From Segetibacter sp. (GTDB lineage Bacteria > Bacteroidota > Bacteroidia > Chitinophagales > Chitinophagaceae), in NCBI GenBank assembly GCA_028288485.1, contig JAQBNO010000034.1, positions 1-64,000 on the forward strand: a stretch of DNA of 64,000 nucleotides. Reading direction: 5' to 3'. Positions 1-64,000 of the stretch are shown piece after piece. Each line of letters opens with the position of its first letter. Position 1 is the first letter of the stretch. A program made the position numbers and the translations under genes. The notes below the pieces were generated by a model. The model did not search any database. It had not been told where the DNA came from and was given only the letters and a program-made list of their open reading frames with translations.

Positions 1-146
1 GACAGAAGGTATATGGTGAACAAGCAATGGTTTTAAAAAAAGCAGAAATAGCTTCGGCCGCCGCAGTGTGCGACGCAACGAAAGTTTGTTAGAATTACTA
101 AAGCCGACCACAAAAAATCTTAAAAAAATTTAACAGGCACCAGAAG
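1..146. other. Upstream flank with short repeat fragment
   Basis: No gene is recognised here. A frame on the plus strand is open from the window edge to a TAG at about 90, but the peptide resembles nothing known and could be chance. Bases 68-84 (GTGCGACGCAACGAAAG) match the short interspersed motif found in many other gaps of this window. Confidence 0.4.
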
Positions 147-177
147 TTTGGAATAAAGAGAATTCTTCCTACATTTG
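147..177 (+). promoter_or_regulatory. Bacteroidetes-type promoter of the marR gene
   Basis: TTTG at 147-150, a 19-base spacer, then TACATTTG at 170-177. This fits the -33 TTTG / -7 TAnnTTTG consensus used by the primary sigma factor of Bacteroidetes. The expected transcription start is about 183-185, giving a leader of about 16 bases before the ATG at 200. Confidence 0.75.
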
Positions 178-179
178 AT

Positions 180-195
180 TTAGTTGCATAACTAA
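180..195 (+). promoter_or_regulatory. Probable MarR operator (inverted repeat)
   Basis: TTAGTT-GCAT-AACTAA is a perfect 6-base inverted repeat with a 4-base centre. It covers the expected transcription start and ends 4 bases before the MarR start codon. Size and place fit a MarR-family operator, so negative autoregulation is inferred; binding itself is not shown by the sequence. Confidence 0.6.
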
Positions 196-199
196 CTAT

Positions 200-652
200 A
201 TGCCAAACAACCAATTTAAAAGAGGGGAATTATACAGTTTCATTACTGGAATGGCTTCCACAGCTTTGGCAAGAAGACTTCAGAAAAATTTCAAGCAGGC
301 AGGAATTGAAATAACAATTGAGCAATGGAGCGTTTTATATCATTTATGGAAGGAAGACGGGCTTAGCCAGCAGGACCTTTGTGTTAGAAGTTTTAGGGAT
401 AAACCAAGCATTACAAGGTTGGTAGATAACCTCGAAAAGCTAAAACTGGTGAAACGGGTTCCTTCGAAAAATGACCGTCGTATCAACCTTATTTATGTAA
501 CAGAAGCTGCACTCCATCTGCAGGAAGAAACGATGAATATGGCTAACCAGACCCTGAATGAAGCGCTGGAAGGCGTAAGCAAAGAAGATATTGAAAGATG
601 TAAGGAAGTGCTGCAACAAGTGTATGACAATTTGAATCAAGGTGTAAGGTGA
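200..652 (+). CDS. MarR family winged-helix transcriptional regulator
   Basis: 150 aa, the usual size of the family. A recognition-helix region lies at about residues 54-79 and is followed by the wing with the DRR signature at 92-94, which is typical of MarR proteins. Long helices at both ends would form the dimer interface. The gene has a clear promoter and an inverted-repeat operator overlapping the transcription start, so it probably represses itself. The next gene on the same strand is an acyl-CoA dehydrogenase 134 bases downstream. A role in fatty-acid or aromatic-acid catabolism is therefore possible, but it is inferred from position only. The ligand is unknown. Confidence 0.9.
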   Translation: MPNNQFKRGELYSFITGMASTALARRLQKNFKQAGIEITIEQWSVLYHLWKEDGLSQQDLCVRSFRDKPSITRLVDNLEKLKLVKRVPSKNDRRINLIYVTEAALHLQEETMNMANQTLNEALEGVSKEDIERCKEVLQQVYDNLNQGVR

Positions 653-786
653 GAATGGTGAAAGGTGTAAGGAGGAGGGCTGAAGGTATAAGGAAAGAAA
701 AAGAAGCTTTCAAACCTCGTTAAGCCCTACACCTTAAACCTTTTACCTTAAACCCTCTACCCTAAACCTTAAAGACACAAAAACGT
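653..786 (+). repeat. Degenerate GGTGTAAGG / CCTTAAACC tract
   Basis: The left half is built of GGTGTAAGG- and GGTGAAAGG-like units. The right half (about 726-774) holds CCTTAAACC, CCTTTTACC and CCCTAAACC units that are roughly complementary to them. The whole can fold into a long imperfect hairpin around a loop near 695-725. It separates marR from the acyl-CoA dehydrogenase gene. Confidence 0.5.
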
Positions 787-2577
787 ATGGAAACTTCAAA
801 ACAAACCACAGTTTTAAAAGGCGCCGCTTGGTTGATTAAAGAAAGTTCACCATTTGAAACTTTCATACCTGAAGATTATAACGAAGAGCAGCAGATGGTG
901 AAAGACATGTGCCGCGATTTTTTAGATACGGAGGTAATGCCGATAGTTGAGCGCATAGATAAAATGGAGGACGGTCTTATGCCCTCCCTGGTTAGTAAGG
1001 CCGGCGAATTGGGTTTGCTGGGAGTATCGTTACCCGAAGAATTAGGTGGTTTGGGGAAAGATTTTATAACATCAACATTGGTAAGTGAAGGCTTAGGCGG
1101 AGGCTTCAGTTTTTCAGTTGCCGTGTCGGCACATACAGGAATTGGCACCCTCCCTATTTTATATTTTGGCACCGAAGAGCAGAAACAGAAATATATACCA
1201 AAGCTTGGGTCAGGAGAATGGAAAGGCTCTTACGGACTAACAGAACCAAACAGCGGTAGTGATGCATTAGGAGCCAAAACAACTGCGAGGCTCAGTGAAG
1301 ATGGCAAACATTACCTTTTAAACGGCCAAAAGATCTGGATCACCAACGGCGGGTTTGCCGATGTATATACGGTGTTTGCAAAAGTTGACGGAGAGAAGTT
1401 TACCTGCTTTATTGTTGAAAGAGATTATGAAGGTTTTACCCGTGGAGCCGAAGAGCACAAAATGGGCATCAAAGGATCGTCTACCGTTCAATTGTTTTTC
1501 CAGGATTGTAAAGTACCGGTTGAAAATGTATTAGGCGAAATTGGCAAAGGTCATGTGATTGCTTTTAATATCTTAAACATTGGCCGTCTTAAGCTTTGCG
1601 CTGCAACACTTGGTGGAGCAAAAAGATCCTTAGATATCTCGCTGAAGTACGCAATCACACGCGAGCAATTTAAACAACCCATCAGCAACTTCGGAGCAAT
1701 AAAACATAAGTTGGCGGAAATGGCATTACAAAGCTGGTGCTGCGAAAGCGCTCTATACCGCACAGCTAAATGGATAGATGACAAGGAAACAGAACTTGTA
1801 AATAGTGGCAAACCCTTTAATGAGGCCCTACTTGGAGCTGCGGAAGAGTTTGCTATTGAATGTGCAATACTTAAAGTGCTTGGAAGTGAGGTGCTTGATT
1901 TTACTGTAGATGAAGGCGTTCAGATCCACGGAGGCAACGGTTATAGTGATGAGTATGTTATTTCAAGGGCTTACCGTGACAGTCGCATCAACCGCATTTA
2001 TGAAGGAACTAACGAAATAAACCGGCTGCTGACTGTAGACATGGTCTTGAAACGCGCAATGAAGGGTCGCCTTGACCTGATGGGACCTGCTATGAGCGTT
2101 CAAAAAGAACTGATGAGTATTCCTGATTTTGTCAGCGGCGATGAAGAACCATTCTCAAAGGAACTAAAGGCAATTGCAAACTTCAAAAAAGCGATATTGA
2201 TGACTGCCGGCGCAGCAGTTCAAAAGTTGATGATGAAACTGGAAAGTGAGCAGGAAATATTAATGAATATCGCCGACATGGCCATTAAAACTTTCACTGC
2301 AGAAAGTGCATTATTGCGGGTTATGAAGCTTGCAGAAAGAAAAGGTGAATCGGCAATTTCATTTGAAAGTGACATGATGAGAACTTACCTTACTGATGCA
2401 GCAGACAAAATAAATAAATACGGTAAAGATGCCATCAATGCTTTTGCCGAAGGCGATGAGCAGAGGATGATGCTGTTAGGCATAAAGCGTTTTACTAAAG
2501 TAGAGCCTTTTAATACAAAAGACTCCAGAAGAAGAATTGCCGAAAAGTTGATCAGTGAGGGCAAGTATACTTTATAA
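787..2577 (+). CDS. Acyl-CoA dehydrogenase family protein
   Basis: 596 aa; longer than the ~380-aa short/medium-chain enzymes and close to the long forms with an extra C-terminal helical region. Seen: the N-terminal helical domain, the flavin/substrate signature LTEPNSGSDALG near residue 150, QIHGGNGYSDEY near 380, and RIYEGTNEINR near 405, where the Glu of YEGT is the expected catalytic base. It should oxidise an acyl-CoA to the 2-enoyl-CoA, passing electrons from FAD to an electron-transfer flavoprotein. Chain-length preference cannot be read. It lies behind marR on the same strand, separated by a repeat tract. The remaining ~170 residues are helical and resemble the C-terminal extension of VLCAD-like enzymes. 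Confidence 0.92.
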   Translation: METSKQTTVLKGAAWLIKESSPFETFIPEDYNEEQQMVKDMCRDFLDTEVMPIVERIDKMEDGLMPSLVSKAGELGLLGVSLPEELGGLGKDFITSTLVSEGLGGGFSFSVAVSAHTGIGTLPILYFGTEEQKQKYIPKLGSGEWKGSYGLTEPNSGSDALGAKTTARLSEDGKHYLLNGQKIWITNGGFADVYTVFAKVDGEKFTCFIVERDYEGFTRGAEEHKMGIKGSSTVQLFFQDCKVPVENVLGEIGKGHVIAFNILNIGRLKLCAATLGGAKRSLDISLKYAITREQFKQPISNFGAIKHKLAEMALQSWCCESALYRTAKWIDDKETELVNSGKPFNEALLGAAEEFAIECAILKVLGSEVLDFTVDEGVQIHGGNGYSDEYVISRAYRDSRINRIYEGTNEINRLLTVDMVLKRAMKGRLDLMGPAMSVQKELMSIPDFVSGDEEPFSKELKAIANFKKAILMTAGAAVQKLMMKLESEQEILMNIADMAIKTFTAESALLRVMKLAERKGESAISFESDMMRTYLTDAADKINKYGKDAINAFAEGDEQRMMLLGIKRFTKVEPFNTKDSRRRIAEKLISEGKYTL

Positions 2578-2991
2578 CAGCAGATTGTAAAGTACACCAC
2601 CAGCACTGCTATTAAATTGAAGGTATCACAGCCACGGTCTTTCAGTTAGTTTTTAAGTTCACGTTAATAACTCCCCCCAATAAAACCATCGGCCGGCTAC
2701 GCCGGCCACAGTGGTTACACAAAACAAAATTACACTTACACGGTTCTTACACAAAATAGCAGCATTACCGTCTGAACTGTTTGCCTGAAAAATATTTGTA
2801 GCGTGAAGTCAGGCTTAATTACGTAGTCAAATCTTTCCACAGGAAGATTTGAAGCATGCAGAGCAGCAACAGGAATTTTTTGTCAAGGCGACGGGAACGA
2901 TAATTTTAATAACCTTTTCTGTAGCAACAATTTTAATAAAAATAAGTGCTCACACACCTGATTTTCCTATTAATTCATTTACCTTAATTGA
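2578..2991. other. Intergenic region with two hairpins
   Basis: No gene is seen. GGCCGGC-TAC-GCCGGCC at 2691-2707 is a perfect GC-rich palindrome. A second hairpin at 2828-2851 pairs CAAATCTT with AAGATTTG and could be extended by CC/GG. Between and after them are short TTACACAAAA and TTTTAATAA repeats. Function is unknown; the second hairpin could lie in the leader of the amidase gene. Confidence 0.5.
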
Positions 2992-4158
2992 ATGAGATTT
3001 CTTGCTCCGATTTTTTTATTTAGTGTTGTTGCGGCATCTGCGCAAAACGGCAAAGAAAGTTTTATTCTTGCACGATCAGCAGGCAAGTTAACAATGCTGT
3101 CTTATGGACTGGGGGAAGATCGATTGGGCGGAGCAAAGCTTGGGTATATCGACACCTCGGTTTTGCTTAAGATCGCTGATTCTACCAAAGACATGTACAA
3201 GGTACAATTGTCGAAAGGTCACCAGGTTTACATTAATAAAAATGATGTAAGAAAGGATACAAATTCAATACAACATTCTTTTTATTTAACCAATTCTTTT
3301 ACTGTTAAGGGTGACCAATCGTACGATTACGTAAACATAAGCCTGGATGAAAAATTGCCTTATAAAAGTTGGATGGAAATTAATCCGTCGAAGATACTAC
3401 TTGAAATATATGGTGTACAATGCAATACGAACTGGATTACGCAACTGAAAAGTGTTAAGGAGATCAAAGATGTCTACTTTAACCAGGTAGAGGATGACGT
3501 TGTTAGAATCACTATCGAATTAAAACATAAACAACACTGGGGCTATTCGCTAAATTATAAAAACAACGTTCTATCGTTACGGATACGCAGGCAACTGCCC
3601 TCGCTAAAAGTAGGTAATTTATTGGTTGCTATTGACGCCGGTCATGGCGGAAGCAATTTAGGTGCAACCGGAACGACAACCATTTCACAGGAAAAGAACT
3701 ACACTTTGAGGTATGCCAACGAATTAGAACAGTATCTTAAACAAAAAGGCGCCAGTGTTATAATGACACGAACCTCCGATACCAATATTAATAATGTAGA
3801 CAGGGTATTATTATTACAAGCTGCAATGCCCGATCTGTTGATAAGCCTACACTTCAATTCTTCATCAAACGCAAATGTAAAAGGTGCAAGCACTTACTAT
3901 AAGCATATTGGTTTCAGGCCCTTAACTACTGCATTATTAAACCGTTTGCTGCAACTCGATATCAGCGAATTTGGAAATGTTGGCAATTTCAACTTTACAT
4001 TAAATGCCCCGACTGATTTCCCTAATTCTCTGGTTGAAATTGCTTTTCTAAGTAATTCGGATGATGAAAAGAAAATTCTTGATCCGCGGTTTCAAAATGC
4101 AGTAGCAAAGAAAATTTACAAGGGGATAAAAGACTGGCTTAAGACAGTCAGAGAGTAG
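2992..4158 (+). CDS. N-acetylmuramoyl-L-alanine amidase (Amidase_3)
   Basis: 388 aa with an N-terminal signal peptide (MRFLAPIFLFSVVAASAQ), so it is exported to the periplasm. Residues ~20-205 are a non-catalytic beta-rich region, probably AMIN-like. The C-terminal Amidase_3 domain starts near 207 with VAIDAGHGG (His218) and goes on with SLHFNSS (His287) and LVEIAFLSN (Glu349). These fit the zinc ligands and catalytic Glu of AmiA/B/C enzymes, which cleave the bond between muramic acid and the stem peptide during cell separation. The last 11 bases overlap the 3' end of the convergent gene at 4148. Confidence 0.9.
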   Translation: MRFLAPIFLFSVVAASAQNGKESFILARSAGKLTMLSYGLGEDRLGGAKLGYIDTSVLLKIADSTKDMYKVQLSKGHQVYINKNDVRKDTNSIQHSFYLTNSFTVKGDQSYDYVNISLDEKLPYKSWMEINPSKILLEIYGVQCNTNWITQLKSVKEIKDVYFNQVEDDVVRITIELKHKQHWGYSLNYKNNVLSLRIRRQLPSLKVGNLLVAIDAGHGGSNLGATGTTTISQEKNYTLRYANELEQYLKQKGASVIMTRTSDTNINNVDRVLLLQAAMPDLLISLHFNSSSNANVKGASTYYKHIGFRPLTTALLNRLLQLDISEFGNVGNFNFTLNAPTDFPNSLVEIAFLSNSDDEKKILDPRFQNAVAKKIYKGIKDWLKTVRE

Positions 4159-4882
4159 GCTTTATTAATTTGCCGGCAGCGGCTTCGTCTAAAAACCAAT
4201 GAACCGTTTTATTTACGGTTTGAATAAGCTGCGCGGTATATTTTTCCGGCTGGTATTTTCCCTTTAAAACATTCTCTACTGCCTCTTGTTTTCTTTTTCC
4301 TGTTATGAGGAAAGCTTTAACAGCAGAAGCATTAATTACCGGGGCAGTTAATGAAATCTTATAAAGATCTTCTTTAGTATTATATATAGGAATGACCCAG
4401 TTGGAGCTATCATTATTTTCATCGTTGCCGGGAAATAATGACAGCGTGTTTCCATCTTCACCCAGCCCTAATATGGCAAGATTAAAAGTAGAGGACGAGT
4501 GGTTGAAGAAGGTGCGCAATAACTCCTCATAATTTCGTGCGGCTTCTTCAGGGGGCATATTCTTATTAATCGTATGTATGTGGGCAGGGGAAAGGGGAAA
4601 AGTTTCAAAAAAAACACCTTCTGAATTATTGGAGCTGCCTTTCGCGTCAGAAAAAGTGACAAGACTTTCATCACCCGAAAAAATATGAATTTTAGTCCAG
4701 TCAATTTTATCAATGAAATCGGCTGAAATTAATTTATAAAAAGGTTTAGGAATCTCGCCGGCAGATAAAACGATAGTGAACAGGTCGGCAGTTTTTAGGG
4801 TGTCATTTACCAGTTGTACAAACCACTCTGCAAAAGCGTTGCAGGTTTCTTTTTCATTTTTATATATATGAAGTTTAGGCAT
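4148..4882 (-). CDS. 6-phosphogluconolactonase-like protein, altered active site
   Basis: 244 aa, the normal length for Pgl (6-phosphogluconolactone hydrolysis, oxidative pentose phosphate pathway). The fold is clear: LSAGEIPK at 39-46, W-K-I-H-I-F-S-G-D-E at 62-72, ILGLGEDGNTLSLFPG at 137-152 and the C-terminal HWFLDEAAA. Key positions differ from the family. LSGGSTP is LSAGEIP, the Arg of GDER is Ser73, and the His of DGHTASLFP is Asn145. In characterised 6PGLs that Arg and His belong to the active site, so this copy may be inactive, or a paralogue acting on something else. The Asp of GDE is kept (Asp71). No zwf or gnd gene is adjacent. Confidence 0.8.
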   Translation of the reverse strand: MPKLHIYKNEKETCNAFAEWFVQLVNDTLKTADLFTIVLSAGEIPKPFYKLISADFIDKIDWTKIHIFSGDESLVTFSDAKGSSNNSEGVFFETFPLSPAHIHTINKNMPPEEAARNYEELLRTFFNHSSSTFNLAILGLGEDGNTLSLFPGNDENNDSSNWVIPIYNTKEDLYKISLTAPVINASAVKAFLITGKRKQEAVENVLKGKYQPEKYTAQLIQTVNKTVHWFLDEAAAGKLIKPTL

Positions 4883-5370
4883 GTAATCCCAATTATGCTT
4901 TTATAAATAATTATAATATATAACTTGCAAAATTTAAGCCGTGACCCTTTATATTCAAGATGCCTGCAATTATTAATTGTAAAAACCTGCGGGTTCGCTT
5001 TCGCAATTGAATTTATGTTATTAGTAAGATGGTCAATAAGTTTAACGATTACAGGGTAAATATGAATGACATTATATTGAGCAAAAACAGCCTTGTAATG
5101 TAGCCCCCGTACAACCCTATTCAAACACTTACCAAGACGGACCAGCGGACAAAAAACGAAGGAGATGCTGGGCCGGGTGGCAAGCATCGTTTTATAGTGC
5201 TACGATTGTAGTAAATACCACTTAGGCAAAAGCTACGAGTTGGTAACCACTCAACAGGTGTAGGACATATTTGCTGTTGCAGATATTGCTGGGGCACGAT
5301 TGTAATTCTACATATACGGCCCGGGCTGTAGAATAGTAGGAAGAATTGCAAATGGTGAATAAAGTAGAAA

Positions 5371-5402
5371 AACAAAAGGAGCCGGTAAGGCTCCGTTTTG
5401 TT
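5371..5402. terminator. Bidirectional intrinsic terminator
   Basis: GGAGCC (5378-5383), a 5-base loop and GGCTCC (5389-5394), flanked by CAAAA on the left and GTTTTG on the right, so it can act on either strand. It lies about 300 bases behind the haloperoxidase-like gene on the minus strand and may end that transcript. Confidence 0.6.
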
Positions 5403-5593
5403 GTCCACGGGATACAATAAATTTCACCTTGCAATACCACAAAACTTTTAAGACCTTTTAGACGAAATCATATTACTCTGATTGTTCAGGACTTGAATTA
5501 TTGGTAAGGCAATTGAGTTTATAAAAGAGGGCTGTCAATGTAGATAGGTTTAATTGGTTTGAAATAAGTTAGTAGACGCTGAAAAAAGAGAAA

Positions 5594-5639
5594 CTTGTAC
5601 AAGCGAGCGACATCACCAAAGGGATCGATTCGGGCAACC
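5594..5639 (+). repeat. Short interspersed repeat (GACATCACCAAAGGG type)
   Basis: Begins CTTGTACAAGCGAGCGAC and continues with ATCACCAAAGGGATCGATTC. About 30 of 34 bases match the copy at 18131-18175, and the core is present inverted at 11041-11075. The front end is the motif shared by the longer repeat families of this window. Confidence 0.65.
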
Positions 5640-5708
5640 ATTTTAAAAATGTTTGCCGCCGGTGCCCGCAACTTGTTCCCCTTTACGAAACTCTTTGCTT
5701 TGTTATTA

Positions 5709-7058
5709 TTAATTAGATAGTTTCAATTTTTCAAATAAAGCTTTACTTACCTCTTTACCTTGTTTCATTCCATTCTCAATTGCTTCACGAAAATGAATGC
5801 CACCGTATAATCTTGAAAGGGCTGCCTCATTTGCAGCTTCAGTAAAAGAGTTATAAGTACGTGGCGCAAGCCCAAGGTGTACATTGGAAGAATCTGTGAA
5901 AGAAGAATTTCCGAGCAAGTGCGTTAATATTTCGCCGGCTGCTGCAGATGCAACAGAGTGACCAGAAGGATACTCCGGAAATGGAGGAGTAGCAATCAGT
6001 GGAGACCATGAGGTGTTTCCCGGCGTGAAATTCCTGATATAAGTTACAGGTCGCAGCAGGTTCAGTTTAAACTTCTCATCCCAGCAGGAAATAAAAGCAT
6101 CGGCCATTGCGATATTAAGGAATGCGTACATTTCTGCAGCCTTACCCAAACTCATATTTCTTTGTACGGCTAATTGGTCTGCTATCGCTACCCAATGTCC
6201 CGGAGGCGTAGCTGTTTGTCCTGAATTGTCTGCCCACCAATGAGCTATTGCCTTCTGGTCGCCGGTTAGATGTTGAGAGGTTGTAACCACTTCCTCGGCC
6301 TGTTTGTAAAAAGCAGAATTTTTATCAGTATTAAAAGGGATGGCAGATAGTATGGTGCAAGCATCACTTTTAGCCATCGCAAAACATTTTATTTTACCCC
6401 AATGTGGTTCTAACGGAGTTAAAACAGCATTGGTTGGTGCCCAAAAACCAGGGTTAACGGCCGGTGAAGGAACTATATAACTTAAATTACGGGTTGCCGC
6501 AAAATTATCGTTGTTTGCGCGGTTCATCACAGCTTCCGCAATCATCTTACCGAAGTACTTAGATTCACCTGTTACATCGGCTGAGACGGTCGCAGAAGCA
6601 CTGCCTAAATAACGCGCATGCAAATCTTCCATCATAGCCAAATTCTCGGGCTTCAATGAACCAAAAACCTTTGACGAGATCTGATACAACGCTTCATTTG
6701 CGGCGATTGTATAATCGAGCCGTCCGTAACTTCTGCTGTTGGGAAGGTTAGTAAGATCGGGAATTTGTCCTTCCAAAGATTTGTATCCTGGCATCCCCGG
6801 CATCACTGCTTCATATAACCCGATTGCCGCATATGCATATATTCTTGAAGCCTGGGGAGGATTTTTAGTTTCTGATTGTACTACCTTTCGAAGTGCCTGC
6901 ATCCAATCGGCAGCTACTTTTGCTGAATAGTTGGTAGCCACAGGCTGGTAAGAAACATAAGAATCCTGTTTGCTACAACTTTCGAGGATTATAATGCTAA
7001 ATACAATAAGAAAAACTGAATAAAAATAACGCATGATCGAAATCGGTTTTCGTTTCAT
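5709..7058 (-). CDS. Vanadium-dependent haloperoxidase / PAP2-type lipoprotein
   Basis: About 449 aa. The N-terminus has a lysine/arginine-rich start, a hydrophobic stretch and a lipobox ending LESC, so it should be a lipoprotein. Starts at 7073, 7058 (MKRKPIS) or 7034 (MRYFYS) are all in frame; 7058 is chosen for its charged n-region. The C-terminal half has the vanadate/phosphate-binding set of the haloperoxidase-acid phosphatase superfamily: K-x6-RP in KFKLNLLRP, PSGH in FPEYPSGHSVASA, and R-x5-H in RLYGGIHFRE. It could oxidise halides or hydrolyse phosphate esters; the sequence does not decide. It stands alone, divergent from the next gene. Confidence 0.85.
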   Translation of the reverse strand: MKRKPISIMRYFYSVFLIVFSIIILESCSKQDSYVSYQPVATNYSAKVAADWMQALRKVVQSETKNPPQASRIYAYAAIGLYEAVMPGMPGYKSLEGQIPDLTNLPNSRSYGRLDYTIAANEALYQISSKVFGSLKPENLAMMEDLHARYLGSASATVSADVTGESKYFGKMIAEAVMNRANNDNFAATRNLSYIVPSPAVNPGFWAPTNAVLTPLEPHWGKIKCFAMAKSDACTILSAIPFNTDKNSAFYKQAEEVVTTSQHLTGDQKAIAHWWADNSGQTATPPGHWVAIADQLAVQRNMSLGKAAEMYAFLNIAMADAFISCWDEKFKLNLLRPVTYIRNFTPGNTSWSPLIATPPFPEYPSGHSVASAAAGEILTHLLGNSSFTDSSNVHLGLAPRTYNSFTEAANEAALSRLYGGIHFREAIENGMKQGKEVSKALFEKLKLSN

Positions 7059-7211
7059 GTAGTTTGACAGCATTTAACATTTGTAGGTTGCTTTTATTGA
7101 AAAAAAAGTCATGATGTGAAATAATTTTTGTATATATAGCTAAAGAAATGCAAAAGCAACCACAAGTAGTTTTATTTTCGCGAAATTTGCATTTATTAAA
7201 CAGAAGGATTA

Positions 7212-8258
7212 ATGTTGACATCTACGATAACAGAAACAAAACCGGTTACTTTAACAGCTAAAGACTTTACCACCGACCAGGAAGTAAGATGGTGCCCAGG
7301 ATGTGGAGACTATTCAATTCTTGCCCAAGTGCAGAAGATTATGCCTGGCATAGGCGTTCCTAAAGAAAACATTGTTATTATAAGTGGTATCGGCTGCAGC
7401 AGCCGTTTCCCCTATTATATGAATACTTATGGCATGCATAGCATACATGGACGTGCTACAGCAATTGCCAGTGGTTTAAAAGCCAGTCGTCCTGAACTCA
7501 GCGTTTGGATCGTAAGTGGTGATGGTGACAGTTTAAGCATCGGTGGTAATCATACCATGCATTTGCTTCGCCGTAATTTTGATGTTAACCTTCTTATGTT
7601 TAATAACCAAATCTATGGTTTAACAAAAGGCCAGTACTCGCCAACCAGCGAAAAGCAGAAGGTAACAAAGAGTACTCCTTACGGAAGTATTGATCACCCG
7701 TTTAATCCATTGGCGCTTGCTTTAGGTGCAGATGCAACTTTTATAGCACGCAGTATGGATCGCGATCCTAAACACTTACAGGCGATGCTAAGCAGGAGCC
7801 ACCAACATAAAGGCGCTTCTTTTTTAGAGATCTATCAGAACTGTAACATCTTCAACGATGGTGCTTTCGAAGTCTTTACTGAGAAGTCTTCCAAAGCCGA
7901 GGAGGCCTTGTTTCTTGAACATGGTAAGCCTTTGATTTTTGGAGCCACCCGAAATAAAGGTATTAAGCTTGAAGGCCTTCGCCCGGTAGTTGTACAATTA
8001 GGTGAGGGCATTGGCGACGATGATTTGTGGATACATGATGAGAACGATCAGTATAAAGCGCAGATCCTGGTAAGGATGTTTGATGATCCACAAAGCGGCG
8101 CTCACTTTCCACGTCCTTTCGGCGTGTTTTACGAAACCGAAAGAGCATGTTATGAAGACATCATGCAAATGCAGATCGAAGAAACAATTGCCTTAAAAGG
8201 TGCAGGTGACTTAGATAAATTGTTACGTGGCAGAGAAGTTTGGGAGATAGCAGGATAA
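7212..8258 (+). CDS. korB: 2-oxoacid:ferredoxin oxidoreductase, beta subunit
   Basis: 348 aa. Carries the thiamine diphosphate-binding motif GDGDSLSIGGNH followed by NNQIYGLTKGQ, and cysteines for a 4Fe-4S cluster (Cys28 and Cys31 in RWCPGCG, plus the Cys in GIGCSSR and the one in YQNCN). This matches the KorB subunit of 2-oxoglutarate:ferredoxin oxidoreductase, which makes succinyl-CoA and reduced ferredoxin with an alpha subunit that binds CoA. The alpha gene, usually just upstream, is not here: the upstream neighbour is an unrelated divergent gene, so the partner must lie elsewhere. A strong terminator follows. Substrate (2-oxoglutarate or pyruvate) is assigned by resemblance only. Confidence 0.88.
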   Translation: MLTSTITETKPVTLTAKDFTTDQEVRWCPGCGDYSILAQVQKIMPGIGVPKENIVIISGIGCSSRFPYYMNTYGMHSIHGRATAIASGLKASRPELSVWIVSGDGDSLSIGGNHTMHLLRRNFDVNLLMFNNQIYGLTKGQYSPTSEKQKVTKSTPYGSIDHPFNPLALALGADATFIARSMDRDPKHLQAMLSRSHQHKGASFLEIYQNCNIFNDGAFEVFTEKSSKAEEALFLEHGKPLIFGATRNKGIKLEGLRPVVVQLGEGIGDDDLWIHDENDQYKAQILVRMFDDPQSGAHFPRPFGVFYETERACYEDIMQMQIEETIALKGAGDLDKLLRGREVWEIAG

Positions 8259-8282
8259 TAATTAACAGGCATATTTTTATGA

Positions 8283-8314
8283 AAGCCGCTTCATTTATTT
8301 GAGGCGGCTTTTTT
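8283..8314 (+). terminator. Intrinsic terminator of korB
   Basis: AAGCCGCTTCA pairs with TTGAGGCGGCTT (11 base pairs, one G-U) around a short loop and is followed by six T. It begins 25 bases after the korB stop. Confidence 0.85.
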
Positions 8315-8388
8315 CATTTTGTCACAAAAACTGTAACCATTATTTTTTCTTTTTTTGAACCGGGCAGAAGTACTTCCGGTGTAGCCAC

Positions 8389-8409
8389 GGTTGCGTCGCA
8401 CTCTTGTAC
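8389..8409 (-). repeat. Short interspersed repeat fragment
   Basis: The complement of this stretch reads GTACAAGAGTGCGACGCAAC, the shared terminal motif of the repeat families in this window. It sits in the gap between korB and the convergent pseudouridine synthase gene. Confidence 0.5.
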
Positions 8410-8543
8410 TAAATGATCTTTCGCAGCAGCAAATAACTGTAGAACAACAAGTATACATAATGCCAATGTTGTCACGTTTTTAAGCAAGTCAATAACCGTT
8501 TTGTGTAAGACGCGGTTAATAATATGGTTTCGAACAATAAAGA

Positions 8544-9128
8544 TTATGTAAACAGAGCGTCATACATTTCCTTGCTTGTAAACTCTTTCATATCACCCGG
8601 TTGCAGACCTTCTATAGTTACACTTTCAATGCGGTATCTTATCAACCTCAGTGTTGGAAAACCTACTTTAGCAGTCATTCTTCTTACCTGCCGGTTCTTA
8701 CCTTCCACCAACGATAAACTAATCCAGCTTGTTGGTATTTCTTTTCTGAAACGTATTGGCGGATAGCGATCAGGAACAACCGGTGGAACTGTAAACAGGT
8801 GTGCTTTACAGGCCAATGTTTCATGTTGTTTTCCGTCTATTGATATTGTAACACCCTGCTGTAAATTTTGTAAGGCTTCTTCCGTTATACTTCCTTCAAC
8901 TTGCACCCAATACTCTCTTTCATGTTTGTTGCCAGGGTTCAGTAAACGATGATTAAGCTGAGTATCGTTTGTAAGAATCAGTATTCCTTCACTGTCATAA
9001 TCCAGGCGGCCTACAGGGTATACATCTTTAGGTACTTTACAATATACGGCAAGCGTTTCTTTCCCCGCCTGGGCCGAGAATTGTGAAAGAACATTAAAGG
9101 GTTTGTAGATGATAAAGTAACGGAACAT
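8544..9128 (-). CDS. RsuA/RluE-family pseudouridine synthase
   Basis: 194 aa from ATG at 9128; a TTG at 9134 is an alternative start. It has the YKPFNVL motif near the N-terminus, the catalytic-Asp motif GRLDYDSEG near residue 42, and the family C-terminal element EGKNRQVRRM. There is no N-terminal S4 domain, which makes it RluE-like in build. It should isomerise a uridine in rRNA, in the RluE case in 23S rRNA. A terminator-like hairpin lies only 14 bases upstream of the ATG. Convergent with korB. Confidence 0.88.
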   Translation of the reverse strand: MFRYFIIYKPFNVLSQFSAQAGKETLAVYCKVPKDVYPVGRLDYDSEGILILTNDTQLNHRLLNPGNKHEREYWVQVEGSITEEALQNLQQGVTISIDGKQHETLACKAHLFTVPPVVPDRYPPIRFRKEIPTSWISLSLVEGKNRQVRRMTAKVGFPTLRLIRYRIESVTIEGLQPGDMKEFTSKEMYDALFT

Positions 9129-9134
9129 AGGCAA

Positions 9135-9160
9135 TAAAAAAGCCCGGTTTTGAACCAGGC
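9135..9160 (-). terminator. Terminator-like hairpin just upstream of the pseudouridine synthase start
   Basis: Read on the minus strand: GCCTGGTT-CAA-AACCGGGC (8-pair stem with one mismatch) followed by TTTTTT. It lies between the gene-poor stretch 9161-9990 and the start codon at 9128. It may end an unannotated minus-strand transcript or act as an attenuator. Confidence 0.5.
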
Positions 9161-9990
9161 CTTGATATATAGATGGGTTAGTAAGTACAGGAAATAAATT
9201 TCCTTACACAATATTAAAAATTGTTTTTTCTAATGCAAAAAATTTCTATGACATTTTTATTAACATTTTTATTTTTAATGTTAATAAGGGCAGTAATTAT
9301 GATGGAACTACATATACTTTTCCTGCCTATTAATGGTTCATTTCGTGTCTTGCTGCAACCGCTTCAACCGAACGAACAACTTGCTGAAACAGCGATGAAT
9401 AAAGAGTTTCAATAAATCTAACTGTTGTTGAAAGCGTCAAATTTTCTTCTTTAAACCATCACGTCTCTACACATGTTTTAACCCTCATAAAACCTTCAAA
9501 TAAAATAACCCCAGGAGAAAAAAATATTTTTAAAAAATGCCTCCTTTAACTACCGAATGAAGAGTATTACCAGGATAATTCTTAATAATAAAAACATACT
9601 ACTCAATCATGTTGTTGCTTCTACCCGACTTAACACTCTTCAAATAGATTTTGCCTAAAGTGTATGCTGAGAAGAATGCTTGTTTGTAACTCCTATATCA
9701 GCCACCGGGTTAATGCGGGGATGTTAACGCACCCGGCCAACTGGCATTAAAAACAACATTCATTAACTGATACAATCTCTCCTTTTTGAAGGCAATTACA
9801 AGGACGAAAGTGAGCAGAAGAAAGATTAATCTTTCAAGCCCGCATTCACTTCTTTATCCTGCTTATCTCATCTTGATTGGTAAGGCTATGTTTCCAGTAC
9901 AATCACCTTCAACATTCGCAATAGCACAGAGGAATCAATAAAAAAAAGGCCATTACATTTGTTGAAATTACCTTTGCCAAAATATAGTTT
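9161..9990. other. Gene-poor 830-bp region, possible non-coding RNA
   Basis: No recognisable protein. A 64-codon frame at 9221-9415 is AT-rich and hydrophobic but without family resemblance; it is left unannotated. From about 9480 to 9960 stops are dense in all frames. A stable hairpin sits at about 9706-9739 (CCGGG...TGCG paired with CGCA-CCCGG). A minus-strand terminator closes the region on the left. The arrangement would fit a minus-strand ncRNA, but no known RNA family was recognised. Confidence 0.4.
9954..9976 (+). promoter_or_regulatory. Putative -7 elements for lpxD
   Basis: Two TAnnTTTG matches, TACATTTG at 9954-9961 and TACCTTTG at 9969-9976, precede the ATG at 9991. No good TTTG -33 element is found at the right distance for either, so the call is tentative. 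Confidence 0.35.
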
Positions 9991-10941
9991 ATGAAGTTTC
10001 CTTCGCCTGTTTCGCTGCAATGGATAGCAGATTTAATCGGTGCTGAAGTATCTGGCAATATATCTGCATCTGCAACAGGCATTAATGAAATACACAGGGT
10101 AGAAACAGGCGATCTTTGCTTTGTCGATCATCCGAAATATTACAACAAATGCATTAATAGCGCAGCCTCTTTTATCATCATCAATACACCAGAAGTTAAC
10201 ATACCTGAAGGCAAGGCAATATTAGTGATAAACGAGCCTTTTGAAGCTTATTTAAAGATTGTAAATCACTTCAGGCCATTCGTTCCTTCTGCTAAATCTA
10301 TAAGCGATTCATCCTCTGTTGGCAAAGGCTCTGTTATAATGCCAAATACCTTTATTGGAAATCACGTAACGATTGGTAACGATTGTATCATACATCCCAA
10401 TGTTACCATTCTTGACTATACACAGATAGGCAATAACGTGGTAATACAAGCCGGTTCAGTTATCGGAAGCGATGCCTTTTATTACAACACTAAAAAGAAC
10501 CGCGATGTATGGTATAAACGAATGCAAAGCTGTGGTAATGTAGTGATTGAAGATGATGTAGAAATTGGCGCATGCTGCACTATCGATCGCGGCGTAACTG
10601 CTGAAACAAGAATAGGTGCAGGAACTAAAATGGATAACCAGGTTCATATAGCACACGATGTTGTTATAGGAAAGAACTGTCTATTTGCTGCACAGGTCGC
10701 AATTGCCGGAGGCACAACTTTAAAGAATGGTGTTACACTTTGGGGACAAGTTGGTCTTAGTAAAACGCTTACTATTGGCAACAATGTTACCGTGCTTGCA
10801 CAAAGTGGAGTGGGTAAAGATCTCGAAGATAACACCGTTCATTGGGGTTCTCCATCAGAAGATGCACTTACGAAAAAGAGAGAATTGATTTGGGTAAAAC
10901 GTATTCCGGAGTTGTGGAAGAAGGTGATGGAAAAAAAGTAG
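9991..10941 (+). CDS. lpxD: UDP-3-O-acylglucosamine N-acyltransferase-like protein (LpxD)
   Basis: 316 aa, somewhat shorter than the ~340 aa common for LpxD. An N-terminal uridine-binding-type domain covers about residues 1-100. It is followed by left-handed beta-helix hexapeptide repeats from about 105 to 270 and a short C-terminal helix. HIAHDVVIG at 219-227 holds the expected catalytic His (His222). LpxD adds a 3-hydroxyacyl chain from ACP to the 2-amino group of UDP-3-O-acylglucosamine in lipid A synthesis, in the cytosol as a trimer. It is not next to lpxC, lpxA or fabZ here, and Bacteroidota often carry more than one LpxD-like gene. It may be an accessory copy. Confidence 0.85.
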   Translation: MKFPSPVSLQWIADLIGAEVSGNISASATGINEIHRVETGDLCFVDHPKYYNKCINSAASFIIINTPEVNIPEGKAILVINEPFEAYLKIVNHFRPFVPSAKSISDSSSVGKGSVIMPNTFIGNHVTIGNDCIIHPNVTILDYTQIGNNVVIQAGSVIGSDAFYYNTKKNRDVWYKRMQSCGNVVIEDDVEIGACCTIDRGVTAETRIGAGTKMDNQVHIAHDVVIGKNCLFAAQVAIAGGTTLKNGVTLWGQVGLSKTLTIGNNVTVLAQSGVGKDLEDNTVHWGSPSEDALTKKRELIWVKRIPELWKKVMEKK

Positions 10942-11040
10942 CTTTTAGTTAATCTCTATTATTAAAACTTTGCTTTAGATCAGCCGCGCCTAGGCATGTT
11001 TTTTAAACAGTAGAATATTCAAATAACATTGTTGTGCGAA

Positions 11041-11075
11041 TGGTTCACCTTTGGTGATGTCACTCCTAATGAAGG
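11041..11075 (-). repeat. Short interspersed repeat (inverted copy)
   Basis: The complement reads GGAGTGACATCACCAAAGG, the same core as in the copies at 5594-5639 and 18131-18175. It lies between the convergent lpxD and epimerase genes. Confidence 0.55.
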
Positions 11076-11156
11076 GCATTCAGCGGGCGGGCATTTGTAC
11101 TTGTAGTAACCGTTGCAGCTTTTATAGCAATTTCTAATGGCAATAAGGCAGATCTT

Positions 11157-12209
11157 TCAACCTTGAAGCTTTATTTTTTCTTTCAATTCTTTACAGGAAC
11201 GGTTGATTGTTTCACTTATAGGCGTATAGCTGAACGATGGTAAAAACCTGTTTATTTTGCTGCCGTCAAATATGGCCTGCGCCAGCGCATTCTTTGCCGT
11301 CTCCTTTGTCACCAAAGGTTCTTTACCTGAAAGCATTGATTTTAATGCTTCCAATCGCCATACAACCCCCGCTATAAATGGATTAACTTTTTTATGCGGC
11401 GGTTTTTTTCCAAATGCTTTCGCGATCATTATGAAAATATCTTTGTAAGTATGATCCTCTGCATTCAAAATGAATCGTTGAGCGGTAATATTGCTTTCCA
11501 TTAATTGTATCATGGCTTTCACGACATCCTTTACATCTACAAAGCCATTAACACCTTCGCTGTACCATGGAAACTCCTCATACACACTTTTAAAGATCTT
11601 TGTTGAACTGTCGTTCCAGTTACCGGCCCCCAAAATAATCACCGGATTTACCATTACCGCATTTAGACCTTCTCCAATTCCCCGCCATACTTCCAGTTCC
11701 GAGAGGTACTTGCTTTTCCCATAATTGCCATCACTTGTTTCTTCAGTCCAAATGCTGCTTTCGTCTATCTTTCTTCCATCCCTGATTCCACCTAATGCGG
11801 CAACGGAACTAACGTAGCAAAGCTTCTTTACACCTGAGTTTAAAGCAGTATTAACTACGTTGGCTGTTCCCTCAATGTTTGTTGTCAGCATCTTATGCTT
11901 TTGCTTAGGATCAAAGGAGACTATTGCAGCGCAGTGATACACTAACTCTACGTCTTCCATGCCTTGTTCAAGGCTTGTAAGATCAAGAATGTCGCCTTTA
12001 ACCCATTCCACTTTTTCTTTACCGGCTACAGCAGGCACTTCACTTCTATACAACGCTTTAACACGCTTTCCATCCCTGACTAATTGCTCAATCAAATGAG
12101 ATCCTACCAAACCGGAGCCTCCTGTTACAAACACACCCTGCTTATTCTCAACGACCGGCATTCGTTTAATCCCGTCTTTACTAGAATGGCCGCTTAAATT
12201 TTCGCTCAT
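11157..12209 (-). CDS. NAD-dependent epimerase/dehydratase (extended SDR)
   Basis: 350 aa. Rossmann motif TGGSGLVGSHL at about residues 30-40 binds NAD(P); the catalytic YGKSK (YxxxK) lies near 163. The build is that of an extended short-chain dehydrogenase/reductase acting on a nucleotide sugar, a dihydroflavonol-type substrate or a sterol-like compound. The substrate cannot be told from the sequence. A start at residue 17 (MPVVENKQG) is also possible, since the SDR core begins just behind it. The gene stands alone, with no sugar-nucleotide genes adjacent. Confidence 0.85.
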   Translation of the reverse strand: MSENLSGHSSKDGIKRMPVVENKQGVFVTGGSGLVGSHLIEQLVRDGKRVKALYRSEVPAVAGKEKVEWVKGDILDLTSLEQGMEDVELVYHCAAIVSFDPKQKHKMLTTNIEGTANVVNTALNSGVKKLCYVSSVAALGGIRDGRKIDESSIWTEETSDGNYGKSKYLSELEVWRGIGEGLNAVMVNPVIILGAGNWNDSSTKIFKSVYEEFPWYSEGVNGFVDVKDVVKAMIQLMESNITAQRFILNAEDHTYKDIFIMIAKAFGKKPPHKKVNPFIAGVVWRLEALKSMLSGKEPLVTKETAKNALAQAIFDGSKINRFLPSFSYTPISETINRSCKELKEKIKLQG

Positions 12210-12341
12210 GGGAAGTATATAGTTGGAATTATGGCAGCAAAAATCCTATTGTTTTACCGGCTTTTAAAATTTCTTTCCTACGAAAAACAAACTTTGCTGT
12301 ATTGGCGTATGCTGATCAAACTGTAGGAATATTAATAGCAC

Positions 12342-12386
12342 AAAAAATCCTGGTTTAAACCGCAAATGCGTTGTTTAAACCAGGAT
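12342..12386 (-). terminator. Intrinsic terminator of the desaturase gene
   Basis: A perfect 14-base stem, ATCCTGGTTTAAAC with GTTTAAACCAGGAT, around a 12-base loop. On the minus strand it is followed by a T run (12346-12342). It lies 40 bases behind the desaturase stop codon. Confidence 0.85.
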
Positions 12387-12425
12387 GATTGTAAGTTTAG
12401 GGCTAACCCTTAAACTTTATAAATA

Positions 12426-13199
12426 TTACCTTGCTAATGCAGAAGGTTTAATCCTTATAATTCTACATGCATGCATCACACGCATAATAAGGAAAGTTGT
12501 GTCGAACTCGTACCATTTCTTGGCAAAATTCGCACTATTCTTTGCATAATGATGATTGTTTTGAAACAATTCTCCCATAAGAAAAAATCCCCACGGAGTT
12601 GAATTTCTTGAATGATCGCCATTGTTGAAATTCTGGTACCCTAACTTATGACCAAACCAGTTAACAATAGCTCCCTGGATAGGTCCCATTAAGAAATGAA
12701 ATGGTAATAATAAAAACCACCAGGCAGAAGGCGCAAAGGCGATGTAAAAAGCAATATAGGCCGCAGCAAACGTTAAGCGTGCAGGCCAGCTGTAACCAAT
12801 TTTATCAAGGCTATCCCAAACAGGAAGATATTCTCTCGTAAATTTTTCCTCAGGCAACTTTTCTTTTGTCAGAAAGGCATGATAAATTTTGGCAGTATGT
12901 AGCATCATGTGCCAAACATCCTTGAAGAAATGTGGAGAATGTGGATCTTGTTCCGTATCACTATATTCATGATGCATCCGATGCATTACGCCATAAGCAC
13001 GGGGAACCAAAAATGAAGAACCCTGTGTAAACCAGGTTAAAAAATAAAATACTCTCTCCATTGTTTTACTTGTTGTATACATCTGATGAGAAGCATAACG
13101 ATGCAGGAAAAACGTATGGAAAAACAACGATAAGAACCAGTGCGCGAAGAAAAAGATTAGAATAGCTATCATGAATAACAGATTAATTATTGCCGGCAA
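12426..13199 (-). CDS. Membrane fatty acid (acyl-CoA) desaturase
   Basis: 257 aa, rich in hydrophobic segments. Three histidine boxes are seen: HRYASH at 33-38, HRMHH at 73-77 and NNHHY near residue 217. This is the di-iron set of integral-membrane desaturases of the stearoyl-CoA type. It should introduce a cis double bond into membrane fatty acids, adjusting fluidity. It is a little shorter than the ~300 aa common for acyl-CoA desaturases but has all boxes. It has its own terminator and no operon partner. Confidence 0.9.
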   Translation of the reverse strand: MPAIINLLFMIAILIFFFAHWFLSLFFHTFFLHRYASHQMYTTSKTMERVFYFLTWFTQGSSFLVPRAYGVMHRMHHEYSDTEQDPHSPHFFKDVWHMMLHTAKIYHAFLTKEKLPEEKFTREYLPVWDSLDKIGYSWPARLTFAAAYIAFYIAFAPSAWWFLLLPFHFLMGPIQGAIVNWFGHKLGYQNFNNGDHSRNSTPWGFFLMGELFQNNHHYAKNSANFAKKWYEFDTTFLIMRVMHACRIIRIKPSALAR

Positions 13200-13982
13200 A
13201 ACTACGTGTTTTCAAGCAGAGATAATCCTTAAACGTAATTTAAGATTGTTAAATTACGTTTACCTATACTTAAATTTTAGTTTATAGAAAAGTTAATAAA
13301 AAGACAATATTTTTTATAAATTAAACCTTTGGCAGAATTAGGAAAAGGGTTGATTGCAGTTAACCATTTTTGGTGCCACGCAAAACATACTCGTTTCTAT
13401 TTTTTTTGCAGTCGAATTTAAGGGTACTTTTTAAATTGAACAACATTCCGCGGTTATGCTTTAAATTGATAATTCTGAAACAACCTCTATTTAAACATGT
13501 TGACCTTGAGTTTAAAGCATATGAACTATTGAAAGAAAAACCTGGTCAAAAGGAAGCAAGTCTGTTATGAAATACGTAGAAAGCAAAATAGAAAACAAAG
13601 TAGAACAGCAAGTTGAGCTTCACACAAAATACTGGCTACTTATATAGATTTACTCAATACAAGAGAAGAATTAATAAAAGAGATGTCAACTTTAAATCGG
13701 AATTCAACAAAACGATTTACCGGGAGGTTTACTTCAGTTTGTAGCAATCGTAGCCGCGGTGTCAGGAATTGCAAATTTTTGTGCTTAAATAAGTAAAAAG
13801 TGGAGTCTTAAACATGAAAAACGCAGAAGTAGCTATTTTTATTACTTGCTTCTTAAACAGGCTGCAAAAAGCCGCAACAGCGGTTTGCCGATGAACGTAA
13901 TGCGACGCAACGATGACCCATTAAAATGCAAATGCCTGTAACAAAAAAGGCGACATACAATACCAATTACAAGTACTAATTA
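13200..13982. other. 783-bp gap with small relic-like frames
   Basis: No supported gene. Between 13501 and 13790 there are short charged, coding-like fragments (VESKIENKVEQQVELHTKY, then DLLNTREELIKEMSTL) in different frames broken by stops, which could be the remains of a small gene of unknown family. Bases 13901-13916 carry the TGCGACGCAACGATGA short repeat. Confidence 0.35.
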
Positions 13983-15014
13983 TTACACTGCACCGGTAAA
14001 CTGTCTTAAAAACCTCACGTCGTTTTGAGAATATAATCGCAGGTCGTTCACCCTGAATTTTAACTGGCAAATTCTTTCTATTCCCATTCCGAATGCGAAG
14101 CCGGTATATTCATTTGAGTCAATCCCAAAATTGTCGAGCATTTTTGGATGTACCATGCCGCAACCAAGAATTTCAACCCAGCCTGTGTGCTTACACAAGC
14201 TGCAACCGGTGCCGCCACAAACAGTGCAACTAATATCCATTTCGGCGCTTGGTTCGGTGAAAGGAAAATAACTGGGGCGAAAACGGATTTTTGCATCTTT
14301 ACCAAACATCTCCTGCACAAAGAAGTACAAGGTTTGCTTCAGGTCGGCAAAGCTTACGTTTTCATCTACATACAAACCCTCGACCTGGTGAAAGAAACAA
14401 TGTGCACGGGCACTTATTGTTTCGTTTCGATAAACGCGACCGGGGCAAATAATTCGGATAGGCGGCTTCTGTTTTTCCATGATGCGCGCCTGAACACTAC
14501 TTGTGTGGGTGCGCAAAAGGTAGTCGGGATTTTGATTAACGTAAAAAGTATCCTGCATATCACGTGCAGGATGATTTTCAGGAAGATTTAAAGCAGTAAA
14601 ATTGTGCCAGTCATCTTCGATCTCCGGACCTTCAGCAACAGCAAAACCTAACCGCTTAAAAATGGCAACCATCTGGTTTCTAACTACACTTAGGGGGTGT
14701 CGTGTACCTGCCGAAATAGGATCGCCAGGAAGTGACCAGTCAATATTTGAAGTAGTTGTTGTATCGGTAGCTGTAAGGCTTTCTTTCAACGCTTCGAACC
14801 TTTCTTCTGCAAAAACCTTGAAGGCATTCAGTATTAGTCCAAACTCTTTCCTGTTCTCACCGGGTACATTTTTCATTTCTCCCATCACGTTCTTAACAAT
14901 GCCTTTCGTGCCCAGATATTTGATTCGAAAAGCTTCGACTTCATCTGCATTTTGAGCAGTAAAAGCAGTGATTTCCTGTTTATACGCTTCAATTTGTTTC
15001 AACAATTCTTCCAT
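13983..15014 (-). CDS. pheS: Phenylalanine--tRNA ligase alpha subunit
   Basis: 343 aa, full length. An N-terminal coiled-coil (about 1-85) for tRNA contact is followed by the class II catalytic core: motif 2 around RNETISARAHCFFHQVEG (near residue 200) and motif 3 around FAFGMGIERI (near 313). A four-cysteine insertion (CTVCGGTGCSLC, near 262) precedes GWVEILGCGMVHP; such a knuckle is common in PheS of Firmicutes and Bacteroidota. It charges tRNA-Phe as an alpha2beta2 enzyme with PheT, which is not adjacent. It is the last gene of a probable gatB-tlpA-pheS run. Confidence 0.97.
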   Translation of the reverse strand: MEELLKQIEAYKQEITAFTAQNADEVEAFRIKYLGTKGIVKNVMGEMKNVPGENRKEFGLILNAFKVFAEERFEALKESLTATDTTTTSNIDWSLPGDPISAGTRHPLSVVRNQMVAIFKRLGFAVAEGPEIEDDWHNFTALNLPENHPARDMQDTFYVNQNPDYLLRTHTSSVQARIMEKQKPPIRIICPGRVYRNETISARAHCFFHQVEGLYVDENVSFADLKQTLYFFVQEMFGKDAKIRFRPSYFPFTEPSAEMDISCTVCGGTGCSLCKHTGWVEILGCGMVHPKMLDNFGIDSNEYTGFAFGMGIERICQLKFRVNDLRLYSQNDVRFLRQFTGAV

Positions 15015-15080
15015 GCGGCGAAGATATAATAAGTTAAGAATGAGAAGGAGAAGTTCTGCTGCAGAGATTCGAATCAGTTT

Positions 15081-16226
15081 TTACTTAAGCACTTCCGCCA
15101 GCTTCATACTCAATTCTTCTCCTCTTAATGAACTTGCAATAATTTTTCCTGTTGGGTCGAGCAATACATTAAAAGGAATGCCTTCGATTCCATAGGCCGG
15201 AACTGCAGCGCTTTCCCATTGTTTAAGATCGCTGATATGCGTCCAGTTCAATTGATCTTTTGCTATTGCCTGTTTCCAGGCCGCCTTATCCTCATCGAGT
15301 GAAACTCCGAGGATCGTAAAATTTTTATCTTTAAACTCGTTATAAGCAGCAACTACATTAGGGTTTTCCTGGCGGCACGGACCACACCAACTCGCCCAGA
15401 AATCGACCAATACATATTTACCTTTAAAGTTGCTAATGCTAACCGGCTTACCATTTAGGTCAGGCATAGTTAAATCAGGTGCCTGCCGGTTTAATAAAGC
15501 ATATGTGGTGGCAGCGGCGGGTGGAACAGAATCCTTTGCCGGGGCTTTTACCGCAAGCAGAGTCTTTATTCTTGCCAGTCCACTATGTTCAGGAAACCTG
15601 TTTGCCGTTGCATCTACCATTGATTTAATTTCATCGTTTGATATGGTCTGGCTTGCAATACCCAGCGCATAATAAGCAGCAGCAGGGCTATTGGAGTTAT
15701 TAATAAAATCTTTTACCATTTTATTCATCTCCTCGATCTGCAGGTCGTTTCTTGCCTGGTAAATTTGGGCAATACTATCCTGGCCGGGAATTGCCCGAAT
15801 GCTGTCAACCTGTTTGAATGTAGAGAGAACAACAGAATCCTTTGCCCTGTAATTCTCAAACAACTTGTGTAAGCTTTCCGACGCCGGAGACCCCTTAACG
15901 GTATAATTCCTGTAATCATTAACATCAAGATTAACAGTAATGCTGTTGTTATCGTTAATTAAAATAACATCGGGACCATTCTCGATAACCAACCTGAAAA
16001 TTCCTTCTTCGCTGGCCCTGCCTCTTAAAGTAAATGCGCCTTTATCTTTAAGTATCGTGGAATCAAGAACAACGGGTTGCGCATTTGAATAAGGTGTTTC
16101 CATCAACAATAATTTTTTCCCTGGTGCATTTTTAATAGTTCCGGTCACTACAAACGCTCCATGTTTCTTTTCTTTACACGATGCTATAAACATCACCAGC
16201 GCTATTAAGTATACTATTCTTTTCAT
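15081..16226 (-). CDS. TlpA-family thiol-disulfide oxidoreductase lipoprotein
   Basis: 381 aa. The N-terminus has a lipoprotein signal ending FIASC. About residues 25-125 form a beta domain of the DUF4369 type. The C-terminal thioredoxin domain carries FWASWCGPCRQ near residue 280 (CGPC active site). Such proteins reduce or rearrange disulfides in the periplasm; in Bacteroidota the DUF4369-TlpA pair is common and often of unknown target. The gene lies 35 bases behind gatB and 66 bases before pheS on the same strand. Confidence 0.9.
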   Translation of the reverse strand: MKRIVYLIALVMFIASCKEKKHGAFVVTGTIKNAPGKKLLLMETPYSNAQPVVLDSTILKDKGAFTLRGRASEEGIFRLVIENGPDVILINDNNSITVNLDVNDYRNYTVKGSPASESLHKLFENYRAKDSVVLSTFKQVDSIRAIPGQDSIAQIYQARNDLQIEEMNKMVKDFINNSNSPAAAYYALGIASQTISNDEIKSMVDATANRFPEHSGLARIKTLLAVKAPAKDSVPPAAATTYALLNRQAPDLTMPDLNGKPVSISNFKGKYVLVDFWASWCGPCRQENPNVVAAYNEFKDKNFTILGVSLDEDKAAWKQAIAKDQLNWTHISDLKQWESAAVPAYGIEGIPFNVLLDPTGKIIASSLRGEELSMKLAEVLK

Positions 16227-16261
16227 GTTATTATTAAACGATTTTCGTAACGGTTTCTTTG

Positions 16262-17704
16262 TTATTTTAGTTTTTCTTCAAGGATTTGCGTTGCCACTTT
16301 TGGATCTGCCTTTCCTTTACTGGCTTTTTTTATTTCACCGATAAAAAGCCCTATCAGGCCTTTCTTGCCTTTTTTATATTCAGCTACTTTTTCAGGCATC
16401 TTATTAATTACATCATTTACCCACCCTTCAATATCTGCAGTCGCGTGAACCTGTAATAAATTAAGTTCGGTTGCAATTTGCAATGGATCTTTCCCAGGGT
16501 GCTTTAACAAAGCGGGTAGAATTTTTATATGCGCAACGGAAAAATTCACTTTCCCTTCATCTACAATTGCAACGAGCTGCGCGAGTGTTTTTGGGGTTAA
16601 TGCAATTTCTTTATAAGAAGTATGATTTTCATTTACGACCTGCCTTAAAGGCCCGAGGATCCAATTAGCAATCGCTTTGTAATTTGTAGAGTAACGGGCA
16701 GCCTGTTCAAAATAATCGGAAACAGGCTTTTCATCGCTCAGATGCTTTGCATCATAATCATTCAATCCCAACGATTGATACCGCTCAAACAATTCTTCCG
16801 GCAATGCAGGCAGAGAAGATTTAATGCCCGAAATAAATTCTTCGGTTAAATGGAAAGGAGTTAGATCAGGTTCTGCGAAATAGCGATAGTCATTTGCCTC
16901 TTCTTTATCGCGGATGGCAAATGTTGTATCTGTATCAGCATCAAAGCTGCGCGTTTGTTGTATGATTGTTTCACCTTTTTCAACCATTTCGATCATTCGT
17001 TCAATTTCGTATTCAATAGCTTTTTTTACATTACGAATCGAATTAAGATTTTTCACTTCAACCTTGGTTCCCAATGTAGTTTCACCTTTTAAACGAACTG
17101 AGACGTTTGCGTCGCAACGCAGACTTCCTTCCTCCATATTTCCGTCGCATACTTCAATCCACCGAACCAGCTTTCTTATTTCTGTTACATATTGAAATGC
17201 TTCGTCTGCAGTGTTCATATCCGGCTCGGTTACAATCTCAATTAACGGAACTCCGGCCCTGTTATAATCAACGCAGGTATAATTCTCATCTGCATCATGA
17301 ATGCTCTTGCCAGCGTCTTCTTCCAGGTGTATCCTGTTTAATTGAATGTTCCTTTCACCGTCTTTTGTTTTTATCGTAACATAGCCACCTTTACAAATAG
17401 GTGTTGTGTGCTGAGAAACCTGGTAGCCTTTTGGGAGATCAGGATAGAAATAATTTTTACGGGCAAAGTAATTAAACTGCTCAATTTCACAATGGCATGC
17501 CAGCCCCATTTTTATTGCGTATTCTACGGCCTTTTTATTTGTCTTAGGCAAAGTACCTGGATGGCCTAAAGTAATGGGACTGATGTGCGTATTTGGTTCG
17601 GCGCCAAACGAGGCACTGTCACCATTAAACAATTTGCTGTTCGTTTGTAACTGCGCGTGAACCTCTAAACCAATTACGGCTTCGTACTTTCCTGATACAT
17701 TCAT
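16262..17704 (-). CDS. gatB: Aspartyl/glutamyl-tRNA(Asn/Gln) amidotransferase subunit B
   Basis: 480 aa from ATG at 17704 (MNVSGKYEAVIGLEVHAQ); a frame from 17722 adds six unlikely residues. It shows the GatB signature IGLEVHAQL, ITLGHPGTLP, NRAGVPLIEIVTEPD, the zinc/cradle region and the C-terminal YqeY-like tail domain (about 335-480). GatB phosphorylates Glu-tRNA-Gln or Asp-tRNA-Asn and, with GatA and GatC, amidates it. GatA and GatC are not adjacent. A terminator-like hairpin ends only a few bases upstream of the start codon. Confidence 0.96.
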   Translation of the reverse strand: MNVSGKYEAVIGLEVHAQLQTNSKLFNGDSASFGAEPNTHISPITLGHPGTLPKTNKKAVEYAIKMGLACHCEIEQFNYFARKNYFYPDLPKGYQVSQHTTPICKGGYVTIKTKDGERNIQLNRIHLEEDAGKSIHDADENYTCVDYNRAGVPLIEIVTEPDMNTADEAFQYVTEIRKLVRWIEVCDGNMEEGSLRCDANVSVRLKGETTLGTKVEVKNLNSIRNVKKAIEYEIERMIEMVEKGETIIQQTRSFDADTDTTFAIRDKEEANDYRYFAEPDLTPFHLTEEFISGIKSSLPALPEELFERYQSLGLNDYDAKHLSDEKPVSDYFEQAARYSTNYKAIANWILGPLRQVVNENHTSYKEIALTPKTLAQLVAIVDEGKVNFSVAHIKILPALLKHPGKDPLQIATELNLLQVHATADIEGWVNDVINKMPEKVAEYKKGKKGLIGLFIGEIKKASKGKADPKVATQILEEKLK

Positions 17705-17710
17705 TGTGTA

Positions 17711-17741
17711 AAAATAAAACAACCCCCAGGTAAAGGGGCTG
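17711..17741 (-). terminator. Terminator-like hairpin just upstream of gatB
   Basis: On the minus strand CAGCCCC pairs with GGGGTTG around a 7-8-base loop and is followed by TTTTATTTTT. The T run ends about 6 bases before the ATG of gatB. The PDZ gene further upstream has its own terminator, so this hairpin is either a leader attenuator or the end of an unseen transcript. Confidence 0.5.
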
Positions 17742-18232
17742 TAAAGGTATTAGAATTAAAATAAAGCGTTTGTTTAAAGCTTGTTAGAAAAGTAAAAAAG
17801 GTGACGGTGAATGGTGGATGGTAAATAGTGAATAGTGGAAGGCGGCTGATTTTTCACGATCGACTTTTGATATTCACGCGAGTAAGGCTTTGGAAGTTTT
17901 CTTCCTGGAACGGATTATAGCCCCCCGTGGGTTAGGTTTTTTGGGCCAGGCAGCGGGAATTGCATTTAGCCCCCGTTGCGTCGCACACTGCAACTGTATA
18001 GTCTTGCCCAACATATTTTACATAGTATACCATCAGCTTCCTAAACATGCCAGGAATAATTCTGCCGTCGGTATAATTAGAGAAAAGCCGCAAAAAAAAG
18101 TGTACAAGTGGCCGCCCGGCTAAATGCGCTCGAACGGGAGTGACATCACCAAAGGGATCCGTTCGGGTAACGATGTTGGGGCCATATTCCCTCGTTTGTA
18201 ACCAACTAAATCCTACTGTCTTTTAAAACAAA
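17742..18232. other. Gap between gatB and the PDZ gene with repeat fragments
   Basis: No gene is supported. About 17801-17841 is a GGTGAATGGTGGATGG-type simple tract. Bases 17974-17986 are the inverted GCGACGCAACG motif, and 18131-18175 is a longer repeat copy. An open 77-codon frame at 17890-18123 runs through these repeats and is rejected. Confidence 0.5.
18131..18175 (+). repeat. Short interspersed repeat (GACATCACCAAAGGG type)
   Basis: CGGGAGTGACATCACCAAAG followed by GGATCCGTTCGGGTAACGATG. About 30 of 34 bases agree with 5613-5639 and the bases before it. Confidence 0.65.
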
Positions 18233-18256
18233 AGAGCCGTTACACCTCGTAACGGC
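18229..18256 (-). terminator. Intrinsic terminator of the PDZ gene
   Basis: GCCGTTAC at 18236-18243 pairs with GTAACGGC at 18249-18256 around a 5-base loop; on the minus strand it is followed by TCTTTTG. It lies about 40 bases behind the stop codon. Confidence 0.75.
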
Positions 18257-18294
18257 CCACAACAATAAATATCAACACAAAGAAAAAGCGTTAA

Positions 18295-19284
18295 TTACAA
18301 GTCAGCTGATTTTAATCTTTTCGGTATTTTAATTTCTGATGTGTCCGTCTTACCATCTCTCTTGTAGGTAAACTTAACTGTGTCCCCTTCCTTTACATCC
18401 CTGATTTCGTTTCGTAATTCATCTACACCTGCAACATCTTTTCCATTCACCTGCGTGATTACATCTCCTTCTTTAATGCCCGCTTTTGCTGCAGGAGAAT
18501 CATCGTCAACGTCTTTTACCGTAACACCTTTACCGGCTTCCACATCCTGTATCTGCAATCCGATTTTCGGCCTGCGGTTGAAGGCAAGGTTAAAGTTGTC
18601 AGCACCAGGAAAACCACCTCTTGGCATGTCAAAATTGAAATTGTCGTTATTCATGTTGAAGGAGAAATTCCTTATCTTATTTTCACCGAGTGTTGCAGTT
18701 GTTTTTTCTTCTTTACCGTTGCGCTTATAGGAGATCTCTACCTTATCGTCGGGCTTATACCCGTTAATCGCATCAACCAGTTCACGGGGAGTTTTAACTG
18801 CAGTATTACCGATTTTTGTTATCACATCATCTTTCTGTAACCCTGCCTTTTCAGCAGCACTTTCTTTGGTGATTTCTGTAACCTGTACGCCATCATCTGT
18901 TTTTTTAGTCATTACGCCTAACAGCGCCCTGTTAGCAGTAGCCGGAATTAAATGATCAAATTCTTCAAAGTTAAATTCGGGACGAGGACCTGAAAAACTT
19001 TTGATGCGCGGAGGAGCAATCACCGCCAGCGGACGTTCTCTCTTTAGAACTGTTACATCGTCATTTTTATAATTCTCCAAAGATTTGCCGTTAATGGTAA
19101 CGTTATCGCCGTCAACAACGATGGTCATTTTCTCGGTCTTACCATTTTTCTTGCGAATCACAATTTCCTGCGTTTTATCGTCTTTGCTTTTGGCAATTTT
19201 ATCTTTTTTGTCTTGCGCAAATGCGGTCGAAACGATTAACGTGGCAGCTAAAGCGACTACCGGCAATTTTAAAAGTTTTATCAT
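18295..19284 (-). CDS. Exported protein with two PDZ domains
   Basis: 329 aa with a signal peptide (MIKLLKLPVVALAATLIVST, cleavage near AFAQ). Residues ~30-70 are charged with a short beta unit. PDZ 1 lies at about 118-205 (LLGVMTKK ... AAEKAGLQKDDVI) and PDZ 2 at about 235-325 (IGLQIQDV ... PAAKAGIKEGDVI). No protease domain is attached, unlike DegP/HtrA. It probably acts as a periplasmic binding or scaffold protein for unfolded or outer-membrane proteins; that role is inferred. Single gene with its own terminator. Confidence 0.88.
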   Translation of the reverse strand: MIKLLKLPVVALAATLIVSTAFAQDKKDKIAKSKDDKTQEIVIRKKNGKTEKMTIVVDGDNVTINGKSLENYKNDDVTVLKRERPLAVIAPPRIKSFSGPRPEFNFEEFDHLIPATANRALLGVMTKKTDDGVQVTEITKESAAEKAGLQKDDVITKIGNTAVKTPRELVDAINGYKPDDKVEISYKRNGKEEKTTATLGENKIRNFSFNMNNDNFNFDMPRGGFPGADNFNLAFNRRPKIGLQIQDVEAGKGVTVKDVDDDSPAAKAGIKEGDVITQVNGKDVAGVDELRNEIRDVKEGDTVKFTYKRDGKTDTSEIKIPKRLKSADL

Positions 19285-19324
19285 AATTAATTTGTTTTAA
19301 GGTTATACGAAAGTTTTAGTAGAT

Positions 19325-19332
19325 CAAAAGTA
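19325..19332 (-). promoter_or_regulatory. Putative -7 element for the PDZ gene
   Basis: The minus strand reads TACTTTTG, matching TAnnTTTG, with about 40 bases between it and the ATG. No clear -33 TTTG is seen. Confidence 0.35.
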
Positions 19333-19528
19333 AGAAAGTTTTTGGATATACGAATGGTTTCGGAAATGTTAATTTCTATGTTTAAAATTCTTGTCGTTCT
19401 TCCTTTTCAGTTAACAGCTTTTGATGAACATTGTCAAAATCTCGGCACTAATCTTCCGCCTAAACTTAAAAAATCAACTTTTGTTATCATACATTTAAGG
19501 GGTTAAATTACGAGCACAAAACGTCCCT

Positions 19529-21514
19529 ATGAGAGTAATCGCAGTTAAGTATGTTGTAATCATAATCATGCTATTTCCATTACGCGTGCATGCCCAACCT
19601 AATTATAACTTTAGTGCGGAGTCAGGCACTTATACCGCACTTACCAATGGCACATCAGTGTTGCTGAGCAACTTCAACGATACCGGCTCTGTTACCGATG
19701 ACGGATATATGAACGATGTTCCTATAGGTTTTGCCTTTAAGTATGATGGGAAGGATTATTCTGCAATCCATATAACAACTAATGGCCTCGTCGCATTTGG
19801 AAATCCCTTTGTAGTCGACGCCCGGTTTAACACTGCCGTTAACAGCCTTGCGATAGGCCATCCTCCAAATGCGGGAACGGCTTACCTGGCTCCCTTGTGG
19901 GATGATCTTGATATTGCTTCCACCGCTAACCTGCGATACGAATTATCTGGTAATGCTCCGTCCAGGGTTTTTACTGTTGAATGGAACAATGTAAAGTGGT
20001 ATAACGTTCCTACAAGAAGAGTATCTTTCCAGGTTCAGCTTTTCGAGACATCGAACGAAATTCGGTTTGTGTACAAGCGTGAAACCGGCAGGGATGGATT
20101 TACGTCGTCTATTGGGATAACCGATACTTTAACGGGCCCCGATCATTTTATTGCACTACTCGATGCTTCTTCTAATCCACCCATAAATACGGTTTATGAA
20201 GAAACGATTTTTCCATTACCAGTAACCGGCCAGGTGTATAAATTTTCGGCGATGCCATGCAGCATGCCGAAATTAAAACTGGAAGGATTTACCAATCACA
20301 ACATTTCTTTTAGCAATTCTCTTGTAGGTAACAACGGGTTTGAATATGCTGTCACTACAAACAATACTCCTCCTGTAGCAGGAACAATAGCCAGCCAGTC
20401 AACTATAACTATTTCATCTTTAAGTTCTGCGACAGCATTTTATTTTCATTGCAGAAATATTTGCAACAGCAGTACGAAAAGTGCATGGAAGACTGTTGCT
20501 TTTGTTACATCAAATGATGTTGTCCCGCTTCCGTACACGCAGGATTTTAGTACGCCACTAAATTATTCCATGCCTTCAGACCTGCGAATGATTAGGAGAG
20601 ACTCAACAAGCTGGTATGGTGTAAACAACGCACGATATTTCGGAAACTATTTATACAGTAGTTACGGTTGGTTTTATTTACCCCCCATCAATTTAAACAG
20701 TTCGTATCGTTATAATGTAAAATTTGCTTACGGTAGGGGACCTGCCTATCAAACACTTTTCGTAAAATATGCCAGCCAAATGGATTCAAGTGTTACTACC
20801 GGCACTCCTATTGTTACTATAACCGAATTCCAAGAAGGTTTAACCGATACTTCTATTATCATACAACCTGCACAAACCGGTAATTATTATATTGGTTTCC
20901 GTGGCTCAAGTCGCGATACTTCACTTTATGTTGATGATATTACTGTTAGTGTCTTTGACCGGGTCTTGCCGGTAAAATTTATATCACTTAAAGGTTTAAG
21001 GATTAACAGAGAAAATATTCTCAAATGGAATACAGCCGATGAAATTAATAGTGCTGGATTTTATATAGAGAGAAGTTTGGATGGAGCCGACTTCGATGAT
21101 ATCGGCTATGTTTCGGCGAGGAATGAACCTGGCGGATCAGAATATAGGTTTGCAGATAAAGTGCTAAGTTCAAATAAATATTACTATAGGATATATGAAA
21201 AAGATAAAGATGGTAAAAAGCTCTATTCTTCCACTATCGTAATCAGGGCGGGAGGGTTTGAAAATATGGCATTATATCCCAATCCTGCCACTGACAATAT
21301 AAACGTACTATTGGAGGGACTAAAACCAGGAGATTATAAATATGTGATCACGGATGTAACGGGAAGGGCTTGGTTACAGTCTAAAATTGTTTCAACCACA
21401 TCATCTTGTTTATTCAATATCAACACAAAAATTTTACCTAAAGGCGTATATTTTTTAAAACTGTCAGCTGGTATATTGAATGAACGGTTAGTGCAGAAAT
21501 TTTTGAAAAGATAA
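19529..21514 (+). CDS. Secreted protein with type IX sorting domain
   Basis: 661 aa with a signal peptide (cleavage near VHAQ). The N-terminal ~220 residues are a beta-sandwich with a central TTNGLVAFG motif. Then come an Ig/Fn3-like stretch (about 245-325) and a further beta domain (about 330-475) ending VDDITVSVFD. The last ~80 residues, beginning ALYPNPATDNINV and ending RLVQKFLKR, form the type A sorting domain recognised by the type IX secretion system, so the protein should be exported across the outer membrane and anchored or released. No catalytic motif is recognised; adhesion or glycan binding is possible. It ends at a terminator shared with the convergent gene. Confidence 0.88.
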   Translation: MRVIAVKYVVIIIMLFPLRVHAQPNYNFSAESGTYTALTNGTSVLLSNFNDTGSVTDDGYMNDVPIGFAFKYDGKDYSAIHITTNGLVAFGNPFVVDARFNTAVNSLAIGHPPNAGTAYLAPLWDDLDIASTANLRYELSGNAPSRVFTVEWNNVKWYNVPTRRVSFQVQLFETSNEIRFVYKRETGRDGFTSSIGITDTLTGPDHFIALLDASSNPPINTVYEETIFPLPVTGQVYKFSAMPCSMPKLKLEGFTNHNISFSNSLVGNNGFEYAVTTNNTPPVAGTIASQSTITISSLSSATAFYFHCRNICNSSTKSAWKTVAFVTSNDVVPLPYTQDFSTPLNYSMPSDLRMIRRDSTSWYGVNNARYFGNYLYSSYGWFYLPPINLNSSYRYNVKFAYGRGPAYQTLFVKYASQMDSSVTTGTPIVTITEFQEGLTDTSIIIQPAQTGNYYIGFRGSSRDTSLYVDDITVSVFDRVLPVKFISLKGLRINRENILKWNTADEINSAGFYIERSLDGADFDDIGYVSARNEPGGSEYRFADKVLSSNKYYYRIYEKDKDGKKLYSSTIVIRAGGFENMALYPNPATDNINVLLEGLKPGDYKYVITDVTGRAWLQSKIVSTTSSCLFNINTKILPKGVYFLKLSAGILNERLVQKFLKR

Positions 21515-21571
21515 CTGGAAAACTTGCTTTTCAAAAACCACTTTTAGAAGTAAACCAATAGCTTAAAAAAT

Positions 21572-21602
21572 AAAAGAGCCCCCTAGTGAACGAGGCTCTT
21601 TT
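21572..21602. terminator. Bidirectional terminator between convergent genes
   Basis: AAAAGAGCC at 21572-21580 pairs with GGCTCTTTT at 21594-21602 around a 13-base loop, with A and T runs on both sides. It serves the sorted surface protein on the plus strand and the small exported protein on the minus strand. Confidence 0.8.
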
Positions 21603-21620
21603 ATCTTTTTGACCTACTGT

Positions 21621-22076
21621 TTATTTTTCGGCCCTATCGAATAACGTCACAACACCGCTATCTGTAACTTTTAAAATAACTGATTCGTGCTCATTCTCTA
21701 ATGAGATAAAATACGCTCCTTCATCTGCTCTGTCGAAACGGATAGCTTCTTTTACGCTAAAGCTTCCAAAAGCAATAAACTCTGAATATTTTTTTGCAAG
21801 CGTTCTTTTTGCACTTACCGGCAAATCTTCCGGATCTATACTTTTGCTGGTGCCAATTTTATCGCCGTTAATCTGGTAAAAAGCTTCCATTTTCTGTTTG
21901 TCTACGACAAAGGTAGCTTTTGCAAAATTGCTTCCGATTGTCCAGGTTATATTGGTGGCACCTGGGTAATCGGCATTAAAAGTGTTTTTAATTAAGATGT
22001 TTACCTTTTTAGTATCGGCAAATGCGCTCGTGGCAACTGTAACTGCTAACAATACTGCAATCAATAACTTTTTCAT
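21621..22076 (-). CDS. Small exported protein, PepSY-like fold suspected
   Basis: 151 aa with a clear signal peptide (MKKLLIAVLLAVTVATSAFA). The start at 22076 is chosen because the only upstream in-frame start, a TTG at 22133, falls inside the -7 promoter element. The mature part has the pattern of a repeated two-strand-plus-helix unit (NTFNADYPGATNITWTIG, then a helix with LAKKY and strands with GAYFISLEN). This resembles the beta-lactamase-inhibitor-like PepSY-like proteins common in Bacteroidota. Function is unknown. Single gene with promoter and terminator. Confidence 0.8.
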   Translation of the reverse strand: MKKLLIAVLLAVTVATSAFADTKKVNILIKNTFNADYPGATNITWTIGSNFAKATFVVDKQKMEAFYQINGDKIGTSKSIDPEDLPVSAKRTLAKKYSEFIAFGSFSVKEAIRFDRADEGAYFISLENEHESVILKVTDSGVVTLFDRAEK

Positions 22077-22130
22077 GATGGGTTTTTTTAATTTTTTATT
22101 TTTAATGTCATTAATTTTTGTTGAACCAGT

Positions 22131-22162
22131 CAAAAGTAGAACGGGGAATATTGCTGCACAAT
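22131..22162 (-). promoter_or_regulatory. Promoter of the small exported protein gene
   Basis: On the minus strand ATTG (22162-22159), a 20-base spacer and TACTTTTG (22138-22131). This matches the Bacteroidetes -33/-7 pattern with one mismatch in the -33 box. The leader would be about 50 bases. Confidence 0.55.
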
Positions 22163-22387
22163 TGATATGTGATGAAAAGAGATCAGCGTACTTCTGATTC
22201 TGACGAACGGCAAAAGGAAGGGGGGATATAAGCTTTAAAATGCACCGAAGTTGGTGCAGGATTAGGCGGATGGGATGAACGGTAAATGATAAAAACCTCC
22301 GGGAGGTAATTCGTCAAATTTTCCGATCTGGCAATATTGACTGAAGGTGTTGGAATAGTATAAAAGGATCAGGCCTTAAAAGCTAAA

Positions 22388-22417
22388 GGCGCAGTCTCAA
22401 AATTTTGAGACCGCGCC
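22388..22417. terminator. Strong palindromic terminator behind the hicAB relic
   Basis: GGCGC-A-GTCTCAAAA is followed at once by TTTTGAGAC-C-GCGCC, an almost perfect palindrome, with TTTTT on the right and TTTAGCTTTT on the minus strand. It probably ends the minus-strand transcript from alaS through the hicAB relic. Confidence 0.75.
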
Positions 22418-22445
22418 TTTTTAATATTTATGAAATTTCTATGCG

Positions 22446-22646
22446 TTACATTAATCTTCCTTTAGGTGTCGGAATTGTTCTTCCTAATTCTTTTGCGGTT
22501 TCAATCCACTCCGCAATTATTACTTCCACATTTTGCAGCGATTCTTGATAGGTTTTGCCATCTGCCATGCATCCCGGCAGTTCCGGCACATCGGCTATAA
22601 ACCTCTCATCTTCATTACTCCAGTAAATTGTTATTTCTTATTTCGG
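22446..22646 (-). pseudogene. hicB: Decayed hicB antitoxin gene
   Basis: The minus-strand frame reads EITIYWSNEDERFIADV, then PELPGCMADGKTYQESL, then a helix and the end RTIPTPKGRLM. This is plainly a full-length HicB-type antitoxin of about 66 residues (DUF1902/UPF0150 group), which neutralises the HicA mRNA interferase. The start is destroyed: where the family has Met-Lys-Tyr-Glu, this copy has CCG-AAA-TAA-GAA, so the start codon is lost and codon 3 is a stop. No other start lies before the first conserved strand. It overlaps the end of the hicA relic by 32 bases, as in working hicAB pairs. Confidence 0.85.
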
Positions 22647-22900
22647 TGCCACAACCTGTCAATAGTTTGTATTTAATTAAAATTCCTCTCACTTGTTTCA
22701 CCTGGTAAGCTTTTGCTTTTGTACCATTTGGTTGAATGTTTATTATTTCTACAACACCGGGTTTTGAAAAAATATGATGACTCACTTTTTTTCTTTCAGA
22801 AAACTTCAGTCCAATTAATAGCTTCACAATTTCATCAAATAAATGTTATTAGGTGATGTTCCTGATCATATCTTTTGCAGGAGTTTCCAAATTTACTCAT
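22615..22900 (-). pseudogene. hicA: Decayed hicA toxin gene
   Basis: The intact part, from 22827, reads KLLIGLKFSERKKVSHHIFS and goes on with NIQPNGTKAKAYQVKQV, the HicA mRNA-interferase fold with its catalytic His in SHHIF. The N-terminus is broken. An ATG at 22900 opens MSKF, then a second frame gives LLQKI, a TGA and SGTSPNNI, and a third gives FDEIVKLLIG. That is two frameshifts and one stop over about 75 bases. A GTG at 22827 could start a 70-residue remnant without the first helix. The relic starts 8 bases behind the alaS stop. Confidence 0.85.
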
Positions 22901-22908
22901 GCCTCAGT

Positions 22909-25536
22909 TTACAATAAACCTTTTACCTTTTCAATAACCAAAGGCAAATTACTAGCATCTTGTCCACCGGCTGTTGCCAGTGTTTTTTGTCCACCGCCAC
23001 CCCCTTTGATCAGAGGTGCAACGTGTTCTTTAATAATCTTTGTTGCTTCAAGGTTTTTTGAAGCTGATACTTGCTCATCAATCATAATTGCTACATATGC
23101 TTTATCATCCACTTTTGCGGCGAGTGCAACTACATAATTCTGTAATTCAAGCTTAAGGTCTACACAAAGTTTCTTTAATCCATCTCCGTTCGCAACTTCA
23201 ACTACTTGTCCAAGAAAAGTAACTCCATTTATGTCTTCTGCCTTTTTAACCAGTTCGGTTTTTAGAGCCGCTAATTGTTTTGCTTCAAAGCTTTCAATTT
23301 TTTTCTTCAGGTCCGAATTTTCTGACTGCAGGTTTTCTATTGCCTTTTTTACATCCTTTGGATTTTTTAGCGCTTCTTTTATTTCACGCAAAGCAATTAA
23401 ATGCTCTGTCATCCAATCTTCTGCTGCTTTGCCGCTTACTGCTTCAATTCTTCTTACACCTGCAGCCACTGCAGTTTCGTGTTTTATTTTAAACAACCCC
23501 AATTCCCCGGTATAGCCCACGTGCGTCCCGCCGCAAAGTTCAACTGAGTAGTTTGGATCCATTATTACCACTCTAACCACATCGCCATATTTCTCTCCAA
23601 ACAATGCCATTGCACCCATTTCGACAGCCGCTTCTTTACTCATCTGCTGAATTACAACGGGCACATTTTCCCTTATTTTCTCATTTACAAGAGACTCGAT
23701 TTTTGCAATCTCCTCATCTGTAACTTTAGAGAAGTGTGAAAAGTCGAAGCGCAAATGTTCATGGTTAACAAGGCTGCCCTTTTGCGCCACATGTGTTCCC
23801 AGCACCTGCCTTAAAGCTGCATGTAATAAGTGCGTTGCACTATGGTGTTTTTCTGTATTTCTCCTGCGTGTTTTGTTCACTCTTGCAATCACTTCACCAT
23901 CAATTTCTACTGGCAGTTTTTCAGTGAAATGAATGGTGAGGTTATTTTCCTTTTTAGTATCCGTTACATGAATGGTTTCATTGCCAAAGACCAGTTCGCC
24001 CCGGTCTCCCACCTGCCCGCCACTCTCGGCATAAAAAGGTGTAACATTCAATACCAGTTGAAATGATTCTTTACCTTTTGCCGAAGCCTTCCTGTATCTT
24101 AAAACCTTGCTTTTAATTTCAACGGTATCGTAGCCTACGAACTCACTAAAATTATTCTCATCAACAACAACCCAGTCACCCGTATCCATCGCTGTTGCGG
24201 CCCGACTTCGGTTCTTCTGTTGCTGCATTTCTTCTTCAAAAGCCTTTTCGTCGACCTGTAGGTTATTTTCAGCAGCGATTAACCTGGTAAGATCAATGGG
24301 AAAACCATAGGTATCAAATAATTCAAAGGCTGCTTTCCCATTTATAAGTGCGGCTGATGTTGTTTTCGACAATTGTATAATTTCATCTATTTTCTTTAAT
24401 CCTTTCTCCAACGTTCTTAAAAACCCCTCCTCCTCCTCCTTAACCACCTTCACCACAAAATCGAGTTGAGACTGTAACTCCGGGAACACTTTCTCGAACT
24501 GCTTCGCTAATACTGGCATTAACTCGAATAAAAGCGGTTTTTTATAATCGAGATAAGAATAATAATACCTTACTGCACGCCTTAAAATTCTCCTGATTAC
24601 ATATCCAGCTCCTGTATTTGATGGCAACTGTCCATCGGCAATTGTAAATGCAATTGCACGTATGTGATCGGCAATTACACGAAATGCAACGTCTTTTTTA
24701 TCGTCGGTGTTTGTATATTTCTTACCTGCAAATTTTTCTGTTACTGCAACGGTTCCGGTAAAAAGATCGGTGTCGTAATTACTGCTCTTCTGCTGCAGGA
24801 CACGAACCAAACGTTCAAGTCCCATACCTGTATCTACATGTCGTGCCGGCAGAGGCTCAAGTGCTCCATTCTTTAAACGGTTAAACTGAATGAACACATT
24901 ATTCCAAATTTCTATCACTTGCGGATGATCATTATTCACCAGTGTTTTTCCATCAACCGATTTTCTTTCTTCGTCGCTCCTGCAATCAACATGAATTTCG
25001 GTACAAGGGCCGCAAGGGCCGGTATCACCCATTTCCCAGAAATTGTCTTTCTTGTTTCCCAGTAAGATTCTATCCTCGCTGATGACCTTTTTCCATTCGT
25101 TATATGCTTCGTCGTCTTTAGGCAGGCTTTCCATTTCGTTTCCTTCAAATACGGTAACGTACAAGCGGTCTTTGTCCAGTTTGTAAACTTCGGTCAGCAA
25201 TTCCCAGCTCCATGCAATAGCTTCAGCTTTAAAATAATCGCCGAAGCTCCAGTTGCCCAGCATTTCAAACATCGTATGGTGGTACGTGTCCACCCCTACT
25301 TCCTCCAGGTCGTTGTGTTTACCACTCACGCGCAAACATTTTTGTGTATCCGCTATCCTCGAATTTTCAGGTGCCCTGTTCCCGAGGAAATAATCTTTAA
25401 ACTGGTTCATACCCGCATTGGTAAAAAGCAGGGTAGGATCGTTCTTTACCACGATTGGTGCAGAAGGCACAACTACGTGATTTTTTTTTGCAAAAAAGTT
25501 CAAAAACTCCTTTCTTATTTCAGCACTCGTCATCAT
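22909..25536 (-). CDS. alaS: Alanine--tRNA ligase
   Basis: 875 aa, full length. It has the class II catalytic core at the N-terminus (NDPTLLFTNAGMNQFKDYF, and TGMGLERLVRVLQ near 235), the anticodon/tRNA-binding helical domain, and the editing domain with HSATHLLHAALR near 562 and CGGTHV near 665. The C-terminal C-Ala domain ends with GGGGGQKTLATAGG. The enzyme charges tRNA-Ala and clears mischarged Ser/Gly. The start may be at either of two adjacent ATGs (25536 or 25533). A -7-like element sits about 60 bases upstream, and a long repeat element fills the rest of the gap. Confidence 0.97.
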   Translation of the reverse strand: MMTSAEIRKEFLNFFAKKNHVVVPSAPIVVKNDPTLLFTNAGMNQFKDYFLGNRAPENSRIADTQKCLRVSGKHNDLEEVGVDTYHHTMFEMLGNWSFGDYFKAEAIAWSWELLTEVYKLDKDRLYVTVFEGNEMESLPKDDEAYNEWKKVISEDRILLGNKKDNFWEMGDTGPCGPCTEIHVDCRSDEERKSVDGKTLVNNDHPQVIEIWNNVFIQFNRLKNGALEPLPARHVDTGMGLERLVRVLQQKSSNYDTDLFTGTVAVTEKFAGKKYTNTDDKKDVAFRVIADHIRAIAFTIADGQLPSNTGAGYVIRRILRRAVRYYYSYLDYKKPLLFELMPVLAKQFEKVFPELQSQLDFVVKVVKEEEEGFLRTLEKGLKKIDEIIQLSKTTSAALINGKAAFELFDTYGFPIDLTRLIAAENNLQVDEKAFEEEMQQQKNRSRAATAMDTGDWVVVDENNFSEFVGYDTVEIKSKVLRYRKASAKGKESFQLVLNVTPFYAESGGQVGDRGELVFGNETIHVTDTKKENNLTIHFTEKLPVEIDGEVIARVNKTRRRNTEKHHSATHLLHAALRQVLGTHVAQKGSLVNHEHLRFDFSHFSKVTDEEIAKIESLVNEKIRENVPVVIQQMSKEAAVEMGAMALFGEKYGDVVRVVIMDPNYSVELCGGTHVGYTGELGLFKIKHETAVAAGVRRIEAVSGKAAEDWMTEHLIALREIKEALKNPKDVKKAIENLQSENSDLKKKIESFEAKQLAALKTELVKKAEDINGVTFLGQVVEVANGDGLKKLCVDLKLELQNYVVALAAKVDDKAYVAIMIDEQVSASKNLEATKIIKEHVAPLIKGGGGGQKTLATAGGQDASNLPLVIEKVKGLL

Positions 25537-25594
25537 AACTCCGGAAAAATTTATGTATCTAAATTATATTTTCACCCTTAAATGTACGCAGGCG

Positions 25595-25602
25595 CAAAGG
25601 TA
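25595..25602 (-). promoter_or_regulatory. Putative -7 element for alaS
   Basis: The minus strand reads TACCTTTG, a TAnnTTTG match about 60 bases before the alaS ATG. A good -33 box is not seen. Confidence 0.4.
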
Positions 25603-25700
25603 GGAAATGAAAGGAGTTAAGTATTTATTGGTTTTACCGTTTCCTGCTCATCGTTTCTACATTCATTTCATGATGCGCTTTGGCCAGTGCCCATAACAAA

Positions 25701-26226
25701 GTACAGGAGTGCGACGCAAAAAACCTTATGGGGCGGCCCCCAAACCATGCAAATGAACTTTTAGTGCGATCATTTACAGCTGAAGCGGCGTGGCTTCGTT
25801 ATTACAATGGACTCTCCCGATAAACATCCGCGCTTTGTTTCTGAAACCGCTTCGCTGGTTTCAGAATGCCTTCGCCTTCGCCCGGCACCCAACCGGCTGA
25901 TGTCACTTATGCAATAACTGTTGCCAGAAGCGAATATTATAACTCGAACCGATAAAAACAGACACCAACTTTACTCGTTTGTTGCCAGTGGCAATGCTGC
26001 CGGACGGTACCCTTCGGCTTCGCTCAGGGTACCGTCCAGCAGGCTCAGGGTAAAAAATGCTACGCTAAGTTCTATCGAAGAATTAAAAGTTGAACTGAGC
26101 GTAGCAACGATGATTCTTATAGTACAAAAAGCCGGTATCCAAAAAAAAATTAAAAATCAAGACAGCAAAAACGAGTTTATTAATAGAGAAGCCCGATAGT
26201 AGCAATGCAGTCTGGCTAACACAAAA
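25701..26226 (+). repeat. Long interspersed element, copy A (~525 bp)
   Basis: First of three near-copies (with 46516-47010 and 50436-50946), all in the same orientation. It begins GTACAGGAGTGCGACGCAA and contains three hairpins. Hairpin 1 is GAAACC/GGTTTC at 25841-25860. Hairpin 2 is 26000-26012 paired with 26027-26039. Hairpin 3 is TGCTACGCTAAGTTC at 26058-26072 paired with 26092-26106 (14 of 15). A 92-codon frame at 25921-26199 is open here but shifted in copy B, so the element is judged non-coding. It lies between the divergent alaS and M23 peptidase genes. Confidence 0.85.
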
Positions 26227-26342
26227 ACGATCAAGAAGATCAACCTGACAAGAAGAATAGCGGTTTCAACACTAATCATTATTTGCAACAATAATTGCTG
26301 AACTTCGTGCCCTGCTTAAGCTGGAATGAGAAAACGAATTAA

Positions 26343-27314
26343 TTGAAGAAAGTAAAATACTTCTATAACACGCACACACTGCGGTACGAAAAACTGACAG
26401 TGCCTTTAAGAGTAAAACTTTTAAGGGTGTTTGGATTTATTGCAACTGCCCTGGTTACGGCAACTATTATTGTGTGGTTCGGCTTCCGTTACATTGGTTC
26501 TCCAAACGAACGTATTCTGCATCAGCAGATTGAGGATTATGAAGACAATTACGCGCTGTTGAATGAACGGGTAGAGCAACTTCAGCAGCAAATGGCCGAA
26601 CTCGAGAAAAGAGACAACCAGGTATACCGGTCTATTTTTGAAGCAAACCCGATACCCGATAGCGCCAGGGCGAGGCAGTTGGAAATGTCGGAGGAGATAA
26701 AGTTGATACAGCGGCTCGCAGATGATGAACTGGTGAAAAGCCTCACTTGGCAGTTAAATTCCCTGACCGCAAGAGCTGCCGCTCAATCAAAAAGTTATGC
26801 AGAAATTGATGAGATGGTACGGAATAAAGAAAAGTTACTAGCATCGATTCCTGCTATCCGGCCCGTAAGCAGCAAAGATCTTAGCAGTATTGCCTCGGGC
26901 TTTGGAAGCCGCATCGATCCTGTGTATAAAGTATCAAAATTTCACAAGGGGCTCGATTTTGCTGCACCACAGGGCACGCCCGTTTATGCCACTGCCGACG
27001 GTCGCATAAAAACTTCTACCCACGAGGAAGGCGGATACGGCAATCACGTGGTAATAAATCATGGCTACAGCTACGAAACTCTGTACGGCCATATGGTGCG
27101 GATAAAAGTGCATGAAGGACAGTCGATCAAGCGTGGTGAGGTGATCGGTTGGGTGGGCAGTACCGGCAAGAGCACGGGGCCGCATTGCCATTACGAAGTT
27201 CATAAAAACGGCAACGCTGTTGACCCGGTTTATTTCTTCTATAACGACCTTACCCCTGAGCAGTTTGACCGTCTCGTTAAAATTGCGGCGGGAAGTAACC
27301 AAAGTCTCGACTAA
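26343..27314 (+). CDS. M23 family murein endopeptidase, membrane-anchored
   Basis: 323 aa from a TTG start; the N-terminus KKVKYFYNTHTLRYEKL directly before the membrane segment supports it. A transmembrane helix lies at about 29-49, then a coiled coil at about 60-115 with many Gln, Glu and Arg. The LytM/M23 domain is at about 195-300: HKGLD (His201, Asp205), YETLYGHM and PHCHYE (His281, His283). These are the zinc ligands and the catalytic His set, so it should be active against peptidoglycan cross-bridges, or belong to the cell-division LytM group. It is followed on the same strand by the MerR-type gene after 277 bases. Confidence 0.9.
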   Translation: MKKVKYFYNTHTLRYEKLTVPLRVKLLRVFGFIATALVTATIIVWFGFRYIGSPNERILHQQIEDYEDNYALLNERVEQLQQQMAELEKRDNQVYRSIFEANPIPDSARARQLEMSEEIKLIQRLADDELVKSLTWQLNSLTARAAAQSKSYAEIDEMVRNKEKLLASIPAIRPVSSKDLSSIASGFGSRIDPVYKVSKFHKGLDFAAPQGTPVYATADGRIKTSTHEEGGYGNHVVINHGYSYETLYGHMVRIKVHEGQSIKRGEVIGWVGSTGKSTGPHCHYEVHKNGNAVDPVYFFYNDLTPEQFDRLVKIAAGSNQSLD

Positions 27315-27400
27315 TCGGAATCATTTTTCCGCAGAGTTTATTTTTGGTGGTGTCGGGCTATAGAATACGCATTAAACTTCGTTGTCCGAAGGGGCTGCTT

Positions 27401-27418
27401 GATGTCACTCGCATGTAC
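27401..27418 (-). repeat. Short interspersed repeat fragment
   Basis: The complement reads GTACATGCGAGTGACATC, the front motif of the GACATCACC repeat type. It lies in the gap between the M23 and MerR genes. Confidence 0.45.
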
Positions 27419-27591
27419 AGCAACCCTGCATTTGTCGCTTACGTAATTATTTTCTGAACGTATACGAGCACGAGAACCTTGGCCCGAAGTAGAAAGCCGG
27501 CTTTGGGTATGTACTACCTATTAACTAACCTTTTATCCACCGTTAGTGAACACTTAGCAAAAAAAGCGGCTCCATTCATTACTTTTACAAC

Positions 27592-28812
27592 ATGCGGCAG
27601 TTAGACCTTTTCGGCTCACTTTTCGACCCAACACCCCAGGAAGATAAACCAGGGGAAAACCCGGCCGCGCCTGCAAAAGAAGAAAAGGTTGCTGAAACCG
27701 AAGAAACTAAAGAAAGAACCTCGGCCTTATCGGGATTTGCTGCTTCAATGATGGGAGCAAATAAGCTAAAGAAGCCAACCGATCTTCTTACTACAATAGA
27801 CGCGGGTAAAAAAAGTGAAAATACACCACGGCAGCCTATTTCACTTTTTGATGGCACACCGGCTCCAACTTCAGATTCGGTACCACCAACCAAAGAAAAT
27901 ATTTCTATTGCCACCTTGCACGAACCGGAAGCAACGTTCAGGGCTGAAGAAGAAGAATTGGCAACACCAACAGAATTACCGGGTGCTGAAATTGAAGTGA
28001 TCGTTCATCAATCTACTACTAACACCACACCCGGTGAACAGCCAACAATTGCGGAACTGGAAATACCAGCAACTGAGCCACAAGTTGCGATTAATTTAGA
28101 TGTAACAGCTACTGAAGAGGAAGAACCATTTGATACAGCGAAGAATGAAGCTGAATTTATTATTGAAAACAACACTTCTTCAACAAAGGAAGAACCATTA
28201 GAAGAAGAGCCGGAAATCGTTGCTTCAGCAGGCAAAAAAGTTATAGAGAAGAAGCCTGTAACCCCAAAACAAAAAAAAATACCGGCACCTGAACTTGAAA
28301 GAACCGGCGCTGTAATTTTTGACGATGGAAAAATTACGGTTAAACTAAAAAACAAGAGTCCTTTCCCGGCACCGATTGTAAAAGTAAAAAGGGAAAAAGT
28401 TGAAAAGCTGCCTCAGAAAAGAGGTCGTAAATCTTTTAAAGAAATTGATGCAGAGGTTGACCTGATTGAAATTCCGGAAGATGAAATATTATTCCAGAAA
28501 CAATATTATCCTATTAGTGAGGTAGCGAAATGGTTTAGGGTAAATACTTCTTTGCTTCGTTTTTGGGAGAATGAATTTGACGTATTAAAACCGCGTAAAA
28601 ACCGGAAAGGAGACCGGTTATTCAGGCCTGAAGATATTAAGAACCTGCAGTTGATCTACCAATTACTTCGCCAACGCAAATACACCATTGAGGGTGCGAA
28701 AGAGTATATTAAAACCAATAAGAAAAAAGCCGATATCCAGCAACAACTTACCACTACTTTACAAAAGTTTAAAAGCTTTTTACTCGACCTGAAAGCGAAT
28801 TTGCAGCCCTAA
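27592..28812 (+). CDS. MerR-type regulator with long acidic N-terminal region
   Basis: 406 aa, much longer than a plain MerR protein (~130 aa). The first ~290 residues are low-complexity, rich in Glu, Pro, Thr and Lys, and probably disordered. The MerR-like winged helix lies at about 300-375: YYPISEVAKWFRVNTSLLRF, then WENEF, GDRLFRPEDIKNL and the second wing QRKYTIEGAKEYI. A short helix follows. Such long MerR-like proteins are typical of Bacteroidota; their target is unknown. The start MRQLDLFGSLF is retained because of its hydrophobic motif right at the N-terminus. Codon use does not differ visibly from its neighbours. Confidence 0.85.
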   Translation: MRQLDLFGSLFDPTPQEDKPGENPAAPAKEEKVAETEETKERTSALSGFAASMMGANKLKKPTDLLTTIDAGKKSENTPRQPISLFDGTPAPTSDSVPPTKENISIATLHEPEATFRAEEEELATPTELPGAEIEVIVHQSTTNTTPGEQPTIAELEIPATEPQVAINLDVTATEEEEPFDTAKNEAEFIIENNTSSTKEEPLEEEPEIVASAGKKVIEKKPVTPKQKKIPAPELERTGAVIFDDGKITVKLKNKSPFPAPIVKVKREKVEKLPQKRGRKSFKEIDAEVDLIEIPEDEILFQKQYYPISEVAKWFRVNTSLLRFWENEFDVLKPRKNRKGDRLFRPEDIKNLQLIYQLLRQRKYTIEGAKEYIKTNKKKADIQQQLTTTLQKFKSFLLDLKANLQP

Positions 28813-28850
28813 AAGGTTGACAGATGACGGTTGACAGATGGCAATGACGG
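28813..28850 (+). repeat. Simple tract of TGACGGTTGACAGATG units
   Basis: Directly behind the MerR-type stop codon: GGTTGACAGATGACGGTTGA, then CAGATGGCAATGACGGG. A short degenerate tandem repeat of unknown role. Confidence 0.4.
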
Positions 28851-28921
28851 GCATAACCCAGATGACGGAAAGAGTTTTGGCAGGTGGTATAATCCGCAAA
28901 ACGGCCGGACTTAGATTTTCA

Positions 28922-29004
28922 GTACAAGAGTGCGACCCTTCGACGAGCTCAGGGTAAACCGCCACGCTGAATAATGCGTTACAGTACAAGCGAGCGTGGC
29001 AACG
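28922..29004 (-). repeat. 85-bp interspersed element, copy 1 (inverted)
   Basis: On the minus strand it reads CGTTGCCACGCTCGCTTGTA, a 20-30-base spacer, GTGGCGGTTTACCCTGAGC and TCGTCGAAGGGTCGCACTC, ending in CTTGTAC. The same order of blocks occurs at 31211-31292, 40639-40726 and 50278-50364 in the opposite orientation. Confidence 0.75.
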
Positions 29005-29059
29005 GCTGCCAAATTAATAATCAAACGATGGCTACCAAATGGTCCTGCAATTTCTTCTT

Positions 29060-29884
29060 TTATTGAACCACTGAATATATCTCCAGTTGCCCGTCTTTTG
29101 TAAGACAATAGATTTTGCTTCCGTTAAAGTTGATCTTTGTAAACCTGTCCTGGTCGGTGAAAGGTTTAAACGAGAATTGTTGAAGCGTTGCTGGTTTGTA
29201 TAATAAAATACGACTACTATCTCTCGCAGTGATCGTATTCTTGTCAATTACCTGCAAGTCGGATAATTGCAACATGGCGAAATTATTCTTTTTGCCACCG
29301 TAATAATCAAAAACAAATAATCCTTGCCTGGCATCGTATAAATACAATTGACCATCACGGTCATACAAATTAGTAGGTGATGGAACAGCGTCAAAAACCT
29401 GCCTGAAGTCCGTTGACTCTAACAATAGGTTCCCGTTATCATCAATCTTTTTAAGTTTGCTATCCAGCTCGTCGTACAGCCAGATGTTATTATCATAACT
29501 GCTGGTGACGGCAGTTACCTGTAAGATATTCTGCTTACGTAGGTCGATTGTGTTTCGAACATTTAACAACCGGTCGAGTACCGCTACGGTAGCAAAATCC
29601 TTGTAATACACCAACACTTTCAGGGGATTGGTGGCATCTACAGAATAAATCTTTCCAAATCTTCTTACGTCGTTGAAAACTGCAATAGAATCTCCTTTGC
29701 TGTTAACTTTTTTTACCTGGTTAGTGCCAGTAAGCAGGTAGATGTTACCCAGGTTATCGGTTGTAAAATCTGCAATTGGTTGTTCAAATTTTTGTACTAA
29801 TGAAACTTTCAGCAAACTATCCGTTTGACTATAAGCAGCCATAGAAAGCAGGCAATATGTTAATATCGAAATAATTTTTTTCAA
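29060..29884 (-). CDS. Exported beta-propeller-like protein of unknown function
   Basis: 274 aa with a signal peptide (MKKIISILTYCLLSMAAYS). The mature part consists of repeated units such as DNLGNIYLLTG, SYDNNIWLYDE and LYDRDGQLYLYD. These are the strand patterns of NHL/WD-like propeller blades, about five of them. No enzyme motif is seen. It ends close to an interspersed element and starts 3 bases behind the LpxH-like gene's stop, so the two are probably co-transcribed. A link to cell-envelope synthesis is suggested only by that neighbour. Confidence 0.75.
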   Translation of the reverse strand: MKKIISILTYCLLSMAAYSQTDSLLKVSLVQKFEQPIADFTTDNLGNIYLLTGTNQVKKVNSKGDSIAVFNDVRRFGKIYSVDATNPLKVLVYYKDFATVAVLDRLLNVRNTIDLRKQNILQVTAVTSSYDNNIWLYDELDSKLKKIDDNGNLLLESTDFRQVFDAVPSPTNLYDRDGQLYLYDARQGLFVFDYYGGKKNNFAMLQLSDLQVIDKNTITARDSSRILLYKPATLQQFSFKPFTDQDRFTKINFNGSKIYCLTKDGQLEIYSVVQ

Positions 29885-29887
29885 TGA

Positions 29888-30643
29888 TCAGCAGAACTTT
29901 TTTAATTGCGTTTCCTTTCCATCAAACTCTGCGTAGGTGAAGTGCTTGATCCAATCGCCAAGGTTAATGTAGTGGCTTTTGTCAGTCAATTTTATGTCTC
30001 GCGGCAAATGCCGGTGACCGAAAATGAAATAATCATAATGTTCTTTAGCTAACATCTGCCTCGAGAAAATGATCAGCCATTCATTATCTTCTCCAAGGAA
30101 AACGTCATCTGCTGTACCTGTTTTTCTCCGGCTCTTCTGGCTGAAAAAGTTAGCAAGGCCAATCCCCCAGGATGGATGCAAAAGAGCAAACATCATTTGT
30201 GACAGCCTGTTTCGAAAAACGCTTTTTAATAATTTATAACCATGGTCCTCGGGGCCTAAACCATCGCCATGACCTATATAAAACTTTTTCCGATTCCACT
30301 CAAAAGTTTTAGGTTCAAAATAAACGAGGATGTTCAATTCCTTTTCAAAATAACCGCGCATCCACATATCGTGATTTCCAACAAAGAAATGAACAGGAAT
30401 ACCGCTATCAGTAATTTCTGCAAGTTTACCAAGCAATCGCACATATCCTTTCGGCGTTACATGCTTGTATTCGAACCAGAAATCAAACATATCGCCAACA
30501 ATAAAAACGGCAGCGGCTGTAGACCTTATAGACTCTAAAAATGCAACAATTATTTTCTCTCGTTGTAAACTTGCGGCATGATCAGGGGCACCAAGATGAA
30601 AGTCGGATAAGAAGTAAACTTTTTTACCTGCTGGTACTTGCAT
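29888..30643 (-). CDS. UDP-2,3-diacylglucosamine diphosphatase-like phosphoesterase (LpxH)
   Basis: 251 aa. All metallophosphoesterase motifs are present in order: SDFHLG (~14-19), VGDMFDFW (~49-56), VGNHDMW (~88-94), GHGDGLG (~122-128) and FGHRH (~213-217). Length and motif spacing fit LpxH-type enzymes, which split UDP-2,3-diacylglucosamine into lipid X and UMP at the inner membrane. It is likely co-transcribed with the gamma-glutamylcyclotransferase-like gene upstream (3-base gap) and the propeller protein downstream. Another metallophosphoesterase role cannot be excluded. Confidence 0.85.
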   Translation of the reverse strand: MQVPAGKKVYFLSDFHLGAPDHAASLQREKIIVAFLESIRSTAAAVFIVGDMFDFWFEYKHVTPKGYVRLLGKLAEITDSGIPVHFFVGNHDMWMRGYFEKELNILVYFEPKTFEWNRKKFYIGHGDGLGPEDHGYKLLKSVFRNRLSQMMFALLHPSWGIGLANFFSQKSRRKTGTADDVFLGEDNEWLIIFSRQMLAKEHYDYFIFGHRHLPRDIKLTDKSHYINLGDWIKHFTYAEFDGKETQLKKFC

Positions 30644-30646
30644 GCT

Positions 30647-31075
30647 CTAAAATTTACTTTTATGCAAGATAAAATCCATAATATCTCCTGAAGCTATTAT
30701 AGGTTGATCTTCTATAATTCCATTATACCAATAAATCCATGCGGTAGCTTGTTGACCATTATAAAAAATCTCAGCCAGTTCCCTATTAAATAATTTCGGT
30801 TCTCCTTCTTCAGGATTTACTCCTTCATAAGCATCTAGCTGCTCAATTGCCCAGCTAAAGTCGTCGGCATTTTTTAAGTCATACAATTCGCCAACAATAA
30901 AAGCCTCATCCGTAGTAGGTAAGGCAGCCGGGTAACTGCCCAAATCATATAAATGCCCCTTGACCCTGGCCTCACTGATCAACGAAAAATACTTGCTTAT
31001 ATAATCATAAGCAGGGTGATGAAAACCACTTCTTAATGAGCCATAAACAAACAGCCTTGTAATATTGTTCTCCAT
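30647..31075 (-). CDS. Gamma-glutamylcyclotransferase family protein
   Basis: 142 aa, one AIG2/GGCT domain. The substrate-binding loop FVYGSLRSG lies at residues 9-17, GHLYDLGSYPA near 40, and the catalytic Glu region around QLDAYEGV near 78. Family members cyclise gamma-glutamyl groups or act on gamma-glutamylamines; the bacterial ones are mostly uncharacterised. It is the first gene of a tight run with the LpxH-like gene and the propeller protein. Confidence 0.85.
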   Translation of the reverse strand: MENNITRLFVYGSLRSGFHHPAYDYISKYFSLISEARVKGHLYDLGSYPAALPTTDEAFIVGELYDLKNADDFSWAIEQLDAYEGVNPEEGEPKLFNRELAEIFYNGQQATAWIYWYNGIIEDQPIIASGDIMDFILHKSKF

Positions 31076-31396
31076 GCTGATAAAGATATTAAACCAAAGG
31101 GATTAAAAATTAGAAGAGATACAAGAGAGTGGAAAATGTTTCATGCTGTCAACTTGTTCAGTCTTTGAAAGTAGGTTACTTGTGATACCAGCTAATCTTT
31201 TCATGGCGTCATCGTTGCCACGCTCGGTTCACAAGTAGTTTTTCATAGCATCGTGGCAGTTTACCCTAAGCTTGTCGAAGGGTCGCAATTACTTTATCCG
31301 CACATCAATAGCGAACTTTAGTTTTCATTGTCAGGCACGTTAATTACTATAAAAGGCTTAACTGCTCACCATGTTAAGTAACTCCGGGGCCTGAAA
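31076..31396. other. Gap holding an interspersed element
   Basis: No gene. Bases 31211-31292 are a copy of the 85-bp element; similarity to the diverged copy at 56747-56850 continues to about 31312. The rest shows nothing of note. Confidence 0.6.
31211..31292 (+). repeat. 85-bp interspersed element, copy 2
   Basis: ATCGTTGCCACGCTCGGTTC, a spacer, CGTGGCAGTTTACCCTAAGC and TTGTCGAAGGGTCGCAATTA. Block order as in the copies at 28922 (inverted), 40639 and 50278. Confidence 0.75.
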
Positions 31397-32032
31397 TTAT
31401 CCATCTATGAGAAAAACAAAGACTTCTTTTGGTCCATGAACTCCAACAACCAGGGTCTTTTCAATATCAGCTGTACGACTTGGGCCTGTGGCAAGCGTTA
31501 TTAAAGAAGGTAATTTCCCGGCATATTTATCTTTCAAAATTTGTAGTCCTTCCTTTATATCATAGACCAGTTGGCTGGTATATGCAACACAGATATGAAT
31601 GGGTGCGTATACGCTTACCGTTCTGCCGCTTGCCTGTGCTGAACTCATGAGCATACTCCCTGTTCTGGCTATTAATAATTCGCAACCCGTAATACTTGCA
31701 TCGCACGAAGCGACGTCTGTTGCTGTAAAATTATTAAAGCCCCAATTAACCAGCTTTTGCCTAATCACTTTCTCATTGCAATAAATTGATTTCAGCTTTT
31801 TTGCCTCGACCAAATGTTGCAGTTGTTCAGCAAGTTCTCTTTCATCCATGCAAAACGAAAACCTTCCAAGTAAACCGGTAAAATTCTCTGCAAATTCAAT
31901 TTCCAGGTCTTTTGTAGAAGGTTGAAAAACACTTGTATTTCCCTCACTTTGTGGAAAAGGAACAGGCACTGGGTTTGCCAGTGCCTGTCTTATTTTTTTT
32001 AATATATTTTCTTTAGCTGATGAAGCTTTCAT
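31397..32032 (-). CDS. LUD-domain protein (LutC/YkgG type)
   Basis: 211 aa. A helical N-terminal part with SAKENILKKIRQAL is followed by the LUD domain, with SITGCELLIARTGSMLMSS near 128 and the C-terminal ATGPSRTADIEKTLVVGVHG. In lactate-using bacteria the LutC protein works with LutA and LutB in lactate oxidation. Here LutA/LutB are absent and the gene follows ftsH by 9 bases on the same strand, so it is probably co-transcribed with ftsH and its role may differ. Assignment to the domain is firm, the pathway is not. Confidence 0.85.
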   Translation of the reverse strand: MKASSAKENILKKIRQALANPVPVPFPQSEGNTSVFQPSTKDLEIEFAENFTGLLGRFSFCMDERELAEQLQHLVEAKKLKSIYCNEKVIRQKLVNWGFNNFTATDVASCDASITGCELLIARTGSMLMSSAQASGRTVSVYAPIHICVAYTSQLVYDIKEGLQILKDKYAGKLPSLITLATGPSRTADIEKTLVVGVHGPKEVFVFLIDG

Positions 32033-32041
32033 AGTATTTCA

Positions 32042-34111
32042 TTAACCTATGTTACCGGTTATGTCTATCACTGTTTTTTCTGGTGGAGCACTTAATTCCG
32101 TATTTACGTCCTGGTGAACTGCCACATCCAGTAATTTCTTCTCTTCAAAAGGTCTTTTACCGATTAACGCTTCTACATCACTTTGAAACAATACTTCTTT
32201 ATCCAGAAGTTCCTTAGCTAATACTTCTACTTCTCTTTTCTTTTCAGTTAAAAGTTTTTTAGTACTAACATAGGCTTCCGCAATCAGGCCTCTTACTTCC
32301 TCATCAATCATTTTGCCTGTCTCTTCACTGAATGGCTTGGTAAAAGTGTTCTCCTGTGTAGGATCATAATAACTGATATTGCCGATTTTGGCATTCATCC
32401 CGTAAACAGTTACCATTGAATACGCCATTTTGGTGATCTGTTGAAGGTCATTACTTGCACCTGTAGAAATCTTTCCAAAGAAAATTTCTTCCGCTGCACG
32501 TCCACCCAGCGTCATACAGATCTGGTCGAACAACTGGTCTGTATTATATAGGTATTGTTCTTTAGGAGTATACTGAGCATATCCCAAGGCGGCAGTACCG
32601 CGTGGAACAATAGTAACTTTCAGCAAAGGATAAGCATGTTCCAGAAACCATCCGCAAATGGCGTGACCAGCTTCGTGATATGCAATGATTTCCTTTTCTT
32701 CCGGAAGAATAATTTTGTTTCTCTTTTCCAAGCCACCTATTACCCTGTCAATAGCGTCCTGGAAATCACTCATGTCGACAGATTCTTTGTTTTTCCTTGC
32801 TGCAATCAAAGCAGCCTCATTACATACATTCGCAATATCTGCACCGGCAAAGCCAGGTGTTTGCTCAGCAAGTTTATGAATATCTAATGTTTGAGATATC
32901 TTAATTGGTTTAAGGTGAACTTTAAAGATTGCTTCACGTCCTTTAACATCAGGGCGGTCAATAGAAATTTGCCTGTCGAAACGTCCTGGTCTTAATAATG
33001 CGGTATCTAAAACATCGGGGCGGTTAGTTGCTGCAAGAATAATGATGCCGATATCAGTTCCAAAACCGTCCATTTCTACCAGCAATTGGTTGAGGGTATT
33101 TTCTCTTTCGTCGTTGCTCATAATGGCGTTTCTTCCACGAGCACGTCCTATTGCATCTATCTCATCTATAAAAATAATACATGGAGCTTTTTCCCTGGCT
33201 TGTTTAAACAAATCTCTTACGCGACTTGCACCCACACCTACAAACATTTCCACAAAATCACTACCACTTAAACTAAAGAATGGTACCTGTGCTTCACCAG
33301 CCATTGCTTTAGCCAGCAACGTCTTACCTGTTCCGGGAGGCCCCACCAATAAAGCACCTTTTGGAATTTTACCTCCTAAAGCGGTGTACTTTTTAGGGTT
33401 TTTCAGGAAGTCAACTATTTCCATTACTTCCACTTTGGCTTCATCCAAACCTGCAACATCACCAAAGTTTATGTTAACCCGCGTTCCTTTTTCAAATAAA
33501 GTAGCCTTTGATTTGCCAATGTTGAATATACCGCCGGGACCTCCGCCACCACTTGGGCCACCCATTTTACGCATCAGTAATACCCATAAACCAACAAAGA
33601 GTAAGATGGTTACTAAAGTATTGGCTACCGGACCAAACCATTCGCCTTCGTTTGTTACATTTTCAGCAACCTTTTGAATTCCAAGTGGGTTAGCTACCGA
33701 ATCTTTAAAAAACTGGTTTTGACTTGCATTAAAGCTTTCCCAATCAGTTACAGTAAATTCAAAATGCGGACCCTTGCTCGCAGCGGAAGCCTTTTTTATT
33801 TTACTTGCATAAAAAGGTTTGTTCAGGCTTTCCTGTTTTATATAAACCCTCACCAACTCTTTATTTTTTATCAGGTCAAGCTTCTCTACATCTCCTTTTG
33901 AAAGCATTTGCTGCCTGAACTCGAGTTCAGAAGTACGAACAGCGTCGGGAGACATATTGAATAGATTAGCGCTTATTAGTACTATCGCGATAATTGCATA
34001 AATCCAATAGATGCTGAATTTAGGACCTTTGCGCCCTGATTTCTCATCACCTGTGGGTACTCCTGGTATATTTCGAAAATCTTTTTTTATTTTTTTATCG
34101 TCTTGTGCCAT
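32042..34111 (-). CDS. ftsH: ATP-dependent zinc metalloprotease FtsH
   Basis: 689 aa. A transmembrane segment lies near residues 32-50, a periplasmic domain follows, and a second transmembrane segment near 162-180. The AAA domain has Walker A GPPGTGKT at 257-264, Walker [13 protein letters not shown] near 314 and the second region of homology with RPGRFDRQI. The protease domain has HEAGH at 479-483. It degrades unassembled membrane proteins and some regulators as a hexamer. A Gly-rich linker ([11 protein letters not shown]) separates the membrane part from the AAA domain. It lies between rsfS and the LUD gene in one minus-strand run. Confidence 0.97.
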
Positions 34112-34173
34112 ATTTCTTCATCTCTGTAAGGTAGAAAGTTTCCTTTTTTTATTTTTTCTAATTATAACAGTAG

Positions 34174-34578
34174 TTAGCCTTCGTGCTCTTCCCTTTCGGC
34201 ATCACTCCACATTTCTTCAAGCTGGTAAAACTTCCGGGGTTCGGGCAACATAACGTGTACAACAATATTGACGTAATCAATTAATACCCACTGCAAGGCC
34301 TGGTAGCCTTCGTGCTTGTAGGCCGATTCGTCGCAGTTTTTTTTAACTTCTTCCTCTATAGATTCACCTATTGCCCTTATTTGCTGAGGATTAGACGCTT
34401 CGCAAATAATAAAAAAATCTGCTACTGCTTCGTGAATTTTACGTAAGTCAAGCGAAACAATGTTTTCACCTTTCTTTTCCTGGATCGCTTTTATGATGGT
34501 TTTAAAAAGCCTTGAGCTTTTTGTAAGTTTCGACGCCGTATTTTTTTTGCGTGTCGTTAATAATGAAAGTGGTTCCAA
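34174..34578 (-). CDS. rsfS: Ribosomal silencing factor RsfS
   Basis: 134 aa. The core from about residue 24 on (FKTIIKAIQEKKGENIVSLD, then DFFIICEA and the conserved HEGYQALQWVLIDY) is the RsfS/DUF143 fold. It binds ribosomal protein uL14 and blocks subunit joining in starvation. The N-terminal ~22 residues look like an extension. A start further in is possible, but none of the in-frame candidates is better. It precedes ftsH by 62 bases on the same strand, a pairing frequent in Bacteroidota. Confidence 0.92.
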   Translation of the reverse strand: MEPLSLLTTRKKNTASKLTKSSRLFKTIIKAIQEKKGENIVSLDLRKIHEAVADFFIICEASNPQQIRAIGESIEEEVKKNCDESAYKHEGYQALQWVLIDYVNIVVHVMLPEPRKFYQLEEMWSDAEREEHEG

Positions 34579-34719
34579 TAAATGTATTCTTTAAATTAAT
34601 GATTTCTGTTTATTACGTTTTTATATAACGTTAAAACGGGTACTTAAGTTGTTACGCAGGTTTCAGGTTGGGGTTAATATTTTGCCTATTATCTTTTAAC
34701 CGAAAAAACGCTTTGATTA

Positions 34720-34727
34720 TATCTTTG
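34720..34727 (+). promoter_or_regulatory. Putative -7 element for birA
   Basis: TATCTTTG, a TAnnTTTG match 17 bases before the TTG start of birA. The -33 region (about 34696) is TTAA rather than TTTG. Confidence 0.4.
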
Positions 34728-34744
34728 TCAAAAATACAGATTCT

Positions 34745-35506
34745 TTGCGACCTGAAAACCCTATCGGTGTTCCGTTTAATGAATTAAGTGAAGTAGATAG
34801 CTCCAACAACTATGCCATGCGGCAGGTGCAAGCCCAAATGGCAGGTCATGGTGCAACGTGGTTTGCAAGGTATCAAAATGCAGGAAAAGGCCAACGTGGA
34901 AAGCCATGGGATGCAGAACCCGGACAAAATATTATGATGAGTTCTGTGGTGGAACCGGGTCTTCTTCCAATTGAAAATCAATTTCTTTTAAATATGATGG
35001 TAGCCCTTTCGTGCTACGATTTTTTTAATAAGTATACAAAATCTGACACCTGCATAAAGTGGCCTAACGATATTTACTGGAAAGACAGAAAGGCAGGCGG
35101 CATCCTGATTGAAAACGTTTTAAAGGGCAAGGAATGGCGATTTTCTATCGTAGGAATAGGACTAAATATTAACCAAACTTTGTTTTCTGCTAACCTCCCA
35201 AACCCGGTTTCTTTAAAGCAAATAACTGGAATGACCTTTAATGTAGTTGATTTGGCAAAACAACTTTGTGACTGCCTGAACCAGCGCTGGAGGCAGCTAC
35301 AAAGTGGTGAATACCAAAAATTGATGGATGAATACATAAGCCGTCTGTACAAACTGCAGCAAATTGTTACTCTTAGAAAGCAGACTAAAGTATTTGAAGC
35401 AACAATTACCGGTATCAATGATCGTGGTGAACTTTTAACCGATTCGCCCGAATATTCAACTCTTGCCCACGGGTCGGTAGAATGGATCTTACCTCAGTTA
35501 AAGTGA
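34745..35506 (+). CDS. birA: Biotin--[acetyl-CoA carboxylase] ligase
   Basis: 253 aa from a TTG start. The catalytic domain has SSNNYAM (~18-24), the biotinyl-AMP loop NAGKGQRGKPW near 41-51, KWPNDIYWKDRKAGGILIEN near 98-117 and the C-terminal SH3-like domain. There is no N-terminal winged helix, so it is a monofunctional (class I) enzyme that does not act as a biotin repressor. It attaches biotin to carboxylase carrier proteins. The -7-like element 17 bases upstream fits a short-leader transcript. Its last 13 bases overlap the 3' end of the convergent small gene. Confidence 0.93.
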   Translation: MRPENPIGVPFNELSEVDSSNNYAMRQVQAQMAGHGATWFARYQNAGKGQRGKPWDAEPGQNIMMSSVVEPGLLPIENQFLLNMMVALSCYDFFNKYTKSDTCIKWPNDIYWKDRKAGGILIENVLKGKEWRFSIVGIGLNINQTLFSANLPNPVSLKQITGMTFNVVDLAKQLCDCLNQRWRQLQSGEYQKLMDEYISRLYKLQQIVTLRKQTKVFEATITGINDRGELLTDSPEYSTLAHGSVEWILPQLK

Positions 35507-35814
35507 ATCTCAGCCAGTATTGACACATCTCTTTCCTTCAACCTTGCATCTATTTCAAAACTATTATTTTCGTAACCTTTGTTAAAAGTTTCCAGAAGAT
35601 ATAATAAGATAAAACGAAAAACACCGAGTTCAAGATATTGCTTTACGTGTGCTACTTCGTGTCGTACCCATCGCTTATTTCTTAAAAATTCCTCTTTAGT
35701 GGAATTGTGTAAATGAATGGTTTTTCCAACAACCATTGCCATCGTTTCACTGTCTAATTGCCTTGCTGCAATTTTCGCCAACCACGAATTTTCTTTAATT
35801 TTTACCTTTGTCAT
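35494..35814 (-). CDS. Small DUF4157-like protein with HExxH motif
   Basis: 106 aa from MTKVKIKEN at 35814; starts at 35826 and 35823 are also in frame. The core has HEVAHVKQYLELG near residue 49, an HExxH zinc-binding pattern as in DUF4157 (the domain often found as a cargo or core part of extracellular contractile systems). Here it is free-standing and very small. GKTIHLHNSTKEEFLRN before it resembles the strand-turn that precedes the motif in that family. No signal peptide. Protease activity is possible but unproven. Convergent with birA, overlapping it by 13 bases. Confidence 0.75.
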   Translation of the reverse strand: MTKVKIKENSWLAKIAARQLDSETMAMVVGKTIHLHNSTKEEFLRNKRWVRHEVAHVKQYLELGVFRFILLYLLETFNKGYENNSFEIDARLKERDVSILAEIHFN

Positions 35815-35950
35815 AGTTAGCATCATTAAATTTTAAACACGATACATGACCGAAAGGGGGAAAACGAATGTATGGGTAATATTTCTGCTATAACTACTTC
35901 TTAAAATATTTTAATAAATTATAATTTTTATTTTTTTCAATAGAATTATA

Positions 35951-36415
35951 TTACTTTTCCCAGGCATCTAAAACTTGCTGCGTTTGATTTTTCGTGTCGG
36001 GTTTAGTTATAATTTTTTTTATATTTCCTTCTTCATCAATTAAAAAAGTTGTTCGGATTGTTCCCATAGAAGTATTACCCATAAAGTTTTTTTCACCCCA
36101 AACCTCGTATTGTTCCACTATCTTTTTTTCCTCGTCGGCAATTAAAGGGAAAGGCAGTTGAAACTTATCTTCAAATTTTTTATGGCTCTTTACGCTGTCG
36201 GTACTTACTCCAATTACCTGGAAACCTTTATTAATTAAGTCATGATAATTATCTCGCAAGTTGCATGCTTGTGCTGTACAACCAGGTGTGTCGTCTTTCG
36301 GATAGAAGTATAAAACGACTTTTTTTCCTTTAAAATCGCTTAACGATATTTCATTTCCATTCTGGTCGACGCCTTTAAAATCCGGAGCTTTGTTTCCTTC
36401 TTGAAGTTCTGACAT
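35951..36415 (-). CDS. bcp: Thioredoxin-dependent peroxiredoxin (Bcp/PrxQ)
   Basis: 154 aa, normal for the family. YPKDDTPGCTAQACNLRD gives the peroxidatic Cys46 in the TxxC context and a second Cys at 51, the atypical two-cysteine PrxQ arrangement. A downstream IRTTFLIDEEG segment fits the thioredoxin-like fold. It reduces hydrogen peroxide and organic hydroperoxides in the cytosol using thioredoxin. Single gene between birA's convergent neighbour and a 442-bp gap. Confidence 0.95.
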   Translation of the reverse strand: MSELQEGNKAPDFKGVDQNGNEISLSDFKGKKVVLYFYPKDDTPGCTAQACNLRDNYHDLINKGFQVIGVSTDSVKSHKKFEDKFQLPFPLIADEEKKIVEQYEVWGEKNFMGNTSMGTIRTTFLIDEEGNIKKIITKPDTKNQTQQVLDAWEK

Positions 36416-36857
36416 AATTTTAGGTTCGCTTTTTTAAGATTATAACAATAATTGCGCTAACAATTTTCAGGCAACAAAGTTTATAAATGCTCGTAATTAC
36501 TACAACTTTCCTTTACGGTTTTGCAGAAGTACGGTAAAAACAAAATTTTGGAGAATTTATTTTTGGTAGCAAGCAATAGCATAAAACTAAACATTGTTGT
36601 GTCACTCACTGCAACTGCAAATCTCTTTTGTATCTTATTTGAATAGTCGCCGGTGCGATAAAAAAATGCAATTGCTGAAGTTTATACTTAATAATAGGTT
36701 TTAACTGTTCGTATATAACTGCCAAATGTTTCAAGTTTTATAAAAAGCAGCTTTGAAAAGATGTAGCACAAGGGAGTGACACAACCGGGGATGCCATAAG
36801 TACCAATGCTGGCTAGAAAAAATACTTAAGGTAAATATAACCTTAGTTCGACGGCAC
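36416..36857. other. 442-bp gap with two repeat fragments
   Basis: No gene. At 36592-36611 the complement reads AGTGAGTGACACAACAATG, and at 36767-36787 is CACAAGGGAGTGACACAACC. Both are members of the short GAGTGACACAAC motif group. The rest is AT-rich without other recognised signal. Confidence 0.55.
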
Positions 36858-38588
36858 TTACCTTATAAATGTGTACGTTTTCTCTGTAACATTTCCTGCC
36901 ATATCCTCAACGATTACATCCAATTCATGTGTACCTGGAGTTGTTCGGTAATCGAAGGTGTGAATAAAAGAGTCGCTCTTCCTGCTGAACATTAGCCATC
37001 TGCCATCTAAAAATGCTTTAAAGCTTCTTATCTCACCAACATTATCGGTTGCTACAATCGTAATTGATTTCCTGTTTCTAACGCTTCCTCCGTTTGAAAA
37101 TCCGGCAGCACTAACACGGGGAGGAATAGTATCTAACAATAACTTAACTATACCCAGGTCCCTGAATTTTGCCTGCAGAGCGTCATTAACCCACTCCCCC
37201 TTTACTGCTTCTACTTTGTGATTGCTCACTAACTGCATGATCACTTTGTCTTTCAACTCATCAGAAAGTAGTGCGGTTGGTTTAATTCGAACAGTGAAAC
37301 TATCATGAACAGGCACTCTGAAATTATGGAGGTGATGGATAGCAGAAACTATCTTCGTATCGGCAGAGGTCTCTGAACGAAGCACAAAAGGAACGGTATC
37401 GTAAAAGGCTTTCGGCGAAAAAACCGCTTCCAGGTCTTCCGTTTTTAAAACATTTTCCTTTGCTGGCATCATAGGAATGCTGTTCGCGGCAAACATCAAC
37501 TCTTCTGTTTTTGACGGGTTCCACCTGAATTTAAAAGTAAGCGCAGAGGCATTGCCGGCGGCATCTTTTACTATTATCTCTGCAGTGTGAACTGATGTAT
37601 CGGTGAGCAGGATATCTCCACTACCGGCCCGGGAAAAAATGCTGCTATAGTTTCCAGGCAGGCGACTTAGGTGTTGTATATAACTTCCACCCGAAAGCCT
37701 CGTTTTGTAATCGATACTTCCATTTATATACCTTGTATCGTCGTAAGAAATATTGTCTAATAAAAATTCTGATTGCAACGAATCATCAACCGAAAGCGAA
37801 GCCTGGTAAATTCCAAACCTGAAAGATGAAGGAGTGGTTTTGTCTTCGGCAGTAATTCCAAAACTTATATAGGGCGATGATAAGGACACAACATTATTTA
37901 CAGAAGAATAATTTCCATTAATACCCCTTATCGGTATTGATATAGGGCTAACCTGGTAAGTACTGTACCTCCGGTCGTAATAGTAAAGCCGGTAGATAAA
38001 AGGGTCTATTTTATCATTCAACCCGAAACCAAATAACAGGGGATTAAGGTTATTTCCACTTTCTGTATCCCTTATTTCAAAATGAAGATGGGGTCCCTGA
38101 GAGCCGCCGGTGTTTCCACTATAAGCGATAAACTGTCCTTTTGCTACAGGAAATTGGCCAGGGTCAAAAGTAATTTCCTGCTCCCATTGTTGATCGGCGT
38201 ATTGTTTATTGACGATGTAATCGTTTAAGGCGGGATAGAAGTCGTTCAGGTGAGCATACAAAGTAGTGAAACCGTTTGGATGATTGATGTAAATAGCCCG
38301 GCCAAAACCATATCTTTCAATTTTTATCTTGCTTATATAGCCTTCTGCCGCAGCACGAACCGGCAAATTTTCACGCTGGTTTGTCCTAATGTCTAAACCC
38401 ATATGATAATGGTTCGTCCTCAACTCGCCGAAATTGGCCGCCAGTTGTATAGGTATATCTAGTGGGTTTCTAAAGTAGTCTTTCGGGTAATCGTGCGAAT
38501 AAGGAAGAGGTTGAGAAACAACCGGGGCGAAAGAAAGCAAGGAATTTACAGTCAATAAAATTAATATTAGCACGGTTATTTTCTTCAT
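36858..38588 (-). CDS. Exported M23 family metallopeptidase
   Basis: 576 aa with a signal peptide (MKKITVLILILLTVNSLLSF). The M23 domain sits unusually near the N-terminus, at about 45-185: HYHMGLD (His62, Asp66), YAHLNDFYP and HLHFEIRD. The remaining ~380 residues are beta-rich and end in an Ig-like unit (LDVIVEDMAGNVTEKTYTF). It probably binds to or cleaves peptidoglycan, or a periplasmic glycan, with the C-terminal part as targeting module. Distinct from the membrane-anchored M23 protein at 26343-27314. Confidence 0.88.
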   Translation of the reverse strand: MKKITVLILILLTVNSLLSFAPVVSQPLPYSHDYPKDYFRNPLDIPIQLAANFGELRTNHYHMGLDIRTNQRENLPVRAAAEGYISKIKIERYGFGRAIYINHPNGFTTLYAHLNDFYPALNDYIVNKQYADQQWEQEITFDPGQFPVAKGQFIAYSGNTGGSQGPHLHFEIRDTESGNNLNPLLFGFGLNDKIDPFIYRLYYYDRRYSTYQVSPISIPIRGINGNYSSVNNVVSLSSPYISFGITAEDKTTPSSFRFGIYQASLSVDDSLQSEFLLDNISYDDTRYINGSIDYKTRLSGGSYIQHLSRLPGNYSSIFSRAGSGDILLTDTSVHTAEIIVKDAAGNASALTFKFRWNPSKTEELMFAANSIPMMPAKENVLKTEDLEAVFSPKAFYDTVPFVLRSETSADTKIVSAIHHLHNFRVPVHDSFTVRIKPTALLSDELKDKVIMQLVSNHKVEAVKGEWVNDALQAKFRDLGIVKLLLDTIPPRVSAAGFSNGGSVRNRKSITIVATDNVGEIRSFKAFLDGRWLMFSRKSDSFIHTFDYRTTPGTHELDVIVEDMAGNVTEKTYTFIR

Positions 38589-38848
38589 CTAAGTTTCATT
38601 TATAATTCAATTCCTTAATGCAACTCCTTTAAGCAAATATCCTACCACTCGAATTACCAAACAGTTAAACTAAAGGAATCTTTTCCTGCATGTATGGACT
38701 GCTTTGGAACGAATTGGTTTATTAGCAAATATGAAAATCTGCACTTTTCTAATTTTAAGACGGGGCATGAAAGGATGTGAAAAATGTTATAATGCTTCCT
38801 ATATCAGAATCTTTCCAAAAAATTAACCGAGGTAATAATTACAGGGGT

Positions 38849-38856
38849 TACATTTG
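38849..38856 (+). promoter_or_regulatory. Putative -7 element for carB
   Basis: TACATTTG, a TAnnTTTG match 16 bases before the ATG at 38873. It lies inside the longer frame that could start at 38777, which supports the later start. No clear -33 box. Confidence 0.45.
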
Positions 38857-38872
38857 CGGAATTTGTTTTTAT

Positions 38873-40513
38873 ATGCCAAAAGATAATTCGATAAAGTCAG
38901 TTTTGATAGTAGGTTCCGGTCCAATCGTTATTGGACAGGCTTGTGAATTTGATTATTCGGGGTCGCAGGCTGCCCGCAGTTTACGTGAAGAAGGTATCAG
39001 GGTTATTTTGATTAACAGCAACCCCGCTACAATTATGACAGACCCAATGATGGCAGATAAAGTGTATTTGCTGCCATTAACGGTTGAAAGTATTGAAAAG
39101 ATCCTGGATGAAAACCAGATCGATGCAGTGCTGCCAACCATGGGTGGACAAACTGCACTGAACTTGTGTAAAGAGGCGGACGAAGTGGGTGTTTGGCAAA
39201 AATATAATGTGCGGATGATTGGCGTTGATGTAGCGGCAATTGACACTGCAGAAGACCGGGAGAAATTCAGGCAACTGATGGGGAAGATTGGGATGGCAGT
39301 TGCACCAAGCCACGTTGCTAACAGCATTTTAGAAGGAAAGGAGTTTGCGCAGGAAATTGGCTTTCCGCTGGTAATTCGACCTTCATTTACTTTAGGCGGT
39401 ACCGGTGGAGGTTTTGTGCACGGTAAAGATGACCTTGACGAAGCACTTGAAAGGGGACTCAAAGCATCTCCGATGCATGAAGTCCTCGTTGAAAAAGCAG
39501 TGCTTGGATGGAAGGAATATGAACTGGAACTGCTGCGTGACAGTGCAGATAATGTTGTAATTATTTGTACAGTTGAAAATCTTGATCCAATGGGGATCCA
39601 CACAGGGGATAGTATAACAGTGGCTCCTGCCATGACTTTAAGTGATACGGCTTTCCAGGAAATGAGGAATAAGGCGATTTTAATGATGCGTAGTCTCGGC
39701 AATTTTGCCGGTGGCTGTAATGTTCAGTTTGCCCTGAACCCTGATACCGAAGACCTGATAGCGGTGGAGATCAATCCACGTGTAAGTCGTTCTTCTGCGC
39801 TTGCATCGAAGGCAACAGGTTACCCAATTGCGAAAGTTGCTGCAAAGCTGGCAATAGGATATCATTTGGATGAATTAAAAAACCAGATCACACAAACCAC
39901 ATCTGCTTACTTTGAGCCTGCCCTCGACTATGTGATCGTAAAAGTTCCGCGGTGGAATTTTGATAAGTTTAAAGGCGGGAACGATACGCTTGGATTGCAA
40001 ATGAAGAGTGTAGGTGAAGTGATGTCTATTGGAAGAAGCTTTACAGAAGCATTACAAAAGGCTTGTCAGAGTTTGGAGAATGACGCTGTTGGTCTTGGTT
40101 ATTATGGCAAAAGCCTGATGAAAAGTGCGGAGCTACTGGAATATATAAAGATCCCGAAGTGGGATAGGATTTTCAGGATCAAAGATGCTTTAATGCAGGG
40201 AGTTACTGTAAAAACGATAGCGCAGGCGACTGGTATCGACCGTTGGTTTTTATTCCAGATCCAGAAAATCTGCGATATCGAAAAGCAGCTTTTAAAACAT
40301 ACGCTTGAAACCCTACCGGAAGATTTATTAAAGGAAGCGAAGAAAAATGGTTTCGGTGATGAGCAGATATCCAAGATAATGCGTAACTGCACCGAAAGCC
40401 AGGTATATGAAAAAAGAAAGGCTTTAGGCATTACAAGGGTTTACAAAATGGTAGATACCTGCAGTGCTGAGTTCGAAGCGAAAACGCCTTATTTTTATAG
40501 TACGTTCGAATAA
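38873..40513 (+). CDS. carB: Carbamoyl-phosphate synthase large chain, N-terminal half only
   Basis: 546 aa from ATG at 38873 ([19 protein letters not shown]); the in-frame stretch from 38777 is unlike CarB and is left out. It covers the pre-ATP-grasp domain ([14 protein letters not shown]), the first ATP-grasp domain with [12 protein letters not shown] (~170-181) and [20 protein letters not shown] (~300-319), and the oligomerisation domain. It stops with [18 protein letters not shown], exactly where the second half of the ~1070-residue enzyme would begin. It would make carboxyphosphate and carbamate but needs a separate second half for carbamoyl phosphate. A strong terminator follows, and no carA or second half is in the window. 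Confidence 0.88.
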
Positions 40514-40532
40514 ACAGCCAGGACTGTAGAAT

Positions 40533-40571
40533 AAAAAATTAAGGCTGCTTTATAAGCAGCCTTAATTTTTT
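40533..40571 (+). terminator. Intrinsic terminator behind carB
   Basis: AAAATTAAGGCTGCTT pairs perfectly with AAGCAGCCTTAATTTT across a 2-3-base loop, followed by more T. It begins 20 bases behind the stop codon and shows that the carB half is a transcription unit of its own. Confidence 0.9.
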
Positions 40572-40638
40572 ATGGTAATTTTTTTGTCCCTGGTTATTGA
40601 AGTATTTTTTTGTACTAAACTGCAACTATAAATTAAAC

Positions 40639-40726
40639 ATTGTTGCCACGCTCGCTGGTACTGTAAATGCATTATTGAACATGGCGGTTTTTACCCTGAG
40701 TTTGTCGAAGGGTTGCACTCTTGTAC
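40639..40726 (+). repeat. 85-bp interspersed element, copy 3
   Basis: ATTGTTGCCACGCTCGCTGG, then TACTGTAAATGCATTATTG, ATGGCGGTTTTTACCCTGAG and TTTGTCGAAGGGTTGCACTC, ending CTTGTAC. It lies between carB and recO. Confidence 0.75.
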
Positions 40727-40763
40727 ATTTTACCTTCTTGCCGCAATTAAGATATTTTAGAGT

Positions 40764-41501
40764 ATGACCCATAAAACAAAAGGCATTGTATTACGTACAG
40801 TAAAGTATGGCGAAACCAGCGTTATTACTACTGTATATACTGAGCTTTTTGGTATTCAATCTTACATCGTTAAAGGTGTAAGACAAAGCACAAAAAAGTC
40901 TTCTGGCAAAGCAATTTATTTTCAACCTGCTGCTTTGCTTGATATGATCGTTTACCATAACGAGTTCAAGAACCTCAACTTTATTAAAGAATACCAGTGG
41001 GGTTATCTTTATGAGAACATTTTGTTCGACGTCGTAAAAAACACAGTAGCTATGTACGTGGTTGAAATGCTGCAACACAGTCTTAAACAACCTGAAGCAA
41101 ACCCAGAACTGTTCTACATGGTAGAAGATACGCTGAAACAATTAGATAAAGGCTCTGTTACATTAACTGCCAATATTCCATTGTACTTCAGCCTCCATCT
41201 TGCCGGCGAACTTGGTTTTCGAATACAAGGAGAGTTTAGCTCTGCAACCCCTGTTTTTGATTTGCAGGAGGGGCAGTTTGTTGAAGACAAGCCTTTGCAT
41301 CCATACTACGTCGAAAAGTTGCTTGCTTCTGCAACGTCACAACTTCTTTCCATTAACTTCTATAACGATCTCGAAAATCTTCATTTTAGCAGGGGCACGA
41401 GGCAGGATTTGATTAAGGCCTACCAAAATTACATTGCCCTACATGTAAACGACTTTGGCGAAATTAAGAGCCTGCCCATTCTGCAGGAAATTTTTAGTTG
41501 A
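40764..41501 (+). CDS. recO: DNA repair protein RecO
   Basis: 245 aa. The N-terminal OB-fold begins HKTKGIVLRTVKYGETSVI, with YIVKGVRQSTKK near 38. The rest is helical. Unlike many RecO proteins there is no four-cysteine zinc knuckle, as is common in Bacteroidota. RecO binds single-stranded DNA and loads RecA with RecR in gap repair. The Uma2 gene begins 34 bases downstream on the same strand. Confidence 0.9.
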   Translation: MTHKTKGIVLRTVKYGETSVITTVYTELFGIQSYIVKGVRQSTKKSSGKAIYFQPAALLDMIVYHNEFKNLNFIKEYQWGYLYENILFDVVKNTVAMYVVEMLQHSLKQPEANPELFYMVEDTLKQLDKGSVTLTANIPLYFSLHLAGELGFRIQGEFSSATPVFDLQEGQFVEDKPLHPYYVEKLLASATSQLLSINFYNDLENLHFSRGTRQDLIKAYQNYIALHVNDFGEIKSLPILQEIFS

Positions 41502-41535
41502 AATAGATTTTGTAATTTTAGTGAAACGAACATGT

Positions 41536-42066
41536 ATGGTAGCGCTTGAAAAGGTTCCAAAAACAGCATTGGATGTTTTCCGTTTATTACCTGAAGGAAC
41601 TTTATGTGAAGTAATAGATAATGTATTGTATATGTCTCCAACTCCAAAATATACACATCAAAGATTGGTTTTGCTATTTGCAAGAACAATTGCAAATTAT
41701 CTTGATACCAACAATATTGGAGAACTTATTATCTCTCCTTTTGACGTATATTTTGATGAACTTCTTTCAGCTGTTCAGCCCGATGTTTTGGTTGTCGTGA
41801 ATGACAATCGTGATATTTTAAAAAAAGACGGTTATATACACGGTGCGCCTGACCTGATAATAGAAGTGCTTTCAACAGACAAAAAGAGAGATACGGTAAA
41901 AAAGAAAAGTTTATATGAGAGAGCTGGAGTAAGGGAATATTTTATAGTTGATCCGAAAACGACAGAAATTACCGGGTGGCAATTAAAGGAAAATGGTTAC
42001 CAGGTGATGTACTCCGATAAGGGAAAGTTTAAGTCCTCCATTCTTTCATTTGAATTCGAATTTTAA
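41536..42066 (+). CDS. Uma2-family restriction endonuclease-like protein
   Basis: 176 aa from ATG at 41536 (MVALEKVPKTAL); the longer frame from 41455 runs into recO and is not needed. It has the Uma2 pattern: GTLCEVIDNVLYMSPTP near the N-terminus and a PD-(D/E)xK core with AVQPDVLVVV and PDLIIEVLS, followed by KKKSLYERAGVREYFIVDP. The family is widespread, often in many copies, and related to Holliday-junction and restriction nucleases; its biological role is not settled. It lies behind recO. Confidence 0.88.
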   Translation: MVALEKVPKTALDVFRLLPEGTLCEVIDNVLYMSPTPKYTHQRLVLLFARTIANYLDTNNIGELIISPFDVYFDELLSAVQPDVLVVVNDNRDILKKDGYIHGAPDLIIEVLSTDKKRDTVKKKSLYERAGVREYFIVDPKTTEITGWQLKENGYQVMYSDKGKFKSSILSFEFEF

Positions 42067-42083
42067 GGTAGCTGCTGCTTGCG

Positions 42084-43256
42084 TCAGAGTAGTCTTTTTA
42101 CTGTTGCTGATTGCAGACTTTCTTTACCTCCTACACCCTGTAGCAAAACAACTCCTGGTTGTTTCCCCTTTTCAAAACTTCCAAGCTTATCATTCATCTG
42201 AAGGGCTTTTGCACCATTCATGGTAGCCCAGGTAAGTAATTCATCTAGTGGAATGCCTTTAAACTTTTTTTGAATTGTTTTCATTTCATCTAAAATACTC
42301 AAACTCCAATTACTCGCCAGGCTGTCGGTGCCAATGACAAGATTACAACTGTGTTTTCTAAACAACTCAATTGGCGGAACCGCATCTTCAATATATCTAT
42401 TTGCATTTACACAAAGGCAGAAAGAAACAGACCTGGCACGATGATGCGTTTTAATAAACTCAATATCCTGTTCTTTTGTGAATGTGTTATGAACTAATAT
42501 TATATGTGCTGCACCTTTTAATTGATCGAAATGTGTTTGCAAACTGCTTTTGCCGCTCGCTTTAAAAAATGAAGTATCAAGTTTCATCATCTCATACATT
42601 CGAACAAAGTCTCCCGTATTTTGTGAAAACAATTCATCCTCAAAAGCTGTCTCCTGGTTGTGAATCGTGACTACTTTGTTTTCAAAGCATGGCTTTAGCA
42701 ATTTCCATAAGTCGTTTGAAACCGAGTAAGGGGCATGAGGTACAAGGGAAGATGAAGCAATTTTTGAAAAGGCTTCAAAGGTATTTCTGCTTCTTAAAAA
42801 CCTTTGCTCTGCTATCCCGGGCAGCCATCCGCTCGATTCAATAAAATTATAATAGTCAAGATTTTTCTTTTGCTTTTGTGCAAGAGTAAACATGTTGTTG
42901 CTAATGTCACCTACCGCAACTATACCGTTTTGCGACATTTCATTTTCTGCAATTGCAATAGCTTCCAGTATTTCTTCTTCCGGAAAATGCCTTTGCGTTA
43001 CAACATAAAATACAAAATTAACCAGGCCGGTTTTTTCAGGAATTAAGCCACGCATGTGGCTCAGTTCAAGGTGGCAGTGACAATTTACAAAACCAGGAGT
43101 CAAAATACCATCGAGTTGCTGAATATCTTCACCTGCGTCTTTTTCATCAACAATTTCGCCAACAATTCCCTTTTCATCGCAAATAAGCACATGGTTTGAA
43201 GAAAGCAATTTATTCCCCGTGAATAACCGGTTTGCCTGGAATTTCTTAAAACTCAT
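42084..43256 (-). CDS. Amidohydrolase-family metal-dependent hydrolase
   Basis: 390 aa. The amidohydrolase metal ligands are seen: TPGFVNCHCHLELSH (HxH, near residue 61), VTIHNQET (His near 199), ILVHNTF (His near 253) and VIGTDSLASN (Asp near 313). This places it with the TrzA/ATZ-type deaminases (chlorohydrolase, cytosine or S-adenosylhomocysteine deaminase group), which take an amino group or halide off a purine- or pyrimidine-like ring. The substrate cannot be told. Convergent with the Uma2 gene. Confidence 0.85.
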   Translation of the reverse strand: MSFKKFQANRLFTGNKLLSSNHVLICDEKGIVGEIVDEKDAGEDIQQLDGILTPGFVNCHCHLELSHMRGLIPEKTGLVNFVFYVVTQRHFPEEEILEAIAIAENEMSQNGIVAVGDISNNMFTLAQKQKKNLDYYNFIESSGWLPGIAEQRFLRSRNTFEAFSKIASSSLVPHAPYSVSNDLWKLLKPCFENKVVTIHNQETAFEDELFSQNTGDFVRMYEMMKLDTSFFKASGKSSLQTHFDQLKGAAHIILVHNTFTKEQDIEFIKTHHRARSVSFCLCVNANRYIEDAVPPIELFRKHSCNLVIGTDSLASNWSLSILDEMKTIQKKFKGIPLDELLTWATMNGAKALQMNDKLGSFEKGKQPGVVLLQGVGGKESLQSATVKRLL

Positions 43257-43461
43257 AGTACGGCAAAAGTAAGATAACCAAAGGTTATGCTATGAGTTGA
43301 AAGACTTAACTTTGCAGCCACAAATTCTAGCGGTAACTGGTGGGTGAGAAAAACAGGACGAGTAAAGATTTGCCGTATAAGTGCGCCGCCATGCCGGGGA
43401 CGATTTAAACAGAAGTACCAGGGCGGCTACCAAATAAATTAAATAAATTAACTAAAGATAG

Positions 43462-44529
43462 ATGTTAGATAAGCTTGAAGCAATAAAGGGCCGGTTTGAG
43501 CAGGTTGGCATGGGCTTGACGAACCCGGAAATTATTGGTAATCAAAAAGAATTTCAACGACTAAGCAAAGAATACAGGAGCCTTGAGAACATCGTAAAGC
43601 CGTTTGAAGAATATAAAAGAGTGTTATCGGATTACGAATTAAGCAGGGAAGCACTGAACAGCAACGATGATGATATGAGAGAGCTGGCAAAGATGGAAAT
43701 GCCGGAACTTGAAGAAAAGAAAGAAAGACTTGAAAAAGAACTAACAAAACTGTTGATACCAAAAGACCCGCAGGATGACAAGAATGCAATACTTGAAATT
43801 CGTGCAGGAACAGGTGGAGACGAAGCAAGCTTGTTTGCCGGAAACCTGCTGAATATGTACCTCCGGTACTGCAGCAAACGGGGTTGGAAAACGGCGGTTG
43901 TAAGCGAAAGTGAAGGAACCGTAGGAGGTTATAAGGAAGTCATGGTCGAGGTGCAGGGCGAAGATGTATACGGCACTTTGAAATTTGAAAGTGGAGTTCA
44001 CCGGGTACAACGGGTACCGAATACTGAAACACAGGGCCGGGTTCACACTTCGGCAGCAACAGTAGCCGTAATGCCAGAAGCAGAGGAAATTGACTTTGAA
44101 TTAAAGGAAAGCGACGTGAAAATGGAAACTGCGCGAAGCGGTGGCGCTGGTGGACAGAACGTAAACAAAGTGGAGACAAAGGTCTTGCTAACGCATATTC
44201 CTACCGGTGAAGTGGTAGTTTGCCAGACGGAAAGAAGCCAGTTGGGTAACCGCGAGAAGGCCATGACGATGTTACGATCAAGGTTGTATGAAGCACAGGT
44301 ACGTAAACAGGAAGAAGAGATTAGCCGGCACAGGAAAACCTTGGTAAGTACAGGAGACCGGAGTGCCAAAATAAGAACGTATAACTGGCCGCAGGGAAGA
44401 GTGACCGATCACAGGATCGGGTTAACCTCGTACAACCTGGACGCGGTAATTAACGGCGACATTGACGAATTTATTGAACAATTACAGATGGCAGAAAATG
44501 CAGAAAAAATGACAAACCAGGGAAGTTAA
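43462..44529 (+). CDS. prfA: Peptide chain release factor 1
   Basis: 355 aa, full length. The GGQ motif that triggers peptidyl-tRNA hydrolysis is at 230-232 in [35 protein letters not shown] before it is the RF1/RF2 core, and the length and N-terminal coiled-coil fit RF1 (UAA/UAG) rather than RF2. There is no in-frame TGA frameshift site as found in prfB. A decayed small gene follows. Confidence 0.95.
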
Positions 44530-44574
44530 CGTCACCTCTTTTATTACTGCTTTCGCGGCGGCTCGATCTTTAAC

Positions 44575-45083
44575 ATGGTTATTCATAAAATAATAATTAT
44601 AGTAGAAGATCTCAAGAACCTGGTAAGACAGCATGCCGCAGTCGCCATTATTAATAATCCTGCCATTCCTGCTGAAAGAAATGAAGAGGTTGTGGCTGAG
44701 GCTTCAAGTTCAATAGTAGCCGGGTTAAAAACTGCAGTTGCAGGCGGAAACACAGATAGTGTTGTTGGCTTTTTTAACGGAGCAGCCACTGTGCGGTAAG
44801 TTCTCCCCTTACACAGAACATCCAAACCGGATTTATTCAATACCTCTCCAATAAGTTCAGGCTCGACCACGGTATCGCTGGGCAAATTGCAGCAGCTGTG
44901 ATTCCGATGGTGTTACAAAATTTGTATACAAAACAAACGATCCTAACGATAGTAGCTTCTCCCCCGGTGGAATATTAGGAAACCTGACTGGAGGATCGGC
45001 TGCTGCGGTAAGCTGGATAATTTGGTGGAGGTGATAACCAGGATGGTGAAATGATGGGTAAAATTAAGGGCATGTTTAACTAA
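44575..45083 (+). pseudogene. Frameshifted DUF937-like gene
   Basis: Three consecutive frames together give one recognisable small protein of about 165 residues. The first frame reads DLKNLVRQHAAVAIINNPAI up to GFFNGA (44599-44790). After a shift come TQNIQTGFIQYLSNKF and AAAVIPMVLQNL (about 44812-44925). After another come NDPNDSSFSPGGILGNLTGG (about 44937-45000). After a third comes GGGDNQDGEMMGKIKGMFN and a stop at 45083. At least three frameshifts make an intact gene unlikely. The family is a small Bacteroidota protein of unknown function with Gly-rich spacers. Confidence 0.75.
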
Positions 45084-45353
45084 TTGACTATAAGACACTG
45101 TTTTAATAATTGTTAAAACCCAGCACCTGGATATGCTACCGCACTTGTAAAAAGAAAATAATTAATGTTTAAACGCTTACAGTACTGGTAGTGACGAAGA
45201 TTTTCGTTCTATCGCCTTAGTCGACTTTCATTTAATGAAATTCAATTAACAGCTTTGCGGTATTAAGAAAAGAGATGAGATGAAATTGGCACAGACTTTG
45301 TCATATATAATATAGATTACAGATAATAAGTAGTCAAATTTTCTCATAAGCAG
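45084..45353. other. Gap behind the pseudogene
   Basis: No gene. A short coding-like fragment (STGSDEDFRSIALVDFHL) at about 45183-45245 ends in a stop and has no start of its own; probably chance or an old relic. Confidence 0.35.
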
Positions 45354-45767
45354 TTAGTTTTGGTTGCGGCCCTGATTTCCATCGGGGCCTATTTTTTTGC
45401 GGTAATATTGCCGTACTGCAATTACACCCGCAATGCTGCCAATAGTATCAAATAAAATATCAATCACATCAAAAGACCTCCCTCTTACAAAGTCTCTTTG
45501 TACAAATTCCATAAACACCCCATATATTATCGCTAACAAGGCTATCCTATTACACCAGGACGTGATGAAACCTTGTTCTGCCGATGATTTAACCAAAGGG
45601 TAGCAAAATAAAAATGAAAGCAGAAAAAACATTCCCAGGTGGATCAACTTATCGAAATAAGGAATATCGAAATAATCAATAGAGGGAACGTCATCCCCGG
45701 GCAGAGCAAGCAAAACAACTGAAATTAAAAACCAGGTAATTGCGGGGAGAAAAGACACAACTTTCAT
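45354..45767 (-). CDS. VanZ-like membrane protein
   Basis: 137 aa with four hydrophobic segments. It has the VanZ family pattern: DKLIHLGMFFLLSFLF, YGVFMEFVQRDFVRGRSFDV and DILFDTIGSIAGV. VanZ gives low-level teicoplanin resistance in enterococci, but most family members, like this one, have no known role; small acidic residues in the membrane helices are typical. Single gene. Confidence 0.85.
   Translation of the reverse strand: MKVVSFLPAITWFLISVVLLALPGDDVPSIDYFDIPYFDKLIHLGMFFLLSFLFCYPLVKSSAEQGFITSWCNRIALLAIIYGVFMEFVQRDFVRGRSFDVIDILFDTIGSIAGVIAVRQYYRKKIGPDGNQGRNQN
45368..45397 (+). terminator. Plus-strand terminator inside the vanZ 3' end
   Basis: GGCCC at 45368-45372 pairs with GGGCC at 45385-45389, followed by TATTTTTTT. 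On the minus strand these bases code for the last residues of the VanZ protein. It could stop read-through coming from prfA and the pseudogene. Confidence 0.4.
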
Positions 45768-45836
45768 AAATAGTTTTACGCGAAATAAGTTGCAAAAGTA
45801 ACTGAAAAACTCCCGCCGACTTTAAGCGCAGATTAT

Positions 45837-46385
45837 TTAAGGCATTAAAACGGTATCAACTACATGAATAACCCCATTTGACTGGCTAATATCTTTTATC
45901 GTTACTTTACCTATTCCACCCTTTTCGTCAGCCACCAATACATCTTTTCCCTGCATGCTAAATGTAAGTTGGGCTCCCTGTAAAGTTTTGGTTTTATAAG
46001 TTCCGCCGCCTTGTTTAATGGAAGCAATAAGCGTACTGCTTAAGATCTTTGATGAAATTATATGATACTTCAATATATTGCTTAAAGCTTCTTTGTTTTG
46101 AGGTTTTAATAGCATGTCTATTGTGCCCTTCGGTAATTTTTTAAATGCCATATTTGTTGGTGCAAACACGGTATAAGGACCTTGACTTTTGAGCGTGTTA
46201 TTTAGCTCTGTTGTTTTTAAAGCAGCATTAAGCGTAGAATGGGATCTACTGGTAGTAACATTGTCAGCAATATTTTTTGAAGCTGACATTGCGCTAACAG
46301 CAACTTTTGCCTGAGAAAAAGCACATTTGTAAGTACCTGATAAAAAAGAAAGAAAGATAAATGACCGTAAAAGAATAATTTTCAT
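45837..46385 (-). CDS. Fasciclin-domain exported protein
   Basis: 182 aa with an N-terminal signal (cleavage near FSQ). One fasciclin (FAS1) domain covers about 45-180, with LNAALKTTELNNTLKSQGPY, TVFAPTNMAFKKLP, ILKYHIIS and the C-terminal NGVIHVVDTVLMP. Such domains mediate adhesion or matrix contacts at the cell surface in bacteria. No sorting domain is attached. The sigma/anti-sigma pair is further upstream on the same strand, beyond copy B of the long repeat; whether it controls this gene is open. RskA-type anti-sigma and fasciclin genes do occur together in other genomes. Confidence 0.85.
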   Translation of the reverse strand: MKIILLRSFIFLSFLSGTYKCAFSQAKVAVSAMSASKNIADNVTTSRSHSTLNAALKTTELNNTLKSQGPYTVFAPTNMAFKKLPKGTIDMLLKPQNKEALSNILKYHIISSKILSSTLIASIKQGGGTYKTKTLQGAQLTFSMQGKDVLVADEKGGIGKVTIKDISQSNGVIHVVDTVLMP

Positions 46386-46515
46386 AAAGCTTTTTATATT
46401 GTTGTTTAAATATTATACCAGCAATCACCTGTTGTTGTCGCGCAGTTCCGTCACCTGCAATTGTGCTATCTGAAGCTACCGTTAAATAATGATAAATGTA
46501 GATTAAACAACAAAA

Positions 46516-47010
46516 GTACAAGCGAGCGACGCAAGAAACCTTAGGGGCGGCCGCCCAAGCATTCAAAATGAACTTTCAGTGCGAATTTATAGCTCAAGCA
46601 GCGGTTCGTTATTGCAACGGGACTCCACCCGCTTGTTTCTGAAACCGCTTCGCCGGTTTCAGAATGCCTTCGCCTGGCATCCAACCGGCTGATGTCACTT
46701 ATGCAATAACCGTTGCCGGAAGCGAATATTATAACACCAACCGATAAAAACAGACACCAACTTTACTCTTTTGTTGCCAGGCAATGCAGCCAAACGGTAC
46801 CCTTCGGCTTCGCTCTGGGTACCTTTCGGCAGGCTCAGGGTAAAAAATGCTACGCTAAGTTCTATCAAAGAATTAAAATTTGAACTGAGCGTAGCAACGA
46901 TGATTCTTATAGTACAAAAAGCCCGTATCAAAAAAAAATGAAAAATCAAGACTGCAAAAACGAGTTCATTAGTAGAATGTTATATAGTAGCACCGGCGCC
47001 GGGTACAAAA
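46516..47010 (+). repeat. Long interspersed element, copy B (~495 bp)
   Basis: Begins GTACAAGCGAGCGACGCAAG and ends near GGGTACAAAA. Same order of parts and same orientation as copies A and C. Hairpin 1 is GAAACC...GGTTTC. Hairpin 2 is 46790-46802 paired with 46817-46829. Hairpin 3 is again TGCTACGCTAAGTTC with its partner, 14 of 15 bases. A two-base deletion relative to copy A breaks the frame that is open in A. It lies between the fasciclin gene and the anti-sigma gene. Confidence 0.85.
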
Positions 47011-47123
47011 GATCGCCATCCTTGAAGGACAGCTTTTAGAAAAAAAGAATAAACAGAACATGAAACAGCCGGAAAAAAAGTGGGTGAAGTGTAAACGACG
47101 GTAAAAACGGATGTAAGGAAAAA

Positions 47124-47948
47124 TTATACCTTTCCCATTACAAATAGCTGTGTCATTGTTGGAGTGGCGCTACCTCCTGCATTTTCAAGGGTAATAGCAA
47201 AAGCCTGCGCATAAGGAACATTTTTCATTTTGCAAATACTATTACACGAAGGATCGAGCATGCCCGCATCAACAGGTTTTCCATTTACTAATGCCCAAAG
47301 TTGGTATTGTTTACCCGCAGCGGGAAGTGGCAGCTTATTAGGCATTATATACACATCTTTGCTCTGAGAGTGCCAGAAAACGGTAGCAAGATGTTGTGGC
47401 TTTCCCGGAACTCCCGGCATTTTTATCATAGCCATTTCAGTATCGGCCATCATTCTTGATGCAACTTCCCATTCCCGTAAATGTGTTTGATAAACCTGGT
47501 TGCTCGACGCTAACGTATTTCTTTCGGTTAGCAATGACTGGTAAGCGCTGTTTTTCCGGCTGTATTTATTATATAAATAGAAATTCAACGCAGTGCTGCT
47601 AATTGCAAGAATTGTTGATGCAGCAGCGAGAATCCTCCATTTGCGGAAGAAAGTTATATGAACAACTGAATTTCCTTCTTCATTAGGAGATAAGGAAAAT
47701 ACGGGGGATATAGTGTGACGGTCTTCTTCATGAATAGCCGCCATTATTTTCGATTTGACAAAAGGGGGTGGGGCAACTGCATTTTCAAAAGCCTGTTCTT
47801 CAATTAAGACAGAAAACTCCATTATAGCATCTTCTACTTCAGGATATTGAAGACGAAGCGTCTCTACTTCAGCAATTTCTTCGGAGTTAGCCAGGCCCAG
47901 CACGTAGCTTTCTATTATCCCAGATCGTATGTAAGCCTGTATATCCAA
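47124..47948 (-). CDS. Anti-sigma factor (RskA-type)
   Basis: 274 aa from a TTG start, 1 base behind the sigma gene's stop. The N-terminal ~85 residues form a sigma-binding helical domain (SGIIESYVLGLANSEEIAEV). A transmembrane segment lies near 108-128 (KWRILAAASTILAISSTAL). The periplasmic part ends with the RskA C-terminal domain: HLATVFWHSQSKDVYIMPNK, then QYQLWALVNGKPVDAGML. It should hold the ECF sigma factor of the next gene inactive at the membrane until an envelope signal releases it. Confidence 0.9.
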   Translation of the reverse strand: MDIQAYIRSGIIESYVLGLANSEEIAEVETLRLQYPEVEDAIMEFSVLIEEQAFENAVAPPPFVKSKIMAAIHEEDRHTISPVFSLSPNEEGNSVVHITFFRKWRILAAASTILAISSTALNFYLYNKYSRKNSAYQSLLTERNTLASSNQVYQTHLREWEVASRMMADTEMAMIKMPGVPGKPQHLATVFWHSQSKDVYIMPNKLPLPAAGKQYQLWALVNGKPVDAGMLDPSCNSICKMKNVPYAQAFAITLENAGGSATPTMTQLFVMGKV

Positions 47949-47949
47949 C

Positions 47950-48456
47950 TTATGGTTTTATAACTTGTTTTAATTGAATTAGGGCTGTTCGCAATCGTGT
48001 TTTAACTGTACCTAACGGTATCCTTAGCATCTTAGAAATTTCATCTTGCGTAAATCCTTCGAAATAAGAGAGCTCAATTAAAACCCTGTAATCATCTTTT
48101 AATTTATGCACTATCTTTCTCAAGCCGATTTTATCAGTATTCGTTTGAGTACTCCCGGCAGCATCGTAAACATTTTCTGTCAGTTCGCGATTCTGCTGGC
48201 CCTGCTGGTAATTTTTGCTCCTTAAAGCATCAATGCTCGCATTACGGGCAACATTTAACATCCAGGTAAATAAACGTCCCTTTGTTGTGTCGTAAGTTTC
48301 AATTTGTCGCCATATTTTTATAAATACGTCCTGCAATATATCACTCGCTATTTCCCTATCGGGTATAATACCGAGAATAACAGAATACAACGAACCGGAA
48401 TAATGATCGTATAAATAACTGAATGCCGACTCCTGACGTTGCTTTAGCATTATCAC
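47950..48456 (-). CDS. RNA polymerase ECF sigma factor
   Basis: 168 aa. Region 2 has the DILQDVFIKIWRQI and GRLFTWMLNVARNASID segments. Region 4 has YFEGFTQDEISKMLRIPLGT and VKTRLRTALIQLKQ. The start is uncertain: GTG at 48456 cuts into the first helix of region 2. The frame is open upstream to 48495 with only a CTG (48492) as further candidate, which would add NTGTTYQEGEL and give a more usual N-terminus. It is paired with the RskA-type anti-sigma factor and probably responds to envelope stress. Co-transcribed, with 1 base between stop and start. Confidence 0.92.
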   Translation of the reverse strand: MIMLKQRQESAFSYLYDHYSGSLYSVILGIIPDREIASDILQDVFIKIWRQIETYDTTKGRLFTWMLNVARNASIDALRSKNYQQGQQNRELTENVYDAAGSTQTNTDKIGLRKIVHKLKDDYRVLIELSYFEGFTQDEISKMLRIPLGTVKTRLRTALIQLKQVIKP

Positions 48457-48566
48457 GAGTTCGCCTTCCTGGTATGTGGTGCCCGTATTCAGATAGCGGA
48501 GTTAGAGAAATGGTTAAAGGGCGACGGCTGCTTTATGTACGAAAAGCAATTAGCCCCGGATGTTGT

Positions 48567-48944
48567 TTAGGAAATTAGTTTCTGATATGCCGCTGCAGTC
48601 ATAAGCTCTTCAAAGTCTGCAAGGTTAGAAACGGTCATTTTTATCATCCAGCCCTCGCCGTAAGGATCGGTATTTACTAACTCTGGTTGATTCGATAATG
48701 CAGGGTTTACCTGTGTAATGGTACCTGTGAGCGGCAAAAAGAGGTCACTAACTGTTTTAACAGCTTCAACTGTGCCGAAAATCTCTTCGGCATTCAATGT
48801 TTTCCCTTCACTATCTATATCTACATAAACTATATCGCCAAGTTCGCTTTGAGCAAATTCTGTAATGCCAACTGTTGCAGTATTACCTTCAAGTTTTATC
48901 CACTCGTGGTCTTTGGTGTAGCGTAGATTTTCAGGAAAAGTCAT
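48567..48944 (-). CDS. gcvH: Glycine cleavage system H protein
   Basis: 125 aa, normal length. The lipoyl-lysine is Lys63 in GTVEAVKTVSDL, with the flanking Gly and the WIKLEGNTATVGITEFAQ strand block before it. It shuttles the aminomethyl group between the P, T and L proteins of glycine cleavage. Only gcvH is here; gcvP and gcvT must be elsewhere. It is 51 bases behind the cyclophilin gene. Confidence 0.97.
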   Translation of the reverse strand: MTFPENLRYTKDHEWIKLEGNTATVGITEFAQSELGDIVYVDIDSEGKTLNAEEIFGTVEAVKTVSDLFLPLTGTITQVNPALSNQPELVNTDPYGEGWMIKMTVSNLADFEELMTAAAYQKLIS

Positions 48945-48994
48945 TGAGTTAGTGTTTTATTAATACAAATATTAAACAATTATTTTAAAAGAAA

Positions 48995-49774
48995 CTAATT
49001 AAGCAGCCTGATTCTCATCCGTACATTTTGTAAAGGTCTGTCGCTTCCATCTTTAGGTGTTCGTGCAATTTTATCGATTACATCAAGTCCACTGATAACT
49101 TCACCGAAGACGGTATACGCCTGGTCTAAAAAAGGTGTGCCGCCAATCCTGGCATAGACTTCCCTTTGCTTCTTGCTGTAATTAAAATTTGGGTTAGAAG
49201 CTTTTACCCGCTGGTCGAAAACATTATTCAACTCCTGTTCGGGCATTACCTTTCCGTGAACTATATAAAACTGGCAATTGCTGCTTGCTCTATCCGGATT
49301 ATTGTCGCGGGCTGCCGCCAGTGCTCCTTTTTTATGAAAAAAGTAAGACTTAAACTCGGCAGGAACTCTATTACCTGGTGCCGATCCGGTGCCAAGATGG
49401 ACACTGTCCGGGGCATTTTTACTTAAAGGATCGCCTCCCTGTATCATAAACTGGTCGATAACCCGATGAAACAAGAGACTATCGTAAAACTTCTGCTCAA
49501 CAAGTTTCACAAAATTGTTTCTGTGTAATGGAGTGCTGTCGTATAATTTAGCCACCATTACCCCATAATCGGTTGATATTTCTACCAGCCTTTCTTTTGT
49601 GTTCAATTGTCGCCATGGTTCAGTTACTATCGTGGCCGGTTTTGAAGGTGCTCCAATACTTTTAACCGGAGCTTTTTTAGCAGGTACTTTGCTCTTTGTT
49701 TGCGCCAGTACTCCGCCCGACATTAAAAAAGCCAGCAACGGAATTAATCCTGCTCTGGTAAAAACGCTATTCAT
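48995..49774 (-). CDS. Exported cyclophilin-type peptidyl-prolyl isomerase
   Basis: 259 aa with a signal peptide (cleavage near VLA-Q). About residues 55-258 are a cyclophilin domain with FYDSLLFHRVIDQFMIQGGD, GALAAARDNNPDRASSNCQF and YTVFGEVISGLDVID. It speeds folding of proline-containing proteins, probably in the periplasm. A Lys/Pro-rich linker follows the signal. It overlaps the stop codon of the upstream gene by one base (TAATG), so the two are translationally coupled. Confidence 0.92.
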   Translation of the reverse strand: MNSVFTRAGLIPLLAFLMSGGVLAQTKSKVPAKKAPVKSIGAPSKPATIVTEPWRQLNTKERLVEISTDYGVMVAKLYDSTPLHRNNFVKLVEQKFYDSLLFHRVIDQFMIQGGDPLSKNAPDSVHLGTGSAPGNRVPAEFKSYFFHKKGALAAARDNNPDRASSNCQFYIVHGKVMPEQELNNVFDQRVKASNPNFNYSKKQREVYARIGGTPFLDQAYTVFGEVISGLDVIDKIARTPKDGSDRPLQNVRMRIRLLN

Positions 49775-50118
49775 TAAAGTCCATTTTTTTCAAAATATAG
49801 TAATACGTGGTCCTTTAAAAAGTTTTCCTGTTCGATAAGCTGTAGTGCCGGTATCTCTTTTAATTGTTTAAAATGAGGCCAGCCTTCTTCATCTTTTCCC
49901 TCGAGCAGGTAATACCCGCTTTGGCTTAATAAAGTACAAACAGCCACGTGCATCAGGTCCTGCTTCTGTTCTTTGGTAATCTTCTTCTGTACAAATCCCG
50001 TTTCCTGCATACCAATTAAAAACAGGATAGCCTCCATATCCGGCTTTTTACCAAACCTTTCAACCAGTTTCGCTTCGAGGTTCCACCAACGCGTTTGCAA
50101 ATCATCGCTTACATTCAT
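49774..50118 (-). CDS. Conserved hypothetical protein coupled to the cyclophilin gene
   Basis: 114 aa, no signal or membrane segment, mostly helical (RWWNLEAKLVERFGKKPDME, then FLIGMQETGFVQKKITKEQK). It resembles small uncharacterised Bacteroidota proteins but no named family was recognised. Its stop codon overlaps the start of the cyclophilin gene by one base, so co-translation is likely. A link in function is not known. Confidence 0.75.
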   Translation of the reverse strand: MNVSDDLQTRWWNLEAKLVERFGKKPDMEAILFLIGMQETGFVQKKITKEQKQDLMHVAVCTLLSQSGYYLLEGKDEEGWPHFKQLKEIPALQLIEQENFLKDHVLLYFEKNGL

Positions 50119-50277
50119 AGCGCTGCAAAAATAGGTTCTTCACATGAATAGTTAACAGGGGTTTGGTTACTGTTAACACGATTGATTTTACAGTTGTATG
50201 ATCACACTCCAAGTATGCCAAACACAGTGCGTAACAAAGATTTTTTTTGGGGGGCGGGCAAAAATGCTACTATTTAC

Positions 50278-50364
50278 ATCGTTGCCACGCTCGCTTGTAC
50301 TGTAACACATTATTCACCGTGGCAGTTTACCCCCTGAACTTGCGGAAGGGTCGCACACCTGTAC
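50278..50364 (+). repeat. 85-bp interspersed element, copy 4
   Basis: ATCGTTGCCACGCTCGCTTG, TACTGTAACACATTATTCAC, GTGGCAGTTTACCCCCTGAA and TTGCGGAAGGGTCGCACACC, ending TGTAC. The copy nearest to the inverted one at 28922-29004. Confidence 0.75.
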
Positions 50365-50435
50365 TGCTAACTAATCAGCAATAAGCATGAAGAAGTAGGT
50401 AGTAAGAAAATGAATGGTTGCCTGTTGAAGAAAAT

Positions 50436-50946
50436 GTACAAGGGTGCGACGTAAGAAATCTTCGGGGGCGCCCCCGAAGCATGCAAAATGAAGTTTTAGT
50501 GCAATCATTTATAGCTCAAGCCGCGTGGCTTCGTTATTTCAACCGGACTCCACCCGCTTGTTGCTGAAACCGCTTCGCTGGTTTCAGCATGCCTTCGCCT
50601 TCGCCTGGCACCCAACCGGCTGATGTCCCTCATGCAGTAACGTTGTCAGGAGCGAATATTATAACACCCATCCATAAAACAGGGCACCGACTTTACCCTT
50701 TTGTTGCCACCAGCAATGCAGCCGAACAGTACCCTTCGGCTTCGCTCAGGGTACCGTTCGGGAGGCTCAGGGTAAAAAAAACTGCTAGGCTAGTTCTATC
50801 AAAGAATTAAAAGTTGAACTGAGCGTAGCAACGATGATTCTTATAGTACAAAAAGTCGGTATCCAAAAAAAAATTAAAAATCAAGACAGCAAAAACGAAT
50901 TCATTAGTAGAATGCCTGGCAGCAGCAGTATGCCCGGCTCACAAAA
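50436..50946 (+). repeat. Long interspersed element, copy C (~510 bp)
   Basis: Begins GTACAAGGGTGCGACGTAAG and ends near GGCTCACAAAA. Same parts as copies A and B. Hairpin 2 is 50722-50734 paired with 50749-50761, 12 of 13 bases. Compared with copy A, one pair has changed from G-C to A-T on both sides. Hairpin 3 is partly broken here (TGCTAGGCTAGTTC). Confidence 0.85.
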
Positions 50947-50965
50947 AATAAGATGAACTTCAATG

Positions 50966-51544
50966 CTACTGCGCCATGAAAGAACTGTCAGCAATAATGA
51001 GGTAACTATTATACAAATGATCGATGGTATACCATTTAAAACTCTGATCAGCCACGAGGCCCTTTCCATATATTTTTTGTGTGGGGGTGTGTATGATCAC
51101 ATTTTTATTCGTATAAAAGGTCGATTTCATTTGGTCCCAATACAGTTCCTTACAAAAAAGGGTATCGCCCGCAACACTGAAAACAACTACACTATCGCGC
51201 AGAAAAACTTTGTTTTCATTTTCTAAATACCGGCCAAACTTGGCAAAAAGTTTACTTTCAATTTTAGTGCTGTCATTATAAAAATCAACTTTTAATGTTT
51301 GTGGAAACTCAACTCTGGGAGTGTCGGTCTGATAACGCATCATAACCGGTGCCATCAGCTTTGCCTTTACTTTTCCTTCCTGGCTCAGAAAGCTTTCGAT
51401 TTGTTTTCCTACCTCAACCCCCACCGTTTTCTTGTTTAAATCACGCACCTTCTGCATGTCGTTCTCTTTACACGAGAAAATAAAAAAGCAGCCAAAAAAG
51501 TAGGCTGCTGCTATTGTAAAAGGTTGAACAATTCTGTTAATCAT
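50966..51544 (-). CDS. lptC: LPS export protein LptC
   Basis: 192 aa from ATG at 51544 (MINRIVQPFTIAAAYFF); the frame from 51568 adds eight unlikely residues. A lipoprotein signal ends FIFSC. The mature part has the LptC beta-jellyroll pattern: VKAKLMAPVMMRYQTDTPRV, LKVDFYNDSTKIESKLFAKF and FLRDSVVVFSVAGDTLFCKE. LptC is the periplasmic bridge of the Lpt lipopolysaccharide transporter. Its start overlaps the end of the outer-membrane protein gene by 8 bases, so it is translationally coupled in a coaX-OMP-lptC run. An lptB/F/G gene is not in the window. Confidence 0.88.
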   Translation of the reverse strand: MINRIVQPFTIAAAYFFGCFFIFSCKENDMQKVRDLNKKTVGVEVGKQIESFLSQEGKVKAKLMAPVMMRYQTDTPRVEFPQTLKVDFYNDSTKIESKLFAKFGRYLENENKVFLRDSVVVFSVAGDTLFCKELYWDQMKSTFYTNKNVIIHTPTQKIYGKGLVADQSFKWYTIDHLYNSYLIIADSSFMAQ

Positions 51545-52868
51545 ATCTACGTTTTTTAAACCAGACATCGCTTAGGTTTAAGCCAAATGAAACGCGAAAA
51601 AAACTTTCTGTAATATTATTTTTCTTATTTCCCCGCTTGCCAATTTCCACGGTAGTATTAATCGTCGTGAACTGATCGTCAGATCTTATCCATTTGCGTA
51701 CAGGAAAGCCTGCCCCTAATGTGAGTCCTACAACAGGTAATTCGTTTCCATCTGCATTTGCAGCCTCTTTACCCATATACACACCTGCACGGTAAGTAAC
51801 CCTGTTCCAATAGCTTTTGGTAAAACCAATTGGGTTTGGTACAAATTGACCACCCAGTTTCAACTGCCAGCTATTTATTAACTTGTCGGGCTGCTTAAAA
51901 AACCGGTAATTCGACCATTGAGTGCTTTCGTATTCAAGTGCAATCAGGCCTTTATCGTACCTGCCACCCAAATTATCAACTACATAAGAGTTAAGGCTAA
52001 CACCTGCAGTATAAGATACAGGTAATTCTATAGTTCCCGACTCTTCTGCTGTTTGATAGACGCTGTCTATTTTAGTAGACAGTCCGTTAGGGTCGTAGGA
52101 AAATGTTTCGCGGTTGATCTGCTGTTGTGCACTTAAACTCTGTTTCAGGTTACCCGAGAATCCAAACCTCATCGACGTTTTCTTGCTAAATTTAGCCTCG
52201 TATTGTAAGCCTGCATTTATAAAAGCGCTGCCATAAGTTGTAAGCGTTGAGGAATTTGATTTGTAAGTAAGAACACTATCAATAGGAATGGCGCGTGTAG
52301 TATTCTCTTTACGTCCAAACATATAGCCGGTATTTATACCGATGTGCAGTCCACCCCAACTTTTGCCTACACCCACAAAAGCCTGGTACAAACCTCCATC
52401 GCCTTCATACAGATATTGCATACTATCTACTCTAAGTCTCTTTCGCTCTTCAATCGAATAGCTAATTCTTGCCAAAGACCGTAAGCCAAATGCAAGGCCG
52501 AGGTTATGCTTTTTACTTATAGGCATACCCAGGGAAACATAAGAGGGAGTAAGATTAACTGAATTATATTTCTGAATTGGATTGGCACTTCTTAACGTGC
52601 GGCTGTCCATGGCAACGCCAATGTCGTAGGTAACAACTTTTAATTCGCTATAACTTGCCGGGTTGCTTAAATTAATGCTTTGCCAGTTTCCGTAAGTACT
52701 TGCGACACCTCCCATTCCGCGGTTTATAACATTCTGCGAAGGATAAGGATCTCCCAATCCATATCTCGAAAAAGGAGAGTTTTCCTGCGCAGAGGCCTGG
52801 AAAGATCCTAAAATAAGAAAAAAAATTACGCTAAGTTTTGGTGTGTTGATTGTACTCACTGATCGCAT
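51537..52868 (-). CDS. Outer-membrane beta-barrel protein of unknown function
   Basis: 443 aa with a signal peptide (cleavage near FQASAQ). Repeated amphipathic strands such as YDIGVAMDSRTL and MRFGFSGNLKQSLS, an N-terminal NSPFSRYGLGDPYPSQN motif found in many Bacteroidota OMPs, and a C-terminal strand ending SFGLNLSDVWFKKRR all point to an outer-membrane barrel. The specific role is unknown. Its position between coaX and lptC and overlaps with both (38 and 8 bases) suggest a link with LPS or surface assembly. Confidence 0.8.
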   Translation of the reverse strand: MRSVSTINTPKLSVIFFLILGSFQASAQENSPFSRYGLGDPYPSQNVINRGMGGVASTYGNWQSINLSNPASYSELKVVTYDIGVAMDSRTLRSANPIQKYNSVNLTPSYVSLGMPISKKHNLGLAFGLRSLARISYSIEERKRLRVDSMQYLYEGDGGLYQAFVGVGKSWGGLHIGINTGYMFGRKENTTRAIPIDSVLTYKSNSSTLTTYGSAFINAGLQYEAKFSKKTSMRFGFSGNLKQSLSAQQQINRETFSYDPNGLSTKIDSVYQTAEESGTIELPVSYTAGVSLNSYVVDNLGGRYDKGLIALEYESTQWSNYRFFKQPDKLINSWQLKLGGQFVPNPIGFTKSYWNRVTYRAGVYMGKEAANADGNELPVVGLTLGAGFPVRKWIRSDDQFTTINTTVEIGKRGNKKNNITESFFRVSFGLNLSDVWFKKRRYD

Positions 52869-53565
52869 ACAGGCCCTTGTAAATTAAAGTAGGGTCTGCA
52901 AATATCTTATTTTTAAGCAGGGTGCCAAAAAAGGCTATATCACCCCCGGTTAAATGCACGTTAAAGTTATTAAACTTTTCTTTATACAAATCAATAATTC
53001 CATCTATTTCTTTCGCCATTCCAGCGATTACGCCGCTTTGAATATTTGTTTTTGTATCGTAGCCCAACAGGGGAAAATTCCAGTCAGGTTCAACGATTGG
53101 AAGTTTTGCAGTATAATATTCAAGCGATTTAAACCGCATTTCCATACCCGGCGAAATGCTGCCACCAATGAACTGGTGATACTTATTTACAAAATTGTAG
53201 GTGATACAAGTTCCCAGTCCTATAATTAAATTATGCTGATGCGGAAAAAGATTAATAGCAGCAACCACCATAGCAAGGCGATCGGCGCCAATTGTTTGAG
53301 GCTTACCTACAGGCGACGTAAAAGGTAATTTACTATCGTAAGACAGCTTATGGAAAGTGGTTGCCTGCTCTAACAGTTCTTCAAAATCAGGGTTATGATC
53401 TATTACTGATGAAAGAATAGCTCTATGTGGCTGATACTTTTGTAAAACACCTTCTAACACTGCAACTGAGTCGTTCTCCAATACAAATTCTTCGGAAAAG
53501 TCTTTATTAATGAATACAGCGCATTTAAGCCGAGTGTTACCGAAATCGAAGCATAAAGTTGTCAT
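52831..53565 (-). CDS. coaX: Type III pantothenate kinase
   Basis: 244 aa. The ATP-binding DFGNTRLK is at 6-13, TIGADRLAMVVAA near 92, GLGTCITYNF near 112 and GGSISPGMEMRFKSLEYYTA near 129, all typical of CoaX. It phosphorylates pantothenate in the first committed step of CoA synthesis, and is insensitive to CoA feedback. Its 3' end overlaps the next gene by 38 bases, so the downstream genes are probably translated together with it. Confidence 0.93.
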   Translation of the reverse strand: MTTLCFDFGNTRLKCAVFINKDFSEEFVLENDSVAVLEGVLQKYQPHRAILSSVIDHNPDFEELLEQATTFHKLSYDSKLPFTSPVGKPQTIGADRLAMVVAAINLFPHQHNLIIGLGTCITYNFVNKYHQFIGGSISPGMEMRFKSLEYYTAKLPIVEPDWNFPLLGYDTKTNIQSGVIAGMAKEIDGIIDLYKEKFNNFNVHLTGGDIAFFGTLLKNKIFADPTLIYKGLYAISEYNQHTKT

Positions 53566-53704
53566 TTTTAATAGTTGCAGGGTTAAAAAAGTTACAGTTT
53601 CCCAGTTGCAAGTTCCCAGTTACCTGGCCGTAAAGAGATAGTCATCCCTGAAAACTACCGGTAACAGGAAACCGTAACCGCGGTCTATCATAGTGCTGGT
53701 CGGC

Positions 53705-54343
53705 TCATATATCAAAATTGCCGGAAAGATTTTTAAAGTGCCCATTTAATTTAATCCGGTCTTTTAAAACTTCCATTTCATTTACCACTGGTAACACTTT
53801 ATTTAAATGCCTTTTCAGGTATTCGAGCCGCTGGTCTTCACGTAGCAAGCCCAAAAACTCGTACTCTTCCTCGAGAGATAATCCAACATGGTGAGCAATG
53901 TCATAAGATAACAATTCTTCATCGGGCTTGGAGAACTCTTTATTCAATTTTAAAATAGCGTGAAGGTCACGAACGGTCCTGATAACCTTGCGCAACAACA
54001 AAATGTTCCTGTTCTCCTCATTTGCGGGATAATTTACTATTGCCCCACTATACAGTTTCTCAGGTATGTTTTTAACTACCTCCAGGATTGCAAAAATAGA
54101 AACTCCTTTAGTCTTAATATCGAGCTTACCGTCAGCATACACTTCTACGATCTCCTTCACTTCAACAAGGGTTCCTCTTTCGCTTAATCCATTTTTAAAA
54201 ACCGTCGGAATACCAAAAGGTTTCGATTCTGCAAAACAATCGGTTATGAGTTGTTTGTAGCGAGGTTCGAAGATGTGCAGGTTCAGGCTTTCACCCGGAA
54301 ATACTACTATACCTAAAGGAAATATGGGAATGAAGTTTATCAT
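53705..54343 (-). CDS. LON substrate-binding domain protein
   Basis: 212 aa. The LON N-terminal (substrate-binding) domain is seen from FIPIFPLGIVVFPGESLNLH to about residue 110, with the conserved FEPRYKQLI. A helical region follows (DELLSYDIAHHVGLSLEEEY). No ATPase or protease domain, so it is a free-standing LON-N protein of the kind common in Bacteroidota; a chaperone- or adapter-like role is supposed but not shown. Single gene. Confidence 0.9.
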   Translation of the reverse strand: MINFIPIFPLGIVVFPGESLNLHIFEPRYKQLITDCFAESKPFGIPTVFKNGLSERGTLVEVKEIVEVYADGKLDIKTKGVSIFAILEVVKNIPEKLYSGAIVNYPANEENRNILLLRKVIRTVRDLHAILKLNKEFSKPDEELLSYDIAHHVGLSLEEEYEFLGLLREDQRLEYLKRHLNKVLPVVNEMEVLKDRIKLNGHFKNLSGNFDI

Positions 54344-54553
54344 AAACGAGTAACTTAATTATTGTCGTTAACGCTAAAAGTTTACAGAGTTAAAAAAAAA
54401 TTCGTTCTTTGATGTTATAAAAAAAGTTATAGTTCAATTATTGTTTGATAATGCAGAAACAACAGTTTCTGATGTTTCCTCAATTATTTTACCAGGTAAT
54501 ATTGTTTGTCCTTATCGAAAAAAAATCAACTTGCTCTCAAAGAAATATTTTGA

Positions 54554-55747
54554 ATGAATTTAATAAAGTCGCTGGAAAGAATATCAGGAAAACAGGTAAT
54601 TATTCTTATAATTATGATTGCTGTTGGCATTGCTATTCAATCTTATGTTGCCGGACGCGGCAATCAATACACACACTATAATAACTATGTTATTTTTAAA
54701 CAGTCGTATGAACATTTAATACACAACAGCAACCTCTACAAGCTGTATCCAGACGAGCATTTTGATTTTTATAAATACAGCCCTGCTTTTGCCTTGTTTA
54801 TGGCGCCGTTTTATTATTTGCCCGATTTTATTGGTCTTATGTTATTTAACCTGCTGAACGCCGGCCTCTTAATAGCGGCACTCCTTAGGTTAAGACTGCC
54901 TTCTCAATCTTATAAATTCATTTTCCTGTTCATTTTATTAGAGTTAGCCATTTCACTTTCGATGACTCAAACTAATGCACTCATGGCCGGTTTAATCATT
55001 CTCGGTTTTACATTCATGGAAGAAGATAAACCCTTCCCGGCCTCTTTAATGATAACGCTTTCTGTATTCATTAAGCTTTTTGGAATGGTTGCTTTCATTC
55101 TATGGCTTTTTTACCCTTCCAAATCAAGGTTTATTATTTACAGTATTTTTTGGTTTACCGTTCTTACTATCCTACCCATTTTGGTTAATTCGCCCCCCGA
55201 CTTGCTCCAACAATATCAAAACTGGTTTACCCTTTTGAAAAATGATCACGATGCGTCGTATGGTATATCTTTTATGGGCTGGATGCACTCATGGTTTAAT
55301 CTTGATCTGCCTAAAACTGGCACTGTCGCTGTTGCTGCACTTGTGTTTTGTCTGCCGCTTTTAAAATTCAAATTATACAAACTGTATTTCTTCAGGCTCC
55401 AGGTTCTTGCATCGATCCTGCTTTGGATTGTTATTTTCAACCATAAGGGAGAAAACCCTACTTATATTATTGCAATGAGTGGCATAGCGATCTGGTACTT
55501 CTCGCAGAAAACTACCAGCGGCAATAAAATACTTTTATGGCTTGCCGTTATCTTTACTTCTTTTTCTTCCACCGACCTTATTACACCGGGATGGATAGCC
55601 GAAAGATATGTTGAACCGTATGCGGTTAAAGCCGTTACCTGCTGTGTAATTTGGTTTAAACTTCTGTTTGATTTAATGTCTGAAAACTTTACAAATGCTG
55701 TTTTGCAGGAAAAGGTATCAAAGGAACAAGTTGGTATGTTGAGTTGA
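54554..55747 (+). CDS. GT87/DUF2029-type membrane glycosyltransferase
   Basis: 397 aa with about 9-10 transmembrane segments. An acidic/aromatic periplasmic loop after the first segment reads YPDEHFDFYKYSPAFALFMA. This pattern, and the fold in general, fits polyprenyl-phosphate-dependent mannosyltransferases of the GT-C class (GT87, DUF2029). A paralogue begins at 63586. It opens the surface-glycan region of the window. Confidence 0.8.
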   Translation: MNLIKSLERISGKQVIILIIMIAVGIAIQSYVAGRGNQYTHYNNYVIFKQSYEHLIHNSNLYKLYPDEHFDFYKYSPAFALFMAPFYYLPDFIGLMLFNLLNAGLLIAALLRLRLPSQSYKFIFLFILLELAISLSMTQTNALMAGLIILGFTFMEEDKPFPASLMITLSVFIKLFGMVAFILWLFYPSKSRFIIYSIFWFTVLTILPILVNSPPDLLQQYQNWFTLLKNDHDASYGISFMGWMHSWFNLDLPKTGTVAVAALVFCLPLLKFKLYKLYFFRLQVLASILLWIVIFNHKGENPTYIIAMSGIAIWYFSQKTTSGNKILLWLAVIFTSFSSTDLITPGWIAERYVEPYAVKAVTCCVIWFKLLFDLMSENFTNAVLQEKVSKEQVGMLS

Positions 55748-55808
55748 TTTATTGAATATTTACGAAAAGCTGAAAAAAATTATGTTCTTTCGCCATTTAA
55801 AATAGCCG

Positions 55809-56693
55809 ATGAAAATATCAGGATTTTCATATGTAAGAAATGGATTTGAGTATGGCTACCCCTTTCTGGAAGCAATTAAATCGATTTTGCCGATTTGTGA
55901 CGAATTTGTAATTGCCGTGGGTGAATCTACCGACGGAACCCGTGAAGCCATTGAAAAGTTAGATCCGGAAAAAATAAAAATAGTTGATACGGTTTGGGAC
56001 ATGAGATTTCGCGGGGAGGGAAAAGTTTTCGCTCAACAAGCTAATATTGCATTAGACAATGTTACCGGCGATTGGGCTTTCCACATCCAGGCCGACGAAG
56101 TGATCCACGAAAACGATTTGCCGAAAATAGTTGCGGCTATTAAACAGTACAACGACAATTCAAAAGTTGAAGGCTTCATTTTACCTTTTTTTCATTTTTG
56201 GGGCAGCTATAATTACGTTCGCACTTCCCGACGAGTGCACAAGCACGAAGTGAGAATATTCAGAACAAATAAATTAGTTCGTTCCTATGCCGATTCTCAG
56301 GGCTTCAGGCGTTATAGCAGCCTCAACACTTACGAAGACGGGGAAAAAGGAGAAAAACTAAATGTAAAGAAGATTAATGCCCCTGTTTTTCATTATAACG
56401 GAGTAAGACCGGATAAGATACAGAAAAGGAAAATGCACACTTTCGACTTTTTGCACAACGCCCAATCTGCGGAAGAAGCATATGAACAGTTCGACTATAA
56501 TAATATTGACAGGGTGGAAGAGTTCAAAGGTTCGCACCCTGCGGTAATGAAAGAAAAAGTTGACTCGCAGGACTGGCAATTCACTTTTGACCCTAAAAAA
56601 TCTGTATGGAGAACAAAGGATAAAATAATGCAACCTATTGAAGATTTACTAGGGTTTAAGATTGGTGAGTATAAAAATTACAAGTTGATTTGA
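55809..56693 (+). CDS. Family 2 glycosyltransferase
   Basis: 294 aa. GT-A core at the N-terminus: FVIAVGESTDGTREAIEKLD, the DxD-like WAFHIQADEVIHE near 94, and FWGSYNYVRTSRRVHKHEV. The C-terminal ~90 residues are charged. It should transfer a sugar from a nucleotide sugar to a surface glycan. It is 61 bases behind the GT87 gene on the same strand. Donor and acceptor are unknown. Confidence 0.85.
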   Translation: MKISGFSYVRNGFEYGYPFLEAIKSILPICDEFVIAVGESTDGTREAIEKLDPEKIKIVDTVWDMRFRGEGKVFAQQANIALDNVTGDWAFHIQADEVIHENDLPKIVAAIKQYNDNSKVEGFILPFFHFWGSYNYVRTSRRVHKHEVRIFRTNKLVRSYADSQGFRRYSSLNTYEDGEKGEKLNVKKINAPVFHYNGVRPDKIQKRKMHTFDFLHNAQSAEEAYEQFDYNNIDRVEEFKGSHPAVMKEKVDSQDWQFTFDPKKSVWRTKDKIMQPIEDLLGFKIGEYKNYKLI

Positions 56694-56746
56694 TAATGTT
56701 CTAACCTTATGTTCTTTCTTGGTACCAACATTCGTTTTTATTGAAT

Positions 56747-56850
56747 CATTGTTGCCTCCGATAAACCTGAGCGGTTCACCGGCAGCTTTTCATAGTCCCG
56801 ATTTACCGGGAGGAGTTTTTACGCCGGGCTTGCCGAGGGGTCGCATTTCG
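56747..56850 (+). repeat. 85-bp interspersed element, diverged copy 5
   Basis: CATTGTTGCCTCCG, a spacer, GGCAGCTTTTCATAG, an inserted CCCGATTTACCGGGAGG, then TTTTTACGCCGGGCTTGCCG and AGGGGTCGCATTTCG. The similarity to copy 2 continues past the core into TTCATCCGCATAT. More diverged than the other four copies. Confidence 0.5.
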
Positions 56851-56964
56851 TTCATCCGCATATCTTTTTGCATCTTTTTTCATCGTAATAAGAACCAGGA
56901 ATAGTATACCCTCTTTTAAAAACGCTTCAACATATACCTCAACCAGTCAAGACAGCAGCTATAA

Positions 56965-57861
56965 ATGACCCAACTTGTTACTAATATAGTCAACGGATCT
57001 TTCAAATCTCTTGCAAGGGCTATTTCTTTAGTAGAAAATGAAGTAGATGGGTATATGGATATATTACAGGCTTTGCCTCCTACTTCCAATTCCATAATCA
57101 TTGGTATTACCGGTCCCCCGGGAGCAGGAAAAAGTACATTGGTTGATGCAATGATCCAGGAAATGACGGACGTAGGTAAAACTGTAGGCGTTCTTTGTGT
57201 CGATCCGTCATCGCCTTTCAATTTTGGCGCTCTGTTAGGGGATCGAATCAGGATGAGTAATTGGTACAATCACAAGAATGTATTTATACGATCACTTGCC
57301 ACAAGGGGTTCTTTGGGAGGCCTGCATCCTTCTATTATACAGATAACTGACGTAATGAAAGCCTTTGCCTTCGACTGTATCATTGTAGAAACAGTAGGCG
57401 TAGGCCAAAGTGAAGTGGATATTGCTGGTTTAGCCGATACAACAGTAATTGTTTTGGTGCCCGAAGCTGGAGATGAAATACAAACCATGAAAGCAGGTCT
57501 GATGGAAATTGCTAATATTTTTGTTGTTAACAAGGCCGACCGTCCCGGCGCTGATACATTTGTAAAAAACGTTCGTTCAATAATTAAGCAAGATCACGGC
57601 AGTAATAATTGGACCCCCCCGGTAATAAAAACAGTAGCTCCCGAAAAAAAAGGTATTGATACATTAATGGAGCAAATAATGCTACACAACCAAATCGTAA
57701 ATCAAAACACCAGAAAATATTTTAGTCTTACCGATAAAGCATATCTGCTGATACAAAACAAACGGATGAAAGATGTGAAGAAGGACGTTTTATTAGGCCT
57801 CCTGAAAACAGCTGCTGAAAAACCAGGATTTAATTTGTATTCATTTGTTGACCAATTTTAA
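56965..57861 (+). CDS. meaB: MeaB/ArgK-type G-protein chaperone of methylmalonyl-CoA mutase
   Basis: 298 aa. Walker A ITGPPGAGKSTLVDAM at 48-63 (core 50-58), the CVDPSSPFNFGALLGDRIRM segment near 85, VETVGVGQSEVDIAG near 145 and NKADRPGAD near 188. The family loads and protects adenosylcobalamin on methylmalonyl-CoA mutase. The mutase genes are not in the window. It stands inside the glycosyltransferase region, between two unrelated blocks. Confidence 0.92.
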   Translation: MTQLVTNIVNGSFKSLARAISLVENEVDGYMDILQALPPTSNSIIIGITGPPGAGKSTLVDAMIQEMTDVGKTVGVLCVDPSSPFNFGALLGDRIRMSNWYNHKNVFIRSLATRGSLGGLHPSIIQITDVMKAFAFDCIIVETVGVGQSEVDIAGLADTTVIVLVPEAGDEIQTMKAGLMEIANIFVVNKADRPGADTFVKNVRSIIKQDHGSNNWTPPVIKTVAPEKKGIDTLMEQIMLHNQIVNQNTRKYFSLTDKAYLLIQNKRMKDVKKDVLLGLLKTAAEKPGFNLYSFVDQF

Positions 57862-57896
57862 AAAATTAAAAAGCCATCATCTTTAAACGCGGCTTG

Positions 57897-58937
57897 CTAT
57901 TGGTAAAATAACTTAAGGTACTGGGAAGTAATATAATCGCGTGAATGATTTATAGTAACATAAGAAAATGCATTTGAAATAAGATCAAAATTGTTTTTTT
58001 TATCCAACAAGGTATTCATTCCTTTTGCAAGCATATCAAAATCTTTTACTTTACAAAGAATACCTCTTCCTGCTTTAACAATATCCTTTACCCCACCTGC
58101 ATCTGTTGACACCACTGGTACCTTATATAAAAACGCATCGAGAATGCTGCTTCCTAAACCTTCTTCTTTTGAACTCATAACAAAAACCTCAAAAACAGAA
58201 AAAAAATCTTCCACATTTTCATAAAAACCCATTAAGCGATATTCGTTTTGTAAACTATATTCTTCAATTTTCATTCTTAGTTCTTCTTCTAAATCTCCGG
58301 CACCAAAATGAAGAAACACAAAGTCTTTTCTCAATAAGGCTAATTTGTTAATTGCCTCCACCATTGTTAATGGATCTTTATGAGAAACTAAGGCTGCTGT
58401 TGTTCCAATTATATGCTTGTTGTTTTCTACACCCATTCCTTTTAATTCTGTTATCGCCCTTTCTCTATCTAATTCTTTTGCAATAGCAATGTCGGAAATT
58501 ACCTCAACATCGTTTCTTTCACTAAAGTTGGCAATAATGTCTTTTACTGGAGTACTTATTGCAATTAGTTTGTCTGTGAGCCTGTATTTTAATTTTGTAA
58601 GTTTTCCTTTTGGAACAAAATCCACCCTTCTTGTAAAAAATATTCTGGTCCAGTGAAACGGCTTTGTTATTAAACAGTAAGTGAGGATATGCGAGGTCTG
58701 GGAGTGTAGAATGTCAAATTTCCTTCCGTTAATAATTAGAAAAAAGATAACTCCGAAAATGTTTTTATAGGAATATACTTTAAAACCTTTTTGCAGTGCT
58801 TTTTTTTCTAAAGGATACCCTTTTCTGCATAGTAGGAATATCTCTTCACCTGCCTGCTTTAAGCCCTCCATATTATAAATCGTTTGCCTTTCGCCGCCTC
58901 TCCATGTTCGTTCAAAGTTTAACTCCAGAATTTTCAT
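57897..58937 (-). CDS. Family 4 glycosyltransferase
   Basis: 346 aa from ATG at 58937 (MKILELNFERTWRGGERQ); the frame from 59015 overlaps the neighbour and is unlikely. GT-B fold: N-terminal ERTWRGGERQTIYN and the C-terminal nucleotide-sugar domain with IGTTAALVSHKD and FEVFVMSSKEEGLGSSILDA, the E-x7-E motif of GT4. It probably adds a hexose to a lipid-linked glycan. It is 7 bases behind the GT2 gene at 58945-59925, in the same run. Confidence 0.88.
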   Translation of the reverse strand: MKILELNFERTWRGGERQTIYNMEGLKQAGEEIFLLCRKGYPLEKKALQKGFKVYSYKNIFGVIFFLIINGRKFDILHSQTSHILTYCLITKPFHWTRIFFTRRVDFVPKGKLTKLKYRLTDKLIAISTPVKDIIANFSERNDVEVISDIAIAKELDRERAITELKGMGVENNKHIIGTTAALVSHKDPLTMVEAINKLALLRKDFVFLHFGAGDLEEELRMKIEEYSLQNEYRLMGFYENVEDFFSVFEVFVMSSKEEGLGSSILDAFLYKVPVVSTDAGGVKDIVKAGRGILCKVKDFDMLAKGMNTLLDKKNNFDLISNAFSYVTINHSRDYITSQYLKLFYQ

Positions 58938-58944
58938 GAGAACC

Positions 58945-59925
58945 TTATTTAATTTTGACAAACATTTTAAAGCAAAAGAGGTATTGCATAAATAACGATT
59001 TTTTCTTGGGAGCAAGGAAATACTTAAAATATTCGAAGAATAAAAAACCTCTTTTTATATTATTTATTAAACTAAAATTTTCATAGCACCTGACCAGCTT
59101 ATATAATATGGTTCTCTCCTTCGTTAAATGGGCAGGACAAATTTCATAAAATGCTTTTACCCTATTTCTTATGTTTTGCTTTCTTCCTTTTTCTTTGTTC
59201 AGTTTATGCGATTTTCTCCTTTTTTCACCCACTACCCCAATGGCATTAGAGGAATGCTGCCGATAATACACAAGCGGCTCATTCAAGTACTTTATCTCAC
59301 CCATTATCGTGGCTATATAACATAACCACCAATCGTGCGGAATGTCTAAAATAAATGGCGTAGCCTTTTTATAAAGTTCTTTTGAAAACAAGGTGGCGTG
59401 GCCGTAAATGCGACAATAAACGCAGAGTTGTAAACAGGAAATGAAGTTGAAGCAATTAACTTTATCAGAAATTTTTTTATCCTTCTTATTTAAATTTTCA
59501 TCGCATATAAACGAATCGCAGTAAATCATCGAAGCGTTCCCTATATTCATCACTGATTTTTCAACTTTACCCGGATCCCAGTAATCATCCTGGTCGCATG
59601 GAGCTATAAATTCTCCTGAGGCAAGGCTACAACCTTTATCGAAGGTCTTTATAAACCCAAGGTTGGCTTCGTTTACAAACACCTTCATATTACGATGACG
59701 AGCAGCGTGCTCCTGCAATATGGTAAGGGTATTATCATTGCTGGCATCATCAATTGCAATAATCTCAATATTTGAATAAGACTGGTTAAAGAGGGATTCA
59801 AGTTGTTGCAATAAGTAGGCTTCTCCCTTATAGGTAGCCAGTACAATTGAAACCATGGGCAAAGTCTCTGTCTGCCCATCTTGTTTTGTTTCTGATTCAA
59901 TCACAGGTTGTCGTAAATACTCCAT
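58945..59925 (-). CDS. Family 2 glycosyltransferase
   Basis: 326 aa. GT-A core: VSIVLATYKGEAYLLQQLES near 25, EIIAIDDASNDNT near 54, and the FIAPCDQDDYW motif near 109 with the DxD for metal and nucleotide-sugar binding. The C-terminal part is basic (RRKSHKLNKEKGRKQNIRNR). It resembles rhamnosyl- or glucosyltransferases of O-antigen clusters, but no donor can be assigned. It runs into the family 4 gene. Confidence 0.88.
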   Translation of the reverse strand: MEYLRQPVIESETKQDGQTETLPMVSIVLATYKGEAYLLQQLESLFNQSYSNIEIIAIDDASNDNTLTILQEHAARHRNMKVFVNEANLGFIKTFDKGCSLASGEFIAPCDQDDYWDPGKVEKSVMNIGNASMIYCDSFICDENLNKKDKKISDKVNCFNFISCLQLCVYCRIYGHATLFSKELYKKATPFILDIPHDWWLCYIATIMGEIKYLNEPLVYYRQHSSNAIGVVGEKRRKSHKLNKEKGRKQNIRNRVKAFYEICPAHLTKERTILYKLVRCYENFSLINNIKRGFLFFEYFKYFLAPKKKSLFMQYLFCFKMFVKIK

Positions 59926-60187
59926 TTACTTAAATTTATACTAATGTACCTCCATCCCCGAATAGCCTAACCGGCCGGAAGCTGAGCAGTTTATACAAAG
60001 AAAAGCGAATTAAACAGAAGCATGCCGCTACACTTACTTTTTCACGTTTAATTTTTTTCTTTAGAAAAAGTATAATGAATTAAACGTTTTGTCTCAATTG
60101 ATTTTGTTTTAGTTCACTGCAGGGAAATGCAGGTATCAACCGAAGAATTTAAAGAACCTGGTATGTGTCAGCAGAGGAAAGGAAGAA

Positions 60188-60943
60188 TTAATATGATTTG
60201 ATAAGATCATTGTTATAGAATACAAGATTTTCGCCGCTAAGTTCCAACGAAAAATTGTAGTTAGAAATGGTACGTAAAACTGCTTTACTTGATCCTTTTT
60301 TATAGCGGTCGTGCGTTTCTACGATAAGAATTTTTGTAGCAGGTAACCACTTTTCGTAACCCGATTCAAATATTTCCTTTTCCGATCCTTCGATATCTAT
60401 TTTCAGAATGTCTATCGTGTCGGCGCCCAATATTTCCATCACACCCCCTATAGTATAGGCAGGAATTGTATTTCCGGTTGTCCCCGTCTCTATTATGTAC
60501 GCAGCTTCCCCATATCCTTTATCTACAACTGTTATGTTTTCCCTTTTATGCCATATTGCACCCTGTACTATTTGAACGTTAGAATAAGGTGCAAGATTTT
60601 GACATGCCATTTTATAATTGTCACTTTCGGGTTCCAGAGCAAATATTGTAGCATTCGGAAAACGGTTCGAGAAGTAGATGCTTCCAAAGCCCACATTCGC
60701 GCCTAAGTCAATAATTATCTTCGGGTCTACCGGCACAGGTATATCATAATCTTTGGCATAAAATATTTGCTCAAACATTTTACGATCAGAACTGGTGGCC
60801 TGGCCACGGAAATGAACAGGATAATTTAAAAACGGAAACTTTACGGTTGACGGTTTTTGATACTTCGTATTTAGATAAAGCTTAAAACCGTTAAGAGCCC
60901 CGAAAGTTTTTACAAACGTGAATATTTTACCTGAAAATGTCAT
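60188..60943 (-). CDS. FkbM-family methyltransferase
   Basis: 251 aa. The SAM-binding motif IIDLGANVGFGSIYFSNRFP lies near 83-102, followed by TIFALEPESDNYKM, then DILKIDIEGSEKEIFESG near 190. This is the FkbM fold, which methylates hydroxyl groups, in surface clusters those of sugars. Located between glycosyltransferase genes, it probably methylates a glycan. The first ~35 residues are basic. Confidence 0.87.
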   Translation of the reverse strand: MTFSGKIFTFVKTFGALNGFKLYLNTKYQKPSTVKFPFLNYPVHFRGQATSSDRKMFEQIFYAKDYDIPVPVDPKIIIDLGANVGFGSIYFSNRFPNATIFALEPESDNYKMACQNLAPYSNVQIVQGAIWHKRENITVVDKGYGEAAYIIETGTTGNTIPAYTIGGVMEILGADTIDILKIDIEGSEKEIFESGYEKWLPATKILIVETHDRYKKGSSKAVLRTISNYNFSLELSGENLVFYNNDLIKSY

Positions 60944-61126
60944 GAGAAAGGATTGTGAGAATTATAAAATGTTCGGGTATTAAAGGTGAAGGTTTAACTT
61001 CAAACTTAAAGCTCATAATATTAATAGCAAAAATGAATTATACAAGATGGTGAAAAAGGGATAAATAATTTTGTTTTAGTTACTTGCAGCATTAAGAAAA
61101 CTTTCTTTCACTAATTCAGGCTCTTT

Positions 61127-61996
61127 ATGAAAATAGCGGCAGTTGTAATACTTTATCAACCGGATGACACGGTAATAGACAACATAAAAAGTTACTATAA
61201 TTATGTAGATAAGATTTTTGCGATTGATAATTCGGAAAAGGATTCATCATTAAGAGAAAGCCTGCGGGATCTATCTAAAATTGAATTTTTCCAGGACTTT
61301 GAAAATAAAGGCATCGCTAACAGGTTGAATTTCGCATGCAACCTTGCCATTGACCAGCACTTCGAATGGATAATGACAATGGACCAGGATTCAAACTTTC
61401 ATGAGGATGTTATTTCCAGCTACTACCGGTGTTTTCATCAATATCCACATAAGGAAAAAGTCGCTGCATTCGGGACGAAGCACAGCAGGAAGGTAAAAAC
61501 GAAACTGCTTGAATGCGAGCCATTACAAGTAGAGGATTTGATGACTTCAGGAACGTTGCTAAATCTTTCGCTTTTCGGGGAAATAAAAGGTTTTGACGAG
61601 GCGTTATTTATAGATTACGTCGATAACGACTACTGCATTCGCTCAGTAATGGCAGGTTACTCTGTAATCAAATTCAATAATATTTCTATTTTGCATCAAT
61701 TGGGGAACCCGGTATACCGGTCTTCTATTAAAACATTGTTCCTGGTTAAAAAGAGAAAGTTTATTCATTCGCCCCTCCGATGTTACTATATGTACCGAAA
61801 CATGCTTTACCTGGAACAGAAGTACAAAGAAACCAACAGAAAATTTGCAAAGGAAACAAGGATGCATATAAAAGCACGTATAAAAGTATGCATGTTATAC
61901 GGAGGGGAATTTTTTAAAATATTGAAATATATTAAGTTGGCAAAGGCAGATTTCAAGAACAACAGAATGGGGAAAATACAGCATAAACTATACTGA
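61127..61996 (+). CDS. Family 2 glycosyltransferase, rhamnosyltransferase-like
   Basis: 289 aa. VVILYQPDDTVIDNIKSYYN, IFAIDNSEKDSSLRESL, and the WIMTMDQDSNFHEDV segment near 81 with the DxD, then GFDEALFIDYVDNDYCIRSV near 150. The pattern is that of the RfbF/RgpF-type rhamnosyltransferases. The last ~60 residues are helical and basic. It is divergent from the FkbM gene. Confidence 0.87.
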   Translation: MKIAAVVILYQPDDTVIDNIKSYYNYVDKIFAIDNSEKDSSLRESLRDLSKIEFFQDFENKGIANRLNFACNLAIDQHFEWIMTMDQDSNFHEDVISSYYRCFHQYPHKEKVAAFGTKHSRKVKTKLLECEPLQVEDLMTSGTLLNLSLFGEIKGFDEALFIDYVDNDYCIRSVMAGYSVIKFNNISILHQLGNPVYRSSIKTLFLVKKRKFIHSPLRCYYMYRNMLYLEQKYKETNRKFAKETRMHIKARIKVCMLYGGEFFKILKYIKLAKADFKNNRMGKIQHKLY

Positions 61997-62114
61997 GTTT
62001 AATATCTGCGGTACAAAAGAACGTTGGAATTAAGCATCTTGCTCCTCAGATTAAGCAGTAAAGCAACGATTTGCTTAACGGGTAGCATGAGAAAATGGAT
62101 GATTTCCTGTTGCA

Positions 62115-62141
62115 GTACAAGTGAGTGACACAACGATGTTG
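62115..62141 (+). repeat. Short interspersed repeat
   Basis: GTACAAGTGAGTGACACAAC followed by GATGTTG, the front motif of the repeat families without the rest of either longer element. It lies between convergent genes. Confidence 0.6.
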
Positions 62142-62190
62142 AAGAGAGTGACCAGGACGGTCAACAAAAAAATGAATTTCTTTCGGCCCT

Positions 62191-63081
62191 CTAATCCCCA
62201 GCTCTGCTTATAAGATTTTTACTGTACACTTCATTGTATTCATGTTTCCACCTCCGGTGACTCCATAAATAATTTGCGGGCTTTTTTCTAATGCAACTTT
62301 CAAGATAGCTTACATAGTTTTTAGTTATTTCACCATGGGCAAATCGGCGAGGATCGGTCGTAAATACTTCAAAATCTGCATGGTAGTAACCGCGCTTCAC
62401 TTTATAGAAATGCACGAAAACAATGGCAGTATTGTTCCTGATGGCTCCTTTTTCAGGACCTGTAACAAAAGGGGTGAGTTTTCCAAAAAACTCTGTCCAA
62501 TAACCTTTTTCCGGTGGTGCACTTTGGTCGGCAGCGAGCCCTAAAGCAAACTGAGTTTTTGCTAATTGATGAAAAGTATTCCTGAAGGTATAAGCAGACA
62601 CGAGAATTGTGTTATACCTGCTACGCAGTTTCAGTACAATTCTATTTATTGCTTTATTAGGTATTTCCAGGTAAACACCAATGAACCGATAAGGCGAGTA
62701 TTTTGCGATCCCCCAGTTCATATACTCCCAGTTAAAAAAGTGTCCTGAATGCAGTTGCACACTTTGCCCGGTTTCGTACAACTCCGTCAATAGCTTAAAA
62801 TTACCGGTAACTCTTTTTGAAAATTGCTGGTCGGAAAGTGATAGGAATTTGAGCGTTTCAATAAATGTGTCGAGAAAATTATGATAGAACTCTTTAGCAA
62901 TCGCTATTCTCTCGTGCTCATTCTTATCAGGAAAGGCTATCTTAAGGTTACTCATTACTACCTTCTTCCGGTATCCTATTACATAATATAGCAACCCGTA
63001 TACAACATCGCTTATAAAATATAAAATTCTCCATGGCACTAATGATAGTGTGTATAAGAAGCCATATATTATGTAGTACAT
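62191..63081 (-). CDS. LpxL/HtrB-type lysophospholipid acyltransferase
   Basis: 296 aa. An N-terminal hydrophobic segment (about 1-37) is followed by the conserved HFFNWE (H-x4-E) in QLHSGHFFNWEYM near 112, GLAADQSAPPEKG near 178 and FVHFYKVKRGYYHADFEV. This is the lipid A late acyltransferase fold, which adds a secondary acyl chain to a lipid A precursor or a related lipid at the inner membrane. It fits the surface-lipid context of this end of the window. Confidence 0.87.
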   Translation of the reverse strand: MYYIIYGFLYTLSLVPWRILYFISDVVYGLLYYVIGYRKKVVMSNLKIAFPDKNEHERIAIAKEFYHNFLDTFIETLKFLSLSDQQFSKRVTGNFKLLTELYETGQSVQLHSGHFFNWEYMNWGIAKYSPYRFIGVYLEIPNKAINRIVLKLRSRYNTILVSAYTFRNTFHQLAKTQFALGLAADQSAPPEKGYWTEFFGKLTPFVTGPEKGAIRNNTAIVFVHFYKVKRGYYHADFEVFTTDPRRFAHGEITKNYVSYLESCIRKKPANYLWSHRRWKHEYNEVYSKNLISRAGD

Positions 63082-63136
63082 TATTTCTAAAAAGAATTAT
63101 TGAGATTTTGAGCGGAAAAGTAATAGACTATTTACC

Positions 63137-63361
63137 TCAATGATTTTCCTTTTCGCCCTGCCACCACTTGTAGCCTATGTACCCGGCGATAGCAAAAGGA
63201 GTAAGCATGAGGTACATGATCCCTGTGTTTAATCCCCGGGCAGGTTTTTCACCAAGTTGCCCGGCAGTTTTAGTACAGATAGAGCATTGTGCACTTGAAG
63301 TATTAACGCTGGCAGCAATAGCAACGACGAGAAATATTATTATCAATCCGCACTTCTTCAT
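63137..63361 (-). CDS. Small membrane protein of unknown function
   Basis: 74 aa with an N-terminal signal-like segment (MKKCGLIIIFLVVAIAASVN), a CSICTK motif after it and a C-terminal membrane segment (YLMLTPFAIAGYIGYKW). No named family. Two cysteines three apart could bind metal or form a disulfide. Similar small proteins are common in Bacteroidota, but their role is unknown. Confidence 0.6.
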   Translation of the reverse strand: MKKCGLIIIFLVVAIAASVNTSSAQCSICTKTAGQLGEKPARGLNTGIMYLMLTPFAIAGYIGYKWWQGEKENH

Positions 63362-63585
63362 AATTAGAAATTCAACGCCAAAGTTATATTGAAAAAGGTT
63401 GAAAAAGTTTTTTGAATGTAAGCGCTGGTGTTTACATTAAGATAAATTTTAGGTACACGGGTAGGCACAGGAAAAAATTAAATCTATGTTTATAGATCAG
63501 GGTATCACACAGCAGAAAATTCCGATTTTCGCGGTGGCAACCCTTCTAAAACCTTACTTTCGCCTCCTAAAACCTTCGTAATACT

Positions 63586-64000
63586 TTGCTGGTTATACTG
63601 CTTAAAATATTTAATAACAAAAAGCTACTTACTTCATTATTTATAATCCTCGCTGCCTTTGTGGCGGTTAAGTATACTTTTTTTAAGTCTGTAAATAATT
63701 ATTCTATTTTCTTTTATTCACTGCCGCATTTGTCGGGGGGGCAAAGCCTTTATGCCGAATATCCTGAAGTTTACTTTGATTATTATTTATATGCTCCAAC
63801 TTTCCCGGTAATATTTGCTCCAATATTTGTGCTGCCTTATAAAGTAGGGTTGTTTATCTGGCCCTTTCTTTTCACAGGTCTCTGGGTTTTAGCAGTATAC
63901 AAAATGCCGTGGAATGAAAAACAAAAACTTTTTGCTTATTGGTTTGGAATACAGGAATTGCTTACAGCAATAGATAACATTCAAACAAATCCTTTGATTG
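63586..64000 (+). CDS. GT87/DUF2029-type membrane protein, cut by window edge
   Basis: Open frame from TTG at 63586 to the window end (about 138 codons); the start is uncertain because no ATG lies near. It reads IFNNKKLLTSLFIILAAFVA, then HLSGGQSLYAEYPEVYFDYY and LYAPTFPVIFAPIFVLPYKV. This is the same loop-and-helix pattern as in the protein at 54554-55747, with which it shares the Y-P-x-x-x-F-D-x-Y-x-Y-x-P arrangement. A GT-C-type glycosyltransferase is inferred; the end of the gene is not in view. Confidence 0.7.
   Translation, partial: MLVILLKIFNNKKLLTSLFIILAAFVAVKYTFFKSVNNYSIFFYSLPHLSGGQSLYAEYPEVYFDYYLYAPTFPVIFAPIFVLPYKVGLFIWPFLFTGLWVLAVYKMPWNEKQKLFAYWFGIQELLTAIDNIQTNPLI

Follow-up and report, generated by a model that had tools for sequence, protein, structure and literature searches.

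A composite, non-autonomous interspersed repeat of Chitinophagaceae with a branched domain whose fold looks kept as DNA

The 64,000-nucleotide window of the Segetibacter sp. contig JAQBNO010000034.1 (positions 1 to 64,000) holds three look-alike elements of about 500 bp, all on the forward strand: copy A (25701..26226), copy B (46516..47010), and copy C (50436..50946). The question that they raise is what such sequences are, since a first-pass annotation had proposed either a new interspersed element or a structured RNA. The three elements are present where that annotation had placed them, in the same orientation, and copies A and C are both 86% identical to copy B by BLAST, along positions 1–461 and 1–464 of the 495-nt query, respectively. 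The best overall explanation, to which a probability of roughly 0.6 is assigned, is that they are composite, non-autonomous interspersed repeats, similar to REP and MITE elements and carrying a DNA-folded module.

The search of the whole genome suggested in the first-pass annotation uncovered dozens of copies. Copy B matches at least 46 pieces on both strands, or at least 40 places after merging four split copies and excluding two 26-bp matches (40 of 267 candidates scored in both cases), the 32-mer of the right end matches 43 times (reversed control, 0), and the domain described below matches at least 51 times, with a weakest E-value of 7e-4 (150 of 1470 candidates scored). Ten of the 40 own-genome copies (L031–L040) are incomplete or broken into pieces; the copy alignment and the 15-bp-stem count discussed later include them. 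No core-bearing element lies between the orthologous flanks of copy B in five genomes of the same genus (G005, G006, G007, G008, and G009), where these flanks are only 65–71% identical. The ORFs around the copies, judged by their listed lengths, as well as a search of Y1_Tnp genes, agree with the earlier statement that no transposase is present. The number of copies, the orthologous site devoid of the element, the lack of Rfam matches (in the window at gathering scores, and overlapping the domain in 26 loci), and the failure to find a linked transposase support an interspersed, non-autonomous element. A coding remnant, considered because of the codon-like letters of the right half, was rejected by eye, as insertions of 1–2 bases between copies break the frame.

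The left flank motif and the ACAAAA-type right end reported by the first-pass annotation are real, but both are halves of a smaller repeat of approximately 85 bp, with the core GTACAAGNGTGCGACGCAA, which also exists alone. The left ends hold this core with one mismatch each (25701..25719, 46516..46534, and 50436..50454, all on the + strand), and the right halves (26187..26226, 46976..47010, and 50911..50946, also on the + strand) follow the right-end 32-mers at 26155–26186, 46944–46975, and 50879–50910, the right half of copy A varying from copy to copy. Solo cores are found in the window at 8391..8409 (− strand, no mismatches), 17976..17994 (− strand, three mismatches), 50282..50300 (− strand, three mismatches; beside copy C and opposite to it), and 62115..62133 (+ strand, three mismatches; variant GTACAAGTGAGTGACACAA), together with two tandem cores at 28922..29002 (+ strand, three mismatches each), in the second of which the arm AGCGTGGC pairs with the upstream GCCACGCT. 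An insert of about 430 bp occupies one fixed point of the small repeat. Among 24 composites having both ends and flanks, the identity of this insert is 83% (150 random pairs), and that of the right halves is 61%, compared with 61% among 73 solo repeats and 58% in shuffled sequences (150 random pairs each); the right halves of two composites differ as much as those of two solo repeats.

The core is present in 487 copies in its own genome (up to two mismatches; reversed control, 1), and in 158–650 copies in eight relatives, the highest number being that of G001 (control, 0). Several genomes of Chitinophagaceae, although not all, contain hundreds of solo copies; named carriers of the small repeat include Segetibacter aerophilus and Limnovirga soli. 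The small repeat is mostly intergenic: with genes called as plain ORFs, 57 of 59 cores fall outside ORFs of at least 110 aa in 800 kb, where such ORFs cover 80%, as do 136 of 147 cores in named loci, 85% covered by such ORFs (80 of at least 115 named stretches used). A role as an RNA was rejected by the absence of covariation among 241 copies, and a role as a conserved regulatory site by the fact that orthologous genes seldom share a core, which was beside both genes in six and beside only one in 27 of 48 cross-genome homolog pairs taken from the same 80 stretches, with the same end and orientation in two of those six. An uptake sequence, which was considered only, is unlikely given the long conserved span and the intergenic bias. 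Group II introns start with GUGYG, and the core contains GTGCGAC; a remnant of such an intron was nevertheless discarded, as the composites gave no match to Rfam, either in the window at gathering scores or for copy B at E ≤ 1.

The first-pass annotation had also described two hairpins and suggested, from a two-sided change in the first, that the fold is kept over evolution, a claim that holds for a neighbouring 142-nt domain, but not for the hairpins themselves. The first one, exemplified by copy B (46795..46823, + strand; CGGTACCC...GGGTACC), exists, and the two-sided change beside its GTACCC arm is real in a few carriers (GGAC/GTCC in copy A, GAAC/GTTC in copy C, and AAAC/GTTT in locus L005). 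However, this arm appears in this context in only four of 40 loci (A, B, C, and L005), most others reading TTGCGACCC. Among the 53 hairpins listed, pairing of the outer positions is found in 8 to 27, so that the family as a whole has not kept this hairpin. The second one, a 15-bp stem (46848..46896 in copy B, + strand), exists too, but without covariation, as only one-sided changes were found in the pair types of 40 copies. In copy B, its 3' arm runs into a diverged stretch that resembles the small repeat by eye (GAACTGAGCGTAGCAACGATG...AGCCCGTATC...AAAA).

The covariation test proposed by the first-pass annotation gave a clear signal in that 142-nt domain, which the annotation had not seen. 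The domain, in which a hairpin precedes a long interrupted stem that widens into a junction bearing two hairpins, is located on the + strand at 25774..25928 in copy A (E = 1.9e-27 with model R1 and 6.1e-17 with model R2), at 46587..46720 in copy B (1.9e-31 and 1.7e-24), and at 50509..50650 in copy C (8.7e-35 and 4.9e-28), the latter having the top score of the genome. In alignment A1 (39 of the 59 sequences listed, 16 of 36 plus 23 of 23), 17 of 32 pairs covary, with 61 cells against 13.0 in shuffled alignments. In alignment A3 (34 of 42 distinct sequences, from 15 genera; those left out include L321, the lowest-scoring full-length one, and the 40-nt match L042 was dropped), two-sided changes occur at 34 of 41 pairs, in 326 cells against 91.5 shuffled, and the covariation score of 0.613, compared with 0.175 after shuffling, is lost when the partners are slid. 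Across the 15 genera, the domain varies in sequence but retains its pairing. Covariation in A3 also links arms about 100 nt apart, and 14 columns outside the helices are at least 85% identical over the 15 genera. Against this stand the partial decay of the copies in this genome, the pairing of helix 3, which is only 83.5% in A1, and that of helix 4, which is 84.9% in A3, with further pair types there being unexceptional in number (156 of 500 shuffles reach the count).

Whether this fold is kept as RNA or as DNA was approached through the frequency of G-U pairs, with two RNA families, RNase P RNA and tRNA, as yardsticks. G-U pairs account for 1.4–1.6% of the standard pairs of the domain in A3 and 2.7–2.8% in A1, with G-U/A-C ratios of 0.6–0.9 and 1.1–1.3, respectively. 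RNase P RNA from the same family (29 sequences) reaches 11.1% and a ratio of 8.3, and the stems of 16 tRNAs hold G-U in 41 of 350 pairs (11.7%). G-U pairs are therefore about as rare in the domain as A-C mismatches and, because an A-C mismatch becomes a G-U pair when read from the opposite strand, neither strand looks RNA-like by itself. This suggests that the fold is kept as DNA rather than as an RNA from one strand, and the structured RNA proposed by the first-pass annotation is not supported. The triloops fit the reading of a fold of single-stranded DNA, since 41 of 50 are TNC on the top strand, which is GNA on the bottom strand, and GNA mini-hairpins of DNA are described as extraordinarily stable (PMC4686876). 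The DNA fold of the domain of copy C has z-scores of −4.8 for the bottom strand and −2.7 for the top strand.

A low G-U content would also be expected if both strands act as RNA, or if the arms template each other's repair, and these readings have to be weighed together with that of a one-strand RNA. A hairpin working as RNA on both strands, such as a bidirectional terminator or a protector of mRNA 3' ends, would deplete G-U pairs because the fold is needed twice, and would suit both the 14 of 35 scorable copies that lie between convergent genes and the description of REPs as mostly downstream of genes (PMC3733652). It is nonetheless unlikely, as the other 21 copies do not lie between convergent genes, most copies have no T-run right after the domain (by eye), and a terminator would need neither multiple branches nor conserved positions inside the fold. 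A structured RNA from one strand, either cis-regulatory or part of a 3'-UTR and spread within the repeat, is rather unlikely: the arrangement of genes around the domain is not constant, no Rfam match overlaps it in the loci searched, and its G-U content (1.4–2.8%) and G-U/A-C ratio (0.6–1.3) are far from the 11% and 8 of RNase P RNA, although such an RNA is favoured by a very strong covariation, the conserved positions of the junction, the mostly intergenic location, and the same 14 of 35 copies between convergent genes.

Neutral upkeep, in which palindrome arms without any function template each other's repair by quasi-palindrome correction, predicts a nearly pure Watson–Crick pairing with frequent C-G to G-C flips, as observed here. 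The 14 conserved columns outside the helices and the covariation between arms about 100 nt apart make it quite improbable. Finally, the composites might be decayed copies of a known insertion sequence, in line with their mobile-type distribution and the partial degeneration of the own-genome copies. This is very improbable, because the 14 largest gene clusters near the small-repeat cores contain no transposase-like family, plasmid and phage records gave no match (475 bases, distant mode), and the repeat units hold no ORF longer than 79 aa in the two loci from other genera whose ORFs were listed.

The domain is present in 17 of 147 genomes of Chitinophagaceae and in three of 395 genomes of the phylum, one of them from another family; G188, G120, and G009 are among the genomes rich in it. 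Across many genomes, 38 of 42 copies fall outside ORFs of at least 100 aa, and in G332, they are clustered among varied ORFs. It also occurs without the composite ends: alone, in tandem, or inside an unrelated element with terminal inverted repeats (TIRs). The latter is the case of G182, where the element has TIRs of 24 letters, and exact 8-bp target duplications in three of the five copies fetched, of seven places. A resident Y1 transposase was tried as mobiliser and rejected, as model R2 found no domain (E ≤ 0.1) at 31 Y1_Tnp loci, and 21 further loci gave a single 10.4-bit match (E = 0.37), with about 1.5 kb searched on each side where the contig allows. No mobiliser was found among these 52 loci, and Y1_Tnp is absent from G120, G185, and G188, which carry 3–10 domain copies each. 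Since the small repeat lacks covariation, ends and fold may move by different means.

Several known systems resemble parts of this architecture. Integron attC sites, in which fold outweighs sequence, work as single-stranded DNA; the domain likewise keeps fold over sequence, presumably as single-stranded DNA, although attC-type end boxes were not recognised in it by eye. Like the REP/REPIN sequences associated with RAYTs, the domain is short, intergenic, palindromic, multi-copy, and non-autonomous. REP hairpins are described as similar to the single-strand structures that Y1 transposases recognise (PMC3733652, PMC6006769), with lengths of 21–65 nt (PMC6006769), whereas the domain has 142 nt and is multi-branched, no GTAG/GGAG foot was noticed in its alignments, and no copy was found around the Y1_Tnp genes examined. 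Subclass 2.6 of TnpA-REP is reported from Bacteroidetes, with secondary structures of an atypical kind at other places in the genome (PMC6006769). Several genomes of the set encode YIHxNP-type Y1 proteins, but the domain was not found around their genes. CGTC-tagged REPs are described as palindromes, with Bacteroidetes among the five phyla that carry them (PMC3733652); the core of the small repeat holds CGTC on one strand, although this repeat has no covariation. With MITEs, the G182 element shares its 24-letter TIRs and 8-bp duplications, whereas neither was seen in the composites of the window, the ends of which are halves of another repeat.

Returning to the reading of a DNA-folded module, its fold would be kept for a single-stranded or cruciform form of DNA, which might be recognised by a protein involved in moving or processing the element, as in REP/RAYT, IS200/IS605, and integron attC systems. 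An enzyme acting in trans would then move the module, which could have spread both on its own and carried along by other repeats. More tentatively, the domain might represent a new class of element folded in single-stranded DNA, branched and with GNA-loop hairpins, found in two families of Bacteroidota, read by a putative enzyme, and travelling alone or inside unrelated mobile repeats, with a covariation that looks RNA-like until G-U pairs are counted.

No description of this repeat system was found in the open-access papers searched. Covariation usually counts as proof that an RNA is functional. In this domain it is very strong, but hardly any G-U pairs occur, and this points to DNA. The count of G-U against A-C, with RNase P RNA and tRNA as yardsticks, offers a cheap test for other structured-RNA candidates built from repeats. 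For the Chitinophagaceae, a large repeat system is exposed, with hundreds of copies in some genomes, which raises the question of which enzyme reads the folded DNA.

The three composite elements A (25701..26226), B (46516..47010) and C (50436..50946), which are as the first-pass annotation described them, belong to a repeat family in their own genome (6.4 Mb, 220 contigs). Copies A and C share 86% identity with copy B over almost their full length by BLAST, and a search with copy B returned at least 46 matching pieces at 40 or more places (best 40 of 267 candidates scored, two 26-bp matches left out). The genome search proposed earlier, with nucleotide queries and then a covariance model, also gave 43 matches to the right-end 32-mer of the composite on both strands (none for the reversed control) and at least 51 to the folded domain, a 142-nt part of the insert. 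Several composite copies are found at contig ends. This is a real, widespread, non-autonomous repeat system.

In the composites, a small repeat of ~85 bp is split by an insert of ~430 bp. The small repeat also occurs alone and holds a highly conserved 19-bp core; several Chitinophagaceae genomes contain it hundreds of times. These solos consist of GCTGAATA, a spacer of ~17, the core, GCTTAATAG, GCCGG, and CAAAAAA, at near-constant motif spacing. With up to two mismatches allowed, the Segetibacter genome has 487 matches to the composite left terminus, GTACAAGNGTGCGACGCAA (reversed control, 1). At least one match is present in 41 of the 99 genomes searched, the Segetibacter genome among them; some of the 41 show only one or two, which is the level of the reversed control. 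Eight relatives hold 158–650 matches each, while a single match appears in one of 39 genomes from other families of the order. The named carriers among the matches listed are all Chitinophagaceae (Segetibacter, Limnovirga, Foetidibacter, Pinibacter, Hydrotalea, Niabella, and Lacibacter).

Small repeats lie in the window at 8391, 17976, 28922, 28984, 50282, and 62115. Their cores fall outside ORFs of at least 110 aa in 57 of 59 cases across 800 kb of this genome (80% such ORF) and in 136 of 147 across the named loci (85% such ORF). The A-run side tends to adjoin the 3′ end of an opposing-direction gene, at a median of 82 nt and a mode of 40–60 (116 cases), and 12 head-to-head inverted core pairs, 80–205 bp apart, occur among 206 cores. 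Because orthologous genes rarely share a site, the small repeat turns over. A covariation test on the small repeat found none. The variants GAGCGTGGCAACG and GAGCGTAGCAACG, present at 28984–29002, at 50282–50300, and in the 3′ part of composites, base-pair with an arm lying upstream (GCCACGCT or GCCACGGT, TGCTACGCT), whereas the main type does not.

Comparison of solos with composites places the insert point after ...GACGCAAG; beyond the insert, the right part resumes with AAAAGC, TAAAGC, AATG, or GATG, and solos vary there too. In the 24 composites for which both ends and the flanks are present, the inserts are 83% identical but the right halves 61%, the same value as among 73 solos (shuffled, 58%). 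Of the 24 composites, 12 have the right motif GCCGG..CAAAA, as do 44 of the 73 solos (~2 of 73 shuffled); the upstream GCTGAATA motif is found in 5 and 31, respectively (~8 shuffled). The rarity of GCTGAATA in composites weakens a simple account of insertion into intact solos. Repeated insertion at a single site in different small repeats fits these comparisons best; alternatively, the right half of composites may have lost constraint. At the copy-B site, five same-genus genomes have no core-bearing element: the orthologous flanks are 61–127 bp apart in four (G005, G006, G008, and G009) and 783 bp apart, with no core between them, in G007, where the one BLAST match to the element falls on a different contig. 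With flank identity at 65–71%, the junctions are not readable exactly. G005 has a composite with an identical right-hand join. A 182-aa ORF (45837–46385, reverse strand) adjoins copy B and is likewise missing at this site in the four genomes with close flanks.

Selection on the fold had been suggested from a two-sided change in the first of two hairpins. The two-sided change in the GTACCC/GGGTAC hairpin is true in its letters (GGAC/GTCC beside the arms in copy A, GAAC/GTTC in C, and AAAC/GTTT in a further locus, L005), but the hairpin is not a kept feature: of the 40 loci, 4 carry the arm in this setting and most have TTGCGACCC instead, and the outer positions are paired in 8 to 27 of the 53 hairpins found. 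In the same region of these 40 loci, composites have differing numbers of CCCTTCGGCTTCGCTCAGGGTA(C/A) palindrome units, with four listed in L021. The 15-bp stem, said to be kept in copies A and B, shows one-sided changes only across 40 copies.

Covariation is found instead in the neighboring folded domain. Positions ~71–216 of copy B retain 70–83% identity to other species of the genus, while much of the surrounding sequence differs. In the fold, a small hairpin (AAGCC/GGCTT) is followed by a long stem, interrupted by internal loops, and by a junction from which two hairpins arise. In the genus alignment (39 sequences), 17 of 32 pairs changed on both sides, with 61 two-sided cells against 13.0 when shuffled (0/500 shuffles), a signal lost when partners were slid. 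In the wide alignment (34 sequences, 15 genera), whose structure was taken from one of its own sequences, 34 of 41 pairs did so, with 326 two-sided cells against 91.5 and a covariation score of 0.613 against 0.175 (0/500 shuffles for both); the count of further pair types was unexceptional, being reached by 156/500 shuffles. Outside the helices, identity is 85% or higher in 14 columns. The domain occurs in 17 of 147 family genomes by covariance model. A second model, under strict filters and with a small number of candidates scored in each genome, located it in at least 3 of 395 phylum genomes: that of Segetibacter, another of the same family (G564), and one of a different family (G332). As the first-pass annotation had found, no established family was recognized: Rfam gave nothing in the window at gathering scores and no match overlapping the domain in 26 loci (E≤1 or E≤0.5), where six weak matches to unrelated families all lay outside it.

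The domain also occurs without composite ends, in G120 (ten copies, their likeness ending at similar points by eye), G188 (four tandem copies, 254 bp apart), G332 (clustered copies), and G182. At two G332 loci (L359 and L360), the clustered copies share one orientation per contig, and ORF readings of the adjacent repeats include CHSEGNEESF-like strings. In G182, the domain is carried by an element bounded by TIRs (GGGTGCATAAAAGTTTTTCGCTTA, matched with up to 4 edits), and exact 8-bp duplications flank three (L333, L335, and L336) of five places examined, of seven. One of the remaining two is truncated at a contig end, and the two have an 8-mer in common, on the left side of one and the right side of the other. 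ORFs of at least 100 aa are overlapped by 4 of 42 domain copies; among the 35 copies whose neighbors are both known, 14 lie between convergent genes. In G001 (L063, L290, and L293), a long hairpin, AAATTTATAGATCAGGCGTTAAGAAATGAAAT...ATTTCATTTTAGCCTGGTCTATAAATTT, lies downstream of the domain, and comparable stretches are present elsewhere, both in further copies and in further genomes.

What is conserved as the signal of the domain seems to be a fold in DNA, as in REP/RAYT and attC. Unlike in REP-RAYT, no linked transposase was found beside it at the Y1_Tnp loci searched, and membership was rejected on this feature. Y1_Tnp is present in 30 of 36 genomes tested, yet G120, G185, and G188 carry the domain without it. 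The Segetibacter genome has one intact gene, with no small-repeat core nearby, and one remnant. The domain model R2 gave no match at E≤0.1 around 31 Y1_Tnp loci and a single 10-bit match (E 0.37) around 21 further ones, many of which have the YIHxNP signature reported in PMC6006769 for TnpA-REP subclass 2.6 of Bacteroidetes.

The structured RNA reading raised by the first-pass annotation is opposed by the rarity of wobble pairs. In the wide alignment, G-U makes up 18 of 1279 standard pairs (1.4%; A-C, 21) under the given structure, while the RNAalifold structure yields 21 of 1351 (1.55%; A-C, 35); the genus alignment, gathered by BLAST without a covariance model, gives 2.8% (A-C, 25) and 2.7% (A-C, 35). 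The yardsticks, both RNA families, stand at 11.1% for RNase P RNA (29 family genomes, RNAalifold method; G-U/A-C = 8.3) and 11.7% for tRNA stems (41 of 350, 16 tRNAs). That G-U and A-C are similarly rare argues against either single strand being constrained mainly as RNA, although function as RNA on both strands, or arm-templated repair that keeps the pairing, would likewise deplete G-U, and both are retained as rivals to folded DNA. In single-sequence RNA folds, triloops form 50 of 104 hairpin loops, and 41 of the 50 read TNC, which corresponds to GNA on the bottom strand; DNA mini-hairpins with GNA loops are described as extraordinarily stable in PMC4686876. Under DNA parameters, the bottom strand folded better than the top in both copies tested on both strands (−31.9 vs. 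−24.4 and −45.2 vs. −41.0 kcal/mol). The covarying domain, the most interesting part of this repeat system, appears to behave as folded DNA.
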